From Neolewinella lacunae (GTDB lineage Bacteria; Bacteroidota; Bacteroidia; Chitinophagales; Saprospiraceae): a stretch of DNA of 64,000 nucleotides. The notes under the pieces were generated by a model. It did no database searches. It was not told where the DNA came from and was given only the letters and a program-made list of their open reading frames with translations. Numbering within the stretch: the first letter of the stretch is position 1; each line of letters starts with the position of its first letter. Below are positions 1-64,000 of the stretch, in pieces. The translations under genes were made by a program, and so were the position numbers. The stretch covers positions 246,919 through 310,918 of the forward strand of contig NZ_JACSIT010000141.1 of assembly GCF_014349155.1 (NCBI RefSeq), given 5' to 3'.

Positions 1-1
1 G

Positions 2-310
2 GAGGCCGTCATGGCCAACATTGACGCCGTCATGGCCGGCCCCAGCATGAACGACTACTTCCAGGCTGCGTCTTTCCTGGCCGACAACGGCGACAACAAG
101 CTCGCGCTGGACTACGTAAAGAAGGCCAACGCCATGGCTGGTAAGGAACCCCGCTACTGGATGGTTCGCCGCGAAGCCACCATCCTGGCCGACCTGGACA
201 TGAAAGCAGAAGCCAAAGCCGCTTTTGAAAAGTCGCTGGAACTGGCCAAAGCCGCTGGTAACATGGACTACGTGCGTATGAACGAGAAGTCGCTCAAAGA
301 ACTCAAGTAA
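2..310 (+). CDS. DUF2911-type protein, C-terminal part (5' end outside window)
   Basis: The frame is open from the left edge of the window, so the first ATG seen (position 11) is probably internal and the gene starts upstream. The visible part is an alpha-helical TPR-like hairpin repeat. It ends in a segment reading roughly YWMVRREATIL, then a helix pair with AFEKSLELAKAAGN and DYVRMNEKSL. This matches the helical tail that follows the beta domain of Bacteroidota DUF2911 proteins. These are usually secreted or periplasmic proteins of unknown function. A strong terminator follows 35 bases after the stop. Assignment to DUF2911 rests on the tail only and is moderately sure. Confidence 0.65.
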   Translation, partial: EAVMANIDAVMAGPSMNDYFQAASFLADNGDNKLALDYVKKANAMAGKEPRYWMVRREATILADLDMKAEAKAAFEKSLELAKAAGNMDYVRMNEKSLKELK

Positions 311-344
311 GGCTTTGGCGGATAGCCCGCCACCTTTCTTCCCG

Positions 345-389
345 CAACGGGGCTGTGCAGGCATACTGTGCAGCCCCGTTGTTTTTTTT
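345..389 (+). terminator. Rho-independent terminator after the DUF2911-type gene
   Basis: A 16-bp stem with two internal mismatches (CAACGGGGCTG on the left, CAGCCCCGTTG on the right) has a short loop and is followed directly by eight T residues. It lies just downstream of the plus-strand gene ending at 310. Confidence 0.9.
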
Positions 390-469
390 GCTGGAGCACC
401 CGCCTTCAACCATGGCCGAGAAGCGGTGTTGTTCACCCTGTCTTTCTCTCTGATCCTCAAGGTAACCGT

Positions 470-1006
470 ATGTCTGCTTCCGCTGAAATGCCCTACTTCA
501 TCAAGCCCTCCGTCAACCTGAGCAATGCGGAGAAGCGAGTGGCCTACGCCGAAGCCCGCGCCGCTATCCTGGCCACCCTCGGCGGGGAGCAAGACGAGAC
601 GGTAAAGATGGTCACCATCAACTGCCTGCTGAAAACCTACCTGCCCTACTACTACTGGGTGGGCTTTTATCTGGTACGCGGAGAACGGGAACTGGTGGTA
701 GGTCCGTACCAGGGGACGCTCGGCTGCCTCAGCATCCAGTTTGGCCGGGGCGTTTGCGGCGCAGTGGCGGCTAGTGGGCAAACCAAAATTGTGGCCGATA
801 CCCACGCCCTGGCCCCGGGCAGCGAACACATCGCCTGCGACCCCAACAGCCATTCGGAAATCGTCGTTCCCGTTTTCCGCGCCGATGGCTCCCTGTTCGG
901 GGTGTTTGACGTGGACAGTACGCTGGAGGCTTCTTTCGATGCCACCGACCAGGAGGAGCTGGAGGCTTTGCTGGCGAACGTCTTTGCGGGCGGCGGCGGA
1001 CACTGA
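470..1006 (+). CDS. msrC: Free methionine-(R)-sulfoxide reductase, GAF-fold (fRMsr)
   Basis: A 178-aa cytosolic GAF-domain protein. The fRMsr family reduces free methionine-R-sulfoxide with three cysteines. All three are present: one in LGCLSIQFGRG, one in GRGVCGA and one in HIACDPNSHSEIVVPV, followed by the family-typical FGVFDVDS strand. The length is normal for the family. The frame stays open upstream to 368, but the ATG at 470 gives the expected short N-terminus before the first helix. The gene stands alone, with scpA 120 bases downstream behind a dispersed repeat. The window holds two further Met-sulfoxide reductase domains at 43.2-44.1 kb, so free R-sulfoxide and both protein-bound isomers would be covered. 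Confidence 0.88.
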   Translation: MSASAEMPYFIKPSVNLSNAEKRVAYAEARAAILATLGGEQDETVKMVTINCLLKTYLPYYYWVGFYLVRGERELVVGPYQGTLGCLSIQFGRGVCGAVAASGQTKIVADTHALAPGSEHIACDPNSHSEIVVPVFRADGSLFGVFDVDSTLEASFDATDQEELEALLANVFAGGGGH

Positions 1007-1062
1007 CCCCGGAGGAGAGAAAGACCGGGCCGGAACCCCCCCCTGCTCCTTCAACTTCCCTG

Positions 1063-1080
1063 GCACCTGCGGCCGCGCCC
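1063..1080 (+). repeat. Dispersed 18-bp repeat, copy 1
   Basis: Exact core GCACCTGCGGCCGCGCCC between msrC and scpA. Read on the minus strand, the core is followed by CAGGGAAGTTGAAGGAGCA and a run of G, the tail shared with several other copies. Confidence 0.85.
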
Positions 1081-1125
1081 CTATCCAGACACCAAGCCAG
1101 GCAAAAACTCTTTACCTTCGCGCCA

Positions 1126-1905
1126 ATGGCCGCCGGATACACGATAAAACTGCCCCAGTTCGAAGGTCCCTTCGACTTGCTCCTGTTCTTCATCGAGCGG
1201 GACGAGCTGGATATTTACGACATTCCCATTGCGAAGGTCACCGACGATTTTCTGGACTACATGCGGCAGGCCGAGGCGATGGACATTGACCTGGCCAGCG
1301 AATTTGTGTTGGTGGCCGCCACCCTGTGCCGCATCAAGGCCAAGATCCTCATCCCCCGCAAGGCCGTTGACGAACAGGGCAATGAGATTGACCCCCGCGA
1401 GGAACTCGTTTCCCGCCTGCTGGAGTACAAGCGCTATAAATCCGTGCTGGAAGAACTCCGCACCCTGGAAACGGAGCGGGGAATGCGCAATTACCGCGGC
1501 AACATCACCGACGAGCTGGCGCAGATTGCCGTGCGCGCGCTGGTGGACGTCGAGCTGGAAAGCGTCACCCTTTTCAAGCTGCTGAAGGCCTACGAAAGCC
1601 TGCTCGGCAAACTGGAGGAGGCCAGCAAACGGCCCGTCGTGCACGAGATTGCCCAGTTCAGCCACACCATCGAAGAGCAGCAAATCCGGATCATGGAGAT
1701 GGTCAGCGCCGTGCGTTTTGGCAAAGCGCGGCCCAGTTTTGCGGACCTTTTCAGCGTTTGCAAGACCCGTATCCACGCCATCGTTACCTTCCTCGGTTTG
1801 CTGGAATTGCTCAACGCGCGGGAGATCAGCATCGTCCCCGGCGAGGGACTTAACAATTTCTGGCTGGAGCCGGCCGGGGGAGAGAGCGGCAGCGAAGAGG
1901 AATAA
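1126..1905 (+). CDS. scpA: Segregation and condensation protein A (kleisin)
   Basis: 259 aa, usual for ScpA. The N-terminus carries the kleisin signature: FEGPFDLLLFFIERDELDIYD, then a region ending DYMRQ. It continues with DLASEFVLVAATLCRIKAKILIPR, the helix that contacts the SMC neck. The C-terminus is a winged-helix domain (FADLFSVCKTRIHAIVTFLGLLEL). ScpA closes the SMC-ScpAB ring that is loaded at ParB-parS sites, and parS-like palindromes lie at 22.2 kb. scpB is not in the window. The ATG at 1126 is the only start that keeps the family N-terminus intact. A dispersed repeat lies on either side of the gene. Confidence 0.95.
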   Translation: MAAGYTIKLPQFEGPFDLLLFFIERDELDIYDIPIAKVTDDFLDYMRQAEAMDIDLASEFVLVAATLCRIKAKILIPRKAVDEQGNEIDPREELVSRLLEYKRYKSVLEELRTLETERGMRNYRGNITDELAQIAVRALVDVELESVTLFKLLKAYESLLGKLEEASKRPVVHEIAQFSHTIEEQQIRIMEMVSAVRFGKARPSFADLFSVCKTRIHAIVTFLGLLELLNAREISIVPGEGLNNFWLEPAGGESGSEEE

Positions 1906-1909
1906 AACA

Positions 1910-1927
1910 GGGCGCGGCCGCAGGTGC
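1910..1927 (-). repeat. Dispersed 18-bp repeat, copy 2, with C-rich hairpin tail
   Basis: Exact core GGGCGCGGCCGCAGGTGC directly after scpA. It runs into a hairpin at 1927-1953 (CTCCCCCCC / GGGGGGAG) and then GGACAAGGAGCAAAGGGAG. It sits between the convergent scpA and mvaD genes, so the hairpin could also end transcription. Confidence 0.85.
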
Positions 1928-1986
1928 TCCCCCCCGACCCCCGGAGGGGGGAGTAGGGACAAGGAGCAAAGGGAGTCCGGCCGGGA

Positions 1987-3102
1987 TTATTCCCCACCCT
2001 CCGCAGCACCACTCACTTCCAGTGCTTCGGGGCCCTTGCCAACGCGGTCGGCCAGGTAGCGTTGGTCTTCGCAGAAGGCCAGTAGTTGTTCGCGGATGAA
2101 GGTCTTGGCCTCCGCTGCCATCGCGTGGGGATAGAGGAGGTGCAGGTTGGGGCCGGCATCGAGGGTGAAGTAGAGCGGCAGCCTGGTTTCCGCCCGAAAC
2201 TGGTGGATCCGCTCAATGGCGCTCAGGGTGTTGGGCCGGATGAGCAGATAGGGCGGGTGGCTGCTCATCATCAGGGCGTGAAGGGTAAGGGCTTCGGACT
2301 CCAGGAGTTCCCCGAAGCGCTCTACGTTGCCCTGGCGTAAGACGGTCAGCATCTCGTCCGTCCGGCGCGTAGCCTGGGCGTAGCGGGCCGTAGCGTAGGG
2401 GTTGCCTTCCATCAGGCCATGGCCGGCCCGGCTGCTGACCGACTTTTCCGAGCGTGAGATCAGCAAAATGTCGTCGTGGTAATCCTGGAAAGTAGCGTGA
2501 AGTCCGTCGCGGACTGGCACCGCATATTCGTCGCTGCTGCCCGGCAAACCCGCCAGCGTGCCCCACACGGCAGCACCGCCGTACACCGAGCGGCAGGCGC
2601 TGCCTGAACCCAGGCGGGCCAGGTAGCTGGCTTTGGCCCAGTACTGTTCCCGGTCTTTAAACGGTGCGAACAGTGTCTCTTCCAGGCTTACCAGGCAAAG
2701 GGCCAGCGCACTCATCCCCGATGCCGAGCTGGCGATGCCCGCCGAGTGGGGGAAAGTGTTACTGGTGTGGATCGTCAGGCTCAGCTGCTTCAGGAACGGG
2801 TAGATGGGCAGCAGCGACTCCAGGAATTGCCGGGTGCGCACGGTGAAGCCTTCGTTACGCTCACCATCCAGGTAAAGTTGAACGTCGACGCCCTCCCCGG
2901 CCTGGGTACGAACGGCGTAGTCGAGGGTAGTATCCGTAGCCGCCCCCTCCAGGGTAAAGCTGATGGAGGGGTTGCGCGGCAACTGTTTGCCGTGCTTGCC
3001 CCAGTACTTCACCAGGGCGATGTTGGAGGGGCTGCGCCAGCGCAGTGCGCCCGGGCGGACTTCACTGCTGAGGACGGTGAGGCTGGGGTTGGTATAATCC
3101 AT
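1987..3102 (-). CDS. mvaD: Diphosphomevalonate decarboxylase
   Basis: 371 aa. It is a GHMP-superfamily enzyme making isopentenyl diphosphate from mevalonate 5-diphosphate with ATP. Seen: PSNIALVKYWGK near the N-terminus (substrate and ATP site), the glycine/serine-rich phosphate loop HSAGIASSASGMSALAL, and the C-terminal YFTLDAGPNLHLLY strand with the family aspartate. The protein is slightly longer than typical because of a tail after the final GHMP helix. It is convergent with scpA. No other mevalonate-pathway gene is nearby. Confidence 0.93.
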   Translation of the reverse strand: MDYTNPSLTVLSSEVRPGALRWRSPSNIALVKYWGKHGKQLPRNPSISFTLEGAATDTTLDYAVRTQAGEGVDVQLYLDGERNEGFTVRTRQFLESLLPIYPFLKQLSLTIHTSNTFPHSAGIASSASGMSALALCLVSLEETLFAPFKDREQYWAKASYLARLGSGSACRSVYGGAAVWGTLAGLPGSSDEYAVPVRDGLHATFQDYHDDILLISRSEKSVSSRAGHGLMEGNPYATARYAQATRRTDEMLTVLRQGNVERFGELLESEALTLHALMMSSHPPYLLIRPNTLSAIERIHQFRAETRLPLYFTLDAGPNLHLLYPHAMAAEAKTFIREQLLAFCEDQRYLADRVGKGPEALEVSGAAEGGE

Positions 3103-3224
3103 AGTTCATTTCCGAAGGGCGCAAAATACGAAAGTTGGGGGGAGAACGGGATTAATGGGGGAAAGGAGGAAGGGATTAAAGGAGCAAAGGGGTGCAGCGG
3201 TTTGCAGGGTTCCCCAATGCTCGA

Positions 3225-3258
3225 GGGCCGCAAAGTCACCGAATGTACTTTGCGGCCC
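3225..3258 (-). terminator. Hairpin downstream of the haem-c lipoprotein gene
   Basis: A perfect 12-bp stem (GGGCCGCAAAGT / ACTTTGCGGCCC) with a 10-base loop, 31 bases beyond the stop of the minus-strand operon. There is no T-run, so termination is inferred from position and stem strength. Confidence 0.55.
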
Positions 3259-3289
3259 ACCAGTCAGGTGCCCATCCGATGGCAACAGT

Positions 3290-4783
3290 TTACTTTTTAG
3301 TAGCGGCGATCAGGCTACGCAGCTTAGCCGAGGGCACGGTGGTAGCCGGCAGCGGCCCCAGAATATCGGGGGAGGGGACGGGTTTGCCGACGGTGTCCAG
3401 CAGGAAAGAGAAGTCCGTACCCAAGGTGATTTGTGCAACGCCGTGGCAGCCTTTGCACCCGCCCATGTTGAACAGGCGCTGGCCACTGGCCAATAAATTG
3501 GGCTTTCCGTCGAAGGGGTCTCCGATGCTGCTGCCGTGAAAGTCGGCCAGGGTGGGGTCCGATTCAATCACATAGTTGGCTAGGAAGTAGCTGAAACTCG
3601 TGGAATCATCCGAGGGGGCACCCTGGACGCCCACCAGGCGGTAGTTTTGCCAAATGGTATTCGGATTCAGCGCCTTCATCTGGGCGTGAACGGCCGCGTT
3701 GGCTTGCTGCACCACCGCCGGAATTTCGTGGAAGCGGGGGTAGTTCTCCACAATATTACCCGATCCATCCAGCAGTTCATAGGCCATATCATCCCCTTCT
3801 ACGCCAACGTGCTCCCAGGTGGCAAAGACAAAGCCCGGATAGTTTTGGGTCTTATGAATGATGTGGATGCCGATCAGGGCAAAATCGCCATTGTTGTAGG
3901 TGATCGTTCCATTGGGGTCTTTCTCGTAGTAAATGGCTTTTCGCACGAAGAACTCCGCAGGGTCATCCGCCGCCGTAAGCTTGCGCCAGGCGGTTTTGAT
4001 CTCGATTGCACCATCGTAGGTAGCGCCCGTACTTCCGGGTACGGCGGCTCCGCCGCAGGGTAGGCAGACTACGCCTTCGGCGGCGGGACAGTTACAGGTA
4101 CTGGTGGCACCGGGGTAATATTCCTTGAGTTTGGTTATGTTGTCCAGCGTCTTGGAGGTGGCCGCCAGCAGCTGTGCTTTAGTAGGGTAGTTGCTTCTGA
4201 TGTACTCGTATTCATCCCGGTTTGTTTTTGCCTGATACACCACGGTATTGGTCTTCCCCTCCGCGCTGTAGTGGGCGTAAAGATTACAAGAGCCTATCTC
4301 GTTGTTTTCGTCCAGATTATTGAACAGGGTGAAGCTGGCACTGGCGTTGGCGGGCTGTGGCGGGTTGATGAAACTATAGCGTGGGGCCATGTCAAAGGCC
4401 TGCATTTGGTCGTCCGCCGGCCGCAATTCGGTGCGGTGGGCGTAGGTTTCCCAGACGAGCAGGTCGGGATAGGCATCGGTGTACCTGCTCCAGTTCCAAC
4501 TTGTATCGGGGTGATCCCGCTTACCATCCTCGTTGTAAGAAGATTTCCAGGTCAGGGCAATGAATTCTTCCCAGGCGAATTGTACCAATTGCTGCGGGGT
4601 AGCATTCGCACTGAGGTCTTGGGGTACTTGCGCCGTGAAGCTGATGTTAATGGTCGTTGCGTCCGGGGAGGCTTCCAGTAAGACTTCTTGTTGCTGGCTT
4701 TTCTCCTGGTTTCCGCAGCTGAAAAGCAGGGCCAAGCAGCAGAGGAGCGTCGCCGGGCGGTGACTAAGTGGGTGATTAAACAT
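3290..4783 (-). CDS. Lipoprotein with a single haem-c motif, tyrosinase operon
   Basis: 497 aa. It has a lipoprotein signal peptide with lipobox LLFSC (Cys23), so it should be anchored in an envelope membrane. A large domain of unknown family contains a cysteine-dense loop (CNCPAAEGVVCLPC). Near the C-terminus CKGCH (Cys443, Cys446, His447) is a single c-type haem site, in a short cytochrome-like tail starting GQRLFNMGGCKGCHG. It is the last gene of a minus-strand run of four: Cys-rich membrane protein, tyrosinase, small protein, this gene. An electron-transfer partner of the copper oxidase is a reasonable inference from context only. The large domain was not recognised. Confidence 0.7.
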   Translation of the reverse strand: MFNHPLSHRPATLLCCLALLFSCGNQEKSQQQEVLLEASPDATTINISFTAQVPQDLSANATPQQLVQFAWEEFIALTWKSSYNEDGKRDHPDTSWNWSRYTDAYPDLLVWETYAHRTELRPADDQMQAFDMAPRYSFINPPQPANASASFTLFNNLDENNEIGSCNLYAHYSAEGKTNTVVYQAKTNRDEYEYIRSNYPTKAQLLAATSKTLDNITKLKEYYPGATSTCNCPAAEGVVCLPCGGAAVPGSTGATYDGAIEIKTAWRKLTAADDPAEFFVRKAIYYEKDPNGTITYNNGDFALIGIHIIHKTQNYPGFVFATWEHVGVEGDDMAYELLDGSGNIVENYPRFHEIPAVVQQANAAVHAQMKALNPNTIWQNYRLVGVQGAPSDDSTSFSYFLANYVIESDPTLADFHGSSIGDPFDGKPNLLASGQRLFNMGGCKGCHGVAQITLGTDFSFLLDTVGKPVPSPDILGPLPATTVPSAKLRSLIAATKK

Positions 4784-4841
4784 GGTATGCGTTTTAATGA
4801 TTTAGAAAAGGCGGCCGTAGGGAGTGCTCTCCGTAGGGTGG

Positions 4842-5288
4842 TCAGTTTTTCACCGCGTACCAGGTTGCCGTAACCCCCGCCGGATGCACCGTGCCATTGT
4901 CCCCGGGGTGGGGGATTGCCCTTACGATGGAGCCAGTAAGGACGTTGGGCTGGTTGACGCCATCTTGCCACGGCAAAACCAGGTAACAGACGTAGTTGTA
5001 AATCCACTCGCTGCCACTGATGACGCCTTTGCCCTGGAAGCGGAGGGTGAAGGGATTGCCGTAGTTGATGGACCCCTTTAGTTGCAGCGCCCAACTGACC
5101 TTACCGTCGGGCAAATTGTTGTCCGTCCCATAAATGGTTCCCTTGAGTACATTAAAGGGGGCGGGGTCTATCTGGATAAATCCTTGTCCGAACACCAGGG
5201 CATCGGCGCTGGTGGTCAGGTCAGGATCATTATTCCAACTCCGGTAGGTGTAGGTGCCCACCAGGAGGTCTTGTGCGCTATCTGCCAT
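4842..5288 (-). CDS. Hypothetical beta-rich protein in the tyrosinase operon
   Basis: 148 aa from the ATG at 5288. An in-frame TTG at 5315 would add nine residues. No family was recognised. The sequence opens with DLLVGTYTYRSWNN and alternates short hydrophobic strands with glycines, suggesting a compact beta-sandwich or barrel. There is no signal peptide and no metal-binding cluster; the single cysteine is in YNYVCYLVLPW. It lies between the tyrosinase gene (60 bases upstream) and the haem-c lipoprotein gene, same strand, so co-transcription is likely. It could be a caddie-like helper of the tyrosinase, but nothing in the sequence proves this. Confidence 0.6.
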   Translation of the reverse strand: MADSAQDLLVGTYTYRSWNNDPDLTTSADALVFGQGFIQIDPAPFNVLKGTIYGTDNNLPDGKVSWALQLKGSINYGNPFTLRFQGKGVISGSEWIYNYVCYLVLPWQDGVNQPNVLTGSIVRAIPHPGDNGTVHPAGVTATWYAVKN

Positions 5289-5348
5289 GACGGTGGTTTT
5301 GGCATCGCCCCCCAATCCGGCGGAGACAGGAGGGCGATGGAGGATGAT

Positions 5349-6956
5349 TTAGTGGACCACTGTTTCAGTTTGCTGAAGCCGCCCGACGTTGCGATTGCGG
5401 GTAATCAGCCGGGTAGTTACCGTATGGTCAAAGGACCGGGGAGCCACCCCATCATCCTTCTTGTGGGCCAGCAGCACCTGGGGAAGCGCGGCTTGAGGCA
5501 AGGCAAAGTGGGCCCTGACTTCTAAATGGTTCTGGCAGTTGGCACATCCTTGGACGTTCCAGCGACTGAGCACGGCTTCGTGGCCAATAACCTGGCGCTT
5601 GCCATCGATGACGGCCTCGGCCGCCACGAGGAAGGAACCTCCTTCGATGGCCCGGTTTACGTTCGTGATCTGGACCACGGGTAATCCCGCCGTTTCTGTG
5701 GCCGCCGCCTTAGCTGCGAGGAAAGCCGCTTCGTCGTCCAGCGAGCCTACGCTGTAGGTATAACCCAGCTGTTCCTCAATGTTGACCATATCCAGGGAAG
5801 TCACGGGCCGGCTGACCCCGTTTTCCTCGATCCGGAATGGATCCAGCGGGGAAGACATGGTTAACCAGGAGTTAGGAGCAGTCCCCGGCGTAGGTCCCTG
5901 GCTGTCTACCGAGTTGGTTCCCGGATAAAAGTCGATAATCTCCAGGCGATCCCGGTGGCCGTTAAACTTCTGCCACAACCAGAACACGCGGTCCACATTG
6001 CAGTGGTGGAAAAAGAAAATGGGGTCGAGGCCCGCCGTATTGTTCTCCCCCATATCGCCGTTGGCCCCGTCGATGGGTGACTTATCGTAAACGCCGGGGT
6101 AGTCATAGCCCCCCACCGCCAGGTGAATGCTGTTGTGCGGACTCTCCAGCGGAACGACGATCGGCTGGCCCTTCTTGCTGGGGTCCAGGGTTATCGAGGC
6201 GTTGTGTTCCGAGGCAGAAGTCGTGTTGGAAAAAACGGTGTAATTGGGGGCCAGCAGGCAGTCCTGGTATTTTTTGCCCACGTGCGTTGGAACCGGCTTT
6301 CCATCTACGATGATGTGGGAATTCAGCCACTCCACAATGTTATCGTTGAGGATTTGGACGTTCTTTTGGTAGTCCGGGTACTGGCTGTTGTGTTTTTTGG
6401 TGGCCTCAATATCTCCTTTGCCGACCAAGCCAGACAGTGGGTAGCGGACCGTTTCGTAACCCGCCGGCTTGGTGTAATCGTAGGAACCTGCCCCAATGGC
6501 ATTGTCCGTAATCGGTGCGGGAAAAACGAAGGAACGCAGCGGGTTGGGCGTGGTACTGTCCCGTGGAAAAAACTCATCCGTCAGCGCCCACGGTATGCCG
6601 TTTTCCATGGAGTCCTGGCTGGTTTCGTCCCAGTAGGGCTGCATGACGTCTTCGCACCCGGGAATGCTCTGGAGGGCTTGTTCCAAACGGACGAGGTAAG
6701 CACGGTGCCAGGTGGGAAAGAGGACATTTCCGTGGTTGCAAAAACCGCCCCAGTAAGAGGCATTTCCCCAGCCCGCCCCCACAAAGGGTTCACCGTGGTA
6801 ACCACCAATGACGAAGAAGGAATTGGGATCATCCGGAGGAAGCGCCTTGATGCCCGCCCAGGCCTGCATCACTTTCTCCAATGGTCCTTTGTCGTTGTTG
6901 TTGTATCGGTCCTGTAACTCCTGAATAGAGTACCGGACCCGTAATTGAGTAGCCAT
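5349..6956 (-). CDS. Tyrosinase-family type 3 copper oxidase
   Basis: 535 aa. Type 3 dicopper enzymes oxidise phenols to o-quinones with O2. The CuA ligands are seen as His54 (GGYHGE), His75 (CNHGN) and His84 (FPTWHRAYLVRLEQAL). The CuB ligands are His274 and His278 (SPHNSIHLAVGG) and His317 or 318 in DPIFFFHHCNVDRVFWLWQ, a classic tyrosinase signature. No signal peptide is visible, so export, if any, would need a partner. The C-terminal part beyond about residue 400 is an extra domain containing CANCQNH. The gene starts 4 bases after the stop of a Cys-rich membrane protein gene, so the two are tightly coupled. The substrate is unknown. Confidence 0.88.
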   Translation of the reverse strand: MATQLRVRYSIQELQDRYNNNDKGPLEKVMQAWAGIKALPPDDPNSFFVIGGYHGEPFVGAGWGNASYWGGFCNHGNVLFPTWHRAYLVRLEQALQSIPGCEDVMQPYWDETSQDSMENGIPWALTDEFFPRDSTTPNPLRSFVFPAPITDNAIGAGSYDYTKPAGYETVRYPLSGLVGKGDIEATKKHNSQYPDYQKNVQILNDNIVEWLNSHIIVDGKPVPTHVGKKYQDCLLAPNYTVFSNTTSASEHNASITLDPSKKGQPIVVPLESPHNSIHLAVGGYDYPGVYDKSPIDGANGDMGENNTAGLDPIFFFHHCNVDRVFWLWQKFNGHRDRLEIIDFYPGTNSVDSQGPTPGTAPNSWLTMSSPLDPFRIEENGVSRPVTSLDMVNIEEQLGYTYSVGSLDDEAAFLAAKAAATETAGLPVVQITNVNRAIEGGSFLVAAEAVIDGKRQVIGHEAVLSRWNVQGCANCQNHLEVRAHFALPQAALPQVLLAHKKDDGVAPRSFDHTVTTRLITRNRNVGRLQQTETVVH

Positions 6957-6959
6957 AAT

Positions 6960-7466
6960 TTATGCGTTGTTTGGTTTGAGTAGCGACGGAATGCTGAGCG
7001 GAGCCAGGGAAAAGGAATTCCAAAGCGACCCGGAAAGAATACCGAGCATACCGATGAGGAAAGGATAGTTAGCCTCGGCACCGAGCGCCCGACTGATTAA
7101 AATGATGAGTACGCCAGCCAGGCTCAGCGCAAAGGGGCCAAGCCCTTTCTTTCGCCGGTTCCGGAATAGCAGCACGAGGTGCAAAGACAAAAACCCGATC
7201 AAAACCGGGTAAAGCCAACCCTGGTAGGGCAGACGGGACACGCCGAAGCCTCCAAACATACTCATGTACGCCGCCCAGCAAATGGGACACTTGGGGAAAA
7301 AAGCGACCAGCAGACTGAGCAGGACGGAGGAAAATGAGCGGGCAGACTTAGCAGCGAGCTCTTGCCTGGCCACCTCCTTCGCCTCGGGCGGTGGAACCGC
7401 GCAACAACAGCTTTTTTCCGGCTGCGTTTCCTGGGGGGAACCCGATGCTTCACCCTCCACCGGCAT
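6960..7466 (-). CDS. Cys-rich small membrane protein, first gene of tyrosinase operon
   Basis: 168 aa from the ATG at 7466. The frame stays open to GTG codons at 7559 and 7628, which would add a basic N-terminal extension. A soluble N-terminal part carries SCCCAVPPPEA. It is followed by about four hydrophobic segments, the first ending in FFPKCPICWAAYMSMFG. That CPxC motif at a membrane segment resembles thiol sites of small metal-handling membrane proteins such as the MerC/MerT type, but overall family membership is uncertain. Position directly before a copper oxidase suggests copper delivery or redox partnering, which is inference from context. Confidence 0.6.
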   Translation of the reverse strand: MPVEGEASGSPQETQPEKSCCCAVPPPEAKEVARQELAAKSARSFSSVLLSLLVAFFPKCPICWAAYMSMFGGFGVSRLPYQGWLYPVLIGFLSLHLVLLFRNRRKKGLGPFALSLAGVLIILISRALGAEANYPFLIGMLGILSGSLWNSFSLAPLSIPSLLKPNNA

Positions 7467-7852
7467 GGGAAAAGCCCTCAACTTTTTGTTCCACTTTGGA
7501 CGAATTACCCGGTAAGCTGACCTAGCCCACCCCGGCAATGTTATTGGTTCATTTTTCACGATTTTTTGACCTTTGGCCCTATAGCAAAGGTCGGAGCATC
7601 CACACGTGCCGCGTAAGCGTATAAACACCTAATTTTCAATTCAGGTACTAACACCTACTCCCATAGGTTACAAAGACCACTTTATGGGTGATGAAGGACA
7701 TCGCAGCAGCAAAGCTTATCAAAGCAATACCCTTTCCAATCGGAATCCACCACCCCGCCCTCTACCCGACCCACCTGAGCACTACTAAACTATGAACTAT
7801 GAACTATGAACTATGAACTATGAACTATGAACTATGAACTATGAACTAAAAC
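7467..7852. other. Intergenic region with heptamer repeats
   Basis: 386 bases between the tyrosinase operon start and the adhesin stop. Apart from the AACTATG tandem array at its left-gene-distal end and possible upstream GTG starts for the membrane protein, I see no gene. Confidence 0.6.
7788..7848 (+). repeat. Heptanucleotide tandem repeat (AACTATG)8
   Basis: Eight perfect AACTATG units plus a partial ninth, ending 4 bases before the stop codon of the giant adhesin gene. The same unit recurs, inverted, at 63725-63759. Confidence 0.95.
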
Positions 7853-10800
7853 CTACTCCTCTCCCAACACCAACACCTCCCCCGCCTGCACCTTCCGTTC
7901 CCCCCGCACGTTTTCGTATTCAATGGTGTAGACAAAGACGGCGGGATTGACGAGGCGGCCGTTGAAGCGGCCATCCCAGAGCGGGGTGTTGATGGTGATG
8001 GGGCCCTGGTCTGGGGTTTGCTCGAAGACGAGATTGCCCCAGCGACTATAAATGCGGATGGCGTCAATGCGCGCCACACTGACGCGCGGGAATATCCGCA
8101 AGTCGTCATTCGTCCCATCGCCGTTGGGGCTGAAGGCGGTAGGGACAAAAATATCCGTTTCCTGCAGCACCCCGATGAAGACACTGTCTTGCCGGCTGCA
8201 GCCCGTCAGGGTATCCAATGCCTCCAGCAAGTAGAGCGTTCCCCGCAGCGGTCGGGCCCAGGGTGATAGGGCGCTCGAATCGGATAAACTGGCACCGGGC
8301 GTCCAGGAAAAAAGCGTATTCAAACTGTTCACCTCGCTGTGCAGGCGGATGGAATCGCCGAGGGGTATGCTGGTATTCGGGATGGTGGAAAGCTCCAGCG
8401 GCCGCACGGGGTCCAGCCGAAAGTCAATCAAGGTATCACAGCCGTCGGGGCTGACGACTTCAAAGAGGTAATTGCCCGGCGTACGGAGGTTGAACTGGTT
8501 GCGCCCGGCGGAGAAATAGCCCTCCGGCCCCGAGCCCATGATGAGGTCTTCCGGGTTCTCCGTGCGGATGGCGACTGCCACGACTTCCCCCGCTTCACAA
8601 CGCGTGTCTTGCACCTGCGTCCGCGCCCTCGGATACTGCCGCAGATGGAAAGAAACTTCCGTATCCGCATAGCAAAGCCCGTCGAAACCGGTCCACAGCC
8701 GGGCCGTTATCTGGCCGCTGGTGTCGTAGCGGTGAGTGGGGTTGAGGCTGGTCAGCGGATCACTCCCGTCGCCCGGCAGCAGAAGGAAACTGCTCGCTTG
8801 CTGGAGGTTGCCCTCGTACTGAAACAAGACTTGCGTTGGGCCACAGCGCGTCGAATCGTAGGTGAGGTTGAGGCGGATATCGGGGGTAGGCCGCACGAAA
8901 GCCGGCGCAAAAGCCGTATCCGCACACCCCTGGCTGGAGGTGTAAATCAGTTGCACGGAATACAGCCCATCCTGCGCGTAGGCGTGCTCCACTTCGCAGC
9001 CGTCGCTGCCCTGCCCGTCCCCAAACAGCCAGCGGCAGCTTTGCCCCCCGCTTCCCGCGCTCAAAAAGACTTGCGGCTGGTTGGCACAAAGGGTATCCGG
9101 CGGCACAATGGCCGCGGTGGGTTGTGGCAGGACCTGCACAGTCTGGCTTCCTTCGGCGCGGCAGCCTTCGCTGCTCGTGGCGGTGTAACGCAGGAGGAGC
9201 GGCGCTGCGGATGGTGCGTAAAAATGGTTGCCGAGGTTCTGGCGGGTACTGTCTCCATCGCCAAAATACAGCAGCGTACTGGCGGCGTCCGATTGCAAAT
9301 GGTAGGCAAAAGGTGCGTAGGGGCAAACGAAGGAAGGTGCCGTAAGTGCCAGCGCGGGGCTGGGCAGTACCCGACCCGTCCAGCGGCTGCTGTCGTACCC
9401 ACAGCCGTAGGCGTAAATGGTAAAGGCAATGGGCCCCGGTGCATCAAAAACCACGGCCACGGAATCGCTGGCGAAGCGGCGGCCATCGGAAAAGACGTAT
9501 TCCACCCGCGTACCGGGCGTGGAGATGTTGTTGACGATGAAGGGCTGACCAACGCAAACGGTCGTATCCGTAAACGCCGGAAGGGCACGGATGTTGGTCG
9601 GTTCCACGGTCACGTCCACCGAGCTGCGGTCGTTCCGGCACGCATTGCCCACCTCCAACGTGTAGGTGATGGTGCGGGCCACGTCGCCCGTAACGGGGCG
9701 GAGCACGGGGGGCTGAAAGGACGTAAATTGCTGTCCGTCGGAGCTCGACCACGCCACCGCATCGAGGGTGCCGGTGGCCAAATTGGTCAGGATGAGCTCA
9801 CTCCCGCTGCAATTTTCGGGGTACACGACGCCGATATTGGCCACGGGGTTGGCCCGCAGCACCAGCTCGAAGCTACTTTGGGCGCGGCCGCAGGTGCCGA
9901 GCGTGTTGAGGGAGATGAGGAAGGTCGTATCCTCCAGCGGAGACGGAAAGGAGACCAATGTTGGACCCGTAGCGACGAAAGCAGTGTCTCCGTACCGCCA
10001 CTCGTACTCCAGGTTTTGCAGCGCCGCAGCCGGCGGTGGCGTGAAGCTCAGCAACAATTCCTCGCCCGGGCAGAGGGTATCCGTAGCGATGTTGATCGTC
10101 GCCGGCTCCGGCGGATCCAACACCCGCACGGAGGTGGAGGCGGGGGCGGAACTGCAAAGCACGGTGTTGTTGGTGGGGTGCCGCCGTTCGCCTACCACCG
10201 TCACGGTATAATCTCCGGCCTGCGGAAATTGATGACAGATGGAAGCGCCCGAACTGTTCAGGCCATCGCTGGTCCGCCAGCGGTACGTGTCCGCCGGGGT
10301 ACCGCCAGCCAGGAAAGTAACGCAGCTGCCGTCGTTACACGCCACCGCGTCTCCCGACAGCGTAGTGCTGGGCTGCGCAAGTAGTTCCACGCGGAAGTCC
10401 GCACTGTTGCAACCCGCCGGCAAGTCAGCAACGGTGTACTGGAAATTGTAGGTGCCCGGCGTGGCACCCGAGACATTAATGGATGTGGCGTTGATGGGCA
10501 AGTCGCCCGTCCAAACGCCCCCCAGGCCGGGGCTTACGCTGGGAAGCAGGAGCATGGCCGCCGTATCGCACAGAAAGGCGACGGGTTCCGCCACCGTGAC
10601 CCCATTGCCCGGGGCGATGGTGACCGTCACCTCGTCTTGACTTGCGCAGAATCCTTCTCCCAGGGTCAGGGTGTAGCGGTAAGTGCCCGGGGCAACGGCG
10701 GATAGGTTTAGGGTGCCGTCCGTTGCTGCTCCGGGGCCCGACCAACGGCCTGCCCCCGGATCACCCAAGGCGTAAGTCCCACCGCCGCCGCAGATGATGG

Positions 10801-12745
10801 TATCGGCTCCGGCGTTGGGCTGGACAATCTCCGTGATGGTCACGAACAGGGTGTCCGTTGTCGCGCAAAGCTCCGGGGTGCGCGGGTCTGCAACGCTGAT
10901 CAACACCGTATCGACTTCTCCAACGGCCAGGTTAGCGGGCCGATAAGTCCCCGCCGCGCCGTCGACGATGCCCCGGCCAACGAAAGAGAGTTGGCCGAAG
11001 GCGGGACTGAAAGAAAAGCCCGGGGCGGAGGCCAGCAGGTCGATCGTTTGGTCGGTATTACACACGGAAATGGGGCCACCCGTATTCAGCGTGGGTTCCG
11101 CCACCACTTCTGCATTCCAGCTGCCCGCTTCCGTACAGCCCGTTACCAGGTTTTCGCGCTGGTAGGCGATAGCGTAGGTGCCGGGGGATAACCCGGCGGG
11201 CGAAAAAGTGCGGGCCAGGTTATCCACCCCGGTTCCGCCCAGCGTTCCGTCGTTGGGCATAGGCATTAGGCTGACCGGTGGGGAACTCACGCAAATGAAA
11301 AAGTCGGGGGGCAGTTGGAGGGCGGAGTCTTCCAGGCGCAAATTGACCGTGAGGCTGCGCTCGCAAGCCCCCTGGCCCAGGGTGTAGGTGAAAGTGTAAT
11401 CCCCTGGAGCAGCTGATTGGTCAAAAAATGCTTCGCCGTTGCGGATGACGAGACCCACCGCTGGTGTCCAACGCCCACCAGCGTCGGAGACCTGGATGGC
11501 GACCAAGCCGGTATCCGGACAAAAAGCCGCCCCGTTGTTGGGCATCACCAGCGTGGGTTGAATAGCGGCGTCCACGAAAAGGGTGTCGGTAACGACCAGG
11601 AAACCGCATTCCGTGGTCTTTTCCGCCCGGATGACGTAGGGCGTTGCGCGGGCGGACATGGTAAAGGGAAAGGTAGTGACCACCGCGCCATCAATAAAGT
11701 AAGTCGCGTTGGGGTCGACGCCCGGGGTGGGGGTGTAGGCCAGGGAAGGACAGGCGTCGGGCTGGGGATTCAGTGTGAGGGTTTCGCCGCGAACTACGGT
11801 AATGGGACAGGGATGGGTCTGGGTTTCGTTGCAACTGCTGTTACGGCCAGTGAGGGTAAAGGTCCGCTCTCCCGGCGTCGTAAAGCAAACGCGGGTGATC
11901 AAGGCATCCGGGTCTTCGATGGTGACACCGCTGCCGTTGTTTACCGTCCAGCGCCAGCTGTCAATCCCCGTGGATGCACTGCCGTTGAGGCGAATGCAGC
12001 TTTCCCCCGCCAGGCAGACGCGGAAGTCGTTGTCGGGCCCCACGATGACGTTGGAATCCGGGGTGCCGACGACGGATGGCGCCTCGACAATATCTATCGT
12101 CCGCGACACCGCCCGCGTGCCACAGAGGTTGGTGGCCGAGAGGGTGAAGGTCTGGGGGCCGACCTCATCGAAGGCATAACTGATCTCGAAGTCGCGGCTG
12201 GTCGAGCCGTCGGGCAACGTCCAGAGGTAGGTCATGCTGGTATCGTTGCCGGGGCAGGTCAGGTTGAGCAGGTCGAGCATCGTGCCCGTACACGACACCA
12301 TGGGCAGGGTGAAGGCTGGTTCCGGGGGCTTCTGGAAGCCGATCCGCCGCGAAACGTTTTCGGAAGTGCCGTCGGTGTACTGTGCCACTACTTCGATGAG
12401 GAAGCAGGAGCCGTAGACTTGCCGGCTGATGCAGGCGTCGCTGTAATCGCATTCGTCAAAAAGCTCGGGAAAGGAGTAGGTAAAACTTCGGGTGAGTTGC
12501 GCCGGGTTGGTGATGACGACGGGCGGAACGTTGTCGCCGTCCCAAAAGAGCCGGACGGTGGAAAAAGTCCGGGCGGGGTCCGGGACGATATTGATCCGCA
12601 CCAGGCTGTCTTGGGCGCAGCGGGTAAAATCCCCGTTGACAATGGAAAAGGAGAGGTTGGGGTCTTGGGCGAGGAGGGCGCCACTAAAGAGCAGGCCCAG
12701 GCAAGCCAGAAACGCCATGCGGCACAGGGAGGTACTTGGTTTCAT
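7853..12745 (-). CDS. Giant PKD-rich secreted protein with type B T9SS C-terminal domain
   Basis: 1630 aa. It has an N-terminal signal peptide (MKPSTSLCRMAFLACLGLLF, then SGALLAQ), so it is exported by Sec. The body consists of tandem PKD/Ig-like beta domains, recognised by repeats of the WxxxDG...H.Y pattern (for example YFGDGDSTRQNLGNHFY and FGDGQGSDGCEVEHAY) with many cysteines. The last ~90 residues are the gliding-motility-associated type B sorting domain: VPTAFSPNGDGTNDDL, IRIYSRWGNLVFE, LWDGRFNG, NPAVFVYTIEY. This marks it as type IX secretion cargo bound for the cell surface or the medium. Two dispersed-repeat cores lie within the gene (8611 and 9880). Function is probably adhesion. 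Confidence 0.88.
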   Translation of the reverse strand: MKPSTSLCRMAFLACLGLLFSGALLAQDPNLSFSIVNGDFTRCAQDSLVRINIVPDPARTFSTVRLFWDGDNVPPVVITNPAQLTRSFTYSFPELFDECDYSDACISRQVYGSCFLIEVVAQYTDGTSENVSRRIGFQKPPEPAFTLPMVSCTGTMLDLLNLTCPGNDTSMTYLWTLPDGSTSRDFEISYAFDEVGPQTFTLSATNLCGTRAVSRTIDIVEAPSVVGTPDSNVIVGPDNDFRVCLAGESCIRLNGSASTGIDSWRWTVNNGSGVTIEDPDALITRVCFTTPGERTFTLTGRNSSCNETQTHPCPITVVRGETLTLNPQPDACPSLAYTPTPGVDPNATYFIDGAVVTTFPFTMSARATPYVIRAEKTTECGFLVVTDTLFVDAAIQPTLVMPNNGAAFCPDTGLVAIQVSDAGGRWTPAVGLVIRNGEAFFDQSAAPGDYTFTYTLGQGACERSLTVNLRLEDSALQLPPDFFICVSSPPVSLMPMPNDGTLGGTGVDNLARTFSPAGLSPGTYAIAYQRENLVTGCTEAGSWNAEVVAEPTLNTGGPISVCNTDQTIDLLASAPGFSFSPAFGQLSFVGRGIVDGAAGTYRPANLAVGEVDTVLISVADPRTPELCATTDTLFVTITEIVQPNAGADTIICGGGGTYALGDPGAGRWSGPGAATDGTLNLSAVAPGTYRYTLTLGEGFCASQDEVTVTIAPGNGVTVAEPVAFLCDTAAMLLLPSVSPGLGGVWTGDLPINATSINVSGATPGTYNFQYTVADLPAGCNSADFRVELLAQPSTTLSGDAVACNDGSCVTFLAGGTPADTYRWRTSDGLNSSGASICHQFPQAGDYTVTVVGERRHPTNNTVLCSSAPASTSVRVLDPPEPATINIATDTLCPGEELLLSFTPPPAAALQNLEYEWRYGDTAFVATGPTLVSFPSPLEDTTFLISLNTLGTCGRAQSSFELVLRANPVANIGVVYPENCSGSELILTNLATGTLDAVAWSSSDGQQFTSFQPPVLRPVTGDVARTITYTLEVGNACRNDRSSVDVTVEPTNIRALPAFTDTTVCVGQPFIVNNISTPGTRVEYVFSDGRRFASDSVAVVFDAPGPIAFTIYAYGCGYDSSRWTGRVLPSPALALTAPSFVCPYAPFAYHLQSDAASTLLYFGDGDSTRQNLGNHFYAPSAAPLLLRYTATSSEGCRAEGSQTVQVLPQPTAAIVPPDTLCANQPQVFLSAGSGGQSCRWLFGDGQGSDGCEVEHAYAQDGLYSVQLIYTSSQGCADTAFAPAFVRPTPDIRLNLTYDSTRCGPTQVLFQYEGNLQQASSFLLLPGDGSDPLTSLNPTHRYDTSGQITARLWTGFDGLCYADTEVSFHLRQYPRARTQVQDTRCEAGEVVAVAIRTENPEDLIMGSGPEGYFSAGRNQFNLRTPGNYLFEVVSPDGCDTLIDFRLDPVRPLELSTIPNTSIPLGDSIRLHSEVNSLNTLFSWTPGASLSDSSALSPWARPLRGTLYLLEALDTLTGCSRQDSVFIGVLQETDIFVPTAFSPNGDGTNDDLRIFPRVSVARIDAIRIYSRWGNLVFEQTPDQGPITINTPLWDGRFNGRLVNPAVFVYTIEYENVRGERKVQAGEVLVLGEE
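8611..8628 (+). repeat. Dispersed 18-bp repeat, copy 3 (inside the PKD-protein gene)
   Basis: GCACCTGCGTCCGCGCCC, one base off the core. On the gene's strand it is read as RARTQV. Confidence 0.75.
9880..9897 (-). repeat. Dispersed 18-bp repeat, copy 4 (inside the PKD-protein gene)
   Basis: Exact core. On the gene's strand it is read as GTCGRA, a different peptide from copy 3. Confidence 0.8.
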
Positions 12746-13360
12746 GGTAGGTGTAGATGCGGGTGGGTAGTTTTTTGGGGTGGCCTGTTTGCCAGTGGAA
12801 GAGCAGCCTGCCGTGTTTACCTCTCGCCCTTGGTGGTGGTGCTCCTTGCCTTGGTTACGAAGATAGGGTGTTTTGGGGGACGGGCGCTGTGTTTGCTGAA
12901 GGAATGAGTTAATTACTTCCTAAGAGCTTTCGAGGCAGAGACCTAGCAAAGTATGTCCACACACAACATGATTAGTCCGTTAAATAGCGTAGCGAAGTAG
13001 TCTGGCCTTCCAGTTTCGCATGGTCAATCGAACAGCGTTCATTTCCGTTTCGGTTGAAAATAAGTTTAAACAAAAAATGCTTTGGAAAGCGGCACGCTTT
13101 GACCAATGGAGCGCCTCATCTCGAAGGTTTCTCAAGCTGAACTGATGGCCAAAATTTTGCGCAATCGATTTGACGACCAGGCGTCATAATGCAGAATTGG
13201 GGCGAGTTTTCTGTAGGTGGATAAATCTGTTGTTTTGGGGCAAAGAGGGTGGAAGATACCCTGCACACTATCTAAGTCGAATCATGTAGGTTAATGAAAT
13301 GGGATGTTCTGCTAGGATGATAGTACACTGGCGAAGAGTTAGAAGTGTCTGGCTTTTGTG
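12746..13360. other. 615-base gene-poor, AT-richer stretch
   Basis: Between the adhesin gene start and the nuclease stop. Composition becomes clearly AT-richer from about 12900. A 41-codon frame at 13020-13145 starts with ATG and is rich in Lys/Arg (KFKQKMLWKAARF), but I cannot support it as a gene. No tRNA, terminal inverted repeats or transposase remnant was recognised. Confidence 0.5.
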
Positions 13361-15058
13361 TCACAAATACGGCACTTTAAAAGCATCAAGGATCTCCATG
13401 GTTTCGCTTCGTTTTAAATCTTTGAATGAATTTCCTTTTTCGAAAGAAGATCGAATGTCTTCTATAGAACCATACCTGTTGACTAAATAAGTGAACTTAC
13501 CAGTTCGCTCAAATTTTCTATTTATGCTTTGGAGCGTTTTGTAGTAGTCGTTAAGTATGTCCTTAAGTCGATGTTCACGAAACATTTTCAGGAAGTTAAA
13601 CAAGTAACTTTCTGAAATCAGCGTCACGGGTTTTACGCTTCTGAAGGGGAAACCTTGAAGGAGAGAGGCGGCTTGTTCGTTTAACCAGTGGTTCACTCCA
13701 GGCATGGAAAACTGATCATGAGAATACACAATCACCGGGTAGATATCTACAGACTGTCGCCGGTGCTTTTGAGTGAAGTGGTCGAATCCGAATTCGGCCT
13801 TCGATAGGTACTCAATATGATTAGCGATCTGCTGGACTCCTTTGGGTTTGCCTTCGGCGTTTTTCAAGAATTTTTCCCGGACTGTAGCAGTGATATCCGC
13901 AAATGTAGCAGCTTCGGTAATTGCATCGGCAAAGAGCACATCCTTGTATTCGAAGATGAAGATGGAATTTCCTTGCCTAAGGTATCCATCGGGATATTCA
14001 TCTTTCTCGCCCAAATGAAGTACGTCATACTTATTTTTGCTGTAAGCGAATTTTAGAAGGCTCTGGAAGATGATCTCTTCTGATACATGTTTCCCGATAA
14101 AGGAGCGAAAAGTTGGAATGTCGCCGTAAGCCTTCCTTAGAGTCTTGGACCTGTAGAAAAGATCAAAGGTTACGCCAATACCCAGCTGGGAATACAAGAA
14201 ATTCCAGTTGGAGACCAGAAAGGCGTTGTCTTCAAAATGGAAAAGTGGCTGTTTTCGTATGCCAGCGTAGCGTATCTGGTCCCGTTTGTTGGCGGCGTAC
14301 TCCTCTGGATCAATGACTCTGCGCTCGATGATTTGGCGATAGGGATGATCGATGGGAATGTTCAGTAAAGGAAGTTCAACCCTGTTTTCCTTATGAATAG
14401 CTGCTTTGATGATATCTATGTAACCAGAAACGAAAGTCCAAGGGGTATCGAAACCGTAGTCGGCAAGATACTCCCTTACGGATGTACTGAATTCAGGCAG
14501 CTTCAGCATTTCCTCAAGAAAAGCATTGGTTTTTAGTGCCTGGAAAATTGGGTTGAGTTCAGTGGTAAACTCATATTGCTGGACTAGAGAAGGCCAGGTG
14601 AATTCGAAGAAGTGAGTGATTGGGTTCGCTTTGCTTCCAGTTAGCTTATCCTGGTTTTCAAAAATTGTTCTGTCAACAGAGACCAAGTAGGCAATGAAAA
14701 TTTTCAGTTCATCATCGGGGGTAGTATCGGGATGTTGATACTCAAACTCCCTCCAGTTCAGTAATTCCTGCTTAATAAATTCCATGACTAACCACGGGGA
14801 AAAGAAGGTTGGCTGATGACCAGCCTTGCGAGCTGCAACTGTTGCAGCGGCTAGTATTCCATTTTTTACTTTGTCAGACCAGTTTCGAGCTAAGAAGTCA
14901 AAGATTTTATCTTCACTAGTCCTCAGATATAAATGGTGATTGATGTAAGAGAGTACGACCAATACTATTCGAGATGGAATATGCTGGAGGAGCTCATCAA
15001 TTGCAGGTGTTTCCTTACCTGGAAATAACTGGCTGTAAGAAAATGGCACTAGGAGCAT
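13361..15058 (-). CDS. Predicted PD-(D/E)xK nuclease-like protein of an AT-rich island
   Basis: 565 aa from the ATG at 15058 (a GTG lies directly before it). No named family was recognised. Residues 325-372 show the pattern of a PD-(D/E)xK nuclease core: a helix with Glu327/Glu328 (HVSEEIIFQSLL), then EYPDGYLRQGN with Asp357, then a hydrophobic strand ending FEYKD (Glu370, Lys372). The first 300 residues are mostly helical. Base composition is much more AT-rich than the neighbours, and the gene stands alone between non-coding stretches of about 600 and 490 bases, as expected for a transferred gene. A defence or restriction-like role is possible but is inference. No methyltransferase or helicase partner is next to it. 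Confidence 0.6.
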   Translation of the reverse strand: MLLVPFSYSQLFPGKETPAIDELLQHIPSRIVLVVLSYINHHLYLRTSEDKIFDFLARNWSDKVKNGILAAATVAARKAGHQPTFFSPWLVMEFIKQELLNWREFEYQHPDTTPDDELKIFIAYLVSVDRTIFENQDKLTGSKANPITHFFEFTWPSLVQQYEFTTELNPIFQALKTNAFLEEMLKLPEFSTSVREYLADYGFDTPWTFVSGYIDIIKAAIHKENRVELPLLNIPIDHPYRQIIERRVIDPEEYAANKRDQIRYAGIRKQPLFHFEDNAFLVSNWNFLYSQLGIGVTFDLFYRSKTLRKAYGDIPTFRSFIGKHVSEEIIFQSLLKFAYSKNKYDVLHLGEKDEYPDGYLRQGNSIFIFEYKDVLFADAITEAATFADITATVREKFLKNAEGKPKGVQQIANHIEYLSKAEFGFDHFTQKHRRQSVDIYPVIVYSHDQFSMPGVNHWLNEQAASLLQGFPFRSVKPVTLISESYLFNFLKMFREHRLKDILNDYYKTLQSINRKFERTGKFTYLVNRYGSIEDIRSSFEKGNSFKDLKRSETMEILDAFKVPYL

Positions 15059-15246
15059 CACGCAAGGCTCTAGGGCTGCTCAAACTAAGTTCAGCCCATA
15101 AGCATAACAGTTGGTGAGATACTATTAGTTCCGCTTTACACTTTTGACGCCTATTGGAGGGAAGGTAGCCAAATCATAGGGCAAAAGTTGCGCAAAAATG
15201 ACACTCAACTCGCACTCCTGTTTTCCTTCTGTAGGGCGTTGTTTCA

Positions 15247-15269
15247 GCAAGATTTAGAGTAAATCTTGC
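15247..15269. repeat. Perfect 10-bp inverted repeat upstream of the nuclease gene
   Basis: GCAAGATTTA, three-base spacer, TAAATCTTGC. About 190 bases upstream of the nuclease start. It could be an operator or a short terminator; there is no T-run. Confidence 0.5.
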
Positions 15270-15304
15270 ACTACTGTTCGCATAGCCTGCACCTCCCTCC
15301 CCCT

Positions 15305-15322
15305 GCACCTGCGGCAGCGCCC
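15305..15322 (+). repeat. Dispersed 18-bp repeat, copy 5 (variant)
   Basis: GCACCTGCGGCAGCGCCC, one change in the variable middle of the core. Confidence 0.7.
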
Positions 15323-15548
15323 TAAAAACACGCCCACTAGCCCCAAAACCACCCCTCCCTACCCCCAAAACACCTGGCGCAAGGAAGGAAACCTGCCCCA
15401 ACCGCGCGCAACCCCATAAACGTTAAAACGCTAAACCGACGAACATCGATAATGGGTAAGCCGTACTAGCAAAAGGGCTTTAGAGCCCTGCCTGCTTCTT
15501 TTTTAGTAAACTTTTCTCCCCCTTTTTAACCCAAAAAAACCAACTAAC

Positions 15549-16562
15549 ATGACTTACCCTTCTTTCAGCAAGTTGCTCTTGCTGCTACTGACCCTTACTG
15601 CCCTTTCCTTTACTTCGTGCGACGACGACGATGACGTTCTCGGCATCGACCTGACGGACGACGGGACGCTCTTCATGTCCTCCAACACCACCGGCCTGGT
15701 GGGGGTACTGGACGTAAACGACAACCCCCTGGAAGTGGAAACCTTCGCCTCCGCCGGGATGGATGCCGACGGCATTTACTACGACGACAGCGATGAAATG
15801 GTCTTTCAGGTCATCCGTTCCAACAGCACCCTGGTGAACTATAAGGACGTACTCGATGACCTCGACGACCCCAATGGCGTCGACGTAGTCAACACCTCCA
15901 CCTCTGATTTCACCAACGGCCGCGGACTCGTTGCCATCGGAAACAGCCAGTTCGTAGTGGCCCAGGATGCCAGCGCGGAAAACAATAACACCAATGCCAT
16001 CGTGATCTACGGCTTCTCCGAAAACAGCGGATTTACGCTGGCAAAAACCATCCCAACGGACTTTAACCTGTGGGGCCTCGAGTTCGTAGACGGTACGGTT
16101 TACGCCGTGGTTGACAATTCCGATTCGATCGCCGTCTTCAACAACCTGTTCGACACACCAGACGGGCAGACGGCCACGCCCGACCGCTACATCCGCGTAG
16201 ACGGCCTGGTGCGTACTCACGGCATTGCCTACAACGAACAGGACGACCTGATGGTCTTGACCGACGTTGGCGCTGCGGACAGCGACAGCGACGGAGCGAT
16301 TTTCATCATCTCTAATTTCAGCACCCGCTCGAATGATGTTTTCGCCGCAGCCGATTACGTCCGCATCGGCGGCGCCAATACCCGACTCGGTAACCCCGTG
16401 GATGTAGACTACGACCCCGACGATGACCGCATCTTCGTAGCGGAGCGCCTGCGTGGCGGCGGTGAGTTGCTCATCTTCCAAAGCAGCGCCACGGGCAATA
16501 CGGCCCCCATCGAAACCATCCCCTTCGCAGGCATCTCTTCCCTGTACCTGAACCGGGATTAA
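15549..16562 (+). CDS. Lipoprotein with predicted beta-propeller
   Basis: 337 aa. The signal peptide ends in the lipobox LSFTSC, followed by five Asp (CDDDDD). The mature part is repeated strands of the type LWGLEFVDGTVYAVVDN and GIAYNEQDDLMVLTDVG, with NPVDVDYDPDDDRIFVAERL near the end. This is typical of NHL/SMP-30-like propellers that measure or bind in the periplasm or at the surface. It is strongly acidic throughout. A strong terminator follows, and no partner gene is attached. Molecular function is unknown. Confidence 0.75.
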   Translation: MTYPSFSKLLLLLLTLTALSFTSCDDDDDVLGIDLTDDGTLFMSSNTTGLVGVLDVNDNPLEVETFASAGMDADGIYYDDSDEMVFQVIRSNSTLVNYKDVLDDLDDPNGVDVVNTSTSDFTNGRGLVAIGNSQFVVAQDASAENNNTNAIVIYGFSENSGFTLAKTIPTDFNLWGLEFVDGTVYAVVDNSDSIAVFNNLFDTPDGQTATPDRYIRVDGLVRTHGIAYNEQDDLMVLTDVGAADSDSDGAIFIISNFSTRSNDVFAAADYVRIGGANTRLGNPVDVDYDPDDDRIFVAERLRGGGELLIFQSSATGNTAPIETIPFAGISSLYLNRD

Positions 16563-16618
16563 GAGCACCCCAGGCACGGGTTTAGCCCCGCCCCTTCGGG
16601 AGAAATAAGCGAAAGCTG

Positions 16619-16653
16619 AGCCCCTCCACCGTTTTGGTGGAGGGGCTTTTTTT
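16619..16653 (+). terminator. Rho-independent terminator after the propeller lipoprotein
   Basis: Perfect 12-bp stem AGCCCCTCCACC / GGTGGAGGGGCT, five-base loop, then a run of T. Confidence 0.95.
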
Positions 16654-16762
16654 GGGGGTGATGCTACCAGCACTGCGGCAGGCGGATAGGGTTTTCCCCT
16701 TGCCCCCTTTGGTGAGTACTACCAAATGGTTGATTGGTCTGCCCCCTTCTTTGATACGAAAA

Positions 16763-16819
16763 TTACGTTCCGTAGCTACAAGGTCAGGTTTGACCTGACA
16801 TTTTAACTACGAAACGTAA
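16763..16819. repeat. Long two-level inverted repeat
   Basis: Outer arms TTACGTTCCGTAG (16763-16775) and CTACGAAACGTAA (16807-16819) enclose a perfect inner hairpin GTCAGGT-TTG-ACCTGAC (16783-16799). It lies between convergent genes. It could be a bidirectional terminator or a small mobile-repeat relic. Confidence 0.65.
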
Positions 16820-16996
16820 CTCTATCCGTTCAGGCACTATCAAGAAATTTTGCCAATCAATAGCCCGAGCAGTTGACATCGCTACCAAGCCCCTCGAGGC
16901 CGAAAAAATAACGTCGGCCATTCACCAGCCGGGGAGAGACGGTCAACCTAATCCAGGATGAACCCGTCCACACCCAAATCCTCCTCCCATCCTTAC

Positions 16997-17779
16997 TCAC
17001 CGCAATACCACCACCCGCTTCGTACAAATCCCTCCTTTCAAGTCGAGCACCAACCAGTATAGACCGTTCCCCAGGCTCTCCGGGATAGGCAGGGGCGCAT
17101 CTGTGAGTTGGCCTGACCAACACCTCCGCCCCAGGTTGTCCAGAAGGTGAACCGACCGAAAGCGATCGCCAGCAGGAAAACCCGTTATCCGCAATTGGTT
17201 TTGCACCGGATTCGGAGATACCTGGATCCGCTCGGCCAATGCATCGATGCGCTGGTTGCTGGTCGGGTTACCTGAATAGGAAATGGTCCCATTCTGTACC
17301 GTAGCAGGAATATGATTTGCTAAATTGTCACTGAACGCAGTGGGAAAATCAGGATTAAAGTGGACTTCTGCCGATTCTTTAAAATCGCGGAGCAACTCAA
17401 AGGAAAGTCTGAAGGCTGCGGAGTCTTCCTCGAACACCAGAAAATCCCGGAGCCCCGTCGCAATTACGGGTACGACTATGACCCTGATCTCATTATCCCC
17501 TAAGCGATTGGATAGAACGGTAAAGTTACCGTTTTGCAGTACCGCACTCACTTTCAGTGAATCCAAACGAAGTTTTTCGGGTGGCCAAAGTACGCTGAAC
17601 TGAATCGCGGCAGCAGAGTCTGGCGCACTAATCAAAATGGGCACCTCAACGAAAGTAGCGTCTTCCTGAACCACCACATCCAGTATCCGCATACTTTGCG
17701 CTGGTAGGAGGGCTACTCCGAGCAATGTACTAAGCGTAAAAATTAAGGAAAGTAAAGGGGTTTTGCTATACTTGTTCAT
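16997..17779 (-). CDS. Secreted protein with type A T9SS sorting tail
   Basis: 260 aa. Signal peptide at the N-terminus (LLSLIFTLSTLLGVALLPAQ). Residues of about 30-170 look like a cohesin/Ig-like beta sandwich (FVEVPILISAPDSAAAIQFSVLW). The final ~75 residues are a Por-type sorting domain: VSPNPVQNQLRITG, VHLLDNLGRRCWSG, LGNGLYWLVLDLKGG, KRVVVLR. The protein should therefore leave the cell by type IX secretion. It stands alone on the minus strand, convergent with the propeller lipoprotein gene. Its ligand is unknown. Confidence 0.8.
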   Translation of the reverse strand: MNKYSKTPLLSLIFTLSTLLGVALLPAQSMRILDVVVQEDATFVEVPILISAPDSAAAIQFSVLWPPEKLRLDSLKVSAVLQNGNFTVLSNRLGDNEIRVIVVPVIATGLRDFLVFEEDSAAFRLSFELLRDFKESAEVHFNPDFPTAFSDNLANHIPATVQNGTISYSGNPTSNQRIDALAERIQVSPNPVQNQLRITGFPAGDRFRSVHLLDNLGRRCWSGQLTDAPLPIPESLGNGLYWLVLDLKGGICTKRVVVLR

Positions 17780-18063
17780 ACTATAGTTTATGTATGTCTA
17801 AACACGGATTTTTTAAATTTTGCGCGTTTTTATCAAGAGTTGTCAGACGAGAACTGCTGCGAAATTTACCGACCCTTTAATTGTCTGTAAAGAAGTTCGC
17901 ACAAGACTCATTGGTATCACCCAGTCTGATGGCGGCAAAGTTGCGCACCCTGACTCCCTATTCCTATCCCGCTGGAGAAAAAGCTATTGTTCCACCACGT
18001 ATTAGCATTTATTTTATATATGTAAATCTGGAGTTTGTAATTATTTAATCTAGCCCATGCGCG

Positions 18064-18366
18064 CTAAGGTTTCATATTACCTGGGTCCTGTCGAACGTCA
18101 AAGATGTCCGTCACTATAATCAGCGGTTGAGCCAGCAGGTAAATGATCTTGTACAAGGTGCCAAAGAGTATGGAGCGGTGACCTTGCCCCAAATCACCAA
18201 GCTGTTCTTCTACCGGACCTATTTCAGGATACTTCTCCAATTTCTTTGCCGTATCCCGAATACCCTTGACCGTTTGTCTCGCCTTCTTGTCGTTGCCCTT
18301 GGATCTTTCGTAATCTTCAATCTGGGTAAGCCTGCGGATGGCGTTGCTGGTAAAGAACAACTTCAT
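18064..18366 (-). CDS. ParE/RelE-superfamily toxin
   Basis: 100 aa, typical for the fold. Seen: KLFFTSNAIRRLTQIEDYE at the N-terminus, a central helix pair (ARQTVKGIRDTAKKLEKYPEIGPVEEQL), then the strand pair GHRSILFGTLYKIIYLL and the end VTDIFDVRQDP. This matches the plasmid-stabilisation toxin family, whose ParE members poison gyrase and RelE members cleave mRNA. Which of the two cannot be told here. The start codon overlaps the antitoxin stop by 4 bases (ATGA), the usual toxin-antitoxin coupling. Confidence 0.85.
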   Translation of the reverse strand: MKLFFTSNAIRRLTQIEDYERSKGNDKKARQTVKGIRDTAKKLEKYPEIGPVEEQLGDLGQGHRSILFGTLYKIIYLLAQPLIIVTDIFDVRQDPGNMKP

Positions 18367-18671
18367 AGACCAAACATTTTATCCATCTGATCAACCGAGT
18401 AAATTCGTCCGGCCACAATATCTGCATTAGAGGCCTCCGCTCGGGCAAGCAACGCTTCGCGGGACATCGGCTTCAACGCAGCTTCATATTCATCCGCGCT
18501 CATTTCAGGCGTACGCAAGTGGAGCAAATCCTCCTCGGTAACGGGTTCGGTGAGCTCATTGGCGTACTCCACCTTGACTGCTTCCAGGACGGAACTGATT
18601 ACTCGCAAAAGCTTCTCATCGGCTTGCTGGATCTGCTGTAAAAGATTCGCACGGAGTTCGGTAGCGGTCAT
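18363..18671 (-). CDS. Antitoxin of the ParE-type module
   Basis: 102 aa from the ATG at 18671; the frame stays open to 18758, but upstream residues look non-coding. The N-terminal half is helical (TELRANLLQQIQQADEKLLRVISSVLEAV). The C-terminal half is acidic and likely disordered until it folds on the toxin (MSADEYEAALKPMSREALLARAEASNADIVAGRIYSVDQMDKMF). The pattern MSxxEYxxxL and the interval before the toxin are common in Bacteroidota antitoxins paired with ParE. It is expected to autoregulate the operon. Confidence 0.75.
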   Translation of the reverse strand: MTATELRANLLQQIQQADEKLLRVISSVLEAVKVEYANELTEPVTEEDLLHLRTPEMSADEYEAALKPMSREALLARAEASNADIVAGRIYSVDQMDKMFGL

Positions 18672-18779
18672 AATAGGAAGATTGAGGGAAAGATAGCTGC
18701 CTAAAGATAACGGTTGTGCCAGTGGCTTTGGTTTTATCATTGCTTGAGACAAAGTCATAAGACGAGTGAAAACATCCCC

Positions 18780-19478
18780 TCATTCCCCTAACAAAAAAAC
18801 ATTCCCCCCGTAATCCACCCATTCCACAAGGCCAAAGCGCTCCAGCAAAATAAAATCCGCGGGCGGCCGCGAAGCAGCCAAGTCGTTCCCACTAAGATCA
18901 TTAAGAGCAATATTATTTGCATTTATTGTAGATACAATTATTGCGTTAGTTTGCGTATTGCGGTACGTAAACCGCTGGCTAAGGTTTGCTGAAAAAGCGG
19001 TGGGCTGAGGGACCTCCAACTGTCGCTCCAAAACATCCAGCCTAAACACCTCTGGCTCAAGTAAGGAAGTCGAGCTGTAGTTGAGCGTAAGCCTCGAGGG
19101 GAAAAGATAAAAGGTCAGGTGGTAATTATTCTCGTCAAAGGGCGAGTCCAGCTGAAGCGTCAGTACTTTATATTCGCACTGCCTTACCACCCCGCTAATC
19201 CGGCAATCCACCCGTGGACCCAACGGATGGTTCGTAAACTTGTTCTTCACCGTCACCACACCACCCACCGTCACCACACCACCATTCGAAAATGGAATGG
19301 TATCCCCTTCAGCAAACGCGGCAAATCCATCGATCCATGCCGCAGTCTGCGGGTCAATGAGCACGCCCCGAGAAGTTTCTTTCTGAAGACAGCTGGGACA
19401 GAAAAACAAACAACCCGCCAGCACCAATAGCGCTAGCGGGTTGTTTTGGAAGAATGATATGGCAGTCAGGCTTTGCAT
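18780..19478 (-). CDS. Lipoprotein of unknown function
   Basis: 232 aa. The N-terminal hydrophobic segment ends in LFFCPSC, a plausible lipobox, followed by QKETSRG. The mature part is beta-rich with two further cysteines (VDCRISGVVRQCEYK), probably a disulphide. A short internal duplication reads GGVVTVGGVVTV. The family was not recognised. It stands alone, 109 bases before the toxin-antitoxin operon and on the same strand. Confidence 0.6.
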   Translation of the reverse strand: MQSLTAISFFQNNPLALLVLAGCLFFCPSCLQKETSRGVLIDPQTAAWIDGFAAFAEGDTIPFSNGGVVTVGGVVTVKNKFTNHPLGPRVDCRISGVVRQCEYKVLTLQLDSPFDENNYHLTFYLFPSRLTLNYSSTSLLEPEVFRLDVLERQLEVPQPTAFSANLSQRFTYRNTQTNAIIVSTINANNIALNDLSGNDLAASRPPADFILLERFGLVEWVDYGGNVFLLGE

Positions 19479-19544
19479 TTTTACTAGGGTTTATTTCTAG
19501 TAAATTTATGCCCACCAGGCCAAAAAAGCAAATCTTAATTCCTC

Positions 19545-21878
19545 CTACCGGTTAGACCCCTCTTTCTCCTTCGCCCGGCGGTCGCGTTGCATCGGGTTTT
19601 CTCCCGCGCCACGCTGCCGGCTCTGGAAAAGCTCGAAACGCGTCTCCTCCGACTGCGAAGGGTAGTAGTTGTTGCTCCGGTCGGTATCGGCCGTTTCCAG
19701 GAAGGGGTCCAGCTCGATGGCCGTGACTTCTTTCGCGAAAGGGAAGACCTTACTGACTTTTTTGTAATCGCGGCGCCAAATCTCGGCGGGGATTTTCTGC
19801 ACCTCCGTCGTGCCATCGGCGAAGGTGAATTCCAGGATGATCGGCATCACCAAACCACCCAGGTTTTCGAACGTGAGCTCGTAGTAGTACTTATCGGCGT
19901 CCAACACCGCCCGCTCGGCCTCACTCAGGCCTTTGAGGTAGCTCTGGTATTCCTCCTGGTCCAACACCGTTGCTTTGAGCGGATCGTAGTCGGTGTAAAA
20001 GTCCTTCAGGCTCGGGTCTTGCTCATCGTAAGTCTGGGCAATTTCTTCGTTGCGGATGTCGCTGATGTTGCGCGGCCCTTCGGCCTGGCGCTGTTTAGCG
20101 AGCGCATTTTCCTTTTCGGGGTTGCGGGAGTTAACCCGGAAGGGCGTCACTTTGCTCAGGGCAATGTCCGTGTGGTCGGTGGTAAAAAACCAGCCGCGCC
20201 AGAACCAGTCGAGGTCAATGGCTGAAGCATCTTCCATCGTCCGGAAAAGATCCGCCGGGGCGGGGTGCTTAAATTTCCAGCGGTTGGCGTACTGCTTGAA
20301 AGCGTAGTCAAACTGCTCGCGGCCCATGATCGTCTCCCGCAGGATGTTGAGGGCCGTGGCGGGTTTTCCGTAGGCGTTGTTGCCGAATTGCCAGATGGAT
20401 TCCGAGTTGGTCATGATCGGTGAGATGAAGGCTTTGTCGCCCTTCATGTAGTCCACGATCTTATCGGCGGGTCCGCGGCGGCTCGGGTAGTTGCGCTCCC
20501 ACTGTTGCTCCGTGAGGTACTGCAGGAAAGTGTTGAGCCCTTCGTCCATCCACGTCCATTGCCGCTCGTCGGAGTTGACGATCATCGGGAAGTAGTTGTG
20601 GCCCACTTCGTGGATGATCACGCCAATCATGCCGTACTTCGTCCGGTCGCTGTAGGTGCCGTCTTCTTCCACCCGACCGAAGTTGAAGCAAATCATCGGG
20701 TACTCCATGCCGATGTCGGCGGCGTTGATCGACCAGGCCACGGGGTAGGGGTAAGCAAAAGTGTAATGGCTGTACCACTTCAGCGTGTGGGCCACGGCCT
20801 TGGTGCTGAAGCGTTCCCAGAGTGGGTTGCCTTCCTTAGGATACATCGACATGGCCATCGTCGTAGAACCGTCTTCTTGTTTCACAGCCATGGCATCCCA
20901 GATGAACTTCCGGGAAGAGGCGAAGGCGAAGTCACGCACGTTCTCCGCCTTAAAGTGCCAGGTCTGTTCTTTGGTCAACTTGGTTTTTTCCCGCTCCACG
21001 GCTTCTTCCTGGCTGGCGATGATGACGGGCTGGACAAACTCTTTCTTGGCCATTTCCAGTCGGTCACGCTGTTGCTTGGTCAGTACCGTATTGGGATTTT
21101 GCAAAGTCCCCGTGGCCGCCACCAGGTGGTCGGTCGGGACGGTGATCTTCACGTCGTAGTCGCCGAAGGTGAGGGTAAACTCACCACTGCCCAGAAACTG
21201 CTTGTTTTGCCAACCCTCGTTGTCGATGTACAGCGCCATGCGGGGGTAGAACTGCGCGATGGTGTAGAGGAAGTTATCATCCTTCTCGAAGTATTCGGAG
21301 CCCGAGCGGCCGCCGCCGTCGGTCAGGCGGTTGTTGATGTTGTACCACCACTTGAGTTTCAGCTGGACTTTCTCGCCGGGCTTCAGCGGCTGGGCCAGCT
21401 CTACGCGCATCATCGTACGCTCGATGGTGTACTCCATGGGCTTACCCTCCACGCTCTGCACGTAGTCGATCTTGAAACCTCCGTCAAAGGTGGGCTCCAG
21501 GCGGGCCAGTGCCCCCAGGGTCATGCGCTCGCTCATGTTGCTGGTTCCCGTTTTGTAGGTGTCGCTGTCGAGCGCCCGCACGTTTTGGTCCAACTGCAAC
21601 CACAGGTAGTCCAGTACGTCGGGAGAGTTATTGTGGTAAGTAATCGTAGAAGTACCGTAAATGCGCTGTGTGGCGTCATCCAGGCGCACGTCCATCACGT
21701 AGTCCGCCTTCTGCTGCCAGTATTGGTGGCCCGGCGCTCCGGCCGCGTTGCGGTAAACATTGGGGGTTGGCAGCTCCATATAGAGTTGCCGGAAAGGATT
21801 TTTATTGATGTTCTCCGTTTGGGCCGATACGCCAAAGGCCATTAGCAGAGCGCATACGAGAAAAAGTAATCTGGTCAT
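19545..21878 (-). CDS. M1-family metallopeptidase (gluzincin aminopeptidase)
   Basis: 777 aa from the ATG at 21878. It starts with a clear signal peptide (MTRLLFLVCALLMAFGVSAQ); the frame runs further upstream, but that part lacks coding character. Zinc site: His423, Glu424 and His427 in IIHEVGHNYF, with the third ligand Glu in WMDEGLNTFLQ downstream. The N-terminal beta domain (TQRIYGTSTITYHNNSPDVLDYLW) is the usual M1 saddle. The canonical GxMEN exopeptidase motif appears as DIGMEYPMI. It is periplasmic or surface-located and probably trims peptides for uptake. The C-terminal ~150 residues form an extra beta domain and an Arg/Glu-rich tail. Confidence 0.9.
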   Translation of the reverse strand: MTRLLFLVCALLMAFGVSAQTENINKNPFRQLYMELPTPNVYRNAAGAPGHQYWQQKADYVMDVRLDDATQRIYGTSTITYHNNSPDVLDYLWLQLDQNVRALDSDTYKTGTSNMSERMTLGALARLEPTFDGGFKIDYVQSVEGKPMEYTIERTMMRVELAQPLKPGEKVQLKLKWWYNINNRLTDGGGRSGSEYFEKDDNFLYTIAQFYPRMALYIDNEGWQNKQFLGSGEFTLTFGDYDVKITVPTDHLVAATGTLQNPNTVLTKQQRDRLEMAKKEFVQPVIIASQEEAVEREKTKLTKEQTWHFKAENVRDFAFASSRKFIWDAMAVKQEDGSTTMAMSMYPKEGNPLWERFSTKAVAHTLKWYSHYTFAYPYPVAWSINAADIGMEYPMICFNFGRVEEDGTYSDRTKYGMIGVIIHEVGHNYFPMIVNSDERQWTWMDEGLNTFLQYLTEQQWERNYPSRRGPADKIVDYMKGDKAFISPIMTNSESIWQFGNNAYGKPATALNILRETIMGREQFDYAFKQYANRWKFKHPAPADLFRTMEDASAIDLDWFWRGWFFTTDHTDIALSKVTPFRVNSRNPEKENALAKQRQAEGPRNISDIRNEEIAQTYDEQDPSLKDFYTDYDPLKATVLDQEEYQSYLKGLSEAERAVLDADKYYYELTFENLGGLVMPIILEFTFADGTTEVQKIPAEIWRRDYKKVSKVFPFAKEVTAIELDPFLETADTDRSNNYYPSQSEETRFELFQSRQRGAGENPMQRDRRAKEKEGSNR

Positions 21879-22058
21879 TTCGTGGGTTGTTTGAATACGA
21901 TACGGGCTATACTTCGCCGAATCAGCCTTCCCAAAGCTGCCCAGCGAAGCGCGCACTAAGATAAGACAATACGCCGAATGAATTTCCCTCCGTTGCGCTA
22001 GCCGTCCGTTGGCTTACTTTTCTCAGCGCCCTCTCCTTTCCAATAGCGCTTTGGGTTT

Positions 22059-22076
22059 GGGCGCGGCCGCTGGTGC
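22059..22076 (-). repeat. Dispersed 18-bp repeat, copy 6 (variant)
   Basis: GGGCGCGGCCGCTGGTGC, one base from the core; left arm of a 151-bp inverted pair with copy 7. Confidence 0.75.
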
Positions 22077-22191
22077 CATGCCCGTCTCCCCAGGGAAAAG
22101 CCAGGGAAGGATTACGGCCAGCACTGGATACTCTTCAAATCTGCTGGTAACAAACCTTCATCGCCCTCCCATCGCTTTTTGTTTGGACCCT

Positions 22192-22209
22192 GCACCTGCG
22201 TCAGCGCCC
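22192..22209 (+). repeat. Dispersed 18-bp repeat, copy 7 (variant)
   Basis: GCACCTGCGTCAGCGCCC; right arm of the inverted pair with copy 6, 20 bases before the first parS site. Confidence 0.7.
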
Positions 22210-22229
22210 TCCAAAAGCACCCGGTGAAT

Positions 22230-22245
22230 TGTTCCACGTGGAACA
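22230..22245. other. parS-type site 1
   Basis: Perfect 16-bp palindrome TGTTCCACGTGGAACA, the ParB-binding site known from many bacteria. Confidence 0.88.
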
Positions 22246-22268
22246 TTCACCCCCAGCCAGCCTGATAA

Positions 22269-22284
22269 TGTTCCACGTGGAACA
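22269..22284. other. parS-type site 2
   Basis: Identical 16-bp palindrome, 39 bases after site 1, flanked by AA and TT that extend the symmetry. Confidence 0.88.
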
Positions 22285-22295
22285 TTCCCCAGCAG

Positions 22296-22311
22296 TGTTC
22301 CACGTGGAACA
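22296..22311. other. parS-type site 3
   Basis: Identical 16-bp palindrome, 27 bases after site 2. Confidence 0.88.
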
Positions 22312-22328
22312 TTACCCCTAAAACAAGC

Positions 22329-22360
22329 GCGCCGAATGTTCCACGTGGAACATTCGGCGC
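22329..22360. other. parS-type site 4 inside a 32-bp perfect palindrome
   Basis: The 16-bp site at 22337-22352 is extended by GCGCCGAA and its complement into a perfect 32-bp palindrome. It lies 22 bases beyond the thrC stop, so the transcript would form a long hairpin that could end the thrABC operon. Confidence 0.85.
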
Positions 22361-22382
22361 ACTTATAAGCCAAGTTTCATCG

Positions 22383-23717
22383 TCACACGAAGCGTTCCCG
22401 CAGCCAATCGCGGACTGGCTCGTAGTCCGTGCCCAGCGGAATAGCCACTTTCTCGCGGTGCTCCAGCTCCGCCAAACGCTCCGGAACTTCGATGCTGTGG
22501 CCGAGAATCCGCTCCACATCTGGCTTGAATTTACTGGGGTGGGCCGTCTCCAGGATGACGCCACGGGTGGCCGGGTGTTCCTTTTGCCACTCCGTCAGGG
22601 CCAGATAACCCACCGCGCCGTGCGGATCAATGACGTACCCGAAGCGTTCTTCTACCTCCCGGCCGGCCGCTTCCGTCGCCGCATCATCATAGGCATAGCC
22701 CGTTATCAAAGACTGCATCGCCGCGTGGGTAGCGGGAGCGTGCGGATCTTTGCCATTCAAGTGCCCGTAAAGGTTCAGCATCCGGGCAAAGTTGCTCGGC
22801 GCACCCACGTCCATAGCGTTGGAAAGGGTAGCTACCGAAGGCCGTGGCTGGTAAACACCGGTCTGCAAGTAGGCCGGAACTACGTCATTCCGGTTCGTAG
22901 CCGCCAGAAAATGGTGGACCGGCAAGCCCATCCGCTGCGCCAGCAAGCCTGCCGTCAGGTTCCCAAAGTTGCCGCTCGGTACACAAAACACCACGGGATC
23001 ACCCGTCGCGCCCAGCTGTTTGTAGGCCTCAAAGTAGTAAAAGGCCTGGGGGATGAGCCGCGAAATATTGATGCTATTGGCCGAAGAGAGGCGGATATCG
23101 GACCGTAATTGCTCGTCCAGGAAGGCCTTTTTCACAATGGCCTGGCAGTCGTCGAAGGTGCCATCCACCTCCAGCGCGTGGATGTTATGGCCCAGGGTAG
23201 TCAGTTGCTTTTCCTGGAGGAGGCTGACCTTCCCCTTGGGGTAAAGAATCACCACCTCGATGCCCGGAGTCTGGTAAAAACCCGCCGCCACGGCCCCACC
23301 CGTATCGCCCGAAGTAGCCACCAAAATGACCAATTGCCGTTCGTTGCCCCGGTTAAAATGGCCCATGAGCCGCGACATAAAGCGCGCGCCAAAGTCTTTA
23401 AACGCCAGGCTCGGACCGTGAAAAAGCTCCAACACGTAGCGCTGATCGTCCAGTTTCACCACGGGCGCGGGGAAGTTTACCGCGTCGTAGACCAATGCTT
23501 TGAGGTCTTCGGCCGGCACATCGTCGCCTAGCAAATGCGCACTGATGCGGTAGGCAATCTCCTGAAAGGAAAGGTCAGGCAGCTCCGCAAAAAAGGCGGC
23601 GGGCAGCGGGTCCAGCCGTTCGGGCATGTAAAGTCCGTTGTCTGCCGGCAAGCCCCTGAACAGGGCCTCGGGCAAATCAGCCCGGTGGGCGGGGTCGTTG
23701 GTACTGTAAAATTTCAT
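22383..23717 (-). CDS. thrC: Threonine synthase
   Basis: 444 aa from the ATG at 23717 (MKFYSTNDPAHRADLPEALFRGL); the frame is open further upstream, but homologues start here. It is a PLP enzyme converting O-phosphohomoserine to threonine. Seen: LELFHGPSLAFKDFGARF with the PLP lysine, the phosphate-binding VATSGDTGGAVAAGF, and VPSGNFGNLTAGLLA. Last gene of thrA-thrB-thrC, 28 bases after thrB on the minus strand. parS palindromes follow closely. Confidence 0.96.
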   Translation of the reverse strand: MKFYSTNDPAHRADLPEALFRGLPADNGLYMPERLDPLPAAFFAELPDLSFQEIAYRISAHLLGDDVPAEDLKALVYDAVNFPAPVVKLDDQRYVLELFHGPSLAFKDFGARFMSRLMGHFNRGNERQLVILVATSGDTGGAVAAGFYQTPGIEVVILYPKGKVSLLQEKQLTTLGHNIHALEVDGTFDDCQAIVKKAFLDEQLRSDIRLSSANSINISRLIPQAFYYFEAYKQLGATGDPVVFCVPSGNFGNLTAGLLAQRMGLPVHHFLAATNRNDVVPAYLQTGVYQPRPSVATLSNAMDVGAPSNFARMLNLYGHLNGKDPHAPATHAAMQSLITGYAYDDAATEAAGREVEERFGYVIDPHGAVGYLALTEWQKEHPATRGVILETAHPSKFKPDVERILGHSIEVPERLAELEHREKVAIPLGTDYEPVRDWLRERFV

Positions 23718-23745
23718 ACGCGCTTGGTCGAAAAAGGGTAGGGGA

Positions 23746-24681
23746 TTAAAGGATGACGACGCCTTCCTGGTTGATGGGCGAAACGTAAAGCTGACTGCTG
23801 ACGCCGTGGCGGGCAAAAGCTTCCTGCATCGCCTGCCCCGCCGCCTGGGCCAGGTAGCCCGAATCGCAGAGGGCAAAGACGCTGGGCCCTGCCCCACTGA
23901 TGCTGCAACCCAGTGCTCCCCGCTGGAGGGCCACCTGCTTCACCTCGTCAAAGCCCTTAATGAGCTGCTTGCGCTGGGGCTCTACGATGTAATCGTGCAA
24001 AGAACGGCCCAGCAAAGGCAGGTCATTGGTGTACAAAGCCGTGATGAAACTGGCCAGACTCCCCATCTGGAGGATCGCCGTTTTCAGGCTTACCTGGTCG
24101 CTCAACACCGCCCGGGCGTCGCGCGTAAGGATTTCAATGTCGGGGTGTACCACTGCTACTTGCAGGTTACCGGGCACTGGCAGGTGGTGGATGTCCAGCG
24201 AATCGTTCGACCGGATCAGGGTAATGCCCCCCACCAAACAGGGTGCCACGTTGTCGGCGTGGAAGCTGCCATCGGCCACTTCTTCGCCCAAAACGGCAAA
24301 GTAGAGCAAAGACTCCCTGCTCAGCGGGGCCCCCAACAGTTCATTGACGGCCACCACTGCCCCCGCCGCACTGGCTGCGCTGGAGCCCAGGCCACTGCCG
24401 AAAGGCATTCTTTTGTGAATTTCCAGGTCGATCCCTAACTCCGTCTGACCCAGGTGTTCGAGCAAACGCTGGGCCGCTACGCCCGCCGTGTTCTCCTCTA
24501 CCGCATAGGGCAATACCTTATCACCCGTCCCGGTAATGGCTGTAATGACCAAACCCGGATGGTCGGGGTTAAACCTGGCCACAATCTCGTCTCCCGGCCG
24601 ATTAATGGCAAAGCCGAGGATGTCAAAGCCCACGGCGACGTTAGCCACCGTAGCCGGGGCAAATACGCGTACTTCTTGCAT
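23746..24681 (-). CDS. thrB: Homoserine kinase
   Basis: 311 aa GHMP kinase phosphorylating homoserine. Seen: VRVFAPATVANVAVGFDILGFA at the N-terminus (positions 4-25, interrupted here), the ATP loop MPFGSGLGSSAASAAGAV, and CSISGAGPSVFALC near the C-terminus. Its ATG overlaps the thrA TGA by one base, so translation is coupled. thrC follows 28 bases later. Confidence 0.95.
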   Translation of the reverse strand: MQEVRVFAPATVANVAVGFDILGFAINRPGDEIVARFNPDHPGLVITAITGTGDKVLPYAVEENTAGVAAQRLLEHLGQTELGIDLEIHKRMPFGSGLGSSAASAAGAVVAVNELLGAPLSRESLLYFAVLGEEVADGSFHADNVAPCLVGGITLIRSNDSLDIHHLPVPGNLQVAVVHPDIEILTRDARAVLSDQVSLKTAILQMGSLASFITALYTNDLPLLGRSLHDYIVEPQRKQLIKGFDEVKQVALQRGALGCSISGAGPSVFALCDSGYLAQAAGQAMQEAFARHGVSSQLYVSPINQEGVVIL

Positions 24682-27143
24682 CAGCTTAAGAATTTACCGA
24701 TCTTAATAATCTCCGCAAAAACACCCGCGGCAGTTACTTCCGCACCGGCGCCCGGACCACGAATCACCAGCGGTCGTTCGCTGTAACGATCGGTCGTAAA
24801 TACAATCATGTTATCGCTTCCACTCAGGAGGAAGAAGGGGCTTTCCGGACCAACTGCCTGGATGCCCACGCTGGCCTGGTCGCCCTCCAGCGTGGCAATC
24901 ATCCGCAGGACTTTGCCCGCGCTGGCCGCATCGGCGAGCAGCTTGGTAAAGTAGTCGGCGTTCGCTTCCAATACGCCGAAGAAGTCATCCACCGAAGCGG
25001 CCTCCATCGCACCGGGGGGCAAAAAGCCTACCAGCTGCACGTGTTCCGCCTCCATCGCTACGCCCGTCTCGCGGGCGAGGATGAGGATCTTGCGGCCCAC
25101 GTCTTTGCCCGATAGGTCAATCCGGGGGTCCGGCTCGGTGAAGCCCTTTTCCTTGGCGTCCATCACCACCTCGTGGTACGGGCGGCTGCCGTCGAAGTTG
25201 TTGAAGATGTAACTCAGGGAGCCACTCAGTACGCCCTCGATTTTTCGGATGCGGTCGCCACTGTCAAGCAGGTCGTGCAAAGTAGAAATAACCGGCAAAC
25301 CCGCCCCCACGTTGGTTTCGTAGTGAAACTGCACGCCGCGCTTGTTGGCCACGTTTTGCAGGCGCTGGTACTGGGCGTAGCTGCTGGAGGTAGCCACCTT
25401 GTTGGGAGTGGAAATGCTGATGCTCTCATCGAGGATGCCTTCGTAGTAAGTGGCAATCTTGTCGTTGGCCGTGTTGTCTACGAAAATGCTGTTGCTCAGG
25501 TTCAGGTCGCGCATCCGGCCAACGAACACGGCCAGGTCCACGTTGGTCTCCGAAGTTTGCAGGGCTTCCTTCCAGTTGTCCAGGTCAATGCCATCGGGCT
25601 CGAACAACATCTTGCGGGTGTTGGCCAGGCCGACGACCTTCACCTCCATCCCCAGTTTTTTCCGGAGGTAGGCGTTTTGCTCGTTGATCTGCTTCAGCAA
25701 GGTTCCGCCGATGAGGCCCACGCCTACGATGAAGAGGTGCAGGCTTTTGTAGTCCGAAAGGAAGAAAGCTTCGTGCAGCGCGTTAAGGGCCTTGTTCTCA
25801 TCTTCGCGGGGAATGACGACGGAGACGTTCAACTCGCTGGAGCCTTGGGCGATGGCCACGGCGTTGATGCCGTTCTTGCCGAGCGCCTGAAACAAGCGAC
25901 CAGAAATTCCCGGCTGGTAACGCATGTTCTCGCCGATGATGGCCACTACGCTTAGGTCGCGCTCAACCTTCACGGGGTTAACCACCCCACGCTCAATCTC
26001 GTACTCAAAAGATGTTGTAACAGCTTCTTTGGCGAGGTCGGCATCTTCGGGCTTGACGGCGAAGCTGATGGAGTGTTCGCTCGATCCCTGGGTGATCAGG
26101 ATGATGTTCACCGCCTGCTGGGCCAGGGCACCGAACAAGCGGGCCGAGATGCCGGGTACCCCAAACAGCCCGCTGCCCGAAAGCGTCAGCAGCGCTACGT
26201 TGTTGATCGAGCTGATGCCCCGCACGGCCACGCCATCGGGGTTGTTTTCTTCGCTCACTTTCGTGCCGGGGAACGAAGGATCGAAAGTATTCTTGATGTA
26301 GAGCGGAATCCGCTGCCGCAGGGCAGGCATCAGGGTAGGCGGGTAAATGACCTTTGCCCCGAAGTGCGACATCTCCATCGCCTCGGCGTAAGTCATCTTC
26401 GGAATCGTGAAGGCTTTCTTCACCCGGCGGGGATCGGCGGTGAGTACACCACTTACGTCCGTCCAGATCTCGATCGCGTCCGCCTGCAAGCCCGCGCCCA
26501 CCAGCGAAGCCGTATAATCGGATCCGCCCCGGCCCAGCGTAGTGGTCAAACCGCCCTTCGCCGCCGCAATAAAGCCCGTAACGACCTGAACCTTAGGATG
26601 TTCCGCGTAGTAGGCCCGGATGGCCGTGTAGGTTTTTTCGAAGTTGACCTTGGCGTTGCCGAAGTTGCGGTCGGTCTTGATGATCTTCCTGGCGTCGAGG
26701 TACTCCGCCGGAATCCCGGCGTGCTGCAAGGCCTGGGCGATGATGTAGGAAGAGGAGCGCTCGCCGAAACTCAGGACGTAATCCATCGTCCGGCTGCTGG
26801 CCTCGCGGACCAAGAAAATGCCGTAGAGCAGGTTTTTGAGTACTTCGTGGGACTTCCGCAGCTGGGCCGAAGTTTCCAGACGGAGCATACTTCCTTCCGG
26901 CAGCAGCTCGGCGATGGCGTCTTGGTGGCGGTCGGCAAATTCCTGGAAGGCGGCCCCGTAGCGGTCATCTCCCGCAGCGGCCAGGCGGCTCATCTCAATC
27001 AGCCCGTCGGTGACGCCCCCGAAGGCGGAAAAGACGACGGTGAAGTGATCACCCGCCGCGTAGTAATCTTTGAGGATATTGATGATGCCGCGAATCCGGT
27101 CCGGCTTCGCGACGGAGGAACCGCCGAACTTTAAAACTTTCAT
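24681..27143 (-). CDS. thrA: Bifunctional aspartokinase / homoserine dehydrogenase I
   Basis: 820 aa, the usual length. The kinase domain begins KVLKFGGSSVAKPD and includes LGRGGSDYTASLVGAGL. Two ACT domains (about 310-460) carry SSINNVALLTLSGSGLFG and VVAIIGENMRYQPGIS, the threonine-sensing part. The dehydrogenase starts at residue ~470 with the NAD(P) loop GVGLIGG (474-480) and contains GVLSGSLSYIFN and the DPRIDLSGKDVGRK region. First gene of thrABC. A small GCCCC/GGGGC hairpin at 27166-27181 lies in the leader; no leader peptide rich in Thr/Ile was seen. Confidence 0.96.
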   Translation of the reverse strand: MKVLKFGGSSVAKPDRIRGIINILKDYYAAGDHFTVVFSAFGGVTDGLIEMSRLAAAGDDRYGAAFQEFADRHQDAIAELLPEGSMLRLETSAQLRKSHEVLKNLLYGIFLVREASSRTMDYVLSFGERSSSYIIAQALQHAGIPAEYLDARKIIKTDRNFGNAKVNFEKTYTAIRAYYAEHPKVQVVTGFIAAAKGGLTTTLGRGGSDYTASLVGAGLQADAIEIWTDVSGVLTADPRRVKKAFTIPKMTYAEAMEMSHFGAKVIYPPTLMPALRQRIPLYIKNTFDPSFPGTKVSEENNPDGVAVRGISSINNVALLTLSGSGLFGVPGISARLFGALAQQAVNIILITQGSSEHSISFAVKPEDADLAKEAVTTSFEYEIERGVVNPVKVERDLSVVAIIGENMRYQPGISGRLFQALGKNGINAVAIAQGSSELNVSVVIPREDENKALNALHEAFFLSDYKSLHLFIVGVGLIGGTLLKQINEQNAYLRKKLGMEVKVVGLANTRKMLFEPDGIDLDNWKEALQTSETNVDLAVFVGRMRDLNLSNSIFVDNTANDKIATYYEGILDESISISTPNKVATSSSYAQYQRLQNVANKRGVQFHYETNVGAGLPVISTLHDLLDSGDRIRKIEGVLSGSLSYIFNNFDGSRPYHEVVMDAKEKGFTEPDPRIDLSGKDVGRKILILARETGVAMEAEHVQLVGFLPPGAMEAASVDDFFGVLEANADYFTKLLADAASAGKVLRMIATLEGDQASVGIQAVGPESPFFLLSGSDNMIVFTTDRYSERPLVIRGPGAGAEVTAAGVFAEIIKIGKFLS

Positions 27144-27309
27144 GGGATATTTTCACTTGGCTGGTGCCCCGGCTTGGGGCAATCGAAAAAAGTCTGTAAA
27201 GATGTGGAATTTATAGGGTTCGCCAAGGTTTTGGGCCGAACAATGCACGGAGCTATTTACGATGCGGGGCAAGGCAGTTTTGCCCGGTTTCGGCTTACAG
27301 TTTTCGTAC

Positions 27310-27327
27310 GGGCGCGGCCGCAGGTGC
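27310..27327 (-). repeat. Dispersed 18-bp repeat, copy 8
   Basis: Exact core followed by CAGGGACGTGACAAATGAGC and AAAGGAGGCC, the longer tail form. Confidence 0.85.
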
Positions 27328-27490
27328 CAGGGACGTGACAAATGAGCAAAGGAGGCCAGCAAGGAGGTAAGGTTCCTTCTAGCATTTCAAGGAGAGGAGT
27401 AATGAAAATTTGCTATTGGGGACAGACTTATGATTGGTATAATCAATGATTGTGCCCTGCCCCTTCCCTGCTCCTTATTCCCCAACTATT

Positions 27491-27508
27491 GCACCTGCGA
27501 CCGCGCAA
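27491..27508 (+). repeat. Dispersed 18-bp repeat, copy 9 (degenerate)
   Basis: GCACCTGCGACCGCGCAA. The last bases diverge; its end overlaps the ybeY stop region. Pairs with copy 8 to enclose 199 bp. Confidence 0.65.
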
Positions 27509-27512
27509 AAAA

Positions 27513-27959
27513 CTACTTGCCCGCCAATTCTCCCGGCCGCAATCCCAGCGCCCAGTCTTCGAGTTCCCGCATTCTGGCGCTTTCCAGATCGGATTTATCG
27601 CCCTGCCCGCAGAGGTGGAGGATGCCGTGGATGATGACGCGGTGCAGCTCATCGGGGTAGGCGAGGCCGAGTTCGCGGGCATTTTCGGCTACGCGCTCGG
27701 TGGAGATGAACAGGTCTCCGCCGACGACCGGAAAGTGCTCGTAGGGAAAAGTGATGATGTCCGTCAGGGTATCGTGGCCGAGGTACTCGACGTTGAGTTG
27801 GTGCAGGTATTCATCACCACAAAAAATGTAGTTGATGGCCCCGGCCTGGCCGCCCCGTGCGCTGATGATCTCCAGAATCCAATCCTGGAGCTTGCTTTCT
27901 TCGGCCTCGGAAAGCGGGGTTCCGCCCTCTTCGACGTGGAACAGGATTTCGTGCTCCAC
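27513..27959 (-). CDS. ybeY: Endoribonuclease YbeY (16S rRNA 3' maturation)
   Basis: 148 aa, GTG start. The zinc site signature is HRVIIHGILHLCGQGD, where the third position is Asp as in many Bacteroidota. The preceding strand reads DTLTDIITFPYE, typical of the family. YbeY acts in ribosome quality control and 16S 3'-end processing. The start GTG shares its first G with the rsbW stop TAG, so both are translated from one message. Confidence 0.93.
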   Translation of the reverse strand: MEHEILFHVEEGGTPLSEAEESKLQDWILEIISARGGQAGAINYIFCGDEYLHQLNVEYLGHDTLTDIITFPYEHFPVVGGDLFISTERVAENARELGLAYPDELHRVIIHGILHLCGQGDKSDLESARMRELEDWALGLRPGELAGK

Positions 27960-28348
27960 TACTTAAGCTTGAACTGCATCTCCACGGTGCTGCCGCCGTT
28001 AATGTAGCGCATCTTATCGCAAAGCTGGTTCATCAGGAAGACGCCGCGGCCGCCGCACTCACAGATCCGCTCGGGGGAAGTGGGGTCGGGGATTTGCCGG
28101 TAGTCGAAGCCGCAGCCTTGGTCAGTCACCCGGATGGCGAGGCCACTGCGGGTCTGGGCCAGGCGGATGCTGACGGTTTTGGTGCGATCTTGCTTATTGC
28201 CGTGGATGATGGCGTTGGTGACGGCCTCGGTGAGGCTGAGCATCAGGCTGGCGTGCTTCTCCTGGTCGAGCTTGAAGCGGTCGGCGATCTGATCTACGTA
28301 TTTTTCTACCTTACTTATGTTGCTTGGATCGGAAACGAGAGTTAGCAT
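27959..28348 (-). CDS. Anti-sigma regulatory factor, RsbW-like serine kinase
   Basis: 129 aa from the ATG at 28348; the frame is open to 28498, but the start chosen gives the normal length. GHKL-fold ATPase: the N box is SLTEAVTNAIIHGNKQD and the G1 box is IRVTDQGCGFD, followed by GGRGVFLMNQLCDKM. Such proteins sequester a sigma factor or partner and phosphorylate an STAS anti-sigma antagonist. No sigma factor or STAS gene is adjacent, but a SpoIIE-type phosphatase lies at 48.2 kb. It overlaps ybeY by one base. Confidence 0.87.
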   Translation of the reverse strand: MLTLVSDPSNISKVEKYVDQIADRFKLDQEKHASLMLSLTEAVTNAIIHGNKQDRTKTVSIRLAQTRSGLAIRVTDQGCGFDYRQIPDPTSPERICECGGRGVFLMNQLCDKMRYINGGSTVEMQFKLK

Positions 28349-28628
28349 AAGCGAGAAAGCGGTTTGATTCTGACGTTTGAGGAAGGCGGATAAGAGCAAG
28401 AACATTTCTACCCGGTGAAAAGGTTGTAACGCGCTGGCAACCAAATAAAAAGACGTGACCGGGAAGCATTGGTCACGCCCGGTGGCCACCTTTAACACTG
28501 ACTGGAGGGCCAGCGGGCGCGTTGTCCCCTGACCTAATACGCGGTTAAATTAAGGGTGTTCACGCAGGTACGAAAATAAAAATGTCCGTTTTTATCCTCC
28601 ACCGTTAAAAAAGCGTTAAAACGGGGGC

Positions 28629-31600
28629 CTACTCTCCGCGCAGGGAGCGGAAATACTCGTCGACGAGGCCCTGGAAGTAGGGGTTCAACTCCGGGGTAAC
28701 GCGTTTGAACATTTCGATTTCGGCCTTGCGCTGCTTGAGGTAAGCTTCGAGGCTGGGGGGGATTTCGCGGCGGCGCTGTTGGGCGGTTTCTGACTTACGC
28801 TTTTCGTCCATCTCCTGCTCGCGTTCGGCGCGCTCGTGGTCGAGCATTTTGCTGAGGATGTCCTGCTGGCGGTTCATCATTTCGTTGGTGAGGCGCTTAT
28901 TGACGAGGTCTTCTTCGGCTTCGTTCATCTGGTCGATGAGTTCCTGGAGGGCGGGGTCGGTGCCTTTGCCTTCCTGCTGGCGGGCTTTTTGTTTGGCTTC
29001 GAGGGCTTTGCGCAGGGCAGCCTGGCGGGCGGCCATCTCGGCAAACTCTTTGGCGGAGCCGCCTTTGCCGTCTTTACCGTCCTTGGCTTTTTCGAGGCCT
29101 TCCTTCATGCCTTCCATGGCATCGTTGAGGCTGCGCTGCCCGTCGCTGCCGGGGTTGGAACTGGGCTTGCCGGGCTTGTTGCCCTTGCCTTCGCCGGGGT
29201 TTTCGCACTGCTGGTCGCCAGCCATCATGCCCGCCATCTGTTGCTGCATGTTTTCCATGCTTTCGTTGAGCATCAGGGCCAGGTCGTTCAGGCCCGTCAT
29301 CGCGCGCTGCTGCAGGTTTGCGGCCTGGGGGGTGTGGCGCTCCTCCAGCTCATCGATGGAACTGGCGAGGTTGCCCTTGATTTCGGTTACTTTCTCGGTG
29401 ATGAAGGTTTCGATCTGGAAATTGCGCTTGGCCAGGGCGTTGAGGGAGTCCCGGACCAGCTCAAAGTCGTTGTTGATCTTAAACTGGTTTTGCACCAGCT
29501 CTACGTAGCGGGGGGTATTGACGGTGGTCCGGTTGAGTTGGTCCATCACCTCTTCCTGGTCGAAACTCAGGTCAACGATGTTTTCCAGCAGCTGCCGCAG
29601 GGCGTCCATGTCTTCCTCGGCCTGTTCCTGCTGCATGCTTTGCATCATGGCGTCCATGGACTCGGCCATTTCCTTCATCTTCTTGCTGGCCTTTTTTTGC
29701 TTCTGGGCAGCGCCTTTGTTGTCTTGCTTTTTGAGATCCTGCCCGGCTTTCTCCATTTCCTCCTTGACCTCTTCCTGGGACTCTTCCTGGGTATCGAGTT
29801 CCATGGGTTTTTCCAGGGCTTCGTTTTTCTCCTCCATCTGCTCCATCTTTTCCTGGAGCGCTTCGAATTCTTCTTTGATCTCTTGCTGCTTTTCCTGGAG
29901 TTCTTCCTGGGGCGTATCGCCTTTTTCAGTTTCTTCCGCCAGTTTTTCCTCCTCTTCGGCGAGTTCTTCCAGCTTCTCGATGGCGTCCTTCATGTCTTTT
30001 TCCAGTTCCAGCTGTTTGAAGAGTTCCAGCATCCGGTCCAGTTCGGCTTCGGTTTGCTCGTCCGAAAGTTCCATGTCTTCCATCTTCTTCAGGGCCTCGT
30101 CTTTTTCGAGTTCCTGCATCAGCTCCTGGATCTGCTGCATAAGTTCCTGCATTTCCTGATCGATGGATTCCTCGAACATTTTCTGGAGTTGCTCCTGCTT
30201 TTGGAGGATTTGCTCGTCTTGCTGAGACTCCTGTTCGTTTTTCAGGTTTTCCTCGAAGGCTTCCTGGGCTTCATTGATTTGCTTCTGGACTTCCTGCTGG
30301 CGCTCGGCCAGTTTCTCCAGTTCCTTGCGCATTTTCCAGTCCAGTTCTTTTTCCTGAAGCATCTTTTCGCGGAGCTCTTTGGTGTCCTGCTTCAGGTCTT
30401 TGGTAGCTTCGAGGGCTTTTTTGAGTTCGTCCTTAATTTTGTTGTCGTTGCTTTCGGCTTGTTCTTCCAGCTCTTCCTTGCTGGGGTTACGGAAGGCCAT
30501 GACGCCGGTGCGGGCGCTTTTGGCACCGTTGACGCCATCGTTGTCGTAGACTTCGAAGTAGTAAGAAAGCTCATCGCCGGGCTTGAGCGCCAGGTCGGAG
30601 GCCAGGTCCCACACGTGGTCGTAGCGGGTTTGTTTGCCGGCGGGACCGCTGATGGCCAGGCGCTGCTCTTCCCCTTCGGCGCCGGTTTCGCCGTCGGTGA
30701 GGCGGTAGACGAAATTGATCTTGCTCACGCCGTAGTCGTCGGAGGCTTCGCCGGCGAAGAAGAGGAGCTTCTCGTCGGTGCTGTCGCGGAAGGTCTCGAC
30801 ACTGATCTGTGGGTAGAGATCGGGGATGACGGCCAGGCTGTAGCTGACGGAATCGGCCAGCGGCAGGCGCTCGTTGCCGATGTAGAGCGTGTAGCGGTCG
30901 TTTTTGAGGGCCCGCTTATCGAAGCTGTAGAGGTTGCTGCCGTCGCGGCGCATCTCCGTCACGGTGTTTTCGTTGGTAAACCGGAGGTCTACGTGGTCGG
31001 TATTTTCGGTATCGAAAGACCATTTGATCTGGGTACCGGCCGGTACGGTCAGGTCACCGATGTTGGCCAACTCCTCGTCCTGCCGGCCCAGGTAGGCGGG
31101 GTAGTCGAGCGCAACGGTAAATGCGGCGATGTTGGGCTTGGGCAGCACGGCCAAGGTAAACTCGGGGCTTTCCACCGGTCCGGCGCTCAGGGCAAAGGGG
31201 GTGTCTTCCTGTACATTGCTGAACAGGTAGGTGAAGGTGTTGGCATTCTCTTTTTGCAGGCGGTAGCGGTAGCCGTCTACTTCGATGTAGGCTTCGGCGG
31301 GGAGGACGTCGCCTTCCACTTTGACGGTCAGGGGGAAATCGCCATACTGGATCACCTCCAGGTCGGGGTTGTTTTCCAGCGTGAAGGTGAAGGGAGCCGG
31401 TCGGGTGAAGGTATCGTTGTTGCGCAGCAGACGGTTGGTACTGTCTTTGATGAGGCTGGGCGCGGCGAAGAGCAAAACGATGAGCAACAGCAGCGGGGGC
31501 AGGGCGAACTTTAAGTAACGCCGGTTCTGGCTCAGGTCAATGGCGGACCGGAAGGGAACGGGGCTGATCTCGGCCGACTTCTGGTCGATGGAAGCCAGCA

Positions 31601-31991
31601 GCAGACTGGTGTCGGCGGCCTCATCGGCCTGGCGGCGGAGCTGCAGCACGTTGAGCAACTTGTCTTTCACGTTGGTGAAGTGCTTGCCGATGATGTCCGC
31701 CGCTTTCTCGTGGCTGATCACCTGGCCCAGGCGGAAGTAGCGCGCCAGCGGCAACAGCACCCAGCCCCCGAAGGCCAGCAAACTCAGGCCAACGAAGCCG
31801 TAAAACATGAGTTTCCGCGCCGCAGTACCAAAGTAGAACTGCGATTCGAGCAAACTCACCAGCAGAAAAAGCGCCAGCACCAGGCCGACGGTATAAAGCA
31901 AACCACGGATCACACCATTGATGTAGTATTTCCGGATAAACTCATCGAGCTTAGTGATCAACTGGTCGTAGTGATGGGATACTTGGGGCAT
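28629..31991 (-). CDS. DUF4175-family membrane protein with long coiled coil
   Basis: 1120 aa. Three hydrophobic segments near the N-terminus (LLYTVGLVLALFLLVSLL, FYGFVGLSLLAFGGWVLL, FALPPLLLLIVLLFAAPSL) anchor it in the inner membrane. Two beta domains follow (about 210-500). Residues ~510-770 are extremely rich in Glu, Lys and Gln, and form long heptad coiled coils. A Met/Gln-rich region and basic helices end the protein. This architecture matches Bacteroidota DUF4175 proteins. Their role is unproven; position in envelope-gene neighbourhoods suggests cell-surface assembly. It stands alone here. Confidence 0.85.
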   Translation of the reverse strand: MPQVSHHYDQLITKLDEFIRKYYINGVIRGLLYTVGLVLALFLLVSLLESQFYFGTAARKLMFYGFVGLSLLAFGGWVLLPLARYFRLGQVISHEKAADIIGKHFTNVKDKLLNVLQLRRQADEAADTSLLLASIDQKSAEISPVPFRSAIDLSQNRRYLKFALPPLLLLIVLLFAAPSLIKDSTNRLLRNNDTFTRPAPFTFTLENNPDLEVIQYGDFPLTVKVEGDVLPAEAYIEVDGYRYRLQKENANTFTYLFSNVQEDTPFALSAGPVESPEFTLAVLPKPNIAAFTVALDYPAYLGRQDEELANIGDLTVPAGTQIKWSFDTENTDHVDLRFTNENTVTEMRRDGSNLYSFDKRALKNDRYTLYIGNERLPLADSVSYSLAVIPDLYPQISVETFRDSTDEKLLFFAGEASDDYGVSKINFVYRLTDGETGAEGEEQRLAISGPAGKQTRYDHVWDLASDLALKPGDELSYYFEVYDNDGVNGAKSARTGVMAFRNPSKEELEEQAESNDNKIKDELKKALEATKDLKQDTKELREKMLQEKELDWKMRKELEKLAERQQEVQKQINEAQEAFEENLKNEQESQQDEQILQKQEQLQKMFEESIDQEMQELMQQIQELMQELEKDEALKKMEDMELSDEQTEAELDRMLELFKQLELEKDMKDAIEKLEELAEEEEKLAEETEKGDTPQEELQEKQQEIKEEFEALQEKMEQMEEKNEALEKPMELDTQEESQEEVKEEMEKAGQDLKKQDNKGAAQKQKKASKKMKEMAESMDAMMQSMQQEQAEEDMDALRQLLENIVDLSFDQEEVMDQLNRTTVNTPRYVELVQNQFKINNDFELVRDSLNALAKRNFQIETFITEKVTEIKGNLASSIDELEERHTPQAANLQQRAMTGLNDLALMLNESMENMQQQMAGMMAGDQQCENPGEGKGNKPGKPSSNPGSDGQRSLNDAMEGMKEGLEKAKDGKDGKGGSAKEFAEMAARQAALRKALEAKQKARQQEGKGTDPALQELIDQMNEAEEDLVNKRLTNEMMNRQQDILSKMLDHERAEREQEMDEKRKSETAQQRRREIPPSLEAYLKQRKAEIEMFKRVTPELNPYFQGLVDEYFRSLRGE

Positions 31992-32180
31992 AAGAGAAAG
32001 CTTCTAACACGGGAAAAAAACAAAATCCAGGTTCGCTTCGGCAAAAAGCACCAAACGAACCCCAAAATAAGCAAAAGAAATCAGACCTGCTTAGGTTGTG
32101 TAATAACGGCCGGGGAGCGGATAAAATTTTCGGGGCGACTAGCGCTGGGCGGACACTTTCCGCAGCTTTAATTCTGCCCC

Positions 32181-33413
32181 TCAGGCTTTGCGCCGCAAGG
32201 CCAGCCACACCAGCAGCAAAGCGTAGAGGCCCGCCACGAGGAAGGAAAGGAAAGGCTCGGTGATGCCTACCTTGGCGAGTAAAAAGTCGGCCGTCTTCTG
32301 GGCCAGCAGAATAGCGATGAGCCAGGCGGCCAGGTTTTGCCACCGGGTATTGACGTGCACCCCGAGCAAAGCCCGGTCGTTGCCCATCACCAGGGCCAGG
32401 CCCGCCACGAAGGGCAGCAGTAATCCGTTGGCCACCTGGGCCGCGAAGATGACGGTGATGATGTCGAGCTCCAGCAAGCCCACCACCACCCCGGCCCCCA
32501 GGACCGTCAGCCAGGTGGCCCGAAACCAGGAGGAACGGACGCCCAGGCGTTCGGCGTCCCCCAGCGCCAGGAGTTCGCGTCCGGCCAATGCCGCCGCGTA
32601 AGGTGCGGTGATGGCCGAACTGAAGCCAGCGGCGAAAAGACCAAAGCCCAGCACTACATTGCCCTTATCCCCCAACCTTGCATCCAGCGTCCGCGCCAAA
32701 TCCGCAAACGTGGTGAAAGAACTGGCCAGGCTGCCCACCAGTATGATGCCCAGCGTGATGAGCGCGCCAACGCCGAAAGAAAGCCCCAGCCCCAGCCGCA
32801 TTTCCGACAGCTGCTGCCCCCGCCCGAGCCCCGCCGCCAGGAAAAAATTGTAGGGTACGATGGTCGTGCCCAACAGGGCCAGGACGGTACTGACCTGAAT
32901 CCCCCCCTGCCCCGTAAGCCGCTCCCCGCCCAGCACCAGCCCGCCGGCCGTCAGCAAAAAACACAAGCCGAGCAAAGCCACCACCCCCGCCAGCGCCCGC
33001 GCAATGCCCCGCGCCTCCCCCGGCCAAAGCAACACAGCGGCCACCAAACCGAGGGAAATGACCAGCCAGCGCCCGGCGGCAGGGAACAACAACTGCACGC
33101 CCCCCAGCGCCCCCAGCAAATTGCCCGCCTGGTAGGCCACACAACCCAAAAACACCGCCCCGAAACACAGCAGCGCCAGCCATTTGCCGCGCTCGCCCAG
33201 GATTTGCCCCAGCGAGCGGCCACTGACCAGCGTCAGCCGCGCCACCATCTCCAGCAAGACAAAACCCGCGCCCGCCGCCAGCAGGACAAAGCCCGTATAG
33301 TGCCAGCCGCCTTCGCTGCCCGCCCGCGCGGCGGTGGTGACCGTGCCCGGACCAATAAAAGCGGCCGCAATCAAAGACCAAAGCAGGGCACGCGACCATG
33401 AGGATGTTTTCAA
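32181..33413 (-). CDS. Nramp-fold metal transporter with altered metal site
   Basis: About 410 aa with some 11 membrane segments. The start is uncertain: there is no ATG near the family N-terminus, and TTG at 33413 (LKTSSWSR) fits best. Alignment by eye to Nramp places GPGT where canonical members have DPGN in TM1 (AAFIGPGTVTTAARAGS), and VPYN where they have MPHN in TM6 (LLGTTIVPYNFFLAAG). The Asp, Asn and Met that bind Mn/Fe are thus all replaced. Nramp relatives with altered sites exist that carry Mg or other ions. The fold is clear, but the substrate is not predictable. The gene diverges from a small membrane protein gene at 33495. Confidence 0.8.
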   Translation of the reverse strand: MKTSSWSRALLWSLIAAAFIGPGTVTTAARAGSEGGWHYTGFVLLAAGAGFVLLEMVARLTLVSGRSLGQILGERGKWLALLCFGAVFLGCVAYQAGNLLGALGGVQLLFPAAGRWLVISLGLVAAVLLWPGEARGIARALAGVVALLGLCFLLTAGGLVLGGERLTGQGGIQVSTVLALLGTTIVPYNFFLAAGLGRGQQLSEMRLGLGLSFGVGALITLGIILVGSLASSFTTFADLARTLDARLGDKGNVVLGFGLFAAGFSSAITAPYAAALAGRELLALGDAERLGVRSSWFRATWLTVLGAGVVVGLLELDIITVIFAAQVANGLLLPFVAGLALVMGNDRALLGVHVNTRWQNLAAWLIAILLAQKTADFLLAKVGITEPFLSFLVAGLYALLLVWLALRRKA

Positions 33414-33494
33414 CTTCCGGGAATTTAAACGGTTGGCAAGAGGAACGCCCAAGATAGCGCTTCCCCCTTCTCCTTTTCCCAAGCTCTTCCCCCG

Positions 33495-33869
33495 ATGGTC
33501 CTCCTGCTCCACACCCTCATCGAAGGCCTCATCGGCCTGCTCTTCCTGTTCTTTCCCGCCTGGGTCCAACGTTTGCCCGGCCTGGGAGCGGGCAGCGGCG
33601 AGAGTTTTCTGCTGGTGACCAAAATGTACGGCCTGGCGGCGCTGCTGCTGGCACTGCTTTCTTTCCTGGCCTGGCGCAAATCGGCCAGTCCGCAGTTTGT
33701 CTTGACCATTACAGGACTACTCACCGCTTTCCACCTGGGCATGGCCCTAGTGCAAGGACTCTACAACCCCGACGTCCGGGCGATGCTTTCCCACTTTTTG
33801 TTGGTGGTCTTACTGGGCGCGCAGTTTACCCGCCTGCGCAAGCAAAGCTGGGCTGAGGAAAGCAAATAA
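33495..33869 (+). CDS. Small four-helix membrane protein
   Basis: 124 aa with four hydrophobic segments (LLHTLIEGLIGLLFLFFPAWV, split here; then MYGLAALLLALLSFLAW, FVLTITGLLTAFHLGMAL, MLSHFLLVVLLGAQF). No catalytic motif was seen and the family was not recognised with certainty. It resembles small DoxX/DUF4345-like proteins in layout. The ATG at 33495 is the first good start and the gene diverges from the Nramp-fold transporter. Confidence 0.6.
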   Translation: MVLLLHTLIEGLIGLLFLFFPAWVQRLPGLGAGSGESFLLVTKMYGLAALLLALLSFLAWRKSASPQFVLTITGLLTAFHLGMALVQGLYNPDVRAMLSHFLLVVLLGAQFTRLRKQSWAEESK

Positions 33870-33976
33870 TCTTCCGGATGCTACGGCAGGAAGCGGCCGC
33901 TACGGAATTTAAAAAGGAACCGGGTACATCCCATCTTTTCCCAGCGTACAACCGCGCCTTAACATTTGCAAATTTT

Positions 33977-35110
33977 TCAGGCAGCTTTTTCCACCGTTTT
34001 ATCCACAGGCAATAATGGGGTGCCCGGACGGAAACGATGGTTGAGCCAAACGACGGTACCCACCAGCAGAATTGCCCCCAGCTGGTGGGCTACGCCGAGG
34101 CCTACGGGCACCTGTCCCTGGCTACTCACCACGGTGGCAATTCCGAGAAGTACCTGAGTTATCAACAGGATTATCAACAGGGTGTGAACTTTGCTTAATT
34201 CCCGCCACAAGCCCGCCCGGAATACCTGAAAAAGGTAAGCAAATACAATGATTACCAGGGCATAAGCCGTGAGTCGGTGCAAGAACTGGATTAAGGCCGG
34301 TTGAAACAAAGTGGCCTCGTAATACACCATGTTTTCCACAGTCCACATCCCCGCATCCTTCAGAACCGGTGGAATAAAATGACCGTTCATATCCGGCCAG
34401 GTTGGGAAGGGCAAAGCCGCCTTGGCCCCACTCATGATTCCCCCCAGAATCAGCTGTGCAGCCAGTACGATATTGAGGGGCCAAATCCACTTTTCCACGC
34501 GGGTATGTGGAAAAGTCCGGCCCTGTGGGTAGTTCACTTTGAGGATTGTCCACAATAAGTAGGAAAAGAGCAAAATGCCCAGACTGAGATGAATGGTGAG
34601 CTTGTAGGCATTGACCCAGGGCCGGTCGATGAGGCCGCTGGCCACCATGATCCACCCGAAGCTGGCGGCCAGGGCGGCCAGGAGGACCACCACGCCCAGG
34701 CGACGCATGAGCGGCCCACCGAGCCACCCTTTGCGCCAGAACACTACGAAGCCCACCGCAAAGACCAGGCCCATGAAACGCGCCCACTGCCGGTGAAACC
34801 ACTCCCAGAAGTAAATGAACTTGAAATCGTCCATGCTGATGTCGGCAAAGATCTTCTCAAACTGGGGGCTGGCCCGGTACTTCTCAAACTCGCTCTGCCA
34901 ATCGGCCGCATTCATGGGCGGCATCGCCCCGCTCAGGGGTTTCCACTCGGTGATGGAAAGGCCCGATTCCGTCAGGCGTGTGATGCCCCCAATGACGATC
35001 TGCCCCACGACCATGACCAGGCCCACCAGCAGCCAGAGCCGGACCGGCCGGGGGTAACGGCTGGGGGCCGCCCCGATTCTTGTGCCGCCGAAAGTTTTCA
35101 CTTCACCCAT
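33977..35110 (-). CDS. ctaA: Haem A synthase (COX15/CtaA)
   Basis: 377 aa, eight predicted membrane helices. It converts haem O to haem A for cytochrome c oxidase. Seen: the N-terminal loop IVIGGITRLTESGLSITEWK with its conserved Glu, the extended alpha-proteobacterial/COX15-type loop (PLSGAMPPMNAADWQSEF), FWEWFHRQWARFMGL with haem-ligand His, HLSLGILLF, LHRLTAYALV and VAHQLGAILL. Six DnaA-box-like 9-mers lie within the gene, and its promoter region is the AT-rich edge of the oriC candidate. Confidence 0.94.
   Translation of the reverse strand: MGEVKTFGGTRIGAAPSRYPRPVRLWLLVGLVMVVGQIVIGGITRLTESGLSITEWKPLSGAMPPMNAADWQSEFEKYRASPQFEKIFADISMDDFKFIYFWEWFHRQWARFMGLVFAVGFVVFWRKGWLGGPLMRRLGVVVLLAALAASFGWIMVASGLIDRPWVNAYKLTIHLSLGILLFSYLLWTILKVNYPQGRTFPHTRVEKWIWPLNIVLAAQLILGGIMSGAKAALPFPTWPDMNGHFIPPVLKDAGMWTVENMVYYEATLFQPALIQFLHRLTAYALVIIVFAYLFQVFRAGLWRELSKVHTLLIILLITQVLLGIATVVSSQGQVPVGLGVAHQLGAILLVGTVVWLNHRFRPGTPLLPVDKTVEKAA
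33999..34554. other. DnaA-box-like 9-mers inside ctaA
   Basis: TTATCCACA at 33999-34007; TTATCAACA at 34159-34167 and 34171-34179; TTTTCCACA at 34332-34340; TGTGGAAAA at 34506-34514; TTGTCCACA at 34546-34554. Such 9-mers are otherwise rare in this GC-rich window, so they may belong to an extended initiation region. Confidence 0.5.
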
Positions 35111-35523
35111 CTCTTAATAGTTATTAATACTTTTTTAAAATTTAAATCCTATTGTCATCATCAGGCCTGTGGAAAGGGGGAGAACTCGTCGGCGCAAGGC
35201 TTGCGTAAATCATTCCACACATTTTAGACCCGGATTTCCACGCATTTTCAACAGCGAAAAGTGAGGAAGGATGCGCTTTTGCAAAATTATCCACAGCGTG
35301 GGGAATCCTTCTCCACCGCATAACTTTTTGGGGGGCGGGTGGGGAATTTTGACGCTTACCTGTCAGTATGCCGTGGATTCCCGACGCAGCAAAATGTGGA
35401 AATGTGGAAAAAGGGCCCCTTGGGCGCGGCCGCAGGTGCCGGGCTGTGGATAAGGGGCAATGTTTCCACGCTTTTCCCCATCTTAGCTGTGGAAATCAGT
35501 CGATCATAACCATCAGGTTTACA
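35111..35523. other. oriC: Candidate chromosomal replication origin (oriC)
   Basis: 413 bases without a gene, at the point where gene orientation flips from mostly minus to mostly plus. An AT-rich run at 35112-35155 could unwind. Consensus DnaA boxes follow: TTATCCACA at 35287-35295, TGTGGAAAA at 35403-35411 and TGTGGATAA at 35445-35453. Close variants are at 35168, 35245 (TTTTCAACA), 35395 and 35488. The dispersed repeat copy at 35422 sits between two boxes. dnaA itself is not in the window, which is not unusual in this phylum. The AT-rich edge may also serve as the ctaA promoter. Confidence 0.7.
35422..35439 (-). repeat. Dispersed 18-bp repeat, copy 10
   Basis: Exact core inside the oriC candidate, 6 bases before a consensus DnaA box. 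Confidence 0.85.
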
Positions 35524-37965
35524 ATGCCTTTACGTATGCTTAATCTTGCCCCTGTGGAGAACTTCCGGCGGCTTTGGCCCCAACTTAGTACGGTTTGCGT
35601 CCTGCTCATCCTGTTTTGGGGCGCTGGGCTGGGGGCACAAGACTGGGCGGAGCGGGCCTGGGAGGCCAGCTGGATCACCCACCCCACGGCGCCGTCACGC
35701 GAGTTTGCCGTGTTGCACTTCCGCCGCACTTTTTCGCTGGAGGCCGTCCCGGACTCCCTCCCCGTCCTCGTCTCCGCCGATAACCGTTACCAACTCTTCG
35801 TCAACGGCCGGCGCGTCGGCGAAGGACCCGCCCGCGGTGATCTCCTTCACTGGCGCTACGAGACCTACGATCTGGGCCCCTACTTGCAACCGGGCAATAA
35901 CGTCATTGCCGCCCAGGTGTGGAACTACGGCGTGGACGGACCCTGGAGCCAGCACAGCTACCGCACGGCTTTTGTCCTGCAGCCCACCTCGCCTGCGTTC
36001 GCCGGATTGCGTACCGATGGCCAGTGGCGGAGCTACCACAACAGCGCCTATTCCCCGCTCACCGGGGCCCGTGAACGGCTCCGTACCTACCTCGTGGTTG
36101 GCCCCCAGTTGCGCATCGCTGGGGACCAATTTCCGTGGAACTGGGAAAGGCAGGATTATGCCGACTCCCACTGGGCCCCCGCTAAAACCCTCCTCAAAGC
36201 GGCACCCGCCGGACTGGGCAGCGAATTTTACTGGGCCCTGGTCCCCCGGCAGATTCCGCTCATCACCCGCCAGCCGCTGCCTCTTCCCGGCGTGGTACGC
36301 AGCGGCCAGCGCCAGACCTTCGGTCAGGAACCGTACCAGCTGCCCGCCGGTACTACCGATACGCTATTGCTCGACTTCGGCCAGCTGGAAAACTTCTTCT
36401 TCAACTTCAGCACCACCGGCGGAAAAGGCGCCCGCCTGCGCATCACCTACGCCGAAAGCCTGATCGATAAGGCGGGACGAAAAGGCCAGCGCGACGCCAC
36501 CCAAGGCAAAACAATGCATGGGGTCTACGACGAATTTATCCTCGACGGCGGAGCGAAGCGGAGTTATTCCACCCCCTGGTTCCGCACCGCCCGTTACGTG
36601 GAAGTCATCATCGATAACCCTTCCGAAGCGCTGTCTTTCCAACTGGCCCCCGCCGAGTCTTTTGCCTACCCCTTCACCGAACGCGGCAGCTTCAAAACCG
36701 CCGCCAATGCGCTGCGGGCGGAAGACATCTGGCGCGTAGGCTGGCAAACCGCCCGCATGTGTGCCCAGGAAACTTACGTCGATTGCCCCTACTACGAACA
36801 GCTGCAGTACGCGGGCGACACCCGCATCCAGGCCCTCATCAGCCTCTACGTTGCGGGAGACGATCGCCTGATGCGCAAAGCCATCTTACTCTTTGACCAA
36901 AGCCGCACCAGCGACGGACTCACCCAGAGCCGCTACCCGTCCAATGTCCTCCAAATCATCCCACCCTATTCCCTGTCCTGGATTGAAATGGTGGGCGACT
37001 ACTGGATGCACCGCCCCGATACGAGCTTTGTCCAAGACCGCCTTGAGGGGGTCCACGCCGTACTCAACTGGTACCACCAACAACTGCTGCCCAACGGCCT
37101 GGTGGGGCCTACGGATTACTGGAACTTCGTTGACTGGACCCCGGAATGGCCCTGGAGCGAGTCCCTCCGCGCGGGCGGTGTCCCCGATCTCGAAGGCGGC
37201 TCCAGCATCATTAGTTTGCAGTACGCCCTGGCCCTCCGGACGGCGGCAAAGCTCTGTGCTTACTTCGACGCGCCCGACTTTGCCGGTACGTACAGCGCCC
37301 GGGCAGAGCGCATCATCCAGGCCGTTTCCCAACACTGCTGGAATGCCGAGCGAAGACTGTTCAGCGATACGCCCGCCGGTACCACTTACAGCCAGCACGC
37401 CAATATCCTGGCTTTGTTGACGGACCTGGCACCTGCGCCCGCGCCCCAAACGCCCACCAGCCTCCAGAATTTTCAGGAAGCCCTGCTGGAAAAAACCCTC
37501 ACCTCACCAGGTTTGGCCCAGGTTTCGGAGTACTTCCGCTTCTACCTCATCCAGGCCCTTTACCACACGGGCAACGGCCACCGCTACCCCGAACAACTGG
37601 ATATTTGGGCGCGCTACCTCGATCAGGGCTTCACCACCTTCCCCGAAAAAGGCGGCGAGACCCGCTCGGATTGCCACGCCTGGAGCGCCAGCCCGAACTA
37701 CGATTTGCTGGCCACCTTCGCCGGTATTCGCCCCGCCAGCCCAGGGTTTGCGGAAGTATCCATCCAGCCCGCCCTGGCCCCCTTCGCCTACGAAGCCGTA
37801 GTCGCCCACCCCCAGGGCGTAGTCCGGCTAAGCGCCAACCCAGACGAAAAAAACGTACACTTCGAGATCGAATTACCCCAGGGAGTAACGGGCACCTTCT
37901 CTCTCGGCAGCCAAGAAAAGTCCCTCACCGGTGGGATCAACAAAATCAGCGTCCAGCGGGAATAA
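35524..37965 (+). CDS. Alpha-L-rhamnosidase (GH78-like)
   Basis: 813 aa from the ATG at 35524; the upstream frame crosses the DnaA-box cluster and is not coding. A hydrophobic stretch near the N-terminus (LSTVCVLLILFWGAGLGAQ) looks like a signal peptide after a long basic start. Beta domains follow (AVLHFRRTF..., LFVNGRRVGEGPARGD), then the (alpha/alpha)6 catalytic barrel. It contains ETYVDCPYYEQLQYAGDTR, the GH78 acid-rich motif in variant form, PPYSLSWIEMVGDYW, TDYWNFVDW and RSDCHAWSASPNYDLL. It should release rhamnose from polysaccharides outside the cytoplasm. It holds one dispersed-repeat core (37429). Confidence 0.88.
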   Translation: MPLRMLNLAPVENFRRLWPQLSTVCVLLILFWGAGLGAQDWAERAWEASWITHPTAPSREFAVLHFRRTFSLEAVPDSLPVLVSADNRYQLFVNGRRVGEGPARGDLLHWRYETYDLGPYLQPGNNVIAAQVWNYGVDGPWSQHSYRTAFVLQPTSPAFAGLRTDGQWRSYHNSAYSPLTGARERLRTYLVVGPQLRIAGDQFPWNWERQDYADSHWAPAKTLLKAAPAGLGSEFYWALVPRQIPLITRQPLPLPGVVRSGQRQTFGQEPYQLPAGTTDTLLLDFGQLENFFFNFSTTGGKGARLRITYAESLIDKAGRKGQRDATQGKTMHGVYDEFILDGGAKRSYSTPWFRTARYVEVIIDNPSEALSFQLAPAESFAYPFTERGSFKTAANALRAEDIWRVGWQTARMCAQETYVDCPYYEQLQYAGDTRIQALISLYVAGDDRLMRKAILLFDQSRTSDGLTQSRYPSNVLQIIPPYSLSWIEMVGDYWMHRPDTSFVQDRLEGVHAVLNWYHQQLLPNGLVGPTDYWNFVDWTPEWPWSESLRAGGVPDLEGGSSIISLQYALALRTAAKLCAYFDAPDFAGTYSARAERIIQAVSQHCWNAERRLFSDTPAGTTYSQHANILALLTDLAPAPAPQTPTSLQNFQEALLEKTLTSPGLAQVSEYFRFYLIQALYHTGNGHRYPEQLDIWARYLDQGFTTFPEKGGETRSDCHAWSASPNYDLLATFAGIRPASPGFAEVSIQPALAPFAYEAVVAHPQGVVRLSANPDEKNVHFEIELPQGVTGTFSLGSQEKSLTGGINKISVQRE
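37429..37446 (+). repeat. Dispersed 18-bp repeat, copy 11 (inside rhamnosidase gene)
   Basis: GCACCTGCGCCCGCGCCC, read as APAPAP in a linker between barrel helices. Confidence 0.75.
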
Positions 37966-37970
37966 GGCCA

Positions 37971-38414
37971 TCAACGGATTCCCTCAACGCGGATGGTTTC
38001 GCCTTCCTTTTGTAAGCGCGTAAAATCTTTAAGGTTATCCGTATAAATGACTTCGGCACCTCCTTTCAAAGCTGCCTGGTAGTGTAGTGCATCGTAGATG
38101 ACGGCACCAGTTAAGTTCAACTCTTCGCAGCGTCTGATAGCGGCTTCGTAGTCGGCCCTATACAGTTCGACGACGGTGAGTAGCCTGCCAATGCCGTTGA
38201 TAATTGCTTCAGCTGCAGCCGCTGGAGGCAGATGGATTCCAAAACTGGTCGGTTTTGAAATGTTTCTATACAATTCCGCAAAAGCATGCGTGGTTGTGGT
38301 AAGTGCGGTGCCTCCTTCTACTGAAAGCTGTAAGCGAGCCTTCGCTTTTTCGTGAAGCTCGTGTTTAGTAATCAAAGCAGCTAAAAGGACGGTGGTATCG
38401 AAGTAGCTAATCAT
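37971..38414 (-). CDS. PIN-domain toxin, VapC-like
   Basis: 147 aa. PIN nuclease fold: the first acidic residue is in SYFDTTVLLAAL, a second in THAFAELYRN, and the later Asp pair in GAVIYDALHYQAAL and VIYTDNLKDF. VapC toxins cleave tRNA or rRNA. The start overlaps the upstream AbrB-type gene by 8 bases, as in VapBC operons. Base composition is somewhat richer in AT than flanking genes. Confidence 0.87.
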   Translation of the reverse strand: MISYFDTTVLLAALITKHELHEKAKARLQLSVEGGTALTTTTHAFAELYRNISKPTSFGIHLPPAAAAEAIINGIGRLLTVVELYRADYEAAIRRCEELNLTGAVIYDALHYQAALKGGAEVIYTDNLKDFTRLQKEGETIRVEGIR

Positions 38415-38691
38415 TGAGACCCAAAAGTTGTAGGCCGCGTTCTTCGTAGCCAGTGTTGATGAATTCTTTTAAGTTAAAATTCACGACGCTCGGATCAGGA
38501 TAAACGATGACCGGCCACCCCCATGGAGTGTACTCTACGTGTGGGAGCACTTCGGGGACGAGCTTGAAGAAAAGCGAATGGGTGCTGTCGTCCATTTCAA
38601 TTTCGAAAACGGAGCCTGCCTCGATGCCCCCCGCCTCCCGCAGCTTTTTCGGAATCAAAATCCTGCCAAATTTATCAACGGTAACTTTCAT
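38407..38691 (-). CDS. AbrB/MazE-fold antitoxin, VapB-like
   Basis: 94 aa from the ATG at 38691; the longer open frame upstream overlaps the adhesin stop and lacks coding character. The N-terminus VTVDKFGRILIPKKLREAGG is a swapped-hairpin AbrB DNA-binding domain. The rest is an acidic, Pro-containing tail that should bind the PIN toxin. Expected to bind its own promoter. Confidence 0.85.
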   Translation of the reverse strand: MKVTVDKFGRILIPKKLREAGGIEAGSVFEIEMDDSTHSLFFKLVPEVLPHVEYTPWGWPVIVYPDPSVVNFNLKEFINTGYEERGLQLLGLND

Positions 38692-38738
38692 GGCCACTAA
38701 ATTTTGCCAAATAAACGAAAAATTGGCAAAACAAGTTG

Positions 38739-41700
38739 CTAGCGGAGGAGGGTTAAATCTCCCCCATATTCTTGCACGGTGCCATTGACGAAGCGGACCC
38801 GCGCGGCGTACACAAAAACCGCCGGATTTACGGGCCGCCCGTCCACCAGTCCGTCCCAACCCAGGCTGGGTTCGTTGGGCAAGAAATTTTCGTTTTCAAA
38901 GACCAGTCCACCCCAGCGATCGTAAATGCGCAGCGACTCGATTTCGGCCACGGCCCGCCCCCCGAAGATGGTAAAGCCGTCGTTGACGCCGTCGCCGTTC
39001 GGGCTGAAAGCGTTGGGCACGTAGAGCGGCCGATCGGCCACCACGGCCACTTCCACCGTGGCGCTATCGCGGCAGCCAGCGGCGTTGGTGCCGATGACGG
39101 TATATAAGGTAGTGGTGAAAGGTCCGGCGCTGACGCGGGTGCAGGGCGGGTCGAGACAGCGTAGGGAGTCCGGGCCCCACTGGTAACGGACTGGATCGTA
39201 GTTGCTCACCACCCGCAGGATGGTATCGAAGCCGAGGAAAATGCGGACGTCATTGCCCGGGTCAATGATGAATTCCACGGGCTGGTTCAGCCTCCCGTCG
39301 AGGGAGTCGAGGCAGCCGTTGGCGTCCATCACATAAAGGCGGTAATCGCCCGCCAGCAGATTGCCCAGCAGCGGATCGGCCTGGAAGCTGCTGCCGTCCG
39401 CAGAGTAGGTATAGTCCGGTGTACCCCCCGTCGCGGAAAGCAGGAACGAACCGGTTGGTTCTTCAAAACAGGTCAGGTCAGTAGCTTGCTCCAGGACGGG
39501 AAAAATCTCGTTGGGCTCGTTGATGGTGACGCTAGCGGAGCGGACGCAGCCGTTCTGGTCGGTCAGGCTGATGGTGTAGGGTCCGGGCGGAAGATCGGTG
39601 CGCAGGGTGTCGGCGCTGCTGCCGTCAGACCAGGCGTAGGTGTAAGATGGCCGCCCGCCGCCGGTGAGCACTAAGATGCTGCCGTCGTCGGCCCCGAAGC
39701 AACTGATGTCAGTAGCGGCCGGAGCAACGGTGATGGGCGTCGGCTCGGTCAGTTCTACCGTGAAATTGCCCAGGCAGCCGTCGGCGTCGCGTGCGTTTAC
39801 GGTGTAAGTACCCGCAACGAGACCCGCCTGGACGTTGCTGGCCTGAAAGCCCTGGCCCAGGTTGAAATCATATTCGTAGCCGGGCCGCCCGTTGGCGAGC
39901 TGGATCTCGATACGGCCGTTGGCATCGCCGTTGCAAATGGGTTCGGTGAATACCGGCGCGCCTTGGACCAGCCCCAGTTCGAGCTCATCTACGTCAATGG
40001 CCTGGTCCACCAGGCAGCCGTTGGCGTCGCGGGCTACGACGTTGACGGTAGAGACCGGCAGGTTGTTCAAGACGTTGTTTCCGCTGAAGGCTCCACCGTT
40101 GAAGCTGTATTCGTAAGGCCCCAGCCCCCCCGCCAGCACGGTGAAGGTGAGCGATCCGTTGGTCCCTCCGGCACAGTCGGGCATCCCAATCAAGGTATCA
40201 AATCGGAAAGCGGGCGGGCCACCGACGGTGTAGGTAAAAACTTCTTCGCAGCCCGAGACGTCGCTGACCGTAACGGTGTAATCCCCCAGACCCAGGTTGT
40301 TCAGGTCTTCGGTCATCGCCCCATTGCTCCAGTTGAAGGCCAGGGTGGTGGGCGAAAAACTGCTCGTGGCCGTCAGGTCAATAGCCCCCGTAATGTCGTT
40401 GGGGCAAACCACGTCGCTGATCTGGGCCGTGCCCGTAAACTGACCGTCGCAGCATATGACGTTGACTTCCCGCTGGCTCAGGATTTCGCGGCACTCCCGC
40501 GAAGTTTCGATGACCAGCTCCACGGCCGGGTTGCCGGGGGCACCGAAAACGACGGAGTGGGGGCCGGGGCCGCTGGCCGTCCGGGGCGTAGCCGTGGGGC
40601 CGAAGTTCCATTCCCGGGAAACGATCTGATCGACGGAGGTAGACCGGTCCTCAAAGACCAGGGCATCACCCACGCAGACTTCGGCGCTGCTGAAAGAGAA
40701 CGCCGCCTCGGGCCCCACGAAAGTCCCCGTCCCACCGAACTCGATGGAAAAGCCGTCGCCCGAAGCCGAAAAATTGAAAATCACCAGGGCATAGCTCCGC
40801 CCGGCTACCATGTCAATGGACCGGACAAAATTGTTGTTTCCCGGCTGGCAACCACAGCTTTCGGAGGTGTCGGGGTCGGCATCGCTCATTCCTGTGGGGC
40901 CCAGACAGGGCAGGTTGAGGTTATCGGCCTGGCCCCCGGTTTCGCCGGAGTACATACAGCGTAGGGTTTGGCGGGCGCCGCAGTCGTCAATGCCGTTGGT
41001 CAGTTCATAGACGGCAAAGTCGATGTCTTCGTTGATGGCTGCGCCGAGGGGGGTGATGACGAAAGAGAGGGTGCCGGGCTGGTCGCAGGTCCAGCGGTAC
41101 CAGGCAGAATTGTCTTCGGTCGGCCGGCAGTTGTTGTCCACACAGCCGTTGGCCTGGAGGTCATCCCGCACCGTCCCGTTGCCACTCAAAAAGGCAACAC
41201 TGAAGGGAGACTTATCGCAAAGAATTACGCCCGTAGCGCAGTCGCTGTTGGGGTCGGGCACGGCGTCGAACTGGTCAATACAAAGCTCAAAAGTGCCTTC
41301 GTTGCCGTTGCGGGCCCCTACGAGCAGGAAGTAGGTTTCGCCCACGATGAGGTTGGTGGCAATGGCGTTGATGCCATTGAGGTTTTGGAAAGGGGACTTA
41401 CAGACGATGACGTCATCGCGGGTAATGTCCGCACACGGGCCGCTGTACAGGGTCATTTGCGGAGAGACGATGGATCCCCGTACGTTGCCTGGAATGTTTC
41501 CATTTACCCGGATGTTGGCCGAGTTGCGTTGGGCTACGAAGGAGAACCAGACGTCGTGCATTTCATTCGGCTCACTGATGCAGATACCGTAATTATTGGC
41601 CTGCGCACCGGTGAAAGACGTAGTAGCGCCGGTGTTGGATAGTGCACCGGGGCCAGAGCAGTAATTCAGTACCGGGGGCAGGGCCAGGGCGTTACTGCAC

Positions 41701-41777
41701 TCGTCATTTGCCCGTTGCGCGGCCAGGGGAGTGGCCAGGCCCAAGAGCAGAAGCACCAAAAGGTAAAATGATCGCAT
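38739..41777 (-). CDS. SprB-repeat adhesin with type B T9SS C-terminal domain
   Basis: 1012 aa with a signal peptide (SFYLLVLLLLGLATPLAAQ). The N-terminal ~340 residues are a Cys-containing lectin-like/PPC domain pair (GETYFLLVGARNGNEGTFELC). A PKD-like domain with an RSTSVDQIVSREWNFGP stretch follows. Then come about four SprB repeats, recognised by GSLTFTVLAGGLGPYEYSFNG, GRPSYTYAWSDGSS and RDANGC spacing. The last ~95 residues are the type B sorting domain (VPNAFSPNGDGVNDGF, LRIYDRWGGLVFE, PAVFVYAARV). Such proteins are moved over the surface during gliding or act as adhesins. Confidence 0.88.
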   Translation of the reverse strand: MRSFYLLVLLLLGLATPLAAQRANDECSNALALPPVLNYCSGPGALSNTGATTSFTGAQANNYGICISEPNEMHDVWFSFVAQRNSANIRVNGNIPGNVRGSIVSPQMTLYSGPCADITRDDVIVCKSPFQNLNGINAIATNLIVGETYFLLVGARNGNEGTFELCIDQFDAVPDPNSDCATGVILCDKSPFSVAFLSGNGTVRDDLQANGCVDNNCRPTEDNSAWYRWTCDQPGTLSFVITPLGAAINEDIDFAVYELTNGIDDCGARQTLRCMYSGETGGQADNLNLPCLGPTGMSDADPDTSESCGCQPGNNNFVRSIDMVAGRSYALVIFNFSASGDGFSIEFGGTGTFVGPEAAFSFSSAEVCVGDALVFEDRSTSVDQIVSREWNFGPTATPRTASGPGPHSVVFGAPGNPAVELVIETSRECREILSQREVNVICCDGQFTGTAQISDVVCPNDITGAIDLTATSSFSPTTLAFNWSNGAMTEDLNNLGLGDYTVTVSDVSGCEEVFTYTVGGPPAFRFDTLIGMPDCAGGTNGSLTFTVLAGGLGPYEYSFNGGAFSGNNVLNNLPVSTVNVVARDANGCLVDQAIDVDELELGLVQGAPVFTEPICNGDANGRIEIQLANGRPGYEYDFNLGQGFQASNVQAGLVAGTYTVNARDADGCLGNFTVELTEPTPITVAPAATDISCFGADDGSILVLTGGGRPSYTYAWSDGSSADTLRTDLPPGPYTISLTDQNGCVRSASVTINEPNEIFPVLEQATDLTCFEEPTGSFLLSATGGTPDYTYSADGSSFQADPLLGNLLAGDYRLYVMDANGCLDSLDGRLNQPVEFIIDPGNDVRIFLGFDTILRVVSNYDPVRYQWGPDSLRCLDPPCTRVSAGPFTTTLYTVIGTNAAGCRDSATVEVAVVADRPLYVPNAFSPNGDGVNDGFTIFGGRAVAEIESLRIYDRWGGLVFENENFLPNEPSLGWDGLVDGRPVNPAVFVYAARVRFVNGTVQEYGGDLTLLR

Positions 41778-42037
41778 TGTTTCGGGGCGGTATTATCTGG
41801 GGAGTGAAAGGGATGTATTTGTCGGTACCGCCAACTGTCGAGTAGAGCAGCCAGGCGGAAAGCGCAGGGGTAAAACAGAAAAACAGACTACTTCGGTACG
41901 TTAAAACGTTGGCAAATTACCGACGAATCACCGGCTTTACGGGTTTCATAACAGTTCCGCACGCTTTTTGCTGACAAAAGGGAAAAGGACCACTACCTTG
42001 TCCTTCCCGGCGGGAAAAAAACAAGCCACCCTCATCC

Positions 42038-42760
42038 GTGTTCAGCAAATCACAAATTCCCAACCTCATCACGCTGCTCAACCTCTTCTGTGGTTGTGCG
42101 GCCATCATCAGTGTGCTCGATCAGCAGTTCGTTGCCGCGTTCTGGTTTCTGTTTGCGGCGGGCTGGTTCGACTTCGGCGATGGGCTGGCGGCCCGCCTGC
42201 TCGGGGTATCGAGTGAGCACGGCAAAGAGCTCGACAGTTTGGCGGATATGGTTTCCTTCGGGGCGGTGCCCGGCGTCATTTACTATACTTTGCTCTTCGC
42301 AGGACAAGACCCGGCACCTGCGTCCGCGCCCGCCATCGGCTGGTCCTGGTACGCCGCACCCGGGCTGGTGGTTACCTTATTTTCTGCGCTGCGCCTGGCC
42401 AAGTTCAACCTCGATACCCGGCAATCCGAAAATTTTATCGGCGTGGCCACCCCCACCAGTACCGTTTTTGCGGTGGGCCTGATGCTCATTTACGATCAGG
42501 ATGCCTTCGGCTGGGCGGCCTACGTCAGTAGTCCGCTGGTGCTTTTTCCGGTCATTGCCCTGTTTTCCTACCTGCTCGTTTCGGAGCACCCCATGTTTTC
42601 TTTCAAGATCAAGGGAGCTAAGTGGGCGGGCAACGAGACGCGGATTATCTTTGCGGCCCTCGCCCTCGCCCTGCTGCTCGCCCTGCGCGCGGCAGCTTTC
42701 CCCTTCATCGTGGGCGTGTACCTGGTCATCAATTTTCTCGCGCCGCCCCCGCGCCACTAA
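42038..42760 (+). CDS. pssA: CDP-diacylglycerol-serine O-phosphatidyltransferase
   Basis: 240 aa, GTG start. A multi-span enzyme making phosphatidylserine. The CDP-alcohol phosphotransferase signature is complete: D48-G49, A52-R53, G62, D66 and D70, in FGDGLAARLLGVSSEHGKEL followed by DSLAD. After the second membrane segment a loop reads DPAPASAPAIG; this is the dispersed repeat core in coding form and is probably an insertion in a variable loop. purS follows 12 bases later. Confidence 0.92.
   Translation: MFSKSQIPNLITLLNLFCGCAAIISVLDQQFVAAFWFLFAAGWFDFGDGLAARLLGVSSEHGKELDSLADMVSFGAVPGVIYYTLLFAGQDPAPASAPAIGWSWYAAPGLVVTLFSALRLAKFNLDTRQSENFIGVATPTSTVFAVGLMLIYDQDAFGWAAYVSSPLVLFPVIALFSYLLVSEHPMFSFKIKGAKWAGNETRIIFAALALALLLALRAAAFPFIVGVYLVINFLAPPPRH
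42314..42331 (+). repeat. Dispersed 18-bp repeat, copy 12 (inside pssA)
   Basis: GCACCTGCGTCCGCGCCC, read as APASAP in a loop between membrane segments. Confidence 0.75.
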
Positions 42761-42772
42761 ATGCCGCATTCC

Positions 42773-43024
42773 ATGAAATTTCTCGCCCACATCAACGTAA
42801 TGCCCAAGGCCGAACTGCTCGACCCCCAGGGCAAAGTGGTTGTCAAAAACCTGCCCAACATTGGCATCGATGGCGTGACGGACGTGCGCATCGGTAAGCA
42901 CATCACCATCAGCCTCGACGCCGCCAGCGCGGACGAGGCCCACGATCAGGTGGAAATGGCCTGCAGCAAATTGCTGGCCAACGTCATTATGGAAAGCTAC
43001 GACTTCGTCATCGAAGAACTCTAA
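42773..43024 (+). CDS. purS: Phosphoribosylformylglycinamidine synthase subunit PurS
   Basis: 83 aa from the ATG at 42773 (MKFLAHINVMPKAELLDPQG), which matches the family start; an ATG at 42761 would add four residues. PurS dimers bridge PurL and PurQ in the fourth step of purine synthesis. Seen: LLDPQGKVV, then NLPNIGIDGVTDVRIGKHI and the C-terminal helix with MACSKLLANVIMESYDF. purQ and purL are not nearby. It appears to be co-transcribed with pssA. Confidence 0.93.
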   Translation: MKFLAHINVMPKAELLDPQGKVVVKNLPNIGIDGVTDVRIGKHITISLDAASADEAHDQVEMACSKLLANVIMESYDFVIEEL

Positions 43025-43067
43025 GCATTTCATCTGCCGCACCCGCCGCCGCGGTTTTCGGGACGCT

Positions 43068-43085
43068 GGGCGCGGCCGCAGGTGC
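43068..43085 (-). repeat. Dispersed 18-bp repeat, copy 13
   Basis: Exact core between purS and msrB, with a tail GGGGAACGGACCAATGAGCG and then AGG plus a C run. Confidence 0.85.
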
Positions 43086-43160
43086 GGGGAACGGACCAAT
43101 GAGCGGAGGCCCCCCCCCGACCGCTCAGAACCCTGGCGCAGGCAACTTTGTTGATCCGGT

Positions 43161-43565
43161 ATGAAAACTCCGGACAACTACAACCCCCTCACGCCAGAGG
43201 AAGAGCACGTCATTGTACACAAGGGTACGGAAATGCCCTTCGCCAATGAGTACAACAATTTTAAGGTAGACGGCGTGTACGTCTGCCGCCGCTGCGATGC
43301 GCCCCTCTACGATAGCCAGGACAAGTTCAGCAGCGGTTGCGGCTGGCCAAGTTTCGACGACGAAATTGCCGGGGCCATTGATAAGGTGCGCGACCGCGAC
43401 GGCCGGCGGGTAGAAATCCTTTGCCACAACTGCGGCGGGCACCTTGGCCACGTCTTTGAAGGTGAGCGCTTCACCCCCAAGGACACCCGCCACTGCGTCA
43501 ACAGCCTCTCCATCCGCTTCATCCCCCGCGCCAAATTCGAGGCCCAAAGCGAAAACCCGGCCTGA
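43161..43565 (+). CDS. msrB: Peptide-methionine (R)-S-oxide reductase
   Basis: 134 aa. The zinc-binding pairs are CRRC and CHNC. The catalytic Cys is in [11 protein letters not shown], and the recycling-type Cys is in [11 protein letters not shown]. It reduces R-sulfoxide of methionine in proteins. The TGA stop at 43563-43565 is followed without any frame change by a complete MsrA sequence. Homologous Bacteroidota proteins are single MsrB-MsrA fusions, so this stop probably interrupts or splits an ancestral fusion. Confidence 0.93.
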
Positions 43566-44069
43566 AGGGCCACCCTCTACCTGGCCAGTGGTTGCTTTTG
43601 GGGGCGGGAGTATCACCTCCGGCAACTCCCCGGCGTGGTGAACACCCGGGTGGGCTTCGCTGGCGGGCACCTGCCCCACCCCACCTACCGCCAGGTCTGT
43701 ACCAAAACCACCGGCCACGCTGAAACGGTGGAGGTAACCTACGACATCCGTACGCTTAGCACGGCGGACCTCCTGACCGAGTTCTTTGCCCTCCACGACG
43801 CTACCCGCAACCGCCAGGATCGCGGCGGGCAATACCGCTCGGCCATTTTCGTGCTGGCCGGTGACTCCGCCGGCCCGGAGCAACTGCAGACGGCCGAAGC
43901 CAGCGTCGAAAAACTGCGACAGAAGGGCTACGCCGTACAGACCCAAATAGCGGAAATCACGGCCTTCTACCCCGCCGAATCCCGCCACCAACAGTACTGT
44001 TCGGCCCGGGGAATCGCGCCCGAAAGACGGGATGCGGAGGAAATTCGAAAAATTTTAACATTTAAATAA
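43566..44069 (+). CDS. msrA: Peptide-methionine (S)-S-oxide reductase domain, no start codon of its own
   Basis: The frame continues directly from the msrB TGA: RATLYLASGCFWGREYHLRQ, with the catalytic Cys codon at 43593 in GCFWG. It continues NTRVGFAGGH, TGHAETVEV, QYRSAIF and a C-terminus with AFYPAESRHQQYC. Between the TGA and the catalytic Cys there is no ATG, GTG or TTG. The first GTG (43632) would cut off the active site. Options are readthrough of UGA (next base A), a CTG start at 43581, translational re-initiation at another codon, or a recent nonsense mutation. The rest of the domain is intact, with no further damage. Confidence 0.75.
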   Translation, partial: RATLYLASGCFWGREYHLRQLPGVVNTRVGFAGGHLPHPTYRQVCTKTTGHAETVEVTYDIRTLSTADLLTEFFALHDATRNRQDRGGQYRSAIFVLAGDSAGPEQLQTAEASVEKLRQKGYAVQTQIAEITAFYPAESRHQQYCSARGIAPERRDAEEIRKILTFK

Positions 44070-44265
44070 GGCAGTTTTTCCCTTAAAGGTCACTTGCGGT
44101 TTTTCCTAATGTTTATTCCGTTGGTGGCATCTCCACCGATGGAAATAGGGAGAAAATTTCGTTTTCGGTAGATTTTGCCCGTCTGGAGCCTGAATCGCGA
44201 AATCGGCAAAAGCCCGAAAAACGGGGCCGGAGGGCCTGACAAACAGGTCATTAGGGCCCAAAGCC

Positions 44266-44297
44266 TTGACCCGTGGCACCAGATGCCAGTATCTTTG
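44266..44297 (+). promoter_or_regulatory. Bacteroidota-type promoter for the lytic transglycosylase gene
   Basis: TTGAC at 44266-44270 and a perfect TATCTTTG (-7 box, TAnnTTTG) at 44290-44297, spaced about 20 bases. The start of transcription would be near 44303. Confidence 0.6.
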
Positions 44298-44302
44298 CGG
44301 GA

Positions 44303-44448
44303 GCTAAGGAACGGGGAAACCCTTTCTGGCGACTGTTTTTTCTCATCCGTACCCCAGATGATACCCCACGACAAGCTGACCGAAGAGCCGCATCCCATGA
44401 ACCCGCGGCAGTGAGGCGGTCAGTAATTTTTAAACGAAATTATTTTAG
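44303..44448 (+). promoter_or_regulatory. Possible structured 5' leader (riboswitch candidate)
   Basis: About 145 bases from the predicted start to the ATG. It contains GGGAGCTAAGGAACGGGGAA, then ACCC, and near the end ATGAACCCGCGGCAGTGAGG. These loosely recall the cyclic-di-AMP (ydaO) element, which controls wall-hydrolase genes elsewhere. The match is weak and by eye only. Confidence 0.25.
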
Positions 44449-45576
44449 ATGAGCAAGCTAATGAAGTGCTTGCACCTTGCCCTTTTTGTGGCAATGGTGC
44501 TGAGCGCGCAGGCGAACTCGATAAGTACAACGGTACCTTCATCCAGCAACGACCCCGCGAACATCAGCCACCGTTTGGCTGACCTTGACCTTCCCCTCTC
44601 CACCCACGCCACCGATGCCCACTTGCGCTCCAAGCTTCAGGACTACCTGGGCACCGGCAGCCACAGCACGGAAAAAATGTTGGGCCGAGCCAGCCAGTAC
44701 TTCCCCATCTTTGAGTACTACCTGGCCAAGCACGAAATGCCCGAAAGCCTGAAGTACCTGGCCGTGGCAGAATCCATGCTCGTACCCCGGGCAGTCTCTT
44801 CGGCCAGTGCGGCCGGCCTTTGGCAACTCATGCCCGCCACCGCCCGTAGCATGGGCCTCCGCGTCGACGGAACCGTTGACGAGCGCCTCGATCTCTACCG
44901 GGCTACCGAAGCTGCCGTGGTGATGCTCAAGGAACTGCACGGACAGTTTGGCGATTGGCACCTGGCACTTGCTGCCTACAATTGTGGTCCCGGCCGCGTC
45001 CGCAGGGCCATCTCCGCATCCGGCGGGCACACCTACTACCCCAAGGTAAAGCCTTACCTGCCCAGGGAGTCGCAGCAGTACGTAGCCGCCTACGTGGCCG
45101 CTGCCTACACCGTCAACTACTACGACGACTATGGCCTGACCCCCGCCGAAAATGTCAAGGAAGACGAACTGGCCGCCCTACGGGTCTACCGTCACCTTTC
45201 CCTCAACAAGCTGGCCGACGCTTGCGGCATCCCCCGCCAGCAACTGCGCAAGATGAACCCCAGCTACCTGCGGGGTTACGTACCGGCGAATGAGATCGGC
45301 TACCGCGTCCGGATCCCCCTGGAAAAGAAATGGGAAGCCAAAACCTTCATCTGGGGCCGCCCCAACCTCGTTGAAATTATGCCCCCCAACGAAACCGAGT
45401 TGGCCAGTCAGATTGTCGCCGATCTCGGCTTCAGCGCCCGCTACTGGCTGCTGGGCTGCCAGCCGGCCAACCTGCTCTCTTCCCCCTCGGTCGTCCAACT
45501 GGCCCACGAGGAGCGCTTTAACCTGGCCGTAGCCGAAAGCTACCAGGCCGTAGCGATGTTGACCACTGCCCCGTAG
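44449..45576 (+). CDS. Lytic transglycosylase, SLT family (MltD-like)
   Basis: 375 aa with a signal peptide (CLHLALFVAMVLSAQANS). The SLT domain covers about 75-240: KHEMPESLKYLAVAESMLVP with the catalytic Glu in VAESML, then SAAGLWQLMPATARSMGL and ALAAYNCGPGRVRRAI. A LysM-like region follows (LRVYRHLSLNKLADACGIPR, then QQLRKMNPSYLRGYVPANEI). It cuts peptidoglycan in the periplasm. A convergent bidirectional terminator separates it from smpB. Confidence 0.92.
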   Translation: MSKLMKCLHLALFVAMVLSAQANSISTTVPSSSNDPANISHRLADLDLPLSTHATDAHLRSKLQDYLGTGSHSTEKMLGRASQYFPIFEYYLAKHEMPESLKYLAVAESMLVPRAVSSASAAGLWQLMPATARSMGLRVDGTVDERLDLYRATEAAVVMLKELHGQFGDWHLALAAYNCGPGRVRRAISASGGHTYYPKVKPYLPRESQQYVAAYVAAAYTVNYYDDYGLTPAENVKEDELAALRVYRHLSLNKLADACGIPRQQLRKMNPSYLRGYVPANEIGYRVRIPLEKKWEAKTFIWGRPNLVEIMPPNETELASQIVADLGFSARYWLLGCQPANLLSSPSVVQLAHEERFNLAVAESYQAVAMLTTAP

Positions 45577-45597
45577 TGCCTCCCACGCTCCGGCGAA

Positions 45598-45645
45598 AAT
45601 GCAAAAGGGCCGTCTTGAATCATCAAGATGGCCCTTCTGCATTTT
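45598..45645. terminator. Bidirectional terminator between transglycosylase gene and smpB
   Basis: Nearly perfect 20-bp stem, AATGCA/TGCATT outer and AAGGGCC...TCTTGA / TCAAGA...GGCCCTT inner, with A-rich left and T-rich right flanks. It serves both converging genes. Confidence 0.9.
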
Positions 45646-45665
45646 ACGGCAATGGAGCGGGCAGT

Positions 45666-46127
45666 TTAGTTGAACTTCTTCATGACCCGGTCCAACTGCA
45701 CTTTGTTGTCGCGAGCTTTAATGGTTTCGCGCTTATCGTAGGTCTTTTTACCCTGCACCAGGGCAATTTCCAGCTTGGCAATGCCCCTCTCGTTAAGGTA
45801 GAGGCGATAGGGGACGATGGTGAATCCTTTTTCCTTGACCTTGCGTTGCCACTTTTTGAGCTCCTGCTTTTTCAGGAGGAGCTTGCGGGGCTGCCGCTCT
45901 TCGTGGTTGTGGATGTTGCCCTGCTTGTATTCGCCGATGAACACGGAGCGTACCCACATTTCGGAGCCCTGGAAGATGCAGTAGGCATCGCGCAGATTGA
46001 CGTGGCCCCCGCGGATGCTCTTGATCTCGGTGCCGGATAAGACGATGCCCGCCTCGAGGGTCTCCAGGAAGGTGTAATCATGCCGCGCTTTGCGGTTAAC
46101 GAATTCTGTTTTTTTCTGTTTGGCCAT
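45666..46127 (-). CDS. smpB: SsrA-binding protein SmpB
   Basis: 153 aa from the ATG at 46127. It binds tmRNA for ribosome rescue. Seen: VNRKARHDYTFLETLEAGIV, LSGTEIKSIRGGHVNLRDAY, the HNHEERQPRKLLL strand, and the basic tail KARDNKVQLDRVMKKFN needed in the decoding centre. No tmRNA gene was seen in the window. The longer upstream frame is not supported. Confidence 0.96.
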   Translation of the reverse strand: MAKQKKTEFVNRKARHDYTFLETLEAGIVLSGTEIKSIRGGHVNLRDAYCIFQGSEMWVRSVFIGEYKQGNIHNHEERQPRKLLLKKQELKKWQRKVKEKGFTIVPYRLYLNERGIAKLEIALVQGKKTYDKRETIKARDNKVQLDRVMKKFN

Positions 46128-46223
46128 AAGTCCGGGTAAAAAGGGAGCGGGGTAAAGATGCTCCAAAAAAAGCTGGTAGTGTAAAATACCCAAACGTCCA
46201 CTAAAGTTTCCCCGGCCTTCTTT

Positions 46224-46643
46224 TCAGTAGGCCTTCCAGGGCTTTAAATTGATGGCCAGCTCTACGGGGCCGGCGGCAAACCAACTGGCAACTTCGGCAA
46301 ACTGCGGAGCCCGCCACTTGGAAGGAGGAACCTGGGTAAAGCCGTAGGGTTCGGTGGGAGCGCCAAAGAGGTTGGTATCCAGTTCCCCGTTGCCGTTTAC
46401 GTCGTGAAAAGCAGCGAGCACGTAATGCCCCGGGGCGGGAAGTTCGAGGCTGAGGGCCATCGACTTATCGGCCACGGAATAGACGGCAGACTGGATGGGC
46501 TTTTGCTGGCTGAATCCCGTGGCGGAGTCGTAAACCGCCAGCCGGATTTGTCCGCTGGCTCCTTGCTCGGTGGTCAGGGTCAGGTGAACCTTAGGAAGAG
46601 AGGGGGGGAAGAGAAAAAACGAAATGGCGAGTAGCAAAGTCAT
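46224..46643 (-). CDS. DUF2141-family exported protein
   Basis: 139 aa from the ATG at 46643. Short signal peptide (MTLLLAISFFLFPPSL). The body is a single Ig-like beta domain: GQIRLAVYDSATGF, LPAPGHYVLAAFHDVNGNGE with a calcium-loop-like DVNGNGELD, then FGAPTEPYGF. This motif set is characteristic of DUF2141. Function is unknown. It is followed on the same strand by smpB, 96 bases away. Confidence 0.82.
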   Translation of the reverse strand: MTLLLAISFFLFPPSLPKVHLTLTTEQGASGQIRLAVYDSATGFSQQKPIQSAVYSVADKSMALSLELPAPGHYVLAAFHDVNGNGELDTNLFGAPTEPYGFTQVPPSKWRAPQFAEVASWFAAGPVELAINLKPWKAY

Positions 46644-46744
46644 TGTTTCATTGGTTGGGTGTAGAATAGCCTGGCCAAGGGCCGTCAAACAGGTATAACG
46701 CCCATCACTGGGCAATGGTGGCGTGGGTAAAGGTTATCCAATTC

Positions 46745-47983
46745 CTAAAAGTGGGGCGCGAGCAGTCCGCTGATCTCTTTGGGGTAGCAAACGAAATACT
46801 TGCGGAAAGTGCGGGGGGCAATGCCAAAGTCGCTGATTTTGGACATGGGCACTACACTGCCCGATTTGGTAAGTACCATGATCTCGTCTTTGTTCAGGGT
46901 GTAGGCGCTGTTGCTTTCTTCTCCGACGATGAGGAAGCTCTCCGCCCCCCGCGGCAGATCGCGGTGGCTGGCCAAGGCAGTCCGGATGTTGTCCAGGTAC
47001 GCCGCCGGAAAGGGTTCGTTGGAGAACTCGAGCCGGAAAAGGCGGCGGTTGACCAGGCCGTAGCTGAGGTAGGACAACAGCGGATCGGAGTGTTTTTGCC
47101 AGGCCTTGACGGCGGCGGAGATGTCGGTATCATCCAGGGCGGCAAAGCAGTCGAGCAGTTCGTTGCGGCGCTTTTTGAAGTCTTCGGTAGTGATGTGGTG
47201 GTTGAGGAAATATTCCAGGCTGGGCGGGGCCCACGGCGTTTGGCCCATGGCGGCCAGTTCGCGGGCCCGCTGCAAGACGAGGATCAGCATCCGCTCCGCC
47301 GAAACCACGGTCTTGTGTAAGTACACCTGCCAGTACATGATGCGCCGGCTGGTGAGGAAGCGCTCCACGGAGTAGATGCCCTTTTGCTCAATGACCAGTT
47401 GATCGTCTACCACATTGAGCATCTTGATGATGCGGTCGTAGCCAATGACGCCTTCGCTGACGCCGGTGAAGTAAGAGTCGCGGTTGAGGTAGTCCATCCG
47501 GTCCATATCGAGCTGGCCGGAGACCAACTGGTGGAGAAAGGGCTTGGGGTATCGGCCGGTAAAAATTTCGATGGCCAGGCTGAGGCGGCCCTGGAACTCC
47601 TCATTCAGCCGCTCCATAAAAAGGAGGGAGAGTTCTTCGTGGTGGGCGTAAATCAGGGTGTGTTCGAGGGTATGGGAAAAAGGGCCGTGGCCGATGTCGT
47701 GGAGCAGGATGGCGATGCTCACTGCTTCTGCTTCGGCGGCGGAGATGGCGACGCCCTTGCCGCGCAGGCTGGCGATGGCGTCCCCCATCAGGTGTAATGC
47801 CCCGAGGGCGTGGTGAAAACGGGTGTGCAGGGCCCCGGGGTACACGTAGTGGGTAAGACTGACTTGCTTGATGCTCCGCAGGCGCTGGAAAAACGGATGC
47901 TCGATGAGCTCAAACAAGGTGCCATACGGGATGGTGATGAAGCCGTAAACGGGGTCGTTGAGGATCTTATGGGTTTTTTCCAT
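46745..47983 (-). CDS. HD-domain phosphohydrolase
   Basis: 412 aa from the ATG at 47983; the open frame upstream crosses a dispersed repeat. Metal-dependent HD fold: HTRFHHALGALHL, ILLHDIGHGPFSHTLE (the HD pair), and SGQLDMDRMDYLNRDSYF with the far Asp. The arrangement resembles the dGTPase/SAMHD1-like group (YdhJ type) common in Bacteroidota. Nucleotide substrate unknown. It stands divergent from the SpoIIE phosphatase gene, 254 bases away. Confidence 0.88.
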   Translation of the reverse strand: MEKTHKILNDPVYGFITIPYGTLFELIEHPFFQRLRSIKQVSLTHYVYPGALHTRFHHALGALHLMGDAIASLRGKGVAISAAEAEAVSIAILLHDIGHGPFSHTLEHTLIYAHHEELSLLFMERLNEEFQGRLSLAIEIFTGRYPKPFLHQLVSGQLDMDRMDYLNRDSYFTGVSEGVIGYDRIIKMLNVVDDQLVIEQKGIYSVERFLTSRRIMYWQVYLHKTVVSAERMLILVLQRARELAAMGQTPWAPPSLEYFLNHHITTEDFKKRRNELLDCFAALDDTDISAAVKAWQKHSDPLLSYLSYGLVNRRLFRLEFSNEPFPAAYLDNIRTALASHRDLPRGAESFLIVGEESNSAYTLNKDEIMVLTKSGSVVPMSKISDFGIAPRTFRKYFVCYPKEISGLLAPHF

Positions 47984-48175
47984 TGGCGGAGCCGGGGGGC
48001 GGAAGGTGGACAAAAGTACCGAAAACGCGGGAAGGCGCAGCCTTTTACCTGCGGGAATGACCCACCGCTTGCCAAAGCTACGGCAAAACTCCTCCTCCCC
48101 ACGGGAGTACCCGGCGAGCGGAGGTATTCCCCCGCTCCCCGTCCATACTCCCCCCACTCGGGGGGGCGGGGGGGA

Positions 48176-48193
48176 GCACCTGCGGCCGCGCCC
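48176..48193 (+). repeat. Dispersed 18-bp repeat, copy 14, with G-rich hairpin
   Basis: Exact core. Upstream CTCCCCCC...GGGGGGGAG forms the same hairpin as in copies 2 and 15. It lies in the divergent interval between the HD hydrolase and phosphatase genes. Confidence 0.85.
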
Positions 48194-48237
48194 ACCTTGC
48201 ACATTAGTGCCGGATTCCTGCTTTATATTTACGCCCG

Positions 48238-49491
48238 ATGACGGACCAAATAACGCGCATGAATGCCCTGGAACGCGAACTGCATTTGCGGCAGTTGCAG
48301 GTCCGCCGTCTGCTCCAAATCACCCAGGCCATCAACAACAACGTTGCCGTTGATGACCTTTTTGACATGTACCGGACCTTCCTGCACCAGGAACTCGGCG
48401 TACTGGAAATGGCTCTGTTCGTGCGCGACAGCCAAAACGACCAGCGCTGGCTGATGGCTACCCAGATCGGGATGGACGATAAGCCGCTCCCTGACTTCGA
48501 CCTGGGCGCTGCCCTGGCCCGGTTCACCCGGCCGGGCCTGGTCAACCCCAAGGTCCACCCCTTCTTCGCCAATTTTGTCCACGTCGTTCCCGTCCTCCAC
48601 AAAGAGCGGCCCATTGCCTACATCCTCATCGGCCGCTTCAGCGAAGAAGAAGACATGTTTGAGCGGGTGCAGATCATCACCACGATCACCAACGTCATTG
48701 CCGTAGCGATTGAGAACAAGCGTCTTTTTCGGCGGCAACTGGAACAGGAAAGGCTCGAAGCGGACCTGGACCTCGGGGCCAAAGTGCAGCAAATGCTCAT
48801 CCCTGAAAAGTATCCGCACCGCGACCAGTACGAGATCAGCACGATCTACAAACCCAAGCTGGGGGTAGGTGGGGATTACATCGATTACAAAGAGTTTGAA
48901 GACGGAAAGCTCGTCTTTTGCATCGGCGACTTCACCGGCAAGGGCGTGAGTGCGGCCCTGCTGATGGCCAATTTCCAGGCCAACTTCCACACCCTCATCA
49001 AGAAACGGACCGACCTCTACGACTTCGTTACCGAAATCAACACCGCCGTGTACCAGATCACGCGGGGGGAGCGCTTCGTCACTTTCTTTGTAGCCGAGTA
49101 TGACATGCACGACCACGTCTTGCGCTACGTCAACGCCGGCCATCCGCCACCGGTACTGGTGAGCGAAAACGGCATTAAACTGCTGACGGAAGGCACCCTG
49201 GTTTTGGGCTCCATCGACGTGCTTCCGATGCTGGAAGTGGGCACTGTACAGCTCCCAGACGAGGCCCTGGTGGTTACCTTTACCGACGGCCTGACGGACC
49301 TGCAAAACCTGGCCGGGGAAACCTTCGACGAGCAAATCCTCTACGATTTTTGCCGCCGCCAGCACGGGCGCTCCGCCGCCGCTTTCAACCGGTCGCTCAA
49401 GACGATGCTCGACGATTTCCGGCAGCAGACCGAGTATCCTGACGACCTGACGGTGCTCACCTGCCGCATCTTCCGGGGGCTGGAGGAGTAG
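48238..49491 (+). CDS. GAF plus SpoIIE-type PP2C phosphatase (RsbU-like)
   Basis: 417 aa. The N-terminal helix (ERELHLRQLQVRRLLQITQA) leads into a GAF-like domain (about 30-165), a coiled linker (FRRQLEQERLEADLDLGAKV) and a SpoIIE phosphatase domain. Its metal-site aspartates are in GVGGDYIDY, GDFTGKGVSAALLMA, TFTDGLTD and PDDLTVLTC. Such enzymes dephosphorylate STAS-domain antagonists to release sigma factors. The RsbW-like kinase at 27.9 kb is a plausible partner, though unlinked. Confidence 0.92.
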   Translation: MTDQITRMNALERELHLRQLQVRRLLQITQAINNNVAVDDLFDMYRTFLHQELGVLEMALFVRDSQNDQRWLMATQIGMDDKPLPDFDLGAALARFTRPGLVNPKVHPFFANFVHVVPVLHKERPIAYILIGRFSEEEDMFERVQIITTITNVIAVAIENKRLFRRQLEQERLEADLDLGAKVQQMLIPEKYPHRDQYEISTIYKPKLGVGGDYIDYKEFEDGKLVFCIGDFTGKGVSAALLMANFQANFHTLIKKRTDLYDFVTEINTAVYQITRGERFVTFFVAEYDMHDHVLRYVNAGHPPPVLVSENGIKLLTEGTLVLGSIDVLPMLEVGTVQLPDEALVVTFTDGLTDLQNLAGETFDEQILYDFCRRQHGRSAAAFNRSLKTMLDDFRQQTEYPDDLTVLTCRIFRGLEE

Positions 49492-49619
49492 ACGGGCTGC
49501 GTGAGGGACCGAAGCGCCGGGCACCGGAACGGCGGCTTTCATCCTGATGCACCGGGGCTTAGTCGAAAAGTGACCAAATTCAGAACGAAATGCCTTCCTT
49601 TACCGTTAAGGATTAGCAC

Positions 49620-50477
49620 ATGAAGGACAAAAATCTAGCGGCAGTACTGGCTTTTTTTGGCGGCATAATGGGCTTGCACCGCTTTTACCTGGGGCAGGTG
49701 GGCCTCGGCATTCTCTACATCATCTTTGCTCCGCTGGCCTGGTTGATTGGTGTCATCGATGCCATCTCTTTTTTGAGCATGGACCAGCAAACCTTCGACG
49801 CGAAGTACAACAAGAGCCAATACCACCCCGTCCAGCCCCAGTTGCGCAACCAGAACGCCAGGCCGATGAACGACCGCGAAGCCCGCTACCAGCAGCGCCA
49901 ACGCGACCGCGCCATACGCGAGCAACAACTGCGGCAAAAACGCAACGGCCGCCGAGCCTCCGAAACAGGGCCCAGCCCCCAGCCCGTCCGGGCCGTATCC
50001 ACCGGGCAGGCCGAGCGCGAAGCCGGACTGAAATACTTCCGCGATTTCGAGTACGACCGGGCCATTCTCGCTTTTCAGCAGGCACTGGAGAAAAACCCCC
50101 GCGACGTGGCCTCCCACTTCAACATTGCTTGCTCCTATTCCTGCGAGGAAGAGGCCGACAAAGCTTTTTACCACCTGGACCGGGCCGTCGCCATGGGTTT
50201 TGCGGACTTCGAGCGGATCCGTACCCACGATAGCCTGGCGTTTTTGCGGGTCCAGCCCAACTTCGAGGCCTTCGTCGCCAATGGTTACCGCCTGGCCCCG
50301 GACCGCAGCGAAGAGGAAGTAGTACTGGCCAATCCGATTAAGGAAGAAGAAATGGTTGAACTGCCCCAAATCAGCGAAGACCTGCTCGAACAACTCCAAC
50401 GCCTGGCTACCCTGAAGGAGAAAGGGCTGCTGACGGAGAATGAGTTTGCCACCCAGAAAAAACGCTTACTGGGTTAA
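49620..50477 (+). CDS. TM2-domain protein with TPR and SHOCT-like tail
   Basis: 285 aa. Residues 1-60 are a TM2 domain: two membrane helices with GGIMGLHRFYLGQVGLGILY and the DAISFLSM end. A basic, Gln/Arg-rich linker follows (REARYQQRQRDRAIREQQ). Then TPR-like repeats (AGLKYFRDFEYDRAILAFQQ, DVASHFNIACSYSCEEE, then a third). It ends with LEQLQRLATLKEKGLLTENE, a SHOCT-like short helical motif. It probably serves as a membrane-bound scaffold. It is followed 3 bases later by the CBS protein gene. Confidence 0.85.
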   Translation: MKDKNLAAVLAFFGGIMGLHRFYLGQVGLGILYIIFAPLAWLIGVIDAISFLSMDQQTFDAKYNKSQYHPVQPQLRNQNARPMNDREARYQQRQRDRAIREQQLRQKRNGRRASETGPSPQPVRAVSTGQAEREAGLKYFRDFEYDRAILAFQQALEKNPRDVASHFNIACSYSCEEEADKAFYHLDRAVAMGFADFERIRTHDSLAFLRVQPNFEAFVANGYRLAPDRSEEEVVLANPIKEEEMVELPQISEDLLEQLQRLATLKEKGLLTENEFATQKKRLLG

Positions 50478-50479
50478 AC

Positions 50480-51205
50480 ATGCCTATATTTCCCCGCCGT
50501 GGCAGCGTTCCCACCTTTTTGCCTCTCACCAACCTCGACTTCCCCTTGACTGCAGAATCCCTCCTTACTGACCTGATTGTCCCGCTACGTCCCGCTGATA
50601 CCGGTGAAGAAGCGCTCGGCGTGATGGGCGAATTTTACGTTCGCCATCTGCCCATCGTGGAAAACCGGCAGTTGGTAGCCGTGATTTCCGAGGAGGACAT
50701 CCTCAACGCCGACGCCATGGAAGAGGTGGGCAATTATCCCCTGGCTTCGCGGCCCCCGGCGGTGTTCCCCGATGACCACCTTTACGACGTGATGCGCCTG
50801 CTGGTGGAGTACAAGCTGACGGTAGTGCCCGTCATTGACCGGGAGGGGAACTACCTCGGGATGGTCAGCAGCGAAGATTTATTGCGTTTCTTCGCCGAAT
50901 CGAGCACCTTCCGTGATCCAGGGTCCATCGTCATTCTGGAAGTGGGCCGGCAGGACTACAGCCTGGCCGAAATTGCCCGCATTGTGGAGAGTGACGGGGC
51001 GGTGATCCTGAGCAGTTTTGTCCGTAGTTTTCCCGATTCTGGTCTCGTGGAGGTCACCATCAAGGTCAGCAGCCAGAGTATTGCCAGCACCCTGGCCACC
51101 TTCGAGCGCTACAAATACACGGTGAAGGCCAGCTTCAATGAGAAGCAACTCCAGGATACCATGCGCGAGCGCTACGACAGCCTGATGAGCTACCTCAACG
51201 TTTAG
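50480..51205 (+). CDS. CBS-domain protein with ACT-like C-terminus
   Basis: 241 aa. The first CBS repeat has RHLPIVENRQLVAVISEEDI, the second LTVVPVIDREGNYLGMVSSE; together they make a Bateman module for adenosyl ligands. Residues ~150-235 (SIVILEVGRQDYSLAEIARI, ...VEVTIKVSSQSIASTLATFE) resemble an ACT regulatory fold. It is 3 bases after the TM2 protein stop, so co-transcribed. Target unknown. Confidence 0.86.
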   Translation: MPIFPRRGSVPTFLPLTNLDFPLTAESLLTDLIVPLRPADTGEEALGVMGEFYVRHLPIVENRQLVAVISEEDILNADAMEEVGNYPLASRPPAVFPDDHLYDVMRLLVEYKLTVVPVIDREGNYLGMVSSEDLLRFFAESSTFRDPGSIVILEVGRQDYSLAEIARIVESDGAVILSSFVRSFPDSGLVEVTIKVSSQSIASTLATFERYKYTVKASFNEKQLQDTMRERYDSLMSYLNV

Positions 51206-51218
51206 GGTAGTATTTTTT

Positions 51219-51236
51219 GGGCGCGGCCGCAGGTGC
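51219..51236 (-). repeat. Dispersed 18-bp repeat, copy 15, with C-rich hairpins
   Basis: Exact core followed by CTCCCCCC/GGGGGGAG and then a second C/G hairpin (GGCCCCCAACCCCCAATGGGG-type). Confidence 0.85.
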
Positions 51237-51339
51237 TCCCCCCCGACCCCCCGAAGGGGGGAGAATGTTGGCCCCCAACCCCCAATGGGGGAGAGCAAGG
51301 GACGGTGGAGACTTCCCTTGCTCCCCAAAGACATTCCCT

Positions 51340-51357
51340 GCACCTGCGTGCGCGCCC
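51340..51357 (+). repeat. Dispersed 18-bp repeat, copy 16 (variant)
   Basis: GCACCTGCGTGCGCGCCC; closes the 139-bp inverted pair with copy 15. Confidence 0.7.
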
Positions 51358-51506
51358 TGAAAGGACCTCTTTTTTAGGGCCAACTTCTTGGGCTACGCAG
51401 AAAAGCAGGCCCTTGAGAACTGTCAGTATACGACATCCACGGCTGGCGTAACCTCCGTAAGTGATCTTACACGTAGTTTTACGGAATTGACCACCAGCTA
51501 TTTTCT

Positions 51507-52886
51507 ATGCACGTCGCCATCATTGGCAATGGGATTGCCGGAGTAACCGCCGCCCGTTGGCTGCGCAAACTCGACGCTTCCGTTCGCATCACCCTGATTT
51601 CTGCCGAGACGGAGTACTTCTTCTCCCGCACCGCCCTCATGTACGTCTACATGGGTCATATGCGCTTCGAAGACATCATCCCCTACGAGCCTTTCTTCTG
51701 GGAAAAAAACCGGATTGACCTGCTGCAAGCGTACGTCGAGCGGGTCGATACCCCCACCAAAACCCTGCATTTGGCCAACGGCAAACACCTGGCCTACGAT
51801 AAACTGGTGCTGGCCACGGGCAGTTACTGGAACAAATTCGGCTGGCCGGGGCAAGACCTGGAGCGGGTACGCGGCATGGTCAGCGCCCAGGACCTGGCTT
51901 ATCTGGAAGCGCATACGGCCGAGATCAAAGCGGCCGTGGTGGTGGGCGGCGGGCTCATTGGCATCGAGCTGGCGGAGATGCTCCACAGCCGGCACATTCC
52001 CGTTTCCCTGCTCATCCGCGAAAAAAGCTACTGGAACAACGCCCTGCCGCCGGAAGAGAGCCGGATGGTTTCACGCCACATCCGCAGCAGGGGCATTGAC
52101 CTGCGCGAAGAGACCGAATTGGACACCATCCACGACGACGGAACGGGCGCGGCCGGTGCCATCACCACTAAGGGCGGCGAACGCATCGAATGCCAGTTTG
52201 TGGGGCTCACGGCGGGCGTTAGCCCCAACGTAGCTTTTTTACGGGGCACCGAGGGCCTGGAACTCGGGCGCGGCATCAAGGTCAATGATTACCTGGAAAC
52301 GTCTGTCCCCGACGTCTACGCCATTGGCGACTGCGCGGAAGTGCTGGACCCCAAGCCAGGGCGGCGTGGCGTAGAGGCCATCTGGTACACCGGCCGGATG
52401 ATGGGCGAAACGGTGGCTTACAACATCCTGGGCACGAAGGTGGGTTACGACCCCGGCGTTTGGTTCAACTCCGCGAAATTCCTGGATCTGGAATACCAGG
52501 TGTACGGCGAAGTACCGGCGGGCGGGCGCGACGGCCTGGCCACCCTCTACTGGGAACACCCCGACGGAGAAAAAGCCGTGCGCATCAACTACGAAGCCGC
52601 CGACGGCACCATCCGGGGCTTCAACCTGATGGGCATCCGCTACCGCCATGAAGTCTGCGAAAAATGGATCAAGGAAGGCAAGCACGTGGAAGAAGTCCTG
52701 CAGCAACTCGGTATGGCCAATTTCGACCCGGAATTTTACGAACAATACGAGGCGGAAGTAGTCGCGCTGTACAACCAGCAAACTGGCAAAAAGCTCCAAC
52801 TGCGGCAAGAGCGCAGTTTATCGGCGGCCCTGCGCTACCTCGGCTTTGGCCAGCGGAAACCCCGGGCTTTCGTCAAGCCGGAATAG
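51507..52886 (+). CDS. FAD-dependent pyridine-nucleotide oxidoreductase
   Basis: 459 aa. The FAD Rossmann motif is IGNGIAGVTAARWLRKL at the N-terminus. The NAD(P) motif is AAVVVGGGLIGIELAEML. The FAD-closing signature is VPDVYAIGDCAEVLD. The two-domain core is like nitrite-reductase large-subunit and NADH-rubredoxin reductases. The C-terminal ~100 residues have no Fe-S motif; the active centre has no CxxC. The membrane polyferredoxin gene follows 49 bases later, suggesting an NAD(P)H-to-Fe-S electron pathway. The final acceptor is unknown. Confidence 0.85.
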   Translation: MHVAIIGNGIAGVTAARWLRKLDASVRITLISAETEYFFSRTALMYVYMGHMRFEDIIPYEPFFWEKNRIDLLQAYVERVDTPTKTLHLANGKHLAYDKLVLATGSYWNKFGWPGQDLERVRGMVSAQDLAYLEAHTAEIKAAVVVGGGLIGIELAEMLHSRHIPVSLLIREKSYWNNALPPEESRMVSRHIRSRGIDLREETELDTIHDDGTGAAGAITTKGGERIECQFVGLTAGVSPNVAFLRGTEGLELGRGIKVNDYLETSVPDVYAIGDCAEVLDPKPGRRGVEAIWYTGRMMGETVAYNILGTKVGYDPGVWFNSAKFLDLEYQVYGEVPAGGRDGLATLYWEHPDGEKAVRINYEAADGTIRGFNLMGIRYRHEVCEKWIKEGKHVEEVLQQLGMANFDPEFYEQYEAEVVALYNQQTGKKLQLRQERSLSAALRYLGFGQRKPRAFVKPE

Positions 52887-52935
52887 TCCGCCGCAGCAAG
52901 TACCCATCCTTAAGAAAGACTTTAAGAAATACCTC

Positions 52936-54813
52936 ATGCCTTCCACGTCCACCCACAAATCCACCTTGCAGTACCTCGGGCTTGGCTTGTTTGCCATCGC
53001 CTTGCTCGTATTTACGGGCATGCTCGGATTAGACCATTATAATTTTACGCCGGCAGACCTGACAGCACCGTTTGCCACCGACGATGCGGCGCGGCAAGAC
53101 ATTGCGGCCATGCACCAACGGGCGCTCACTACTGCCGGCGAAAGGACCGGGCTCTTTGAAAACACCTACGGAACCACCTTCGCCGCCGAAAAAGCCCTGA
53201 AGGAGACTTTCTACCTGGCCCGGACGCTGGTAGACCAGGAGCTACAGGCCAACGGATTGCCCGAAGGTAAGCAGCAGTGGGAGGTGGAATTGCCGGAATG
53301 GCAGTTTAAAAGTCAGCGTACGGGCTGGATTCAGGGTGCCGCCGACGGGCCGGTAACGAATAACCCGTGGTTGTTCTTCTTTTTGACCATCGGCCTGGGC
53401 GCTTTAGGCGGTATTCTCTACGTATTGCCCAAGTTTGCGGCGCAGCCTGGCATCAAGAACGACCACATCTTCCACAGCCAACTCACCAAGGGACTGGACC
53501 TGGGCTGGCGGGCTTTTTTCCTGACCGTTACCATTCTGGGCGTCCTGGGCTACGGCTTTTGGTACATGGACGACAAGTTTTTCTGGCCCGCCGTTACGGC
53601 CCTGATTGCCATCGTCATCATTGGCTTGGTATTGTTTGCGCAGCAGTCCTGGAAGCAGGAGGCGCGCGACGCAGGGCCGGAGGGCATCAGTGGTTACCTG
53701 GGGATTTTCACCGGGGTGTACTTCATCGGATTCTATTTGCTGTTGTACTGGGCGAGCCACCACATTGTTGCATGGATACAAATGGTCAGCCCGGTCAGCG
53801 AAGCCCTCTACCAGTTTTTCAGTGGCGAAGACGAAGGCGGGGCCGCCAGCCAGTGGTTCCTCTACGGCCTGATGTATACCCTCATCATTCTGGTGATGGG
53901 CGTGCGGATGATTGCGAAGTACCGCCACAACAAGTACCAGATTTTCCGGACGATCTCGGTGATGTTTTTCCAAACGGCCTTTGCCTTCATGATTCCGGAA
54001 ATCCTGGTAGCCCTCAATAAGCCGTGGTACGATTTCAAAAACATCTGGCCACTGGACTATGACTTCTTCTTTGGCTGGCAGCTCGACCAGTTTCAGAGTG
54101 CGGGAGCACTGGGCTTATTCATGCTCTTTTGGGGTATTGCGCTGATCATTCTGGGTGTCCCCCTGATGGTGCACTTTTTGGGCAAGCGCTGGTATTGCAG
54201 CTGGGTTTGTGGTTGCGGCGGACTGGCCGAAACGATGGGCGACCCCTGGCGGCAGCTCTCCGATAAGAGCTTACGGGCCTGGAAATTTGAACGCTGGATC
54301 ATCCACGGGGTCCTGGTGGCGGCCATCGTAATGACGGGGCTGACGCTCTACACTTACTTCGGCGGTGCTTCGGAAGTGTTGGGCATCCAGACCGGTGGCA
54401 TCCAAAAATGGTACGGCTTTTTGATTGGGGCGGGTTTTGCGGGCGTTGTCGGCACGGGCTTCTACCCCCTGATGGGCAATCGCGTGTGGTGCCGCTTCGG
54501 TTGTCCGCTGGCGGCTTACCTGGGCCTCGTGCAGCGTTTCCAGAGCCGCTTCCGCATCACTACAAACGGGGGGCAGTGCATCAGCTGTGGCAATTGTTCC
54601 ACTTACTGCGAAATGGGCATCGACGTGCGGCACTACGCCCAGCGCGGCCAAGACATCGTCCGGGCCAGCTGCGTAGGTTGTGGGGTATGCGCAGCGGTTT
54701 GCCCCCGGGGGGTACTTCGCCTGGAAAACGCGCCCGAAGACATCAGCCAGCGCGCCGTCGCTGAGCGGGTCATCCACATTGATGCGGAGAAAGGCATTTC
54801 TTTGATGAACTAA
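52936..54813 (+). CDS. Membrane polyferredoxin (NapH/CcoG-like 4Fe-4S protein)
   Basis: 625 aa from the ATG at 52936; the open frame upstream overlaps the FAD gene. One N-terminal membrane helix and a periplasm-facing segment come first, then about six more membrane helices. Cys motifs of the NapH type are CSWVCGCGGLAE and CRFGCPLAAY. Two 4Fe-4S clusters are at the C-terminus: CISCGNCSTYCEMGID and CVGCGVCAAVCPRG. This suits electron transfer across or along the membrane, and forms a unit with the FAD oxidoreductase just upstream. No terminal reductase is in the window. Confidence 0.83.
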   Translation: MPSTSTHKSTLQYLGLGLFAIALLVFTGMLGLDHYNFTPADLTAPFATDDAARQDIAAMHQRALTTAGERTGLFENTYGTTFAAEKALKETFYLARTLVDQELQANGLPEGKQQWEVELPEWQFKSQRTGWIQGAADGPVTNNPWLFFFLTIGLGALGGILYVLPKFAAQPGIKNDHIFHSQLTKGLDLGWRAFFLTVTILGVLGYGFWYMDDKFFWPAVTALIAIVIIGLVLFAQQSWKQEARDAGPEGISGYLGIFTGVYFIGFYLLLYWASHHIVAWIQMVSPVSEALYQFFSGEDEGGAASQWFLYGLMYTLIILVMGVRMIAKYRHNKYQIFRTISVMFFQTAFAFMIPEILVALNKPWYDFKNIWPLDYDFFFGWQLDQFQSAGALGLFMLFWGIALIILGVPLMVHFLGKRWYCSWVCGCGGLAETMGDPWRQLSDKSLRAWKFERWIIHGVLVAAIVMTGLTLYTYFGGASEVLGIQTGGIQKWYGFLIGAGFAGVVGTGFYPLMGNRVWCRFGCPLAAYLGLVQRFQSRFRITTNGGQCISCGNCSTYCEMGIDVRHYAQRGQDIVRASCVGCGVCAAVCPRGVLRLENAPEDISQRAVAERVIHIDAEKGISLMN

Positions 54814-54874
54814 GGAACAGTCCTGGGCTTGGGTTAGGCCCAAGCGGCATTTAGCGCACAGAAAGAAGTTGACT

Positions 54875-54892
54875 GCGGGGTGTAAACCCCGC
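54875..54892. terminator. Hairpin between polyferredoxin and dnaB genes
   Basis: GCGGGGT / ACCCCGC with a four-base loop between convergent genes. A second stem (GCTTGGG / CCCAAGC) lies at 54827-54845. Neither has a T-run; terminator function is inferred from place. Confidence 0.45.
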
Positions 54893-54920
54893 GCGGGATT
54901 TGCAATGCCGAAAAGACATC

Positions 54921-57782
54921 CTAAAAGGGAATGTCTTCGTCGGTATTCATCTTGCTGGGGATGGTCGTTGAGCCGTAGGCCCCGCCGGGCTGGGCGGACT
55001 GGATGGCGCTGTCGGGCAGGAGGCTGAAGTCGGGGTCCCCCAGATCGGAGAAGCGGGCGAAGTTGCTTTCAAAGGCCAGGCGGATGTCTTTTGATTCTCC
55101 GTGGCGGTTTTTGCCGATGATGACTTCGGCGGTGCCTACCAGGGAGTTGCCCTGCTCGTCTTCCAGAATTTTGTAGTACTCGGGGCGGTAGAGGAACATT
55201 ACCATATCGGCGTCTTGCTCGATGGAGTTGTGGACGATGATGTTGTTAGCTACAAAATTGTGAGGACCAGGGACTGTAAGGTCGAATACTTCTTCAATAG
55301 TCGATTTCTCAATAGATACTAATTGATCCCAGTATATATCGCTGGTTGCAAGCGCTTTAAGTTCTGGGCTATTCACTACTGAGGCTACACGAGCTGCCCG
55401 CTCTCTACTTAAGTTGTTTTTATAGAGTGAAGTCCCACAGTAGTTCATCCCAATATCTGCCTGCATAGTGCGGGTAGTCATTTGACCACGCTGCATGGCT
55501 GGAACGACTATAGAGTGCCATACCGATTTAGGGATAACATCTCTGTTTGTATTTTCTTTCCTCTCGGAGAGGAAACTCATTACTTCATCTAAAGCTGTAG
55601 ACTTATATTTCCCAATAGCACCAACTTGAGTGCTAAATTTCAATAAGTCACTTTTACCTGTTACAATTACATGGAATTGATCCCGCCCTTTATCTTTTTG
55701 AGGCAATTGCTTAATTCGGGCATTAATCTCCAATCGAATCAATAATGACTGAACGTTTCTTGCGAGACGTTCACTAGAAGATGCATAGTAGACCGCCGGG
55801 TAGACGGTTTTTCCCTGCACCATTCGAATGCAACCATCTGTAGACCACAGATGACTAAGGAAAATCCCAATCTGTTCTGAAGAACAACCGAAAACTACGT
55901 CAGGAACATACTTCTCATGTGAGCGTAATCCAAATACATTCATTTCAGATAGCCACGTCGAAATTGGGTTGCGAACGCCATGAGTTCTGTGCTCGGTGGA
56001 AGTAAGGTATACTTGGTACCATCCGTTTCGACTTTCGTCTTTACCTTCAAATTTTATTGATGGGCTAATTCGGTTACCGAAAATATTTTTAGCAAGATTC
56101 GCTACCTTCTCAGCAAGATCGACTTCCCGTGTAGTGTATTGAATAGTGTGGCGAGGAAGTGTACAGCCATCGCCGATCAAATGACCAAGAAGTGCTAATT
56201 CATCATCGCTAATTCGGTCAGACAACTTTGGGGCTGAATTGACCTTTCGTGGAAGGGCAAGATGATTTCCAATAGTTAGCTCATCAAGACGTTTCCAACC
56301 TTCAATTGTCAAGAACTTATGGTTTTCAGTAGCTCGAATCGTACGCCCCAAAGCAGTAGTCAATCGATAAGTTTGCTTCACGCCTGTGCTAAAGGCTCTG
56401 CTTACTTTCGCTTTTTTAAGATTATGGTTTTCGTCTATAGCCCAGATAGTGAAGCCACCGTTAGGATGTTCTTTAACTAGTTGATCCAATCTAACCCTAT
56501 TACCTGTGTCGGCAAGAGTCACCAACGTATCCCCCGCCAAACAACCCGACTCCCGCAAATCACTCAGCTGCGGCCGCTTATCCCCGCCGCGGGTTTCGAC
56601 GGCGCGGGAGAGCTGGGACAGGGCGATGACGGGCACTTCCAGTTCTTTGGCCAGTCCCTTGAGGGCGCGGCTGATGCCGGAGACTTCCTGTTCGCGGTTC
56701 ATGCCTTTGTTGGATTCGCCGGAGCCGGACATGAGCTGGAGGTAATCGATGATGACCATCGAGATGCCTTTTTCCAGTTTGAGGCGGCGGCATTTGGCCC
56801 GGAGTTCGAAGACGTTGATGCCGGCCGTATCGTCGATGTAGATGGGGGCTTCGCCGATGCGGTTCATGGCTTCCACCAGGCGGGCCCATTCGGCGTCGTC
56901 AAACTTGCCGTTGCGCATTTTCTGGCCGTTCACTTCGGCGTCCTGGCTGAAGATACGGCCGGCCAGCTGGGCGGCGCTCATTTCGAGGCTGAACAGGGCG
57001 ACGCCTTTGCCGTACTCCACGGCGGCGTGGCGGGCCATGCTGAGCACGAAGCTGGTTTTGCCCATGGCGGGGCGGGCGGCGACGATGATGAGGTCGCTGG
57101 GCTGCAGGCCAGAGGTGAGGCGGTCGAGCTCCGTGAAACCGGTGGGGATGCCCGTCAGGCCATCCTCTTTTTCGCGGAGCATGGTGAGCTGTTCGAGGAT
57201 CTGGTTGGCCAGGGAGCCCATGTCGGCCACCTGTTTGCCCATGTTCTTCTCGGTGATCTCGAAGATGAAATTTCCGGCTTTGTCCAGCAGGTCGAGCACG
57301 TCGGTGCTGTCTTCGTAGGCGTCGTGAATGATCTCGGTGCTGGTGCGGATCAATTCACGCTGGATGAATTTTTCGGTGACGATCCGGGCGTGGTACTCGA
57401 TGTTGGCCGAACTGGTCACCTTCAGCGAAAGCTGGGTCAGGTACGCCGCGCCGCCGATGTTGGCCAACTCTTCGGTTTTGCGCAGGTCTTCCATGACGGT
57501 GAAAATGTCAATGGGCTGGCTGCGCTCGAAAAGGCGACGCATGCTGCGGAAGATGGCCTGGTGGGCGGGGCGGTAGAAAGACTCGGGCGCGAGGATATCG
57601 AGCACCTTCGTCATGGCCTCCTTTTCAATAAGGATGCCACTGAGGATGGCCTCCTCCAAATCCGGGGCCTGGGGGGGCAGCCGACTGTATTCCGGCAGGT
57701 TTGCTTCCTGCAGGCGGGTGCGGTTGGTGTACTTAGGGGTACCGTTGCCAGCTATTCTTTCGAGTCTTTTATCTTTTGCCAT
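54921..57782 (-). CDS. dnaB: Replicative DNA helicase DnaB with an in-frame intein
   Basis: 953-aa precursor. After splicing, 514 aa of helicase remain (1-413 plus 853-953), normal for DnaB. The N-terminal domain reads APDLEEAILSGILIEKEAM. Walker A is in VAARPAMGKTSFVLSMARHA, and Walker B in MVIIDYLQLMSG. The intein lies between RESG and SIEQDADMVM, the arginine-finger/DNA-loop region used by many DnaB inteins. It unwinds DNA at the fork. The promoter has a TACCTTTG box very near the ATG and two DnaA-type boxes upstream. Activity depends on splicing. Confidence 0.95.
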   Translation of the reverse strand: MAKDKRLERIAGNGTPKYTNRTRLQEANLPEYSRLPPQAPDLEEAILSGILIEKEAMTKVLDILAPESFYRPAHQAIFRSMRRLFERSQPIDIFTVMEDLRKTEELANIGGAAYLTQLSLKVTSSANIEYHARIVTEKFIQRELIRTSTEIIHDAYEDSTDVLDLLDKAGNFIFEITEKNMGKQVADMGSLANQILEQLTMLREKEDGLTGIPTGFTELDRLTSGLQPSDLIIVAARPAMGKTSFVLSMARHAAVEYGKGVALFSLEMSAAQLAGRIFSQDAEVNGQKMRNGKFDDAEWARLVEAMNRIGEAPIYIDDTAGINVFELRAKCRRLKLEKGISMVIIDYLQLMSGSGESNKGMNREQEVSGISRALKGLAKELEVPVIALSQLSRAVETRGGDKRPQLSDLRESGCLAGDTLVTLADTGNRVRLDQLVKEHPNGGFTIWAIDENHNLKKAKVSRAFSTGVKQTYRLTTALGRTIRATENHKFLTIEGWKRLDELTIGNHLALPRKVNSAPKLSDRISDDELALLGHLIGDGCTLPRHTIQYTTREVDLAEKVANLAKNIFGNRISPSIKFEGKDESRNGWYQVYLTSTEHRTHGVRNPISTWLSEMNVFGLRSHEKYVPDVVFGCSSEQIGIFLSHLWSTDGCIRMVQGKTVYPAVYYASSSERLARNVQSLLIRLEINARIKQLPQKDKGRDQFHVIVTGKSDLLKFSTQVGAIGKYKSTALDEVMSFLSERKENTNRDVIPKSVWHSIVVPAMQRGQMTTRTMQADIGMNYCGTSLYKNNLSRERAARVASVVNSPELKALATSDIYWDQLVSIEKSTIEEVFDLTVPGPHNFVANNIIVHNSIEQDADMVMFLYRPEYYKILEDEQGNSLVGTAEVIIGKNRHGESKDIRLAFESNFARFSDLGDPDFSLLPDSAIQSAQPGGAYGSTTIPSKMNTDEDIPF
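55227..56543 (-). mobile_element. DnaB intein with LAGLIDADG homing endonuclease
   Basis: 439 residues, precursor positions 414-852. The first residue is Cys (CLAGDTLVTL), and block B is ATENHKF with His75 of the intein. The endonuclease motifs are LLGHLIGDG (118-126) and FLSHLWSTDGC (227-237). Block F is VFDLTVPGPHNFVA, and the end NNIIVHN is followed by extein Ser. All splicing residues (Cys1, His75, His-Asn end, +1 Ser) are present, so splicing should work. The DNA is visibly more AT-rich than the flanking helicase, a sign of horizontal entry. Confidence 0.93.
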
Positions 57783-57791
57783 CCGTATTTA

Positions 57792-57799
57792 CAAAGGTA
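57792..57799 (-). promoter_or_regulatory. -7 promoter box of dnaB
   Basis: On the minus strand TACCTTTG, a perfect TAnnTTTG, only 9 bases before the dnaB ATG, implying an almost leaderless message. Confidence 0.55.
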
Positions 57800-57841
57800 C
57801 GCTCTGGCGGCCCAGTTGCGGTGGAAAAGTTCTGCCCCAAA

Positions 57842-57874
57842 TGTGGAAAAACCGGTTGAAAAGCCTGTGGAAAA
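57842..57874 (+). promoter_or_regulatory. Two DnaA-type boxes upstream of dnaB
   Basis: TGTGGAAAA at 57842-57850 and again at 57866-57874, 24 bases apart, 60-90 bases upstream of the dnaB start. This allows DnaA control of dnaB transcription. Confidence 0.45.
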
Positions 57875-58001
57875 CGGTGGAATTGCGTGTTAGTGGCGGT
57901 GGAAAGTCTTGAAAGCCAACCGATGGGGCGTTCTGAGGCCCGCGCCGGGTTGGGGGAGTTTTTGGGGTGCCGGACTTCCCTTGCTCCTCGTCCACAAGAG
58001 C

Positions 58002-58019
58002 GCACCTGCGGCCGCGCCC
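58002..58019 (+). repeat. Dispersed 18-bp repeat, copy 17
   Basis: Exact core, with CGGACTTCCCTTGCTCCTCG upstream, the GAGCAAGGGAAG tail of the family. Lies 43 bases before the SRAP gene start. Confidence 0.85.
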
Positions 58020-58062
58020 ACCAAACCCCACCCCGGTTTCCGCCGTTTCCAAAGGAAAAAAA

Positions 58063-58743
58063 ATGTGCGGACGTTACAGCATCGTAATCGATGAGGCGAA
58101 GTTGCGGCAGCAATTTGGCAACGAGCTAAAGTTCCCCCCTGCAGGCCTACCCACCAATTACAACGTGGCCCCCACGCAGCAGGGCCTGGTGCTGACTGAC
58201 CGCGACCCACAGCAGTTGCAGTTGTTCCGTTGGGGCCTGGTGCCTTTCTGGGCCAAAGACCTGAGCATCGGTGCCCGCATGATCAACGCCCGCCGGGAGG
58301 GCATTGAGGATAAACCCAGTTTCCGCCAGGCCATCCGCCAGCGCCGTTGCCTGGTGCTGGCCGATAGCTTTTACGAATGGCAACGCGTGGGCAAGGCCAA
58401 AACGCCGCACCGGATTTTACCCGCCGATGGCCAGCTCCTCGTCATGGCCGGTATCTGGGAACAGTGGCGCCCCCCCGACGACCCCGAACACCCCATCCAC
58501 ACTTTTTCCATCATCACCGGCGATCCCAACGCGGAAATGGACGCCATCCACGACCGGATGCCCATGCTGCTCTACACCCCGCAAAGCCAGGCGCGCTGGC
58601 TGGATCCGGCGACTTCCCTCGATGGCGTGCTCGACCTCCTGCATACCCCGCCCGGCGGGATGCTGCACCACTACGCCGTCTCTCCGCTGGTGGGCAACGT
58701 CCGCAATAACGGCCCCGAACTTCATGCTGCGCAAGTGGCGTAA
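58063..58743 (+). CDS. SOS-response-associated peptidase / HMCES-YedK abasic-site sensor
   Basis: 226 aa. The start is fixed by MCGRY, because Cys2 becomes the N-terminal nucleophile that links to abasic sites. Further SRAP residues are seen: RWGLVPFWAKD, INARREGIEDKPSF, DSFYEWQRVG with the catalytic Glu, TGDPNAEMDAIHDRMPML with the active His, and the VSPLVGNVRNNGPE end. It shields abasic sites in single-stranded DNA at forks. It lies next to dnaB but diverges from it. Confidence 0.94.
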   Translation: MCGRYSIVIDEAKLRQQFGNELKFPPAGLPTNYNVAPTQQGLVLTDRDPQQLQLFRWGLVPFWAKDLSIGARMINARREGIEDKPSFRQAIRQRRCLVLADSFYEWQRVGKAKTPHRILPADGQLLVMAGIWEQWRPPDDPEHPIHTFSIITGDPNAEMDAIHDRMPMLLYTPQSQARWLDPATSLDGVLDLLHTPPGGMLHHYAVSPLVGNVRNNGPELHAAQVA

Positions 58744-58752
58744 ATTGCGGCC

Positions 58753-59301
58753 ATGTCTTATCCTCACCGCATCGTAGCGGCTACCCCGGCCGACTACCCG
58801 ACCATCCAGCAGATTGCCCACCTCACCTGGCCGGATACCTTCGCGGGCATTCTGGAGCCCGCCCAGATTGCCTACATGCTGCACCACATGTACCGCACCG
58901 AAGCCCTCGAAGCCCAGGTGGCCGCCGGCCACGTCTTTTACCTGCTACTGGAACCCCAAACAGAGGCCGCTGCGCCCGATTACCCTCCTGCCACGGGCAC
59001 GGCCTACGCCGCCGTCGGCTACGTCAGTTATCAGCTGGATTACTTGCCCGGCACCGCCAAAATCCACAAACTCTACGTCTTACCCAGCACCCAGGGCAAG
59101 GGCTACGGCAAGGCCTTGATTGAGCACGTCGCAACGATTGCTACCGCCGCCGGCCAAGGCGCGCTGCGCCTCGATGTCAATTACCAAAACCGCGCCATCA
59201 ATTTCTACGAGCACCTTGGCTTCCAGAAAATCGACCGCTTCGATACCGACATCGGCAACGGCTACCGGATGGAAGACTGGCGAATGGAACGACCCCTCTA
59301 A
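58753..59301 (+). CDS. GNAT-family N-acetyltransferase
   Basis: 182 aa. Seen: [20 protein letters not shown], the central strand [20 protein letters not shown] with the acetyl-CoA loop QGKGYG, and [20 protein letters not shown], the standard GNAT end. The insert [15 protein letters not shown] between strands 3 and 4 is longer than usual. Substrate unknown. It begins 9 bases after the SRAP stop, and dtd follows 19 bases later, so the three are probably one operon. Confidence 0.9.
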
Positions 59302-59320
59302 CCCCCCAAAAACTACCGCT

Positions 59321-59773
59321 GTGCGCGCTTTGCTTCAACGTGTTTCCTCCGCTTCCGTCACCGCCGACGGTACCATCACCGGGCAGATTGGCCCCGGACT
59401 ACTCATCCTGCTCGGCATCGAAGAGGCGGACGGGCCGGAGGACATCGACTGGCTCTGCGGCAAGATTGCCCGGCTCCGTATTTTCAGCGACGCGGAGGGG
59501 AAGATGAACTTGAGCGTGGCCGATACGGGGGGCGGTTTACTGGTCGTATCTCAGTTCACCCTCTTCGCCAGCACCAAAAAAGGCAACCGCCCCAGTTTCA
59601 TTCGCAGCGCACGGCCGGAGCTGGCCATCCCCCTGTACGAACACTTCCTGGCCGCCCTGGCCACCGTCGTAAACCGCCCCGTGGCCAGCGGCGTCTTCGG
59701 GGCCGACATGCAGGTGGCCCTGGTCAACGACGGACCCGTTACGATCTGGATCGACAGCCAGGCTAAGGAATGA
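59321..59773 (+). CDS. dtd: D-aminoacyl-tRNA deacylase
   Basis: 150 aa, GTG start at 59321 giving the family N-terminus [14 protein letters not shown]; the open frame before it overlaps the GNAT gene. Catalytic motifs are [17 protein letters not shown] and [13 protein letters not shown] (the NxGPxT type). It removes D-amino acids from tRNA. Its 3' end overlaps the truA 3' end by 11 bases in convergent orientation. Confidence 0.94.
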
Positions 59774-60611
59774 CCGCCTCCCACGCCTCGCCGGCGGTGG
59801 TGGGAAGGTCGGGTTCGCGGTTGAGGTAAGGATAGCGTACCCCCGTTAGAAAAAGTCCCTCGGCCGGTGCCAGCAGAAAAGGGGCAGTGCGAACGCCCGT
59901 GGCGAGCATGGCCGAGAAATCCGTAGTGCGTTGCGCCGCTTTTCCCACGCGCCAGAGGTCGCTGACCAGCAGGCGGATCATCCCCCGTAAAAAGCGATCG
60001 GCGACGAATTGCAGCCGGTAGCGGTTGCCGCCCGCGTTGTGGTAAAGTTGTATCGACTGGAGGGTGCAGCGGGTGCTGTTGTGCCGATCGGGGGCCTTGC
60101 AGAAGGCGCGAAAATCGTGGGTGCCGACGAGCTCTTGGAGGTTCTCGGTCAGGGCGGCGGGTTGGAAGTCGGTCAGGTCCAGCAGCGCGCTGTAGCGGTT
60201 CAGCAGGGCGTGGGTTTGGCCGTGGAAAAAGTAATCGTAGGTGCGTTGCGTGGCATCAAAGCGGGCGTGGGTGCCGGCGCCGACGGGCAGGAGTTCCAGC
60301 ACCGTGATGTCGGGTGGCAAGTGTTTATTGAGGATGAACAAATAGTTGGCGGGCGGGGGTTCCGGGGTGGTGAGGTGAACGTAAAACTGGGTGGCGTGGA
60401 CGCCCGCGTCGGTGCGCCCGCAGGCTCCGGCGGGCAGGGCCTGGCCGTGAATGCGGGCCAGCGCCGTTTCGAGCACTTCCTGCACCGTTTGGCGGCTGTT
60501 CAGCTGGCGTTGCCAGCCCCGGTAGGCTGTTCCGTCGTAAGCAAGGCGCAGGAAGTAGTCGATGGCTCGTTGGTTTTTTTTTGAGTGGGCGCGGCCGCAG
60601 GTGCCGGGCAA
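59763..60611 (-). CDS. truA: tRNA pseudouridine(38-40) synthase TruA, unusual start
   Basis: About 270 aa of family sequence. Seen: [18 protein letters not shown], the catalytic Asp in [17 protein letters not shown], and the [19 protein letters not shown] region. The start is a problem. No ATG, GTG or TTG occurs between the TTG at 60611 and the conserved [11 protein letters not shown] start would translate a dispersed repeat core into PGTCGRAH followed by Ser and two Lys. An ATC codon (in GCC ATC GAC) is another candidate. The function call is sure; the N-terminus is not. Confidence 0.88.
60587..60604 (-). repeat. Dispersed 18-bp repeat, copy 18
   Basis: Exact core at the very 5' end of truA, with the tail CGGGCAAAGTTGAAGGCGAT, then GGGAGG and a C run, as in copies 1 and 13. 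Confidence 0.85.
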
Positions 60612-60638
60612 AGTTGAAGGCGATGGGAGGCCCCCCCC

Positions 60639-62291
60639 CTAGCGGATCTCGTACTTCGCAACGATCCGGTCCGCCCCCCGCACGATCATTTCCATCCGCC
60701 CGACCCGGGGCAGGGCGGGCAACTGCACAAACTCGGCGTAAGGTCCGGGCCCCCGGACGCTGAGTTCCTTGCGCCAAAGCACGTTCAGGTTCTCGTCTTG
60801 AATGGTCAGGTAAGGTACCCCCGCCCCGGGCATCTGAAAGGCCACCCGGATGCGGTTGTTGGCATCGCGGGTAAGAACGGGCAGTTGGGCCGTACTTTGG
60901 ATAATGGGGGTGGTACGGCCACCGGTCATCGTCGGGCCCTGGGGCGGAGCAGCGGGGCTAACGGTGGGCCGACGGGGAATGATCAAAACGTCGCCGCCAT
61001 TGTCCGCCTCCCAGTAAAAGATGCCCGGTGGGCTGCGGAAGCGGTTGGCGTTGGTATTTTCTTCTTTTGCGCCCGTGGAGCGGTCGATCATTACGGTGCG
61101 CACCTGGATGTTGCGGAGATCTACCCACACCCACTTGAACTGGTTGAAGCGTCCGCTGGCCCGCGTCCAGGGCTTGTCGTCGTCGTTGGGCCGCAAGGGG
61201 GCCCCCCAGCAGCCTTCGCCGACGTAGACGGTGCCCTGCCGGTCGTCGCGGATAAAGCCTTCGGCGGAGCCGGGTTCGCGGCTGGGGCGGATCGGCCAGG
61301 TCTGCTTCACGGTGTGGGCGTCAGACTCGCAGGCCAGGTCCACGCCGTAGCGGGAAAAACGGGTAGCCCAGAGGGTGATCAGTTCGTCGCGCTCGGGCTT
61401 GGTGGAAGTGTGGGGACGCATGGCGTGGTGATACTGGGCGATCTTCCACATGGTTTTGCAGCGGGCCAGGTCGTTTTCCAACCAGCTCAATTGGTCGCCG
61501 CCGGCGGGGAAAAGCGTGTTGAGGGTGTAGGTCCTCAGCAGGCCGCCCGCAAAGTCGAGGGTATAGTAGATATTGGGGTTGCTGACGTCAAAGAGGTTGT
61601 AGATCGATTCGTTGGCGCGCTCGTGGTTGCCCCGGGCGGGCACGATGGGAGTCAGGCGACCGTCGGAGCTGATCGTCAGCTGCCAGTCGTCAAACCAGGC
61701 CTGCCATTCGCTGGCGGTGTCGCTGGCCGTCATATCTCCGCCGAACATGACGAAGTGGGGGCGGATTTTGCCCACCAGGCGGTTGGCCGCGCGGGCCACC
61801 TCGCGGTTGTTGCGGGAATCGCTGCCAACGATGATGCTCAACGGCTTATCCGGCGTAGCGTGCGGCGTTTCAAACATCATGCGGTTGCTGACGCCTTCGT
61901 TATCGACCACCAGGAAGTAATAGACAGTGCCCGGCCGCAAGCTGCCCAGGCGAACGAAGACGTTGCGCATCCCGGCGTGGTTGATCGTGCGGGAAGGGGC
62001 GGCGGTGTAGCGGTAGGCGGCGGGATTGCGGCCGCCGTCTTCCTCACCGTACACCACCCGGACGGCGCTGCCACTCTGGTGTTCAAAACCGATGACCATG
62101 GTACTGGCGGGGTCTTCCCGCCAGGTAAGCCGGTACCGACCCGTAGCTGCCGCCAGCGAGCCAGAGAGCAATACCAAAAGCGCACCGAGCGCAAAACCCA
62201 GCATCCCTGCCGCCCGTCGGAAACCCAACCCATTGGCCAGGGATGGTCGGGGAGGCGTAACGGAACAACGGCTGGGGCGGAAAAAGGGCAT
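60639..62291 (-). CDS. Metallophosphoesterase, purple-acid-phosphatase-like
   Basis: 550 aa from the ATG at 62291. A hydrophobic segment after a basic start (MLGFALGALLVLLSGSLAAA) is a signal peptide or anchor. An N-terminal fibronectin-like domain (YRLTWREDPASTMVIGFEHQ) precedes the calcineurin-like domain, as in purple acid phosphatases. Metal ligands are in IVGSDSRNN, VMFGGDMTAS, VPARGNHERA, QYHHAMRPH and CESDAHTV. The C-terminal part has a Pro-rich linker and a final beta domain that may be a sorting-tail variant. It is exported; the phosphate-ester substrate is unknown. Confidence 0.85.
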   Translation of the reverse strand: MPFFRPSRCSVTPPRPSLANGLGFRRAAGMLGFALGALLVLLSGSLAAATGRYRLTWREDPASTMVIGFEHQSGSAVRVVYGEEDGGRNPAAYRYTAAPSRTINHAGMRNVFVRLGSLRPGTVYYFLVVDNEGVSNRMMFETPHATPDKPLSIIVGSDSRNNREVARAANRLVGKIRPHFVMFGGDMTASDTASEWQAWFDDWQLTISSDGRLTPIVPARGNHERANESIYNLFDVSNPNIYYTLDFAGGLLRTYTLNTLFPAGGDQLSWLENDLARCKTMWKIAQYHHAMRPHTSTKPERDELITLWATRFSRYGVDLACESDAHTVKQTWPIRPSREPGSAEGFIRDDRQGTVYVGEGCWGAPLRPNDDDKPWTRASGRFNQFKWVWVDLRNIQVRTVMIDRSTGAKEENTNANRFRSPPGIFYWEADNGGDVLIIPRRPTVSPAAPPQGPTMTGGRTTPIIQSTAQLPVLTRDANNRIRVAFQMPGAGVPYLTIQDENLNVLWRKELSVRGPGPYAEFVQLPALPRVGRMEMIVRGADRIVAKYEIR

Positions 62292-62375
62292 ACGGGGCGG
62301 AGAAGCTTTGCAAAAATTGTAGGGACCTAACAATTTTAGTGATCGGTTGATTGCGGCCAGTGGCGGGAGAAGGCG

Positions 62376-62383
62376 TAATTTTG
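62376..62383 (+). promoter_or_regulatory. -7 promoter box of glyA
   Basis: TAATTTTG, a perfect TAnnTTTG, 48 bases before the glyA ATG, with TTG at 62351-62353 at roughly -33 distance. Confidence 0.55.
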
Positions 62384-62430
62384 CGGTTTACTAACGCGCG
62401 ACCTTCCGGGGCCACAAAGAAACTACAAAG

Positions 62431-63714
62431 ATGGGACGTGATTCTGCCGTATTTGACCGCATTCAACGCGAACTGGAGCGCCAACGCAACGGCATTGAGT
62501 TGATTGCTTCGGAAAACTTCACTTCCCAGGCCGTGATGGACGCCATGGGGAGTTGCCTGACCAATAAGTACGCCGAGGGTTACCCCGGCAAGCGCTATTA
62601 CGGCGGCTGCGAAATCGTCGACGAAATTGAGCAGCTGGCCATTGACCGCCTCTGCGAACTCTTCGGGGCCGAATACGCCAACGTGCAGCCGCACTCCGGC
62701 GCCCAGGCCAACGCGGCGGTCTTCCTCGCCTGCCTCCAGCCGGGAGACCGGACGCTGGGCTTCAGCCTGGCCCACGGCGGGCACCTGAGCCACGGCCACC
62801 CGGCCAACTTCAGCGGCAAGCACTTCGAGGCCCACTTCTACGGCGTGGAAGAAGCCACCGGACGGGTGGACATGGAGAAGGTGGCCGAAAAGGCCCGCGA
62901 GGTACAACCCAAAATGATCATTTGTGGTGCTTCCGCGTACAGCCGCGACTGGGATTACGCAGCCTTCCGCAAGATTGCCGACGAGGTAGGAGCCATTTTG
63001 CTGGCCGACATCGCCCACCCCGCGGGCCTCATCGCCGCCGGCCTGCTCAACGACCCCCTCCCCCACTGCCACATCGTTACCAGCACCACCCACAAGACCC
63101 TGCGCGGCCCCCGGGGCGGCATCATCATGATGGGCAAAGACTTCGATAACCCCTGGGGCAAAAGCCTGAAAAACGGTACCCTCATCAAAATGAGCCGCCT
63201 GCTCGACGGTGCCGTATTCCCCGGCATGCAGGGTGGCCCGCTCGAGCACGTCATCGCCGCCAAAGCCGTGGCCTTCGGCGAAAACCTGCGGCCGGAGTGG
63301 AAGCAGTACGGCCAGCAAGTCATCGCCAACGCCCAGGCGCTGGCCCAGGCGCTGGTAGAAAGAGGTTACCACATCATCAGCGGCGGAACGGACAACCACT
63401 CGATGCTCATTGACCTGAGCAATAAGAACATCACCGGCAAAGAAGCGGAAGAAGCCCTTGGCCAGGCCGACATCACCCTGAACAAGAACATGGTGCCATT
63501 CGATAAAAAATCAGCCATGGTCACCAGCGGTATCCGCATCGGCACGGCAGCCGTCACCACCCGCGGCTTTACCGAAGAAGATTGCCGGCAGACCGTTGCC
63601 TGGATCGATGAAGTCATCCAGAACTACCAGGACGAAGCTACGCTGGCCCGTATCCGGGGAGAAGTGCACACTTTTATGCAGCGCTTCCCGCTTTACGAAG
63701 GAGCTTTGGTTTAG
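62431..63714 (+). CDS. glyA: Serine hydroxymethyltransferase
   Basis: 427 aa, full length. PLP enzyme interconverting serine and glycine and charging tetrahydrofolate. Seen: [60 protein letters not shown], the PLP lysine Lys222 in [13 protein letters not shown], and [16 protein letters not shown]. Single gene under its own TAnnTTTG promoter. A heptamer array and a 38-bp tandem array follow instead of an obvious terminator. Confidence 0.97.
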
Positions 63715-63724
63715 TGCAGTAGGT

Positions 63725-63759
63725 CGTAGTTCGTAGTTCGTAGTTCATAGTTCATAGTT
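63725..63759 (-). repeat. Heptanucleotide tandem repeat, five units
   Basis: Three CGTAGTT and two CATAGTT units, the reverse complement of AACTACG and AACTATG, 8 bases after the glyA stop. Same family as the array at 7788, which also ends right beside a stop codon. Confidence 0.9.
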
Positions 63760-63821
63760 CACTAGTGTTCTAGGCCATTCTGAGGGAGCACCCCGGGAAT
63801 GCGGATGCGGTAGCCCCCGCA

Positions 63822-64000
63822 GATTCCGGATGCGCTGTAGGAGCCTGGGAGCCGCCCTGGATTCCGGATGCGCTGCATGACCCTGAGAGCCGCCCCGGAT
63901 TCCGGATGTGCTGTAGGACCCTGGGAGCCGCCCTGGATTCCGGATGTGCTGCATGACCCTGGGAGCCGCCCCGGATTCCGGATGCGCTGCATCCTACATC
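63822..64000. repeat. 38-bp tandem repeat array, continues past the window
   Basis: Units begin with GATTCCGGATG at 63822, 63860, 63898, 63936 and 63974, an exact 38-base period. Odd and even units differ (CTGTAGGA versus CTGCATGA; CCCTG versus CCCCG before the next unit), giving a 76-base higher-order pattern. There are no unique spacers. The minus strand is open through the array, but coding is not supported. Confidence 0.92.

Follow-up and report, generated by a model that had tools for sequence, protein, structure and literature searches.

Why does one 18-bp word recur throughout a 64-kb stretch of a Neolewinella genome (here called the window), inside genes as well as between them? An earlier note on this DNA had offered four options: a REP-like element, a DNA uptake sequence, a HIP1-like iterated word or the binding site of a chromosome-organising protein. 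The second of these fits best: in our reading, to which we give about two chances in three, the word probably serves this Neolewinella species as a self tag of the DNA-uptake type. The options of a HIP1-like word and of a chromosome-organiser site are weaker, and the REP-like option is rejected below as a general explanation. The earlier note knew of no description of such a word for this lineage, and we likewise found none in the open-access literature searched.

Form and abundance of the word

The word, GGGCGC[GT]G[CA]CGCAGGTGC, is 18 bp long and GC-rich. A re-scan of the window recovered at no more than three mismatches all 18 positions that had been listed, ten exact and eight with one to three mismatches, with 8 copies on the forward and 10 on the reverse strand (Table 1). 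That this is not chance, as had been supposed, is borne out by 100 dinucleotide-preserving shuffles of the window, which gave a mean of 0.17 matches and never reached 18.

Table 1. Copies of the 18-bp word in the 64-kb window
Position	Strand	Match	Context
1063..1080	-	exact	
1910..1927	+	exact	poly-C hairpin after it at 1929
8611..8628	-	1 mismatch	within ORF 7853-12745 (PKD/CHU_C domains)
9880..9897	+	exact	within ORF 7853-12745, opposite strand
15305..15322	-	1 mismatch	
22059..22076	+	1 mismatch	facing copy 22192
22192..22209	-	2 mismatches	facing copy 22059; adjoins parS-like cluster
27310..27327	+	exact	
27491..27508	-	3 mismatches	
35422..35439	+	exact	close to 5' end of ORF 35368-37965 (start as called, provisional)
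37429..37446	-	1 mismatch	within alpha-L-rhamnosidase-like ORF; best alignment gapped here
42314..42331	-	1 mismatch	within CDP-alcohol phosphatidyltransferase ORF; best alignment without gap
43068..43085	+	exact	
48176..48193	-	exact	5' end of called ORF (start provisional), then poly-C hairpin 48151-48173 (-)
51219..51236	+	exact	then poly-C hairpin 51239-51261; facing copy 51340
51340..51357	-	2 mismatches	facing copy 51219
58002..58019	-	exact	5' end of called SRAP ORF (start provisional)
60587..60604	+	exact	5' end of called tRNA pseudouridine synthase ORF (start provisional)

The whole 5.8 Mb genome (G000) contains 596 exact copies, 308 forward and 288 reverse, while the control, the same word read backwards, has none; the core SNNNNCGCRGGTGC is present in 1565 copies against 111 for its control. 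The outcome that the earlier note had named as refuting its claim, no excess outside the window, thus did not occur, and the abundance lies in the hundreds to thousands that characterise the DNA uptake sequences (DUS) of Neisseriaceae and the uptake signal sequences (USS) of Pasteurellaceae. In a detailed sample of 464 kb of this genome, window included, copies with 0, 1, 2, 3 and 4 mismatches number 69, 34, 24, 12 and 39. The rise at four mismatches suggests that chance matches start there, and a copy was therefore defined as a match with at most three. Perfect copies outnumber those with one mismatch (69 vs 34), as is the case for DUS and USS.

The left flank of the word is T-rich, and Gs near +21, +25/26, +33/34 and +39/40, with the first base of the word as 0, show weak conservation. 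Strands are balanced inside long contigs (45/47, 14/15 and 10/8), and density in 4-kb bins is 0.20 copies per kb at a GC fraction below 0.53 and 0.33 above 0.62.

Dialects across the genus

Exact copies in sister species number from 0 to 283. Much of this variation is accounted for by species dialects of the word, which are clear in several sister Neolewinella species, and covariation of exact counts between species is misleading because species lacking exact copies use other words. The core SNNNNCGCRGGTGC is found in 372–1664 copies in 18 of the 20 other genus members (20–185 for the reversed control). G001 has its own word (433 copies vs 0 for the control), and so has G010, whose word (421 vs 1) is unrelated to that of G000. 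Dialects are also seen at orthologous sites: at HemW, G017 has its own form, and at AnmK, G015 has one like that of G001. A single-gene tree is in rough agreement with the dialects, with 6 of its 16 inner branches open.

Beyond the genus, no comparable word was found in 60 kb of G021 or 80 kb of G023, small samples that make this a weak negative, although the same test did yield a word in 80 kb each of G000 and G010; two further genomes (G022 and G024, 20 kb each) were examined pooled only. Twenty-two IMG/VR stretches have one exact match each, and a phage origin was rejected on this ground, as single matches could be chance. Ten of at least 80 loci in a scan of named genomes belong to unrelated bacteria (Comamonas, Gordonia, Streptomyces and others) with one match each, and these ten, among the matches listed, are probably chance.

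Placement and spacing

Half of the copies in the 464-kb sample are coding (69/139). When neighbouring copies are merged into sites, 64 of 119 lie in coding DNA, yet density is 0.90 per kb in intergenic DNA vs 0.17 in coding DNA. Non-coding DNA is thus preferred but not exclusively so, and 12 facing pairs occur, a combination also typical of DUS and USS.

The copies are more evenly spaced than random placement would give. The coefficient of variation (CV) of the gaps in G000 is 0.597 vs 0.904 ± 0.078 in simulations, none of 5000 being as low, and none of 2000 was as low when the null took the different densities in coding and intergenic DNA into account. Spacing is also more regular than random in G005, G014 and G002 (12, 0 and 34 of 3000 simulations as low); the regularity is weak in G001, G013 and G017 (266, 318 and 91 of 3000), and a small sample of G010 (16 sites, CV 0.98) is no more regular than random.

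Origin of the coding copies

Alignment to homologues was possible for 18 of the 69 coding copies, the other 51 giving no alignment, and among these 18 there are 15 with at least one gapless alignment; overall, 42 of 49 alignments have no gap at the word. Most alignable coding copies thus appear to have been made in place by base change in pre-existing sequence, as is expected of DUS and USS, and the sites in HemW and PheT were both counted for substitution. The rate of gaps at the word (7/49) exceeds that of the other 7-residue stretches in these alignments (2.5%), so that for a minority of the coding copies indels, or a location in indel-prone places, may be involved. At AnmK the word is gapped in three of four alignments with a gap just before it in the fourth, and at CobB one of two alignments is gapped. 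Local identity is low, down to 0.27, in several gapless alignments, and some of the aligned homologues themselves have the word.

At the PheT site the DNA word is conserved beyond what the protein would account for. Of 12 aligned relatives 7 retain the word at each of its six wobble bases, while the 115 other six-wobble windows of this gene piece are retained in none (94 windows), one (18) or two (3) of the 12. The remaining five relatives have unrelated bases in place of the word, with small compensating gaps inside it in two of them, and in all 16 PheT matches (377–387 bases) query and subject spans are equal. An initial figure of 1.00 wobble identity in the word and 0.53 outside used only the seven word-bearing relatives and is hence partly built in.

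Hairpins and mobile repeats

Could the word instead be a mobile REP/REPIN or MITE-like repeat that spreads by inserting itself, whether or not a RAYT (Y1 transposase) takes part? Its left edge is sharp, the 464-kb sample has 2 outward pairs besides the 12 facing inverted ones, part of the intergenic copies have extended hairpin arms with a nested poly-C hairpin, and the exact copy number varies strongly among sister species. We nevertheless consider this very improbable. Half of the copies are coding and most alignments are gapless, and insertion is already contradicted for most alignable coding copies; the variation in exact counts is largely due to dialects, and random insertion is not expected to give regular spacing. 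The earlier note had proposed looking for a RAYT transposase that covaries with the motif, but across the genus matches to Y1_Tnp (Pfam) do not follow copy number: none was found in G018 with its 258 copies, while G010 and G017 lack exact copies yet have one and two matches. G000 itself has two (44 and 33 bits), and only a single copy, with 3 mismatches, lies within ~1.5 kb of these genes. As a set, the copies are therefore neither extragenic and insertion-spread nor linked to a Y1 transposase that tracks them, and we rejected REPIN/RAYT, and with it the REP-like option, as a general explanation.

Some intergenic copies form hairpins and may be mobile. A tentative reading, compatible with the preferred one, is that there are two layers, an uptake-type word spread everywhere by substitution and intergenic hairpin elements (facing pairs and poly-C units) that carry this word and copy themselves or serve as terminators. 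In the sample, 22 poly-C hairpins out of 26 come directly after the word, and a facing partner is present for 20 of 67 intergenic vs 2 of 45 deep-coding copies. Hairpin units of ~84 bp, 88–95% identical, occur in at least 13 intergenic places in a search that scored some of the candidates, and these larger units look like products of copying. Neisserial DUS are also described to form close inverted pairs that serve as terminators (PMC2397512). Against two layers, no transposase was linked, and the word is as dense in tandem as in convergent and divergent gaps (1.15, 1.12 and 1.18 per kb), so there is no terminator preference and a role as terminator only was rejected.

The reader of the word

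The competence genes that the earlier note had suggested looking for are in part present: ComEC is found in all 21 genus genomes, but also in 37 of 40 genomes overall and is hence not specific, and G000 has a dprA gene that bears an exact copy of the word. Our search of open-access literature brought up no competence experiment with Neolewinella. Secretin was found in 0 of 21 genus genomes. The pilus/secretion ATPase T2SSE narrowly reaches the family cut-off in 11 genus members (24.9–25.5 bits), with G000 below it, and because these matches are borderline and short (about positions 139–222 of 370), in ORFs of ~940–1070 residues, we read them as other ATPases rather than a convincing pilus ATPase. 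A known pilin receptor (ComP-type) is therefore unlikely to read the word. As searches for secretin and T2SSE did not reveal the type IV pilus system through which known DUS and USS are read by a minor pilin receptor, our claim is that the word works like these sequences, not that it belongs to the pilus-read systems.

The failure to find uptake machinery of a known kind (secretin, T2SSE) would also suit the main rival. Under it, the word is bound by a protein inside the cell, such as an organiser of the nucleoid or a factor for segregation or repair, or else is an iterated word of the HIP1 type; selection within the cell, and not uptake, would then maintain it. A compaction site would suit the regular spacing and balanced strands, the conservation at PheT suits any binding site, and the even spacing of known uptake sequences itself once prompted a proposal of replication, repair or compaction, as discussed in PMC1939737. 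We consider this rival unlikely. The excess of exact over one-mismatch copies is unlike the sites of ordinary regulatory proteins as these are characterised in PMC1626085, with a housekeeping protein one would hardly expect fast change of the word among sisters or the unrelated word of G010, and the word is neither the octamer of HIP1 nor, over its full length, a palindrome.

For the preferred reading, a self tag for uptake, we infer uptake, receptor and competence, and the following mechanism is proposed. A putative sequence-specific receptor of the cell envelope would prefer DNA fragments with the word, which would then be incorporated by homologous recombination. Alleles that by chance are nearer to the word would enter and recombine at a higher rate, and copies would build up by point substitution, through molecular drive or selection, wherever the protein tolerates them. 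Little would be gained from a further copy near one already present, which would give regular spacing, and a shift in receptor preference would make the species drift to a new dialect.

Comparison with known systems

A 2016 review names two families with sequence-specific uptake, Pasteurellaceae and Neisseriaceae (PMC5031613). Within the Bacteroidota, Riemerella columbina is reported to prefer its own DNA, with no uptake word established for it in that account (PMC7965970). We lean, with somewhat less confidence than for the tag itself, towards a third, independently evolved system of sequence-tagged uptake, in Bacteroidota without a recognisable type IV pilus, with an unknown envelope receptor for an 18-bp word, dialects within one genus and an unrelated replacement word in at least one species (G010). 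If true, a third case in another phylum would make the general theory (drive versus 'safe sex') testable anew, and, as the known pilus reader did not turn up, would suggest a DNA receptor of a new kind. Should the uptake reading prove wrong, a word of 18 bp with species dialects across a genus would still be a genomic signature in need of a reader protein.

REP/REPIN sequences with RAYT share with this word the facing inverted pairs of part of the intergenic copies, and differ in that most alignable coding copies here appear to have arisen without insertion and no linked RAYT was found. HIP1 of cyanobacteria (GCGATCGC) occurs inside genes. It is likewise described as a very abundant word (PMC4390886). 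HIP1 is, however, an 8-bp palindrome tied to orphan methyltransferases, whereas the Neolewinella word has 18 bp and dialects, lacks GCGATCGC and does not form a palindrome over its full length; GCGGCCGC is part of its exact form but not of the common A-variant. The USS of Pasteurellaceae belong to another phylum, while the word here is 18 bp long and GC-rich, its role in uptake is putative, and no type IV pilus machinery (secretin, T2SSE) was found. The USS are nevertheless alike in the features given for them in PMC1626085: a very strong consensus, somewhat regular spacing, close oppositely oriented pairs, higher density in non-coding DNA with many coding copies, an origin other than insertion, and extra flanking motifs. 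Compared with the DUS of Neisseriaceae, the Neolewinella word is longer, is replaced by an unrelated one in G010 and is unlikely to have a ComP-type receptor, but the two are alike in being one word with species dialects (as described in PMC3630211) and in forming close inverted pairs (PMC2397512).

Copies and dialects of the word

The earlier note had listed eighteen copies of the 18-bp word in the window and all eighteen positions are correct, ten of them exact, with eight forward and ten reverse and 0.17 expected from shuffles. The genome-wide count that it called for gave 596 exact copies in the 5.8-Mb genome, compared with 0 for the word read backwards as a control. In a 464-kb sample of this genome, made up of the window and 20 further stretches, we found 139 copies with up to three mismatches. 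They share the consensus GGGCGC[GT]G[CA]CGCAGGTGC, whose left edge is sharp and preceded by a T-rich stretch; coding and intergenic copies alike show weakly conserved Gs downstream, near +21, +25/26, +33/34 and +39/40. A pattern scan of named genomes returned at least 80 loci, mostly in Neolewinella, Lewinella and unnamed Bacteroidia or Saprospiraceae records; among the matches listed, 10 loci belong to unrelated bacteria, each with a single match. The open-access literature searched gave no description of the word for the Neolewinella lineage.

The exact word is found in 17 of the 20 other genus members, at 1 to 283 copies each, and in none of 19 genomes outside the genus. The samples comprise 200 kb from each of six relatives, 100 kb from each of eight and 20–80 kb from each of four other genera, and six genus members lie outside them. 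Several sampled species with few or no exact copies have their own version of the word (see table). At the orthologous HemW site G017 carries its own dialect, AGGCGGGGCCGCGGGTGC, and at the orthologous AnmK site G015 carries the G001-like GACGGAGCGCAGGTGC. No clear dialect was found in the samples of G004, G006 and G012. In the G004 sample (L296–L300) CGTCCAACGG and CGTTGGACGG are over-represented, at 19 and 18 copies per 100 kb where about 0.5 would be expected, and in the G013 sample (L230–L239) words around GGTGCTCAAGGTCCT are strongly over-represented, perhaps as a local repeat array.

A common core, SNNNNCGCRGGTGC, occurs 372–1664 times in 18 of the 20 other members, against 20–185 for the reversed control, the exceptions being G001 (104 against 89) and G010 (39 against 40). 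Beyond the genus the maximum is 150 against 100, in the sister-genus genome G021. The G001 word CGGNGCGCAGGTA has 433 copies in G001 against 0 for its control, 22 in G006 and 0–10 in other members. G010 contains a dispersed word unrelated to the 18-mer, TGCTACTTTGNAG, seen in L311–L315 in both orientations, with 421 copies genome-wide against 1 for the control and at most one in any other genus member. A single-gene tree of 19 members groups the dialects roughly, with weak support and 6 of 16 inner branches open.

Dialects of the word in sampled genus members and poly-C hairpins in the window
Feature	Genome or position	Sequence
Dialect	G001	CGGCGGAGCGCAGGTAGA
Dialect	G017	GGGCGGGG[AC]CGCGGGTGC
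Dialect	G013	GGCGCTGCCGC[AG]GGTGC
Dialect	G019	GGTCGCGGGTGCAA
Poly-C hairpin	window 1929-1951	CCCCCCGACCCCCCGAAGGGGGG type
Poly-C hairpin	window 48151-48173	CCCCCCGACCCCCCGAAGGGGGG type
Poly-C hairpin	window 51239-51261	CCCCCCGACCCCCCGAAGGGGGG type

Spacing, strand and placement

The gaps between 119 merged sites in 444 kb of the N. lacunae genome have a CV of 0.597, compared with 0.904 ± 0.078 under random placement, where 0 of 5000 simulations are as low; a null weighted for coding and intergenic density gives 0.917, as low in 0 of 2000. Spacing is also regular in G005, G014 and G002 (12, 0 and 34 of 3000 simulations as low) and leans weakly that way in G001, G013 and G017 (266, 318 and 91 of 3000); regularity is absent from the small G010 sample of 16 sites (2071 of 3000). 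Chi and KOPS are replication-polar sites, and the balance of strands within N. lacunae contigs (45/47, 14/15 and 10/8) argues against a site of this kind.

By a simple home-made gene call, which is crude, assigns 86% of the sample as coding and takes start codons as called, 69 of the 139 copies are coding and 70 non-coding; some window copies at called ORF 5′ ends may really lie upstream of the gene. Outside genes the density of merged sites, 0.90 per kb, is about five times that in coding sequence (0.17 per kb). Intergenic copies are in part paired, with 12 facing and 2 outward pairs whose starts are less than 170 bp apart, and 22 of the 26 poly-C hairpins in the sample lie directly 3′ of the 18-mer. 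A second, copy-type process behind these intergenic hairpin units is plausible.

Window 13361-19478 has lower GC, four ORFs without a Pfam match and a single copy of the word. At window 22230-22352 the palindrome TGTTCCACGTGGAACA, which we take to be parS-like, occurs in four exact copies next to a threonine synthase ORF, suggesting that the window is near the replication origin.

Origin and conservation of coding copies

Coding copies encode recurring peptides, among them ARPQVQ, GAAAGA, APAAAP and CTCVSAQ. Among the loci retrieved, alignable homologues exist for eighteen of the 69 copies but not for the other 51, and 15 of the 18 have at least one gapless alignment. In total 42 of 49 alignments are gapless at the word plus two residues, though some are locally weak and the word is also present in some homologues. 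Elsewhere in these alignments gaps are rarer (2.5%), which means that the word may prefer indel-tolerant places or that a few copies may involve indels. The alignable coding copies appear mostly not to be insertions. The REP-like element proposed earlier fails as a general explanation: the coding copies, mostly gapless where alignable, contradict a REPIN/RAYT origin, as does the failure of Y1_Tnp to covary with the word.

DNA alignments were made at four chosen sites. Of 12 relatives aligned at PheT, 7 retain the word and 5 have unrelated bases in its place, two of these with small compensating gaps; query and subject spans are equal in all 16 hits of 377–387 bases, and the word lies in the B5 domain, where the Pfam alignment is full (67 positions to 67 residues). 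Eight of nine HemW alignments are gapless at the word, one of two at CobB has gaps, and at AnmK three of four have gaps inside the word and the fourth is gapped immediately ahead of it. Across the 12 PheT relatives, 7 share every one of the word's six wobble bases, while the 115 other six-wobble-base windows in the same piece are conserved in none (94), one (18) or two (3) of them. This excess shows that the DNA word is conserved beyond the protein at PheT. A nucleoid or HIP1-like site could also produce such conservation and the even spacing, but the excess of perfect copies and the rapid change of dialects make this a less likely, though possible, reading.

Candidate uptake machinery and comparison with known systems

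We think instead that the word would mark self DNA for uptake, a reading that the unbiased PheT wobble control strengthens slightly. All 21 genus genomes have ComEC, as do most relatives, and a dprA gene is present; a secretin was found in 0 of 21 genus genomes. Matches to the pilus/secretion ATPase family narrowly reach the cut-off in 11 genus members, at 24.9–25.5 bits, with N. lacunae below it; they span only some 84 of the 370 positions, lie in ORFs of approximately 940–1070 aa, and we read them as other ATPases, a result that slightly weakens the uptake reading. With no secretin found and only short borderline ATPase matches, a ComP-like pilin receptor for the word is unlikely. Within the Bacteroidota, Riemerella columbina is described as transformable and preferring its own DNA, with the uptake word not established (PMC7965970).

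Uptake signal sequences (USS) are described as combining a strong consensus with regular spacing and as occurring in close pairs of opposite orientation; they prefer non-coding DNA yet have many coding copies, and arise by substitution rather than insertion, with gaps in 24% of 474 alignments (PMC1626085). DNA uptake sequences (DUS) form dialects among species (PMC3630211). The Neolewinella word shares consensus strength, regular spacing, opposite pairs, non-coding preference and, in most alignable coding copies, substitution with USS, and dialects with DUS. Among the options in the earlier note the DNA uptake sequence fits best, and it is because this feature set is that of USS and DUS that we read the word as a probable self tag.
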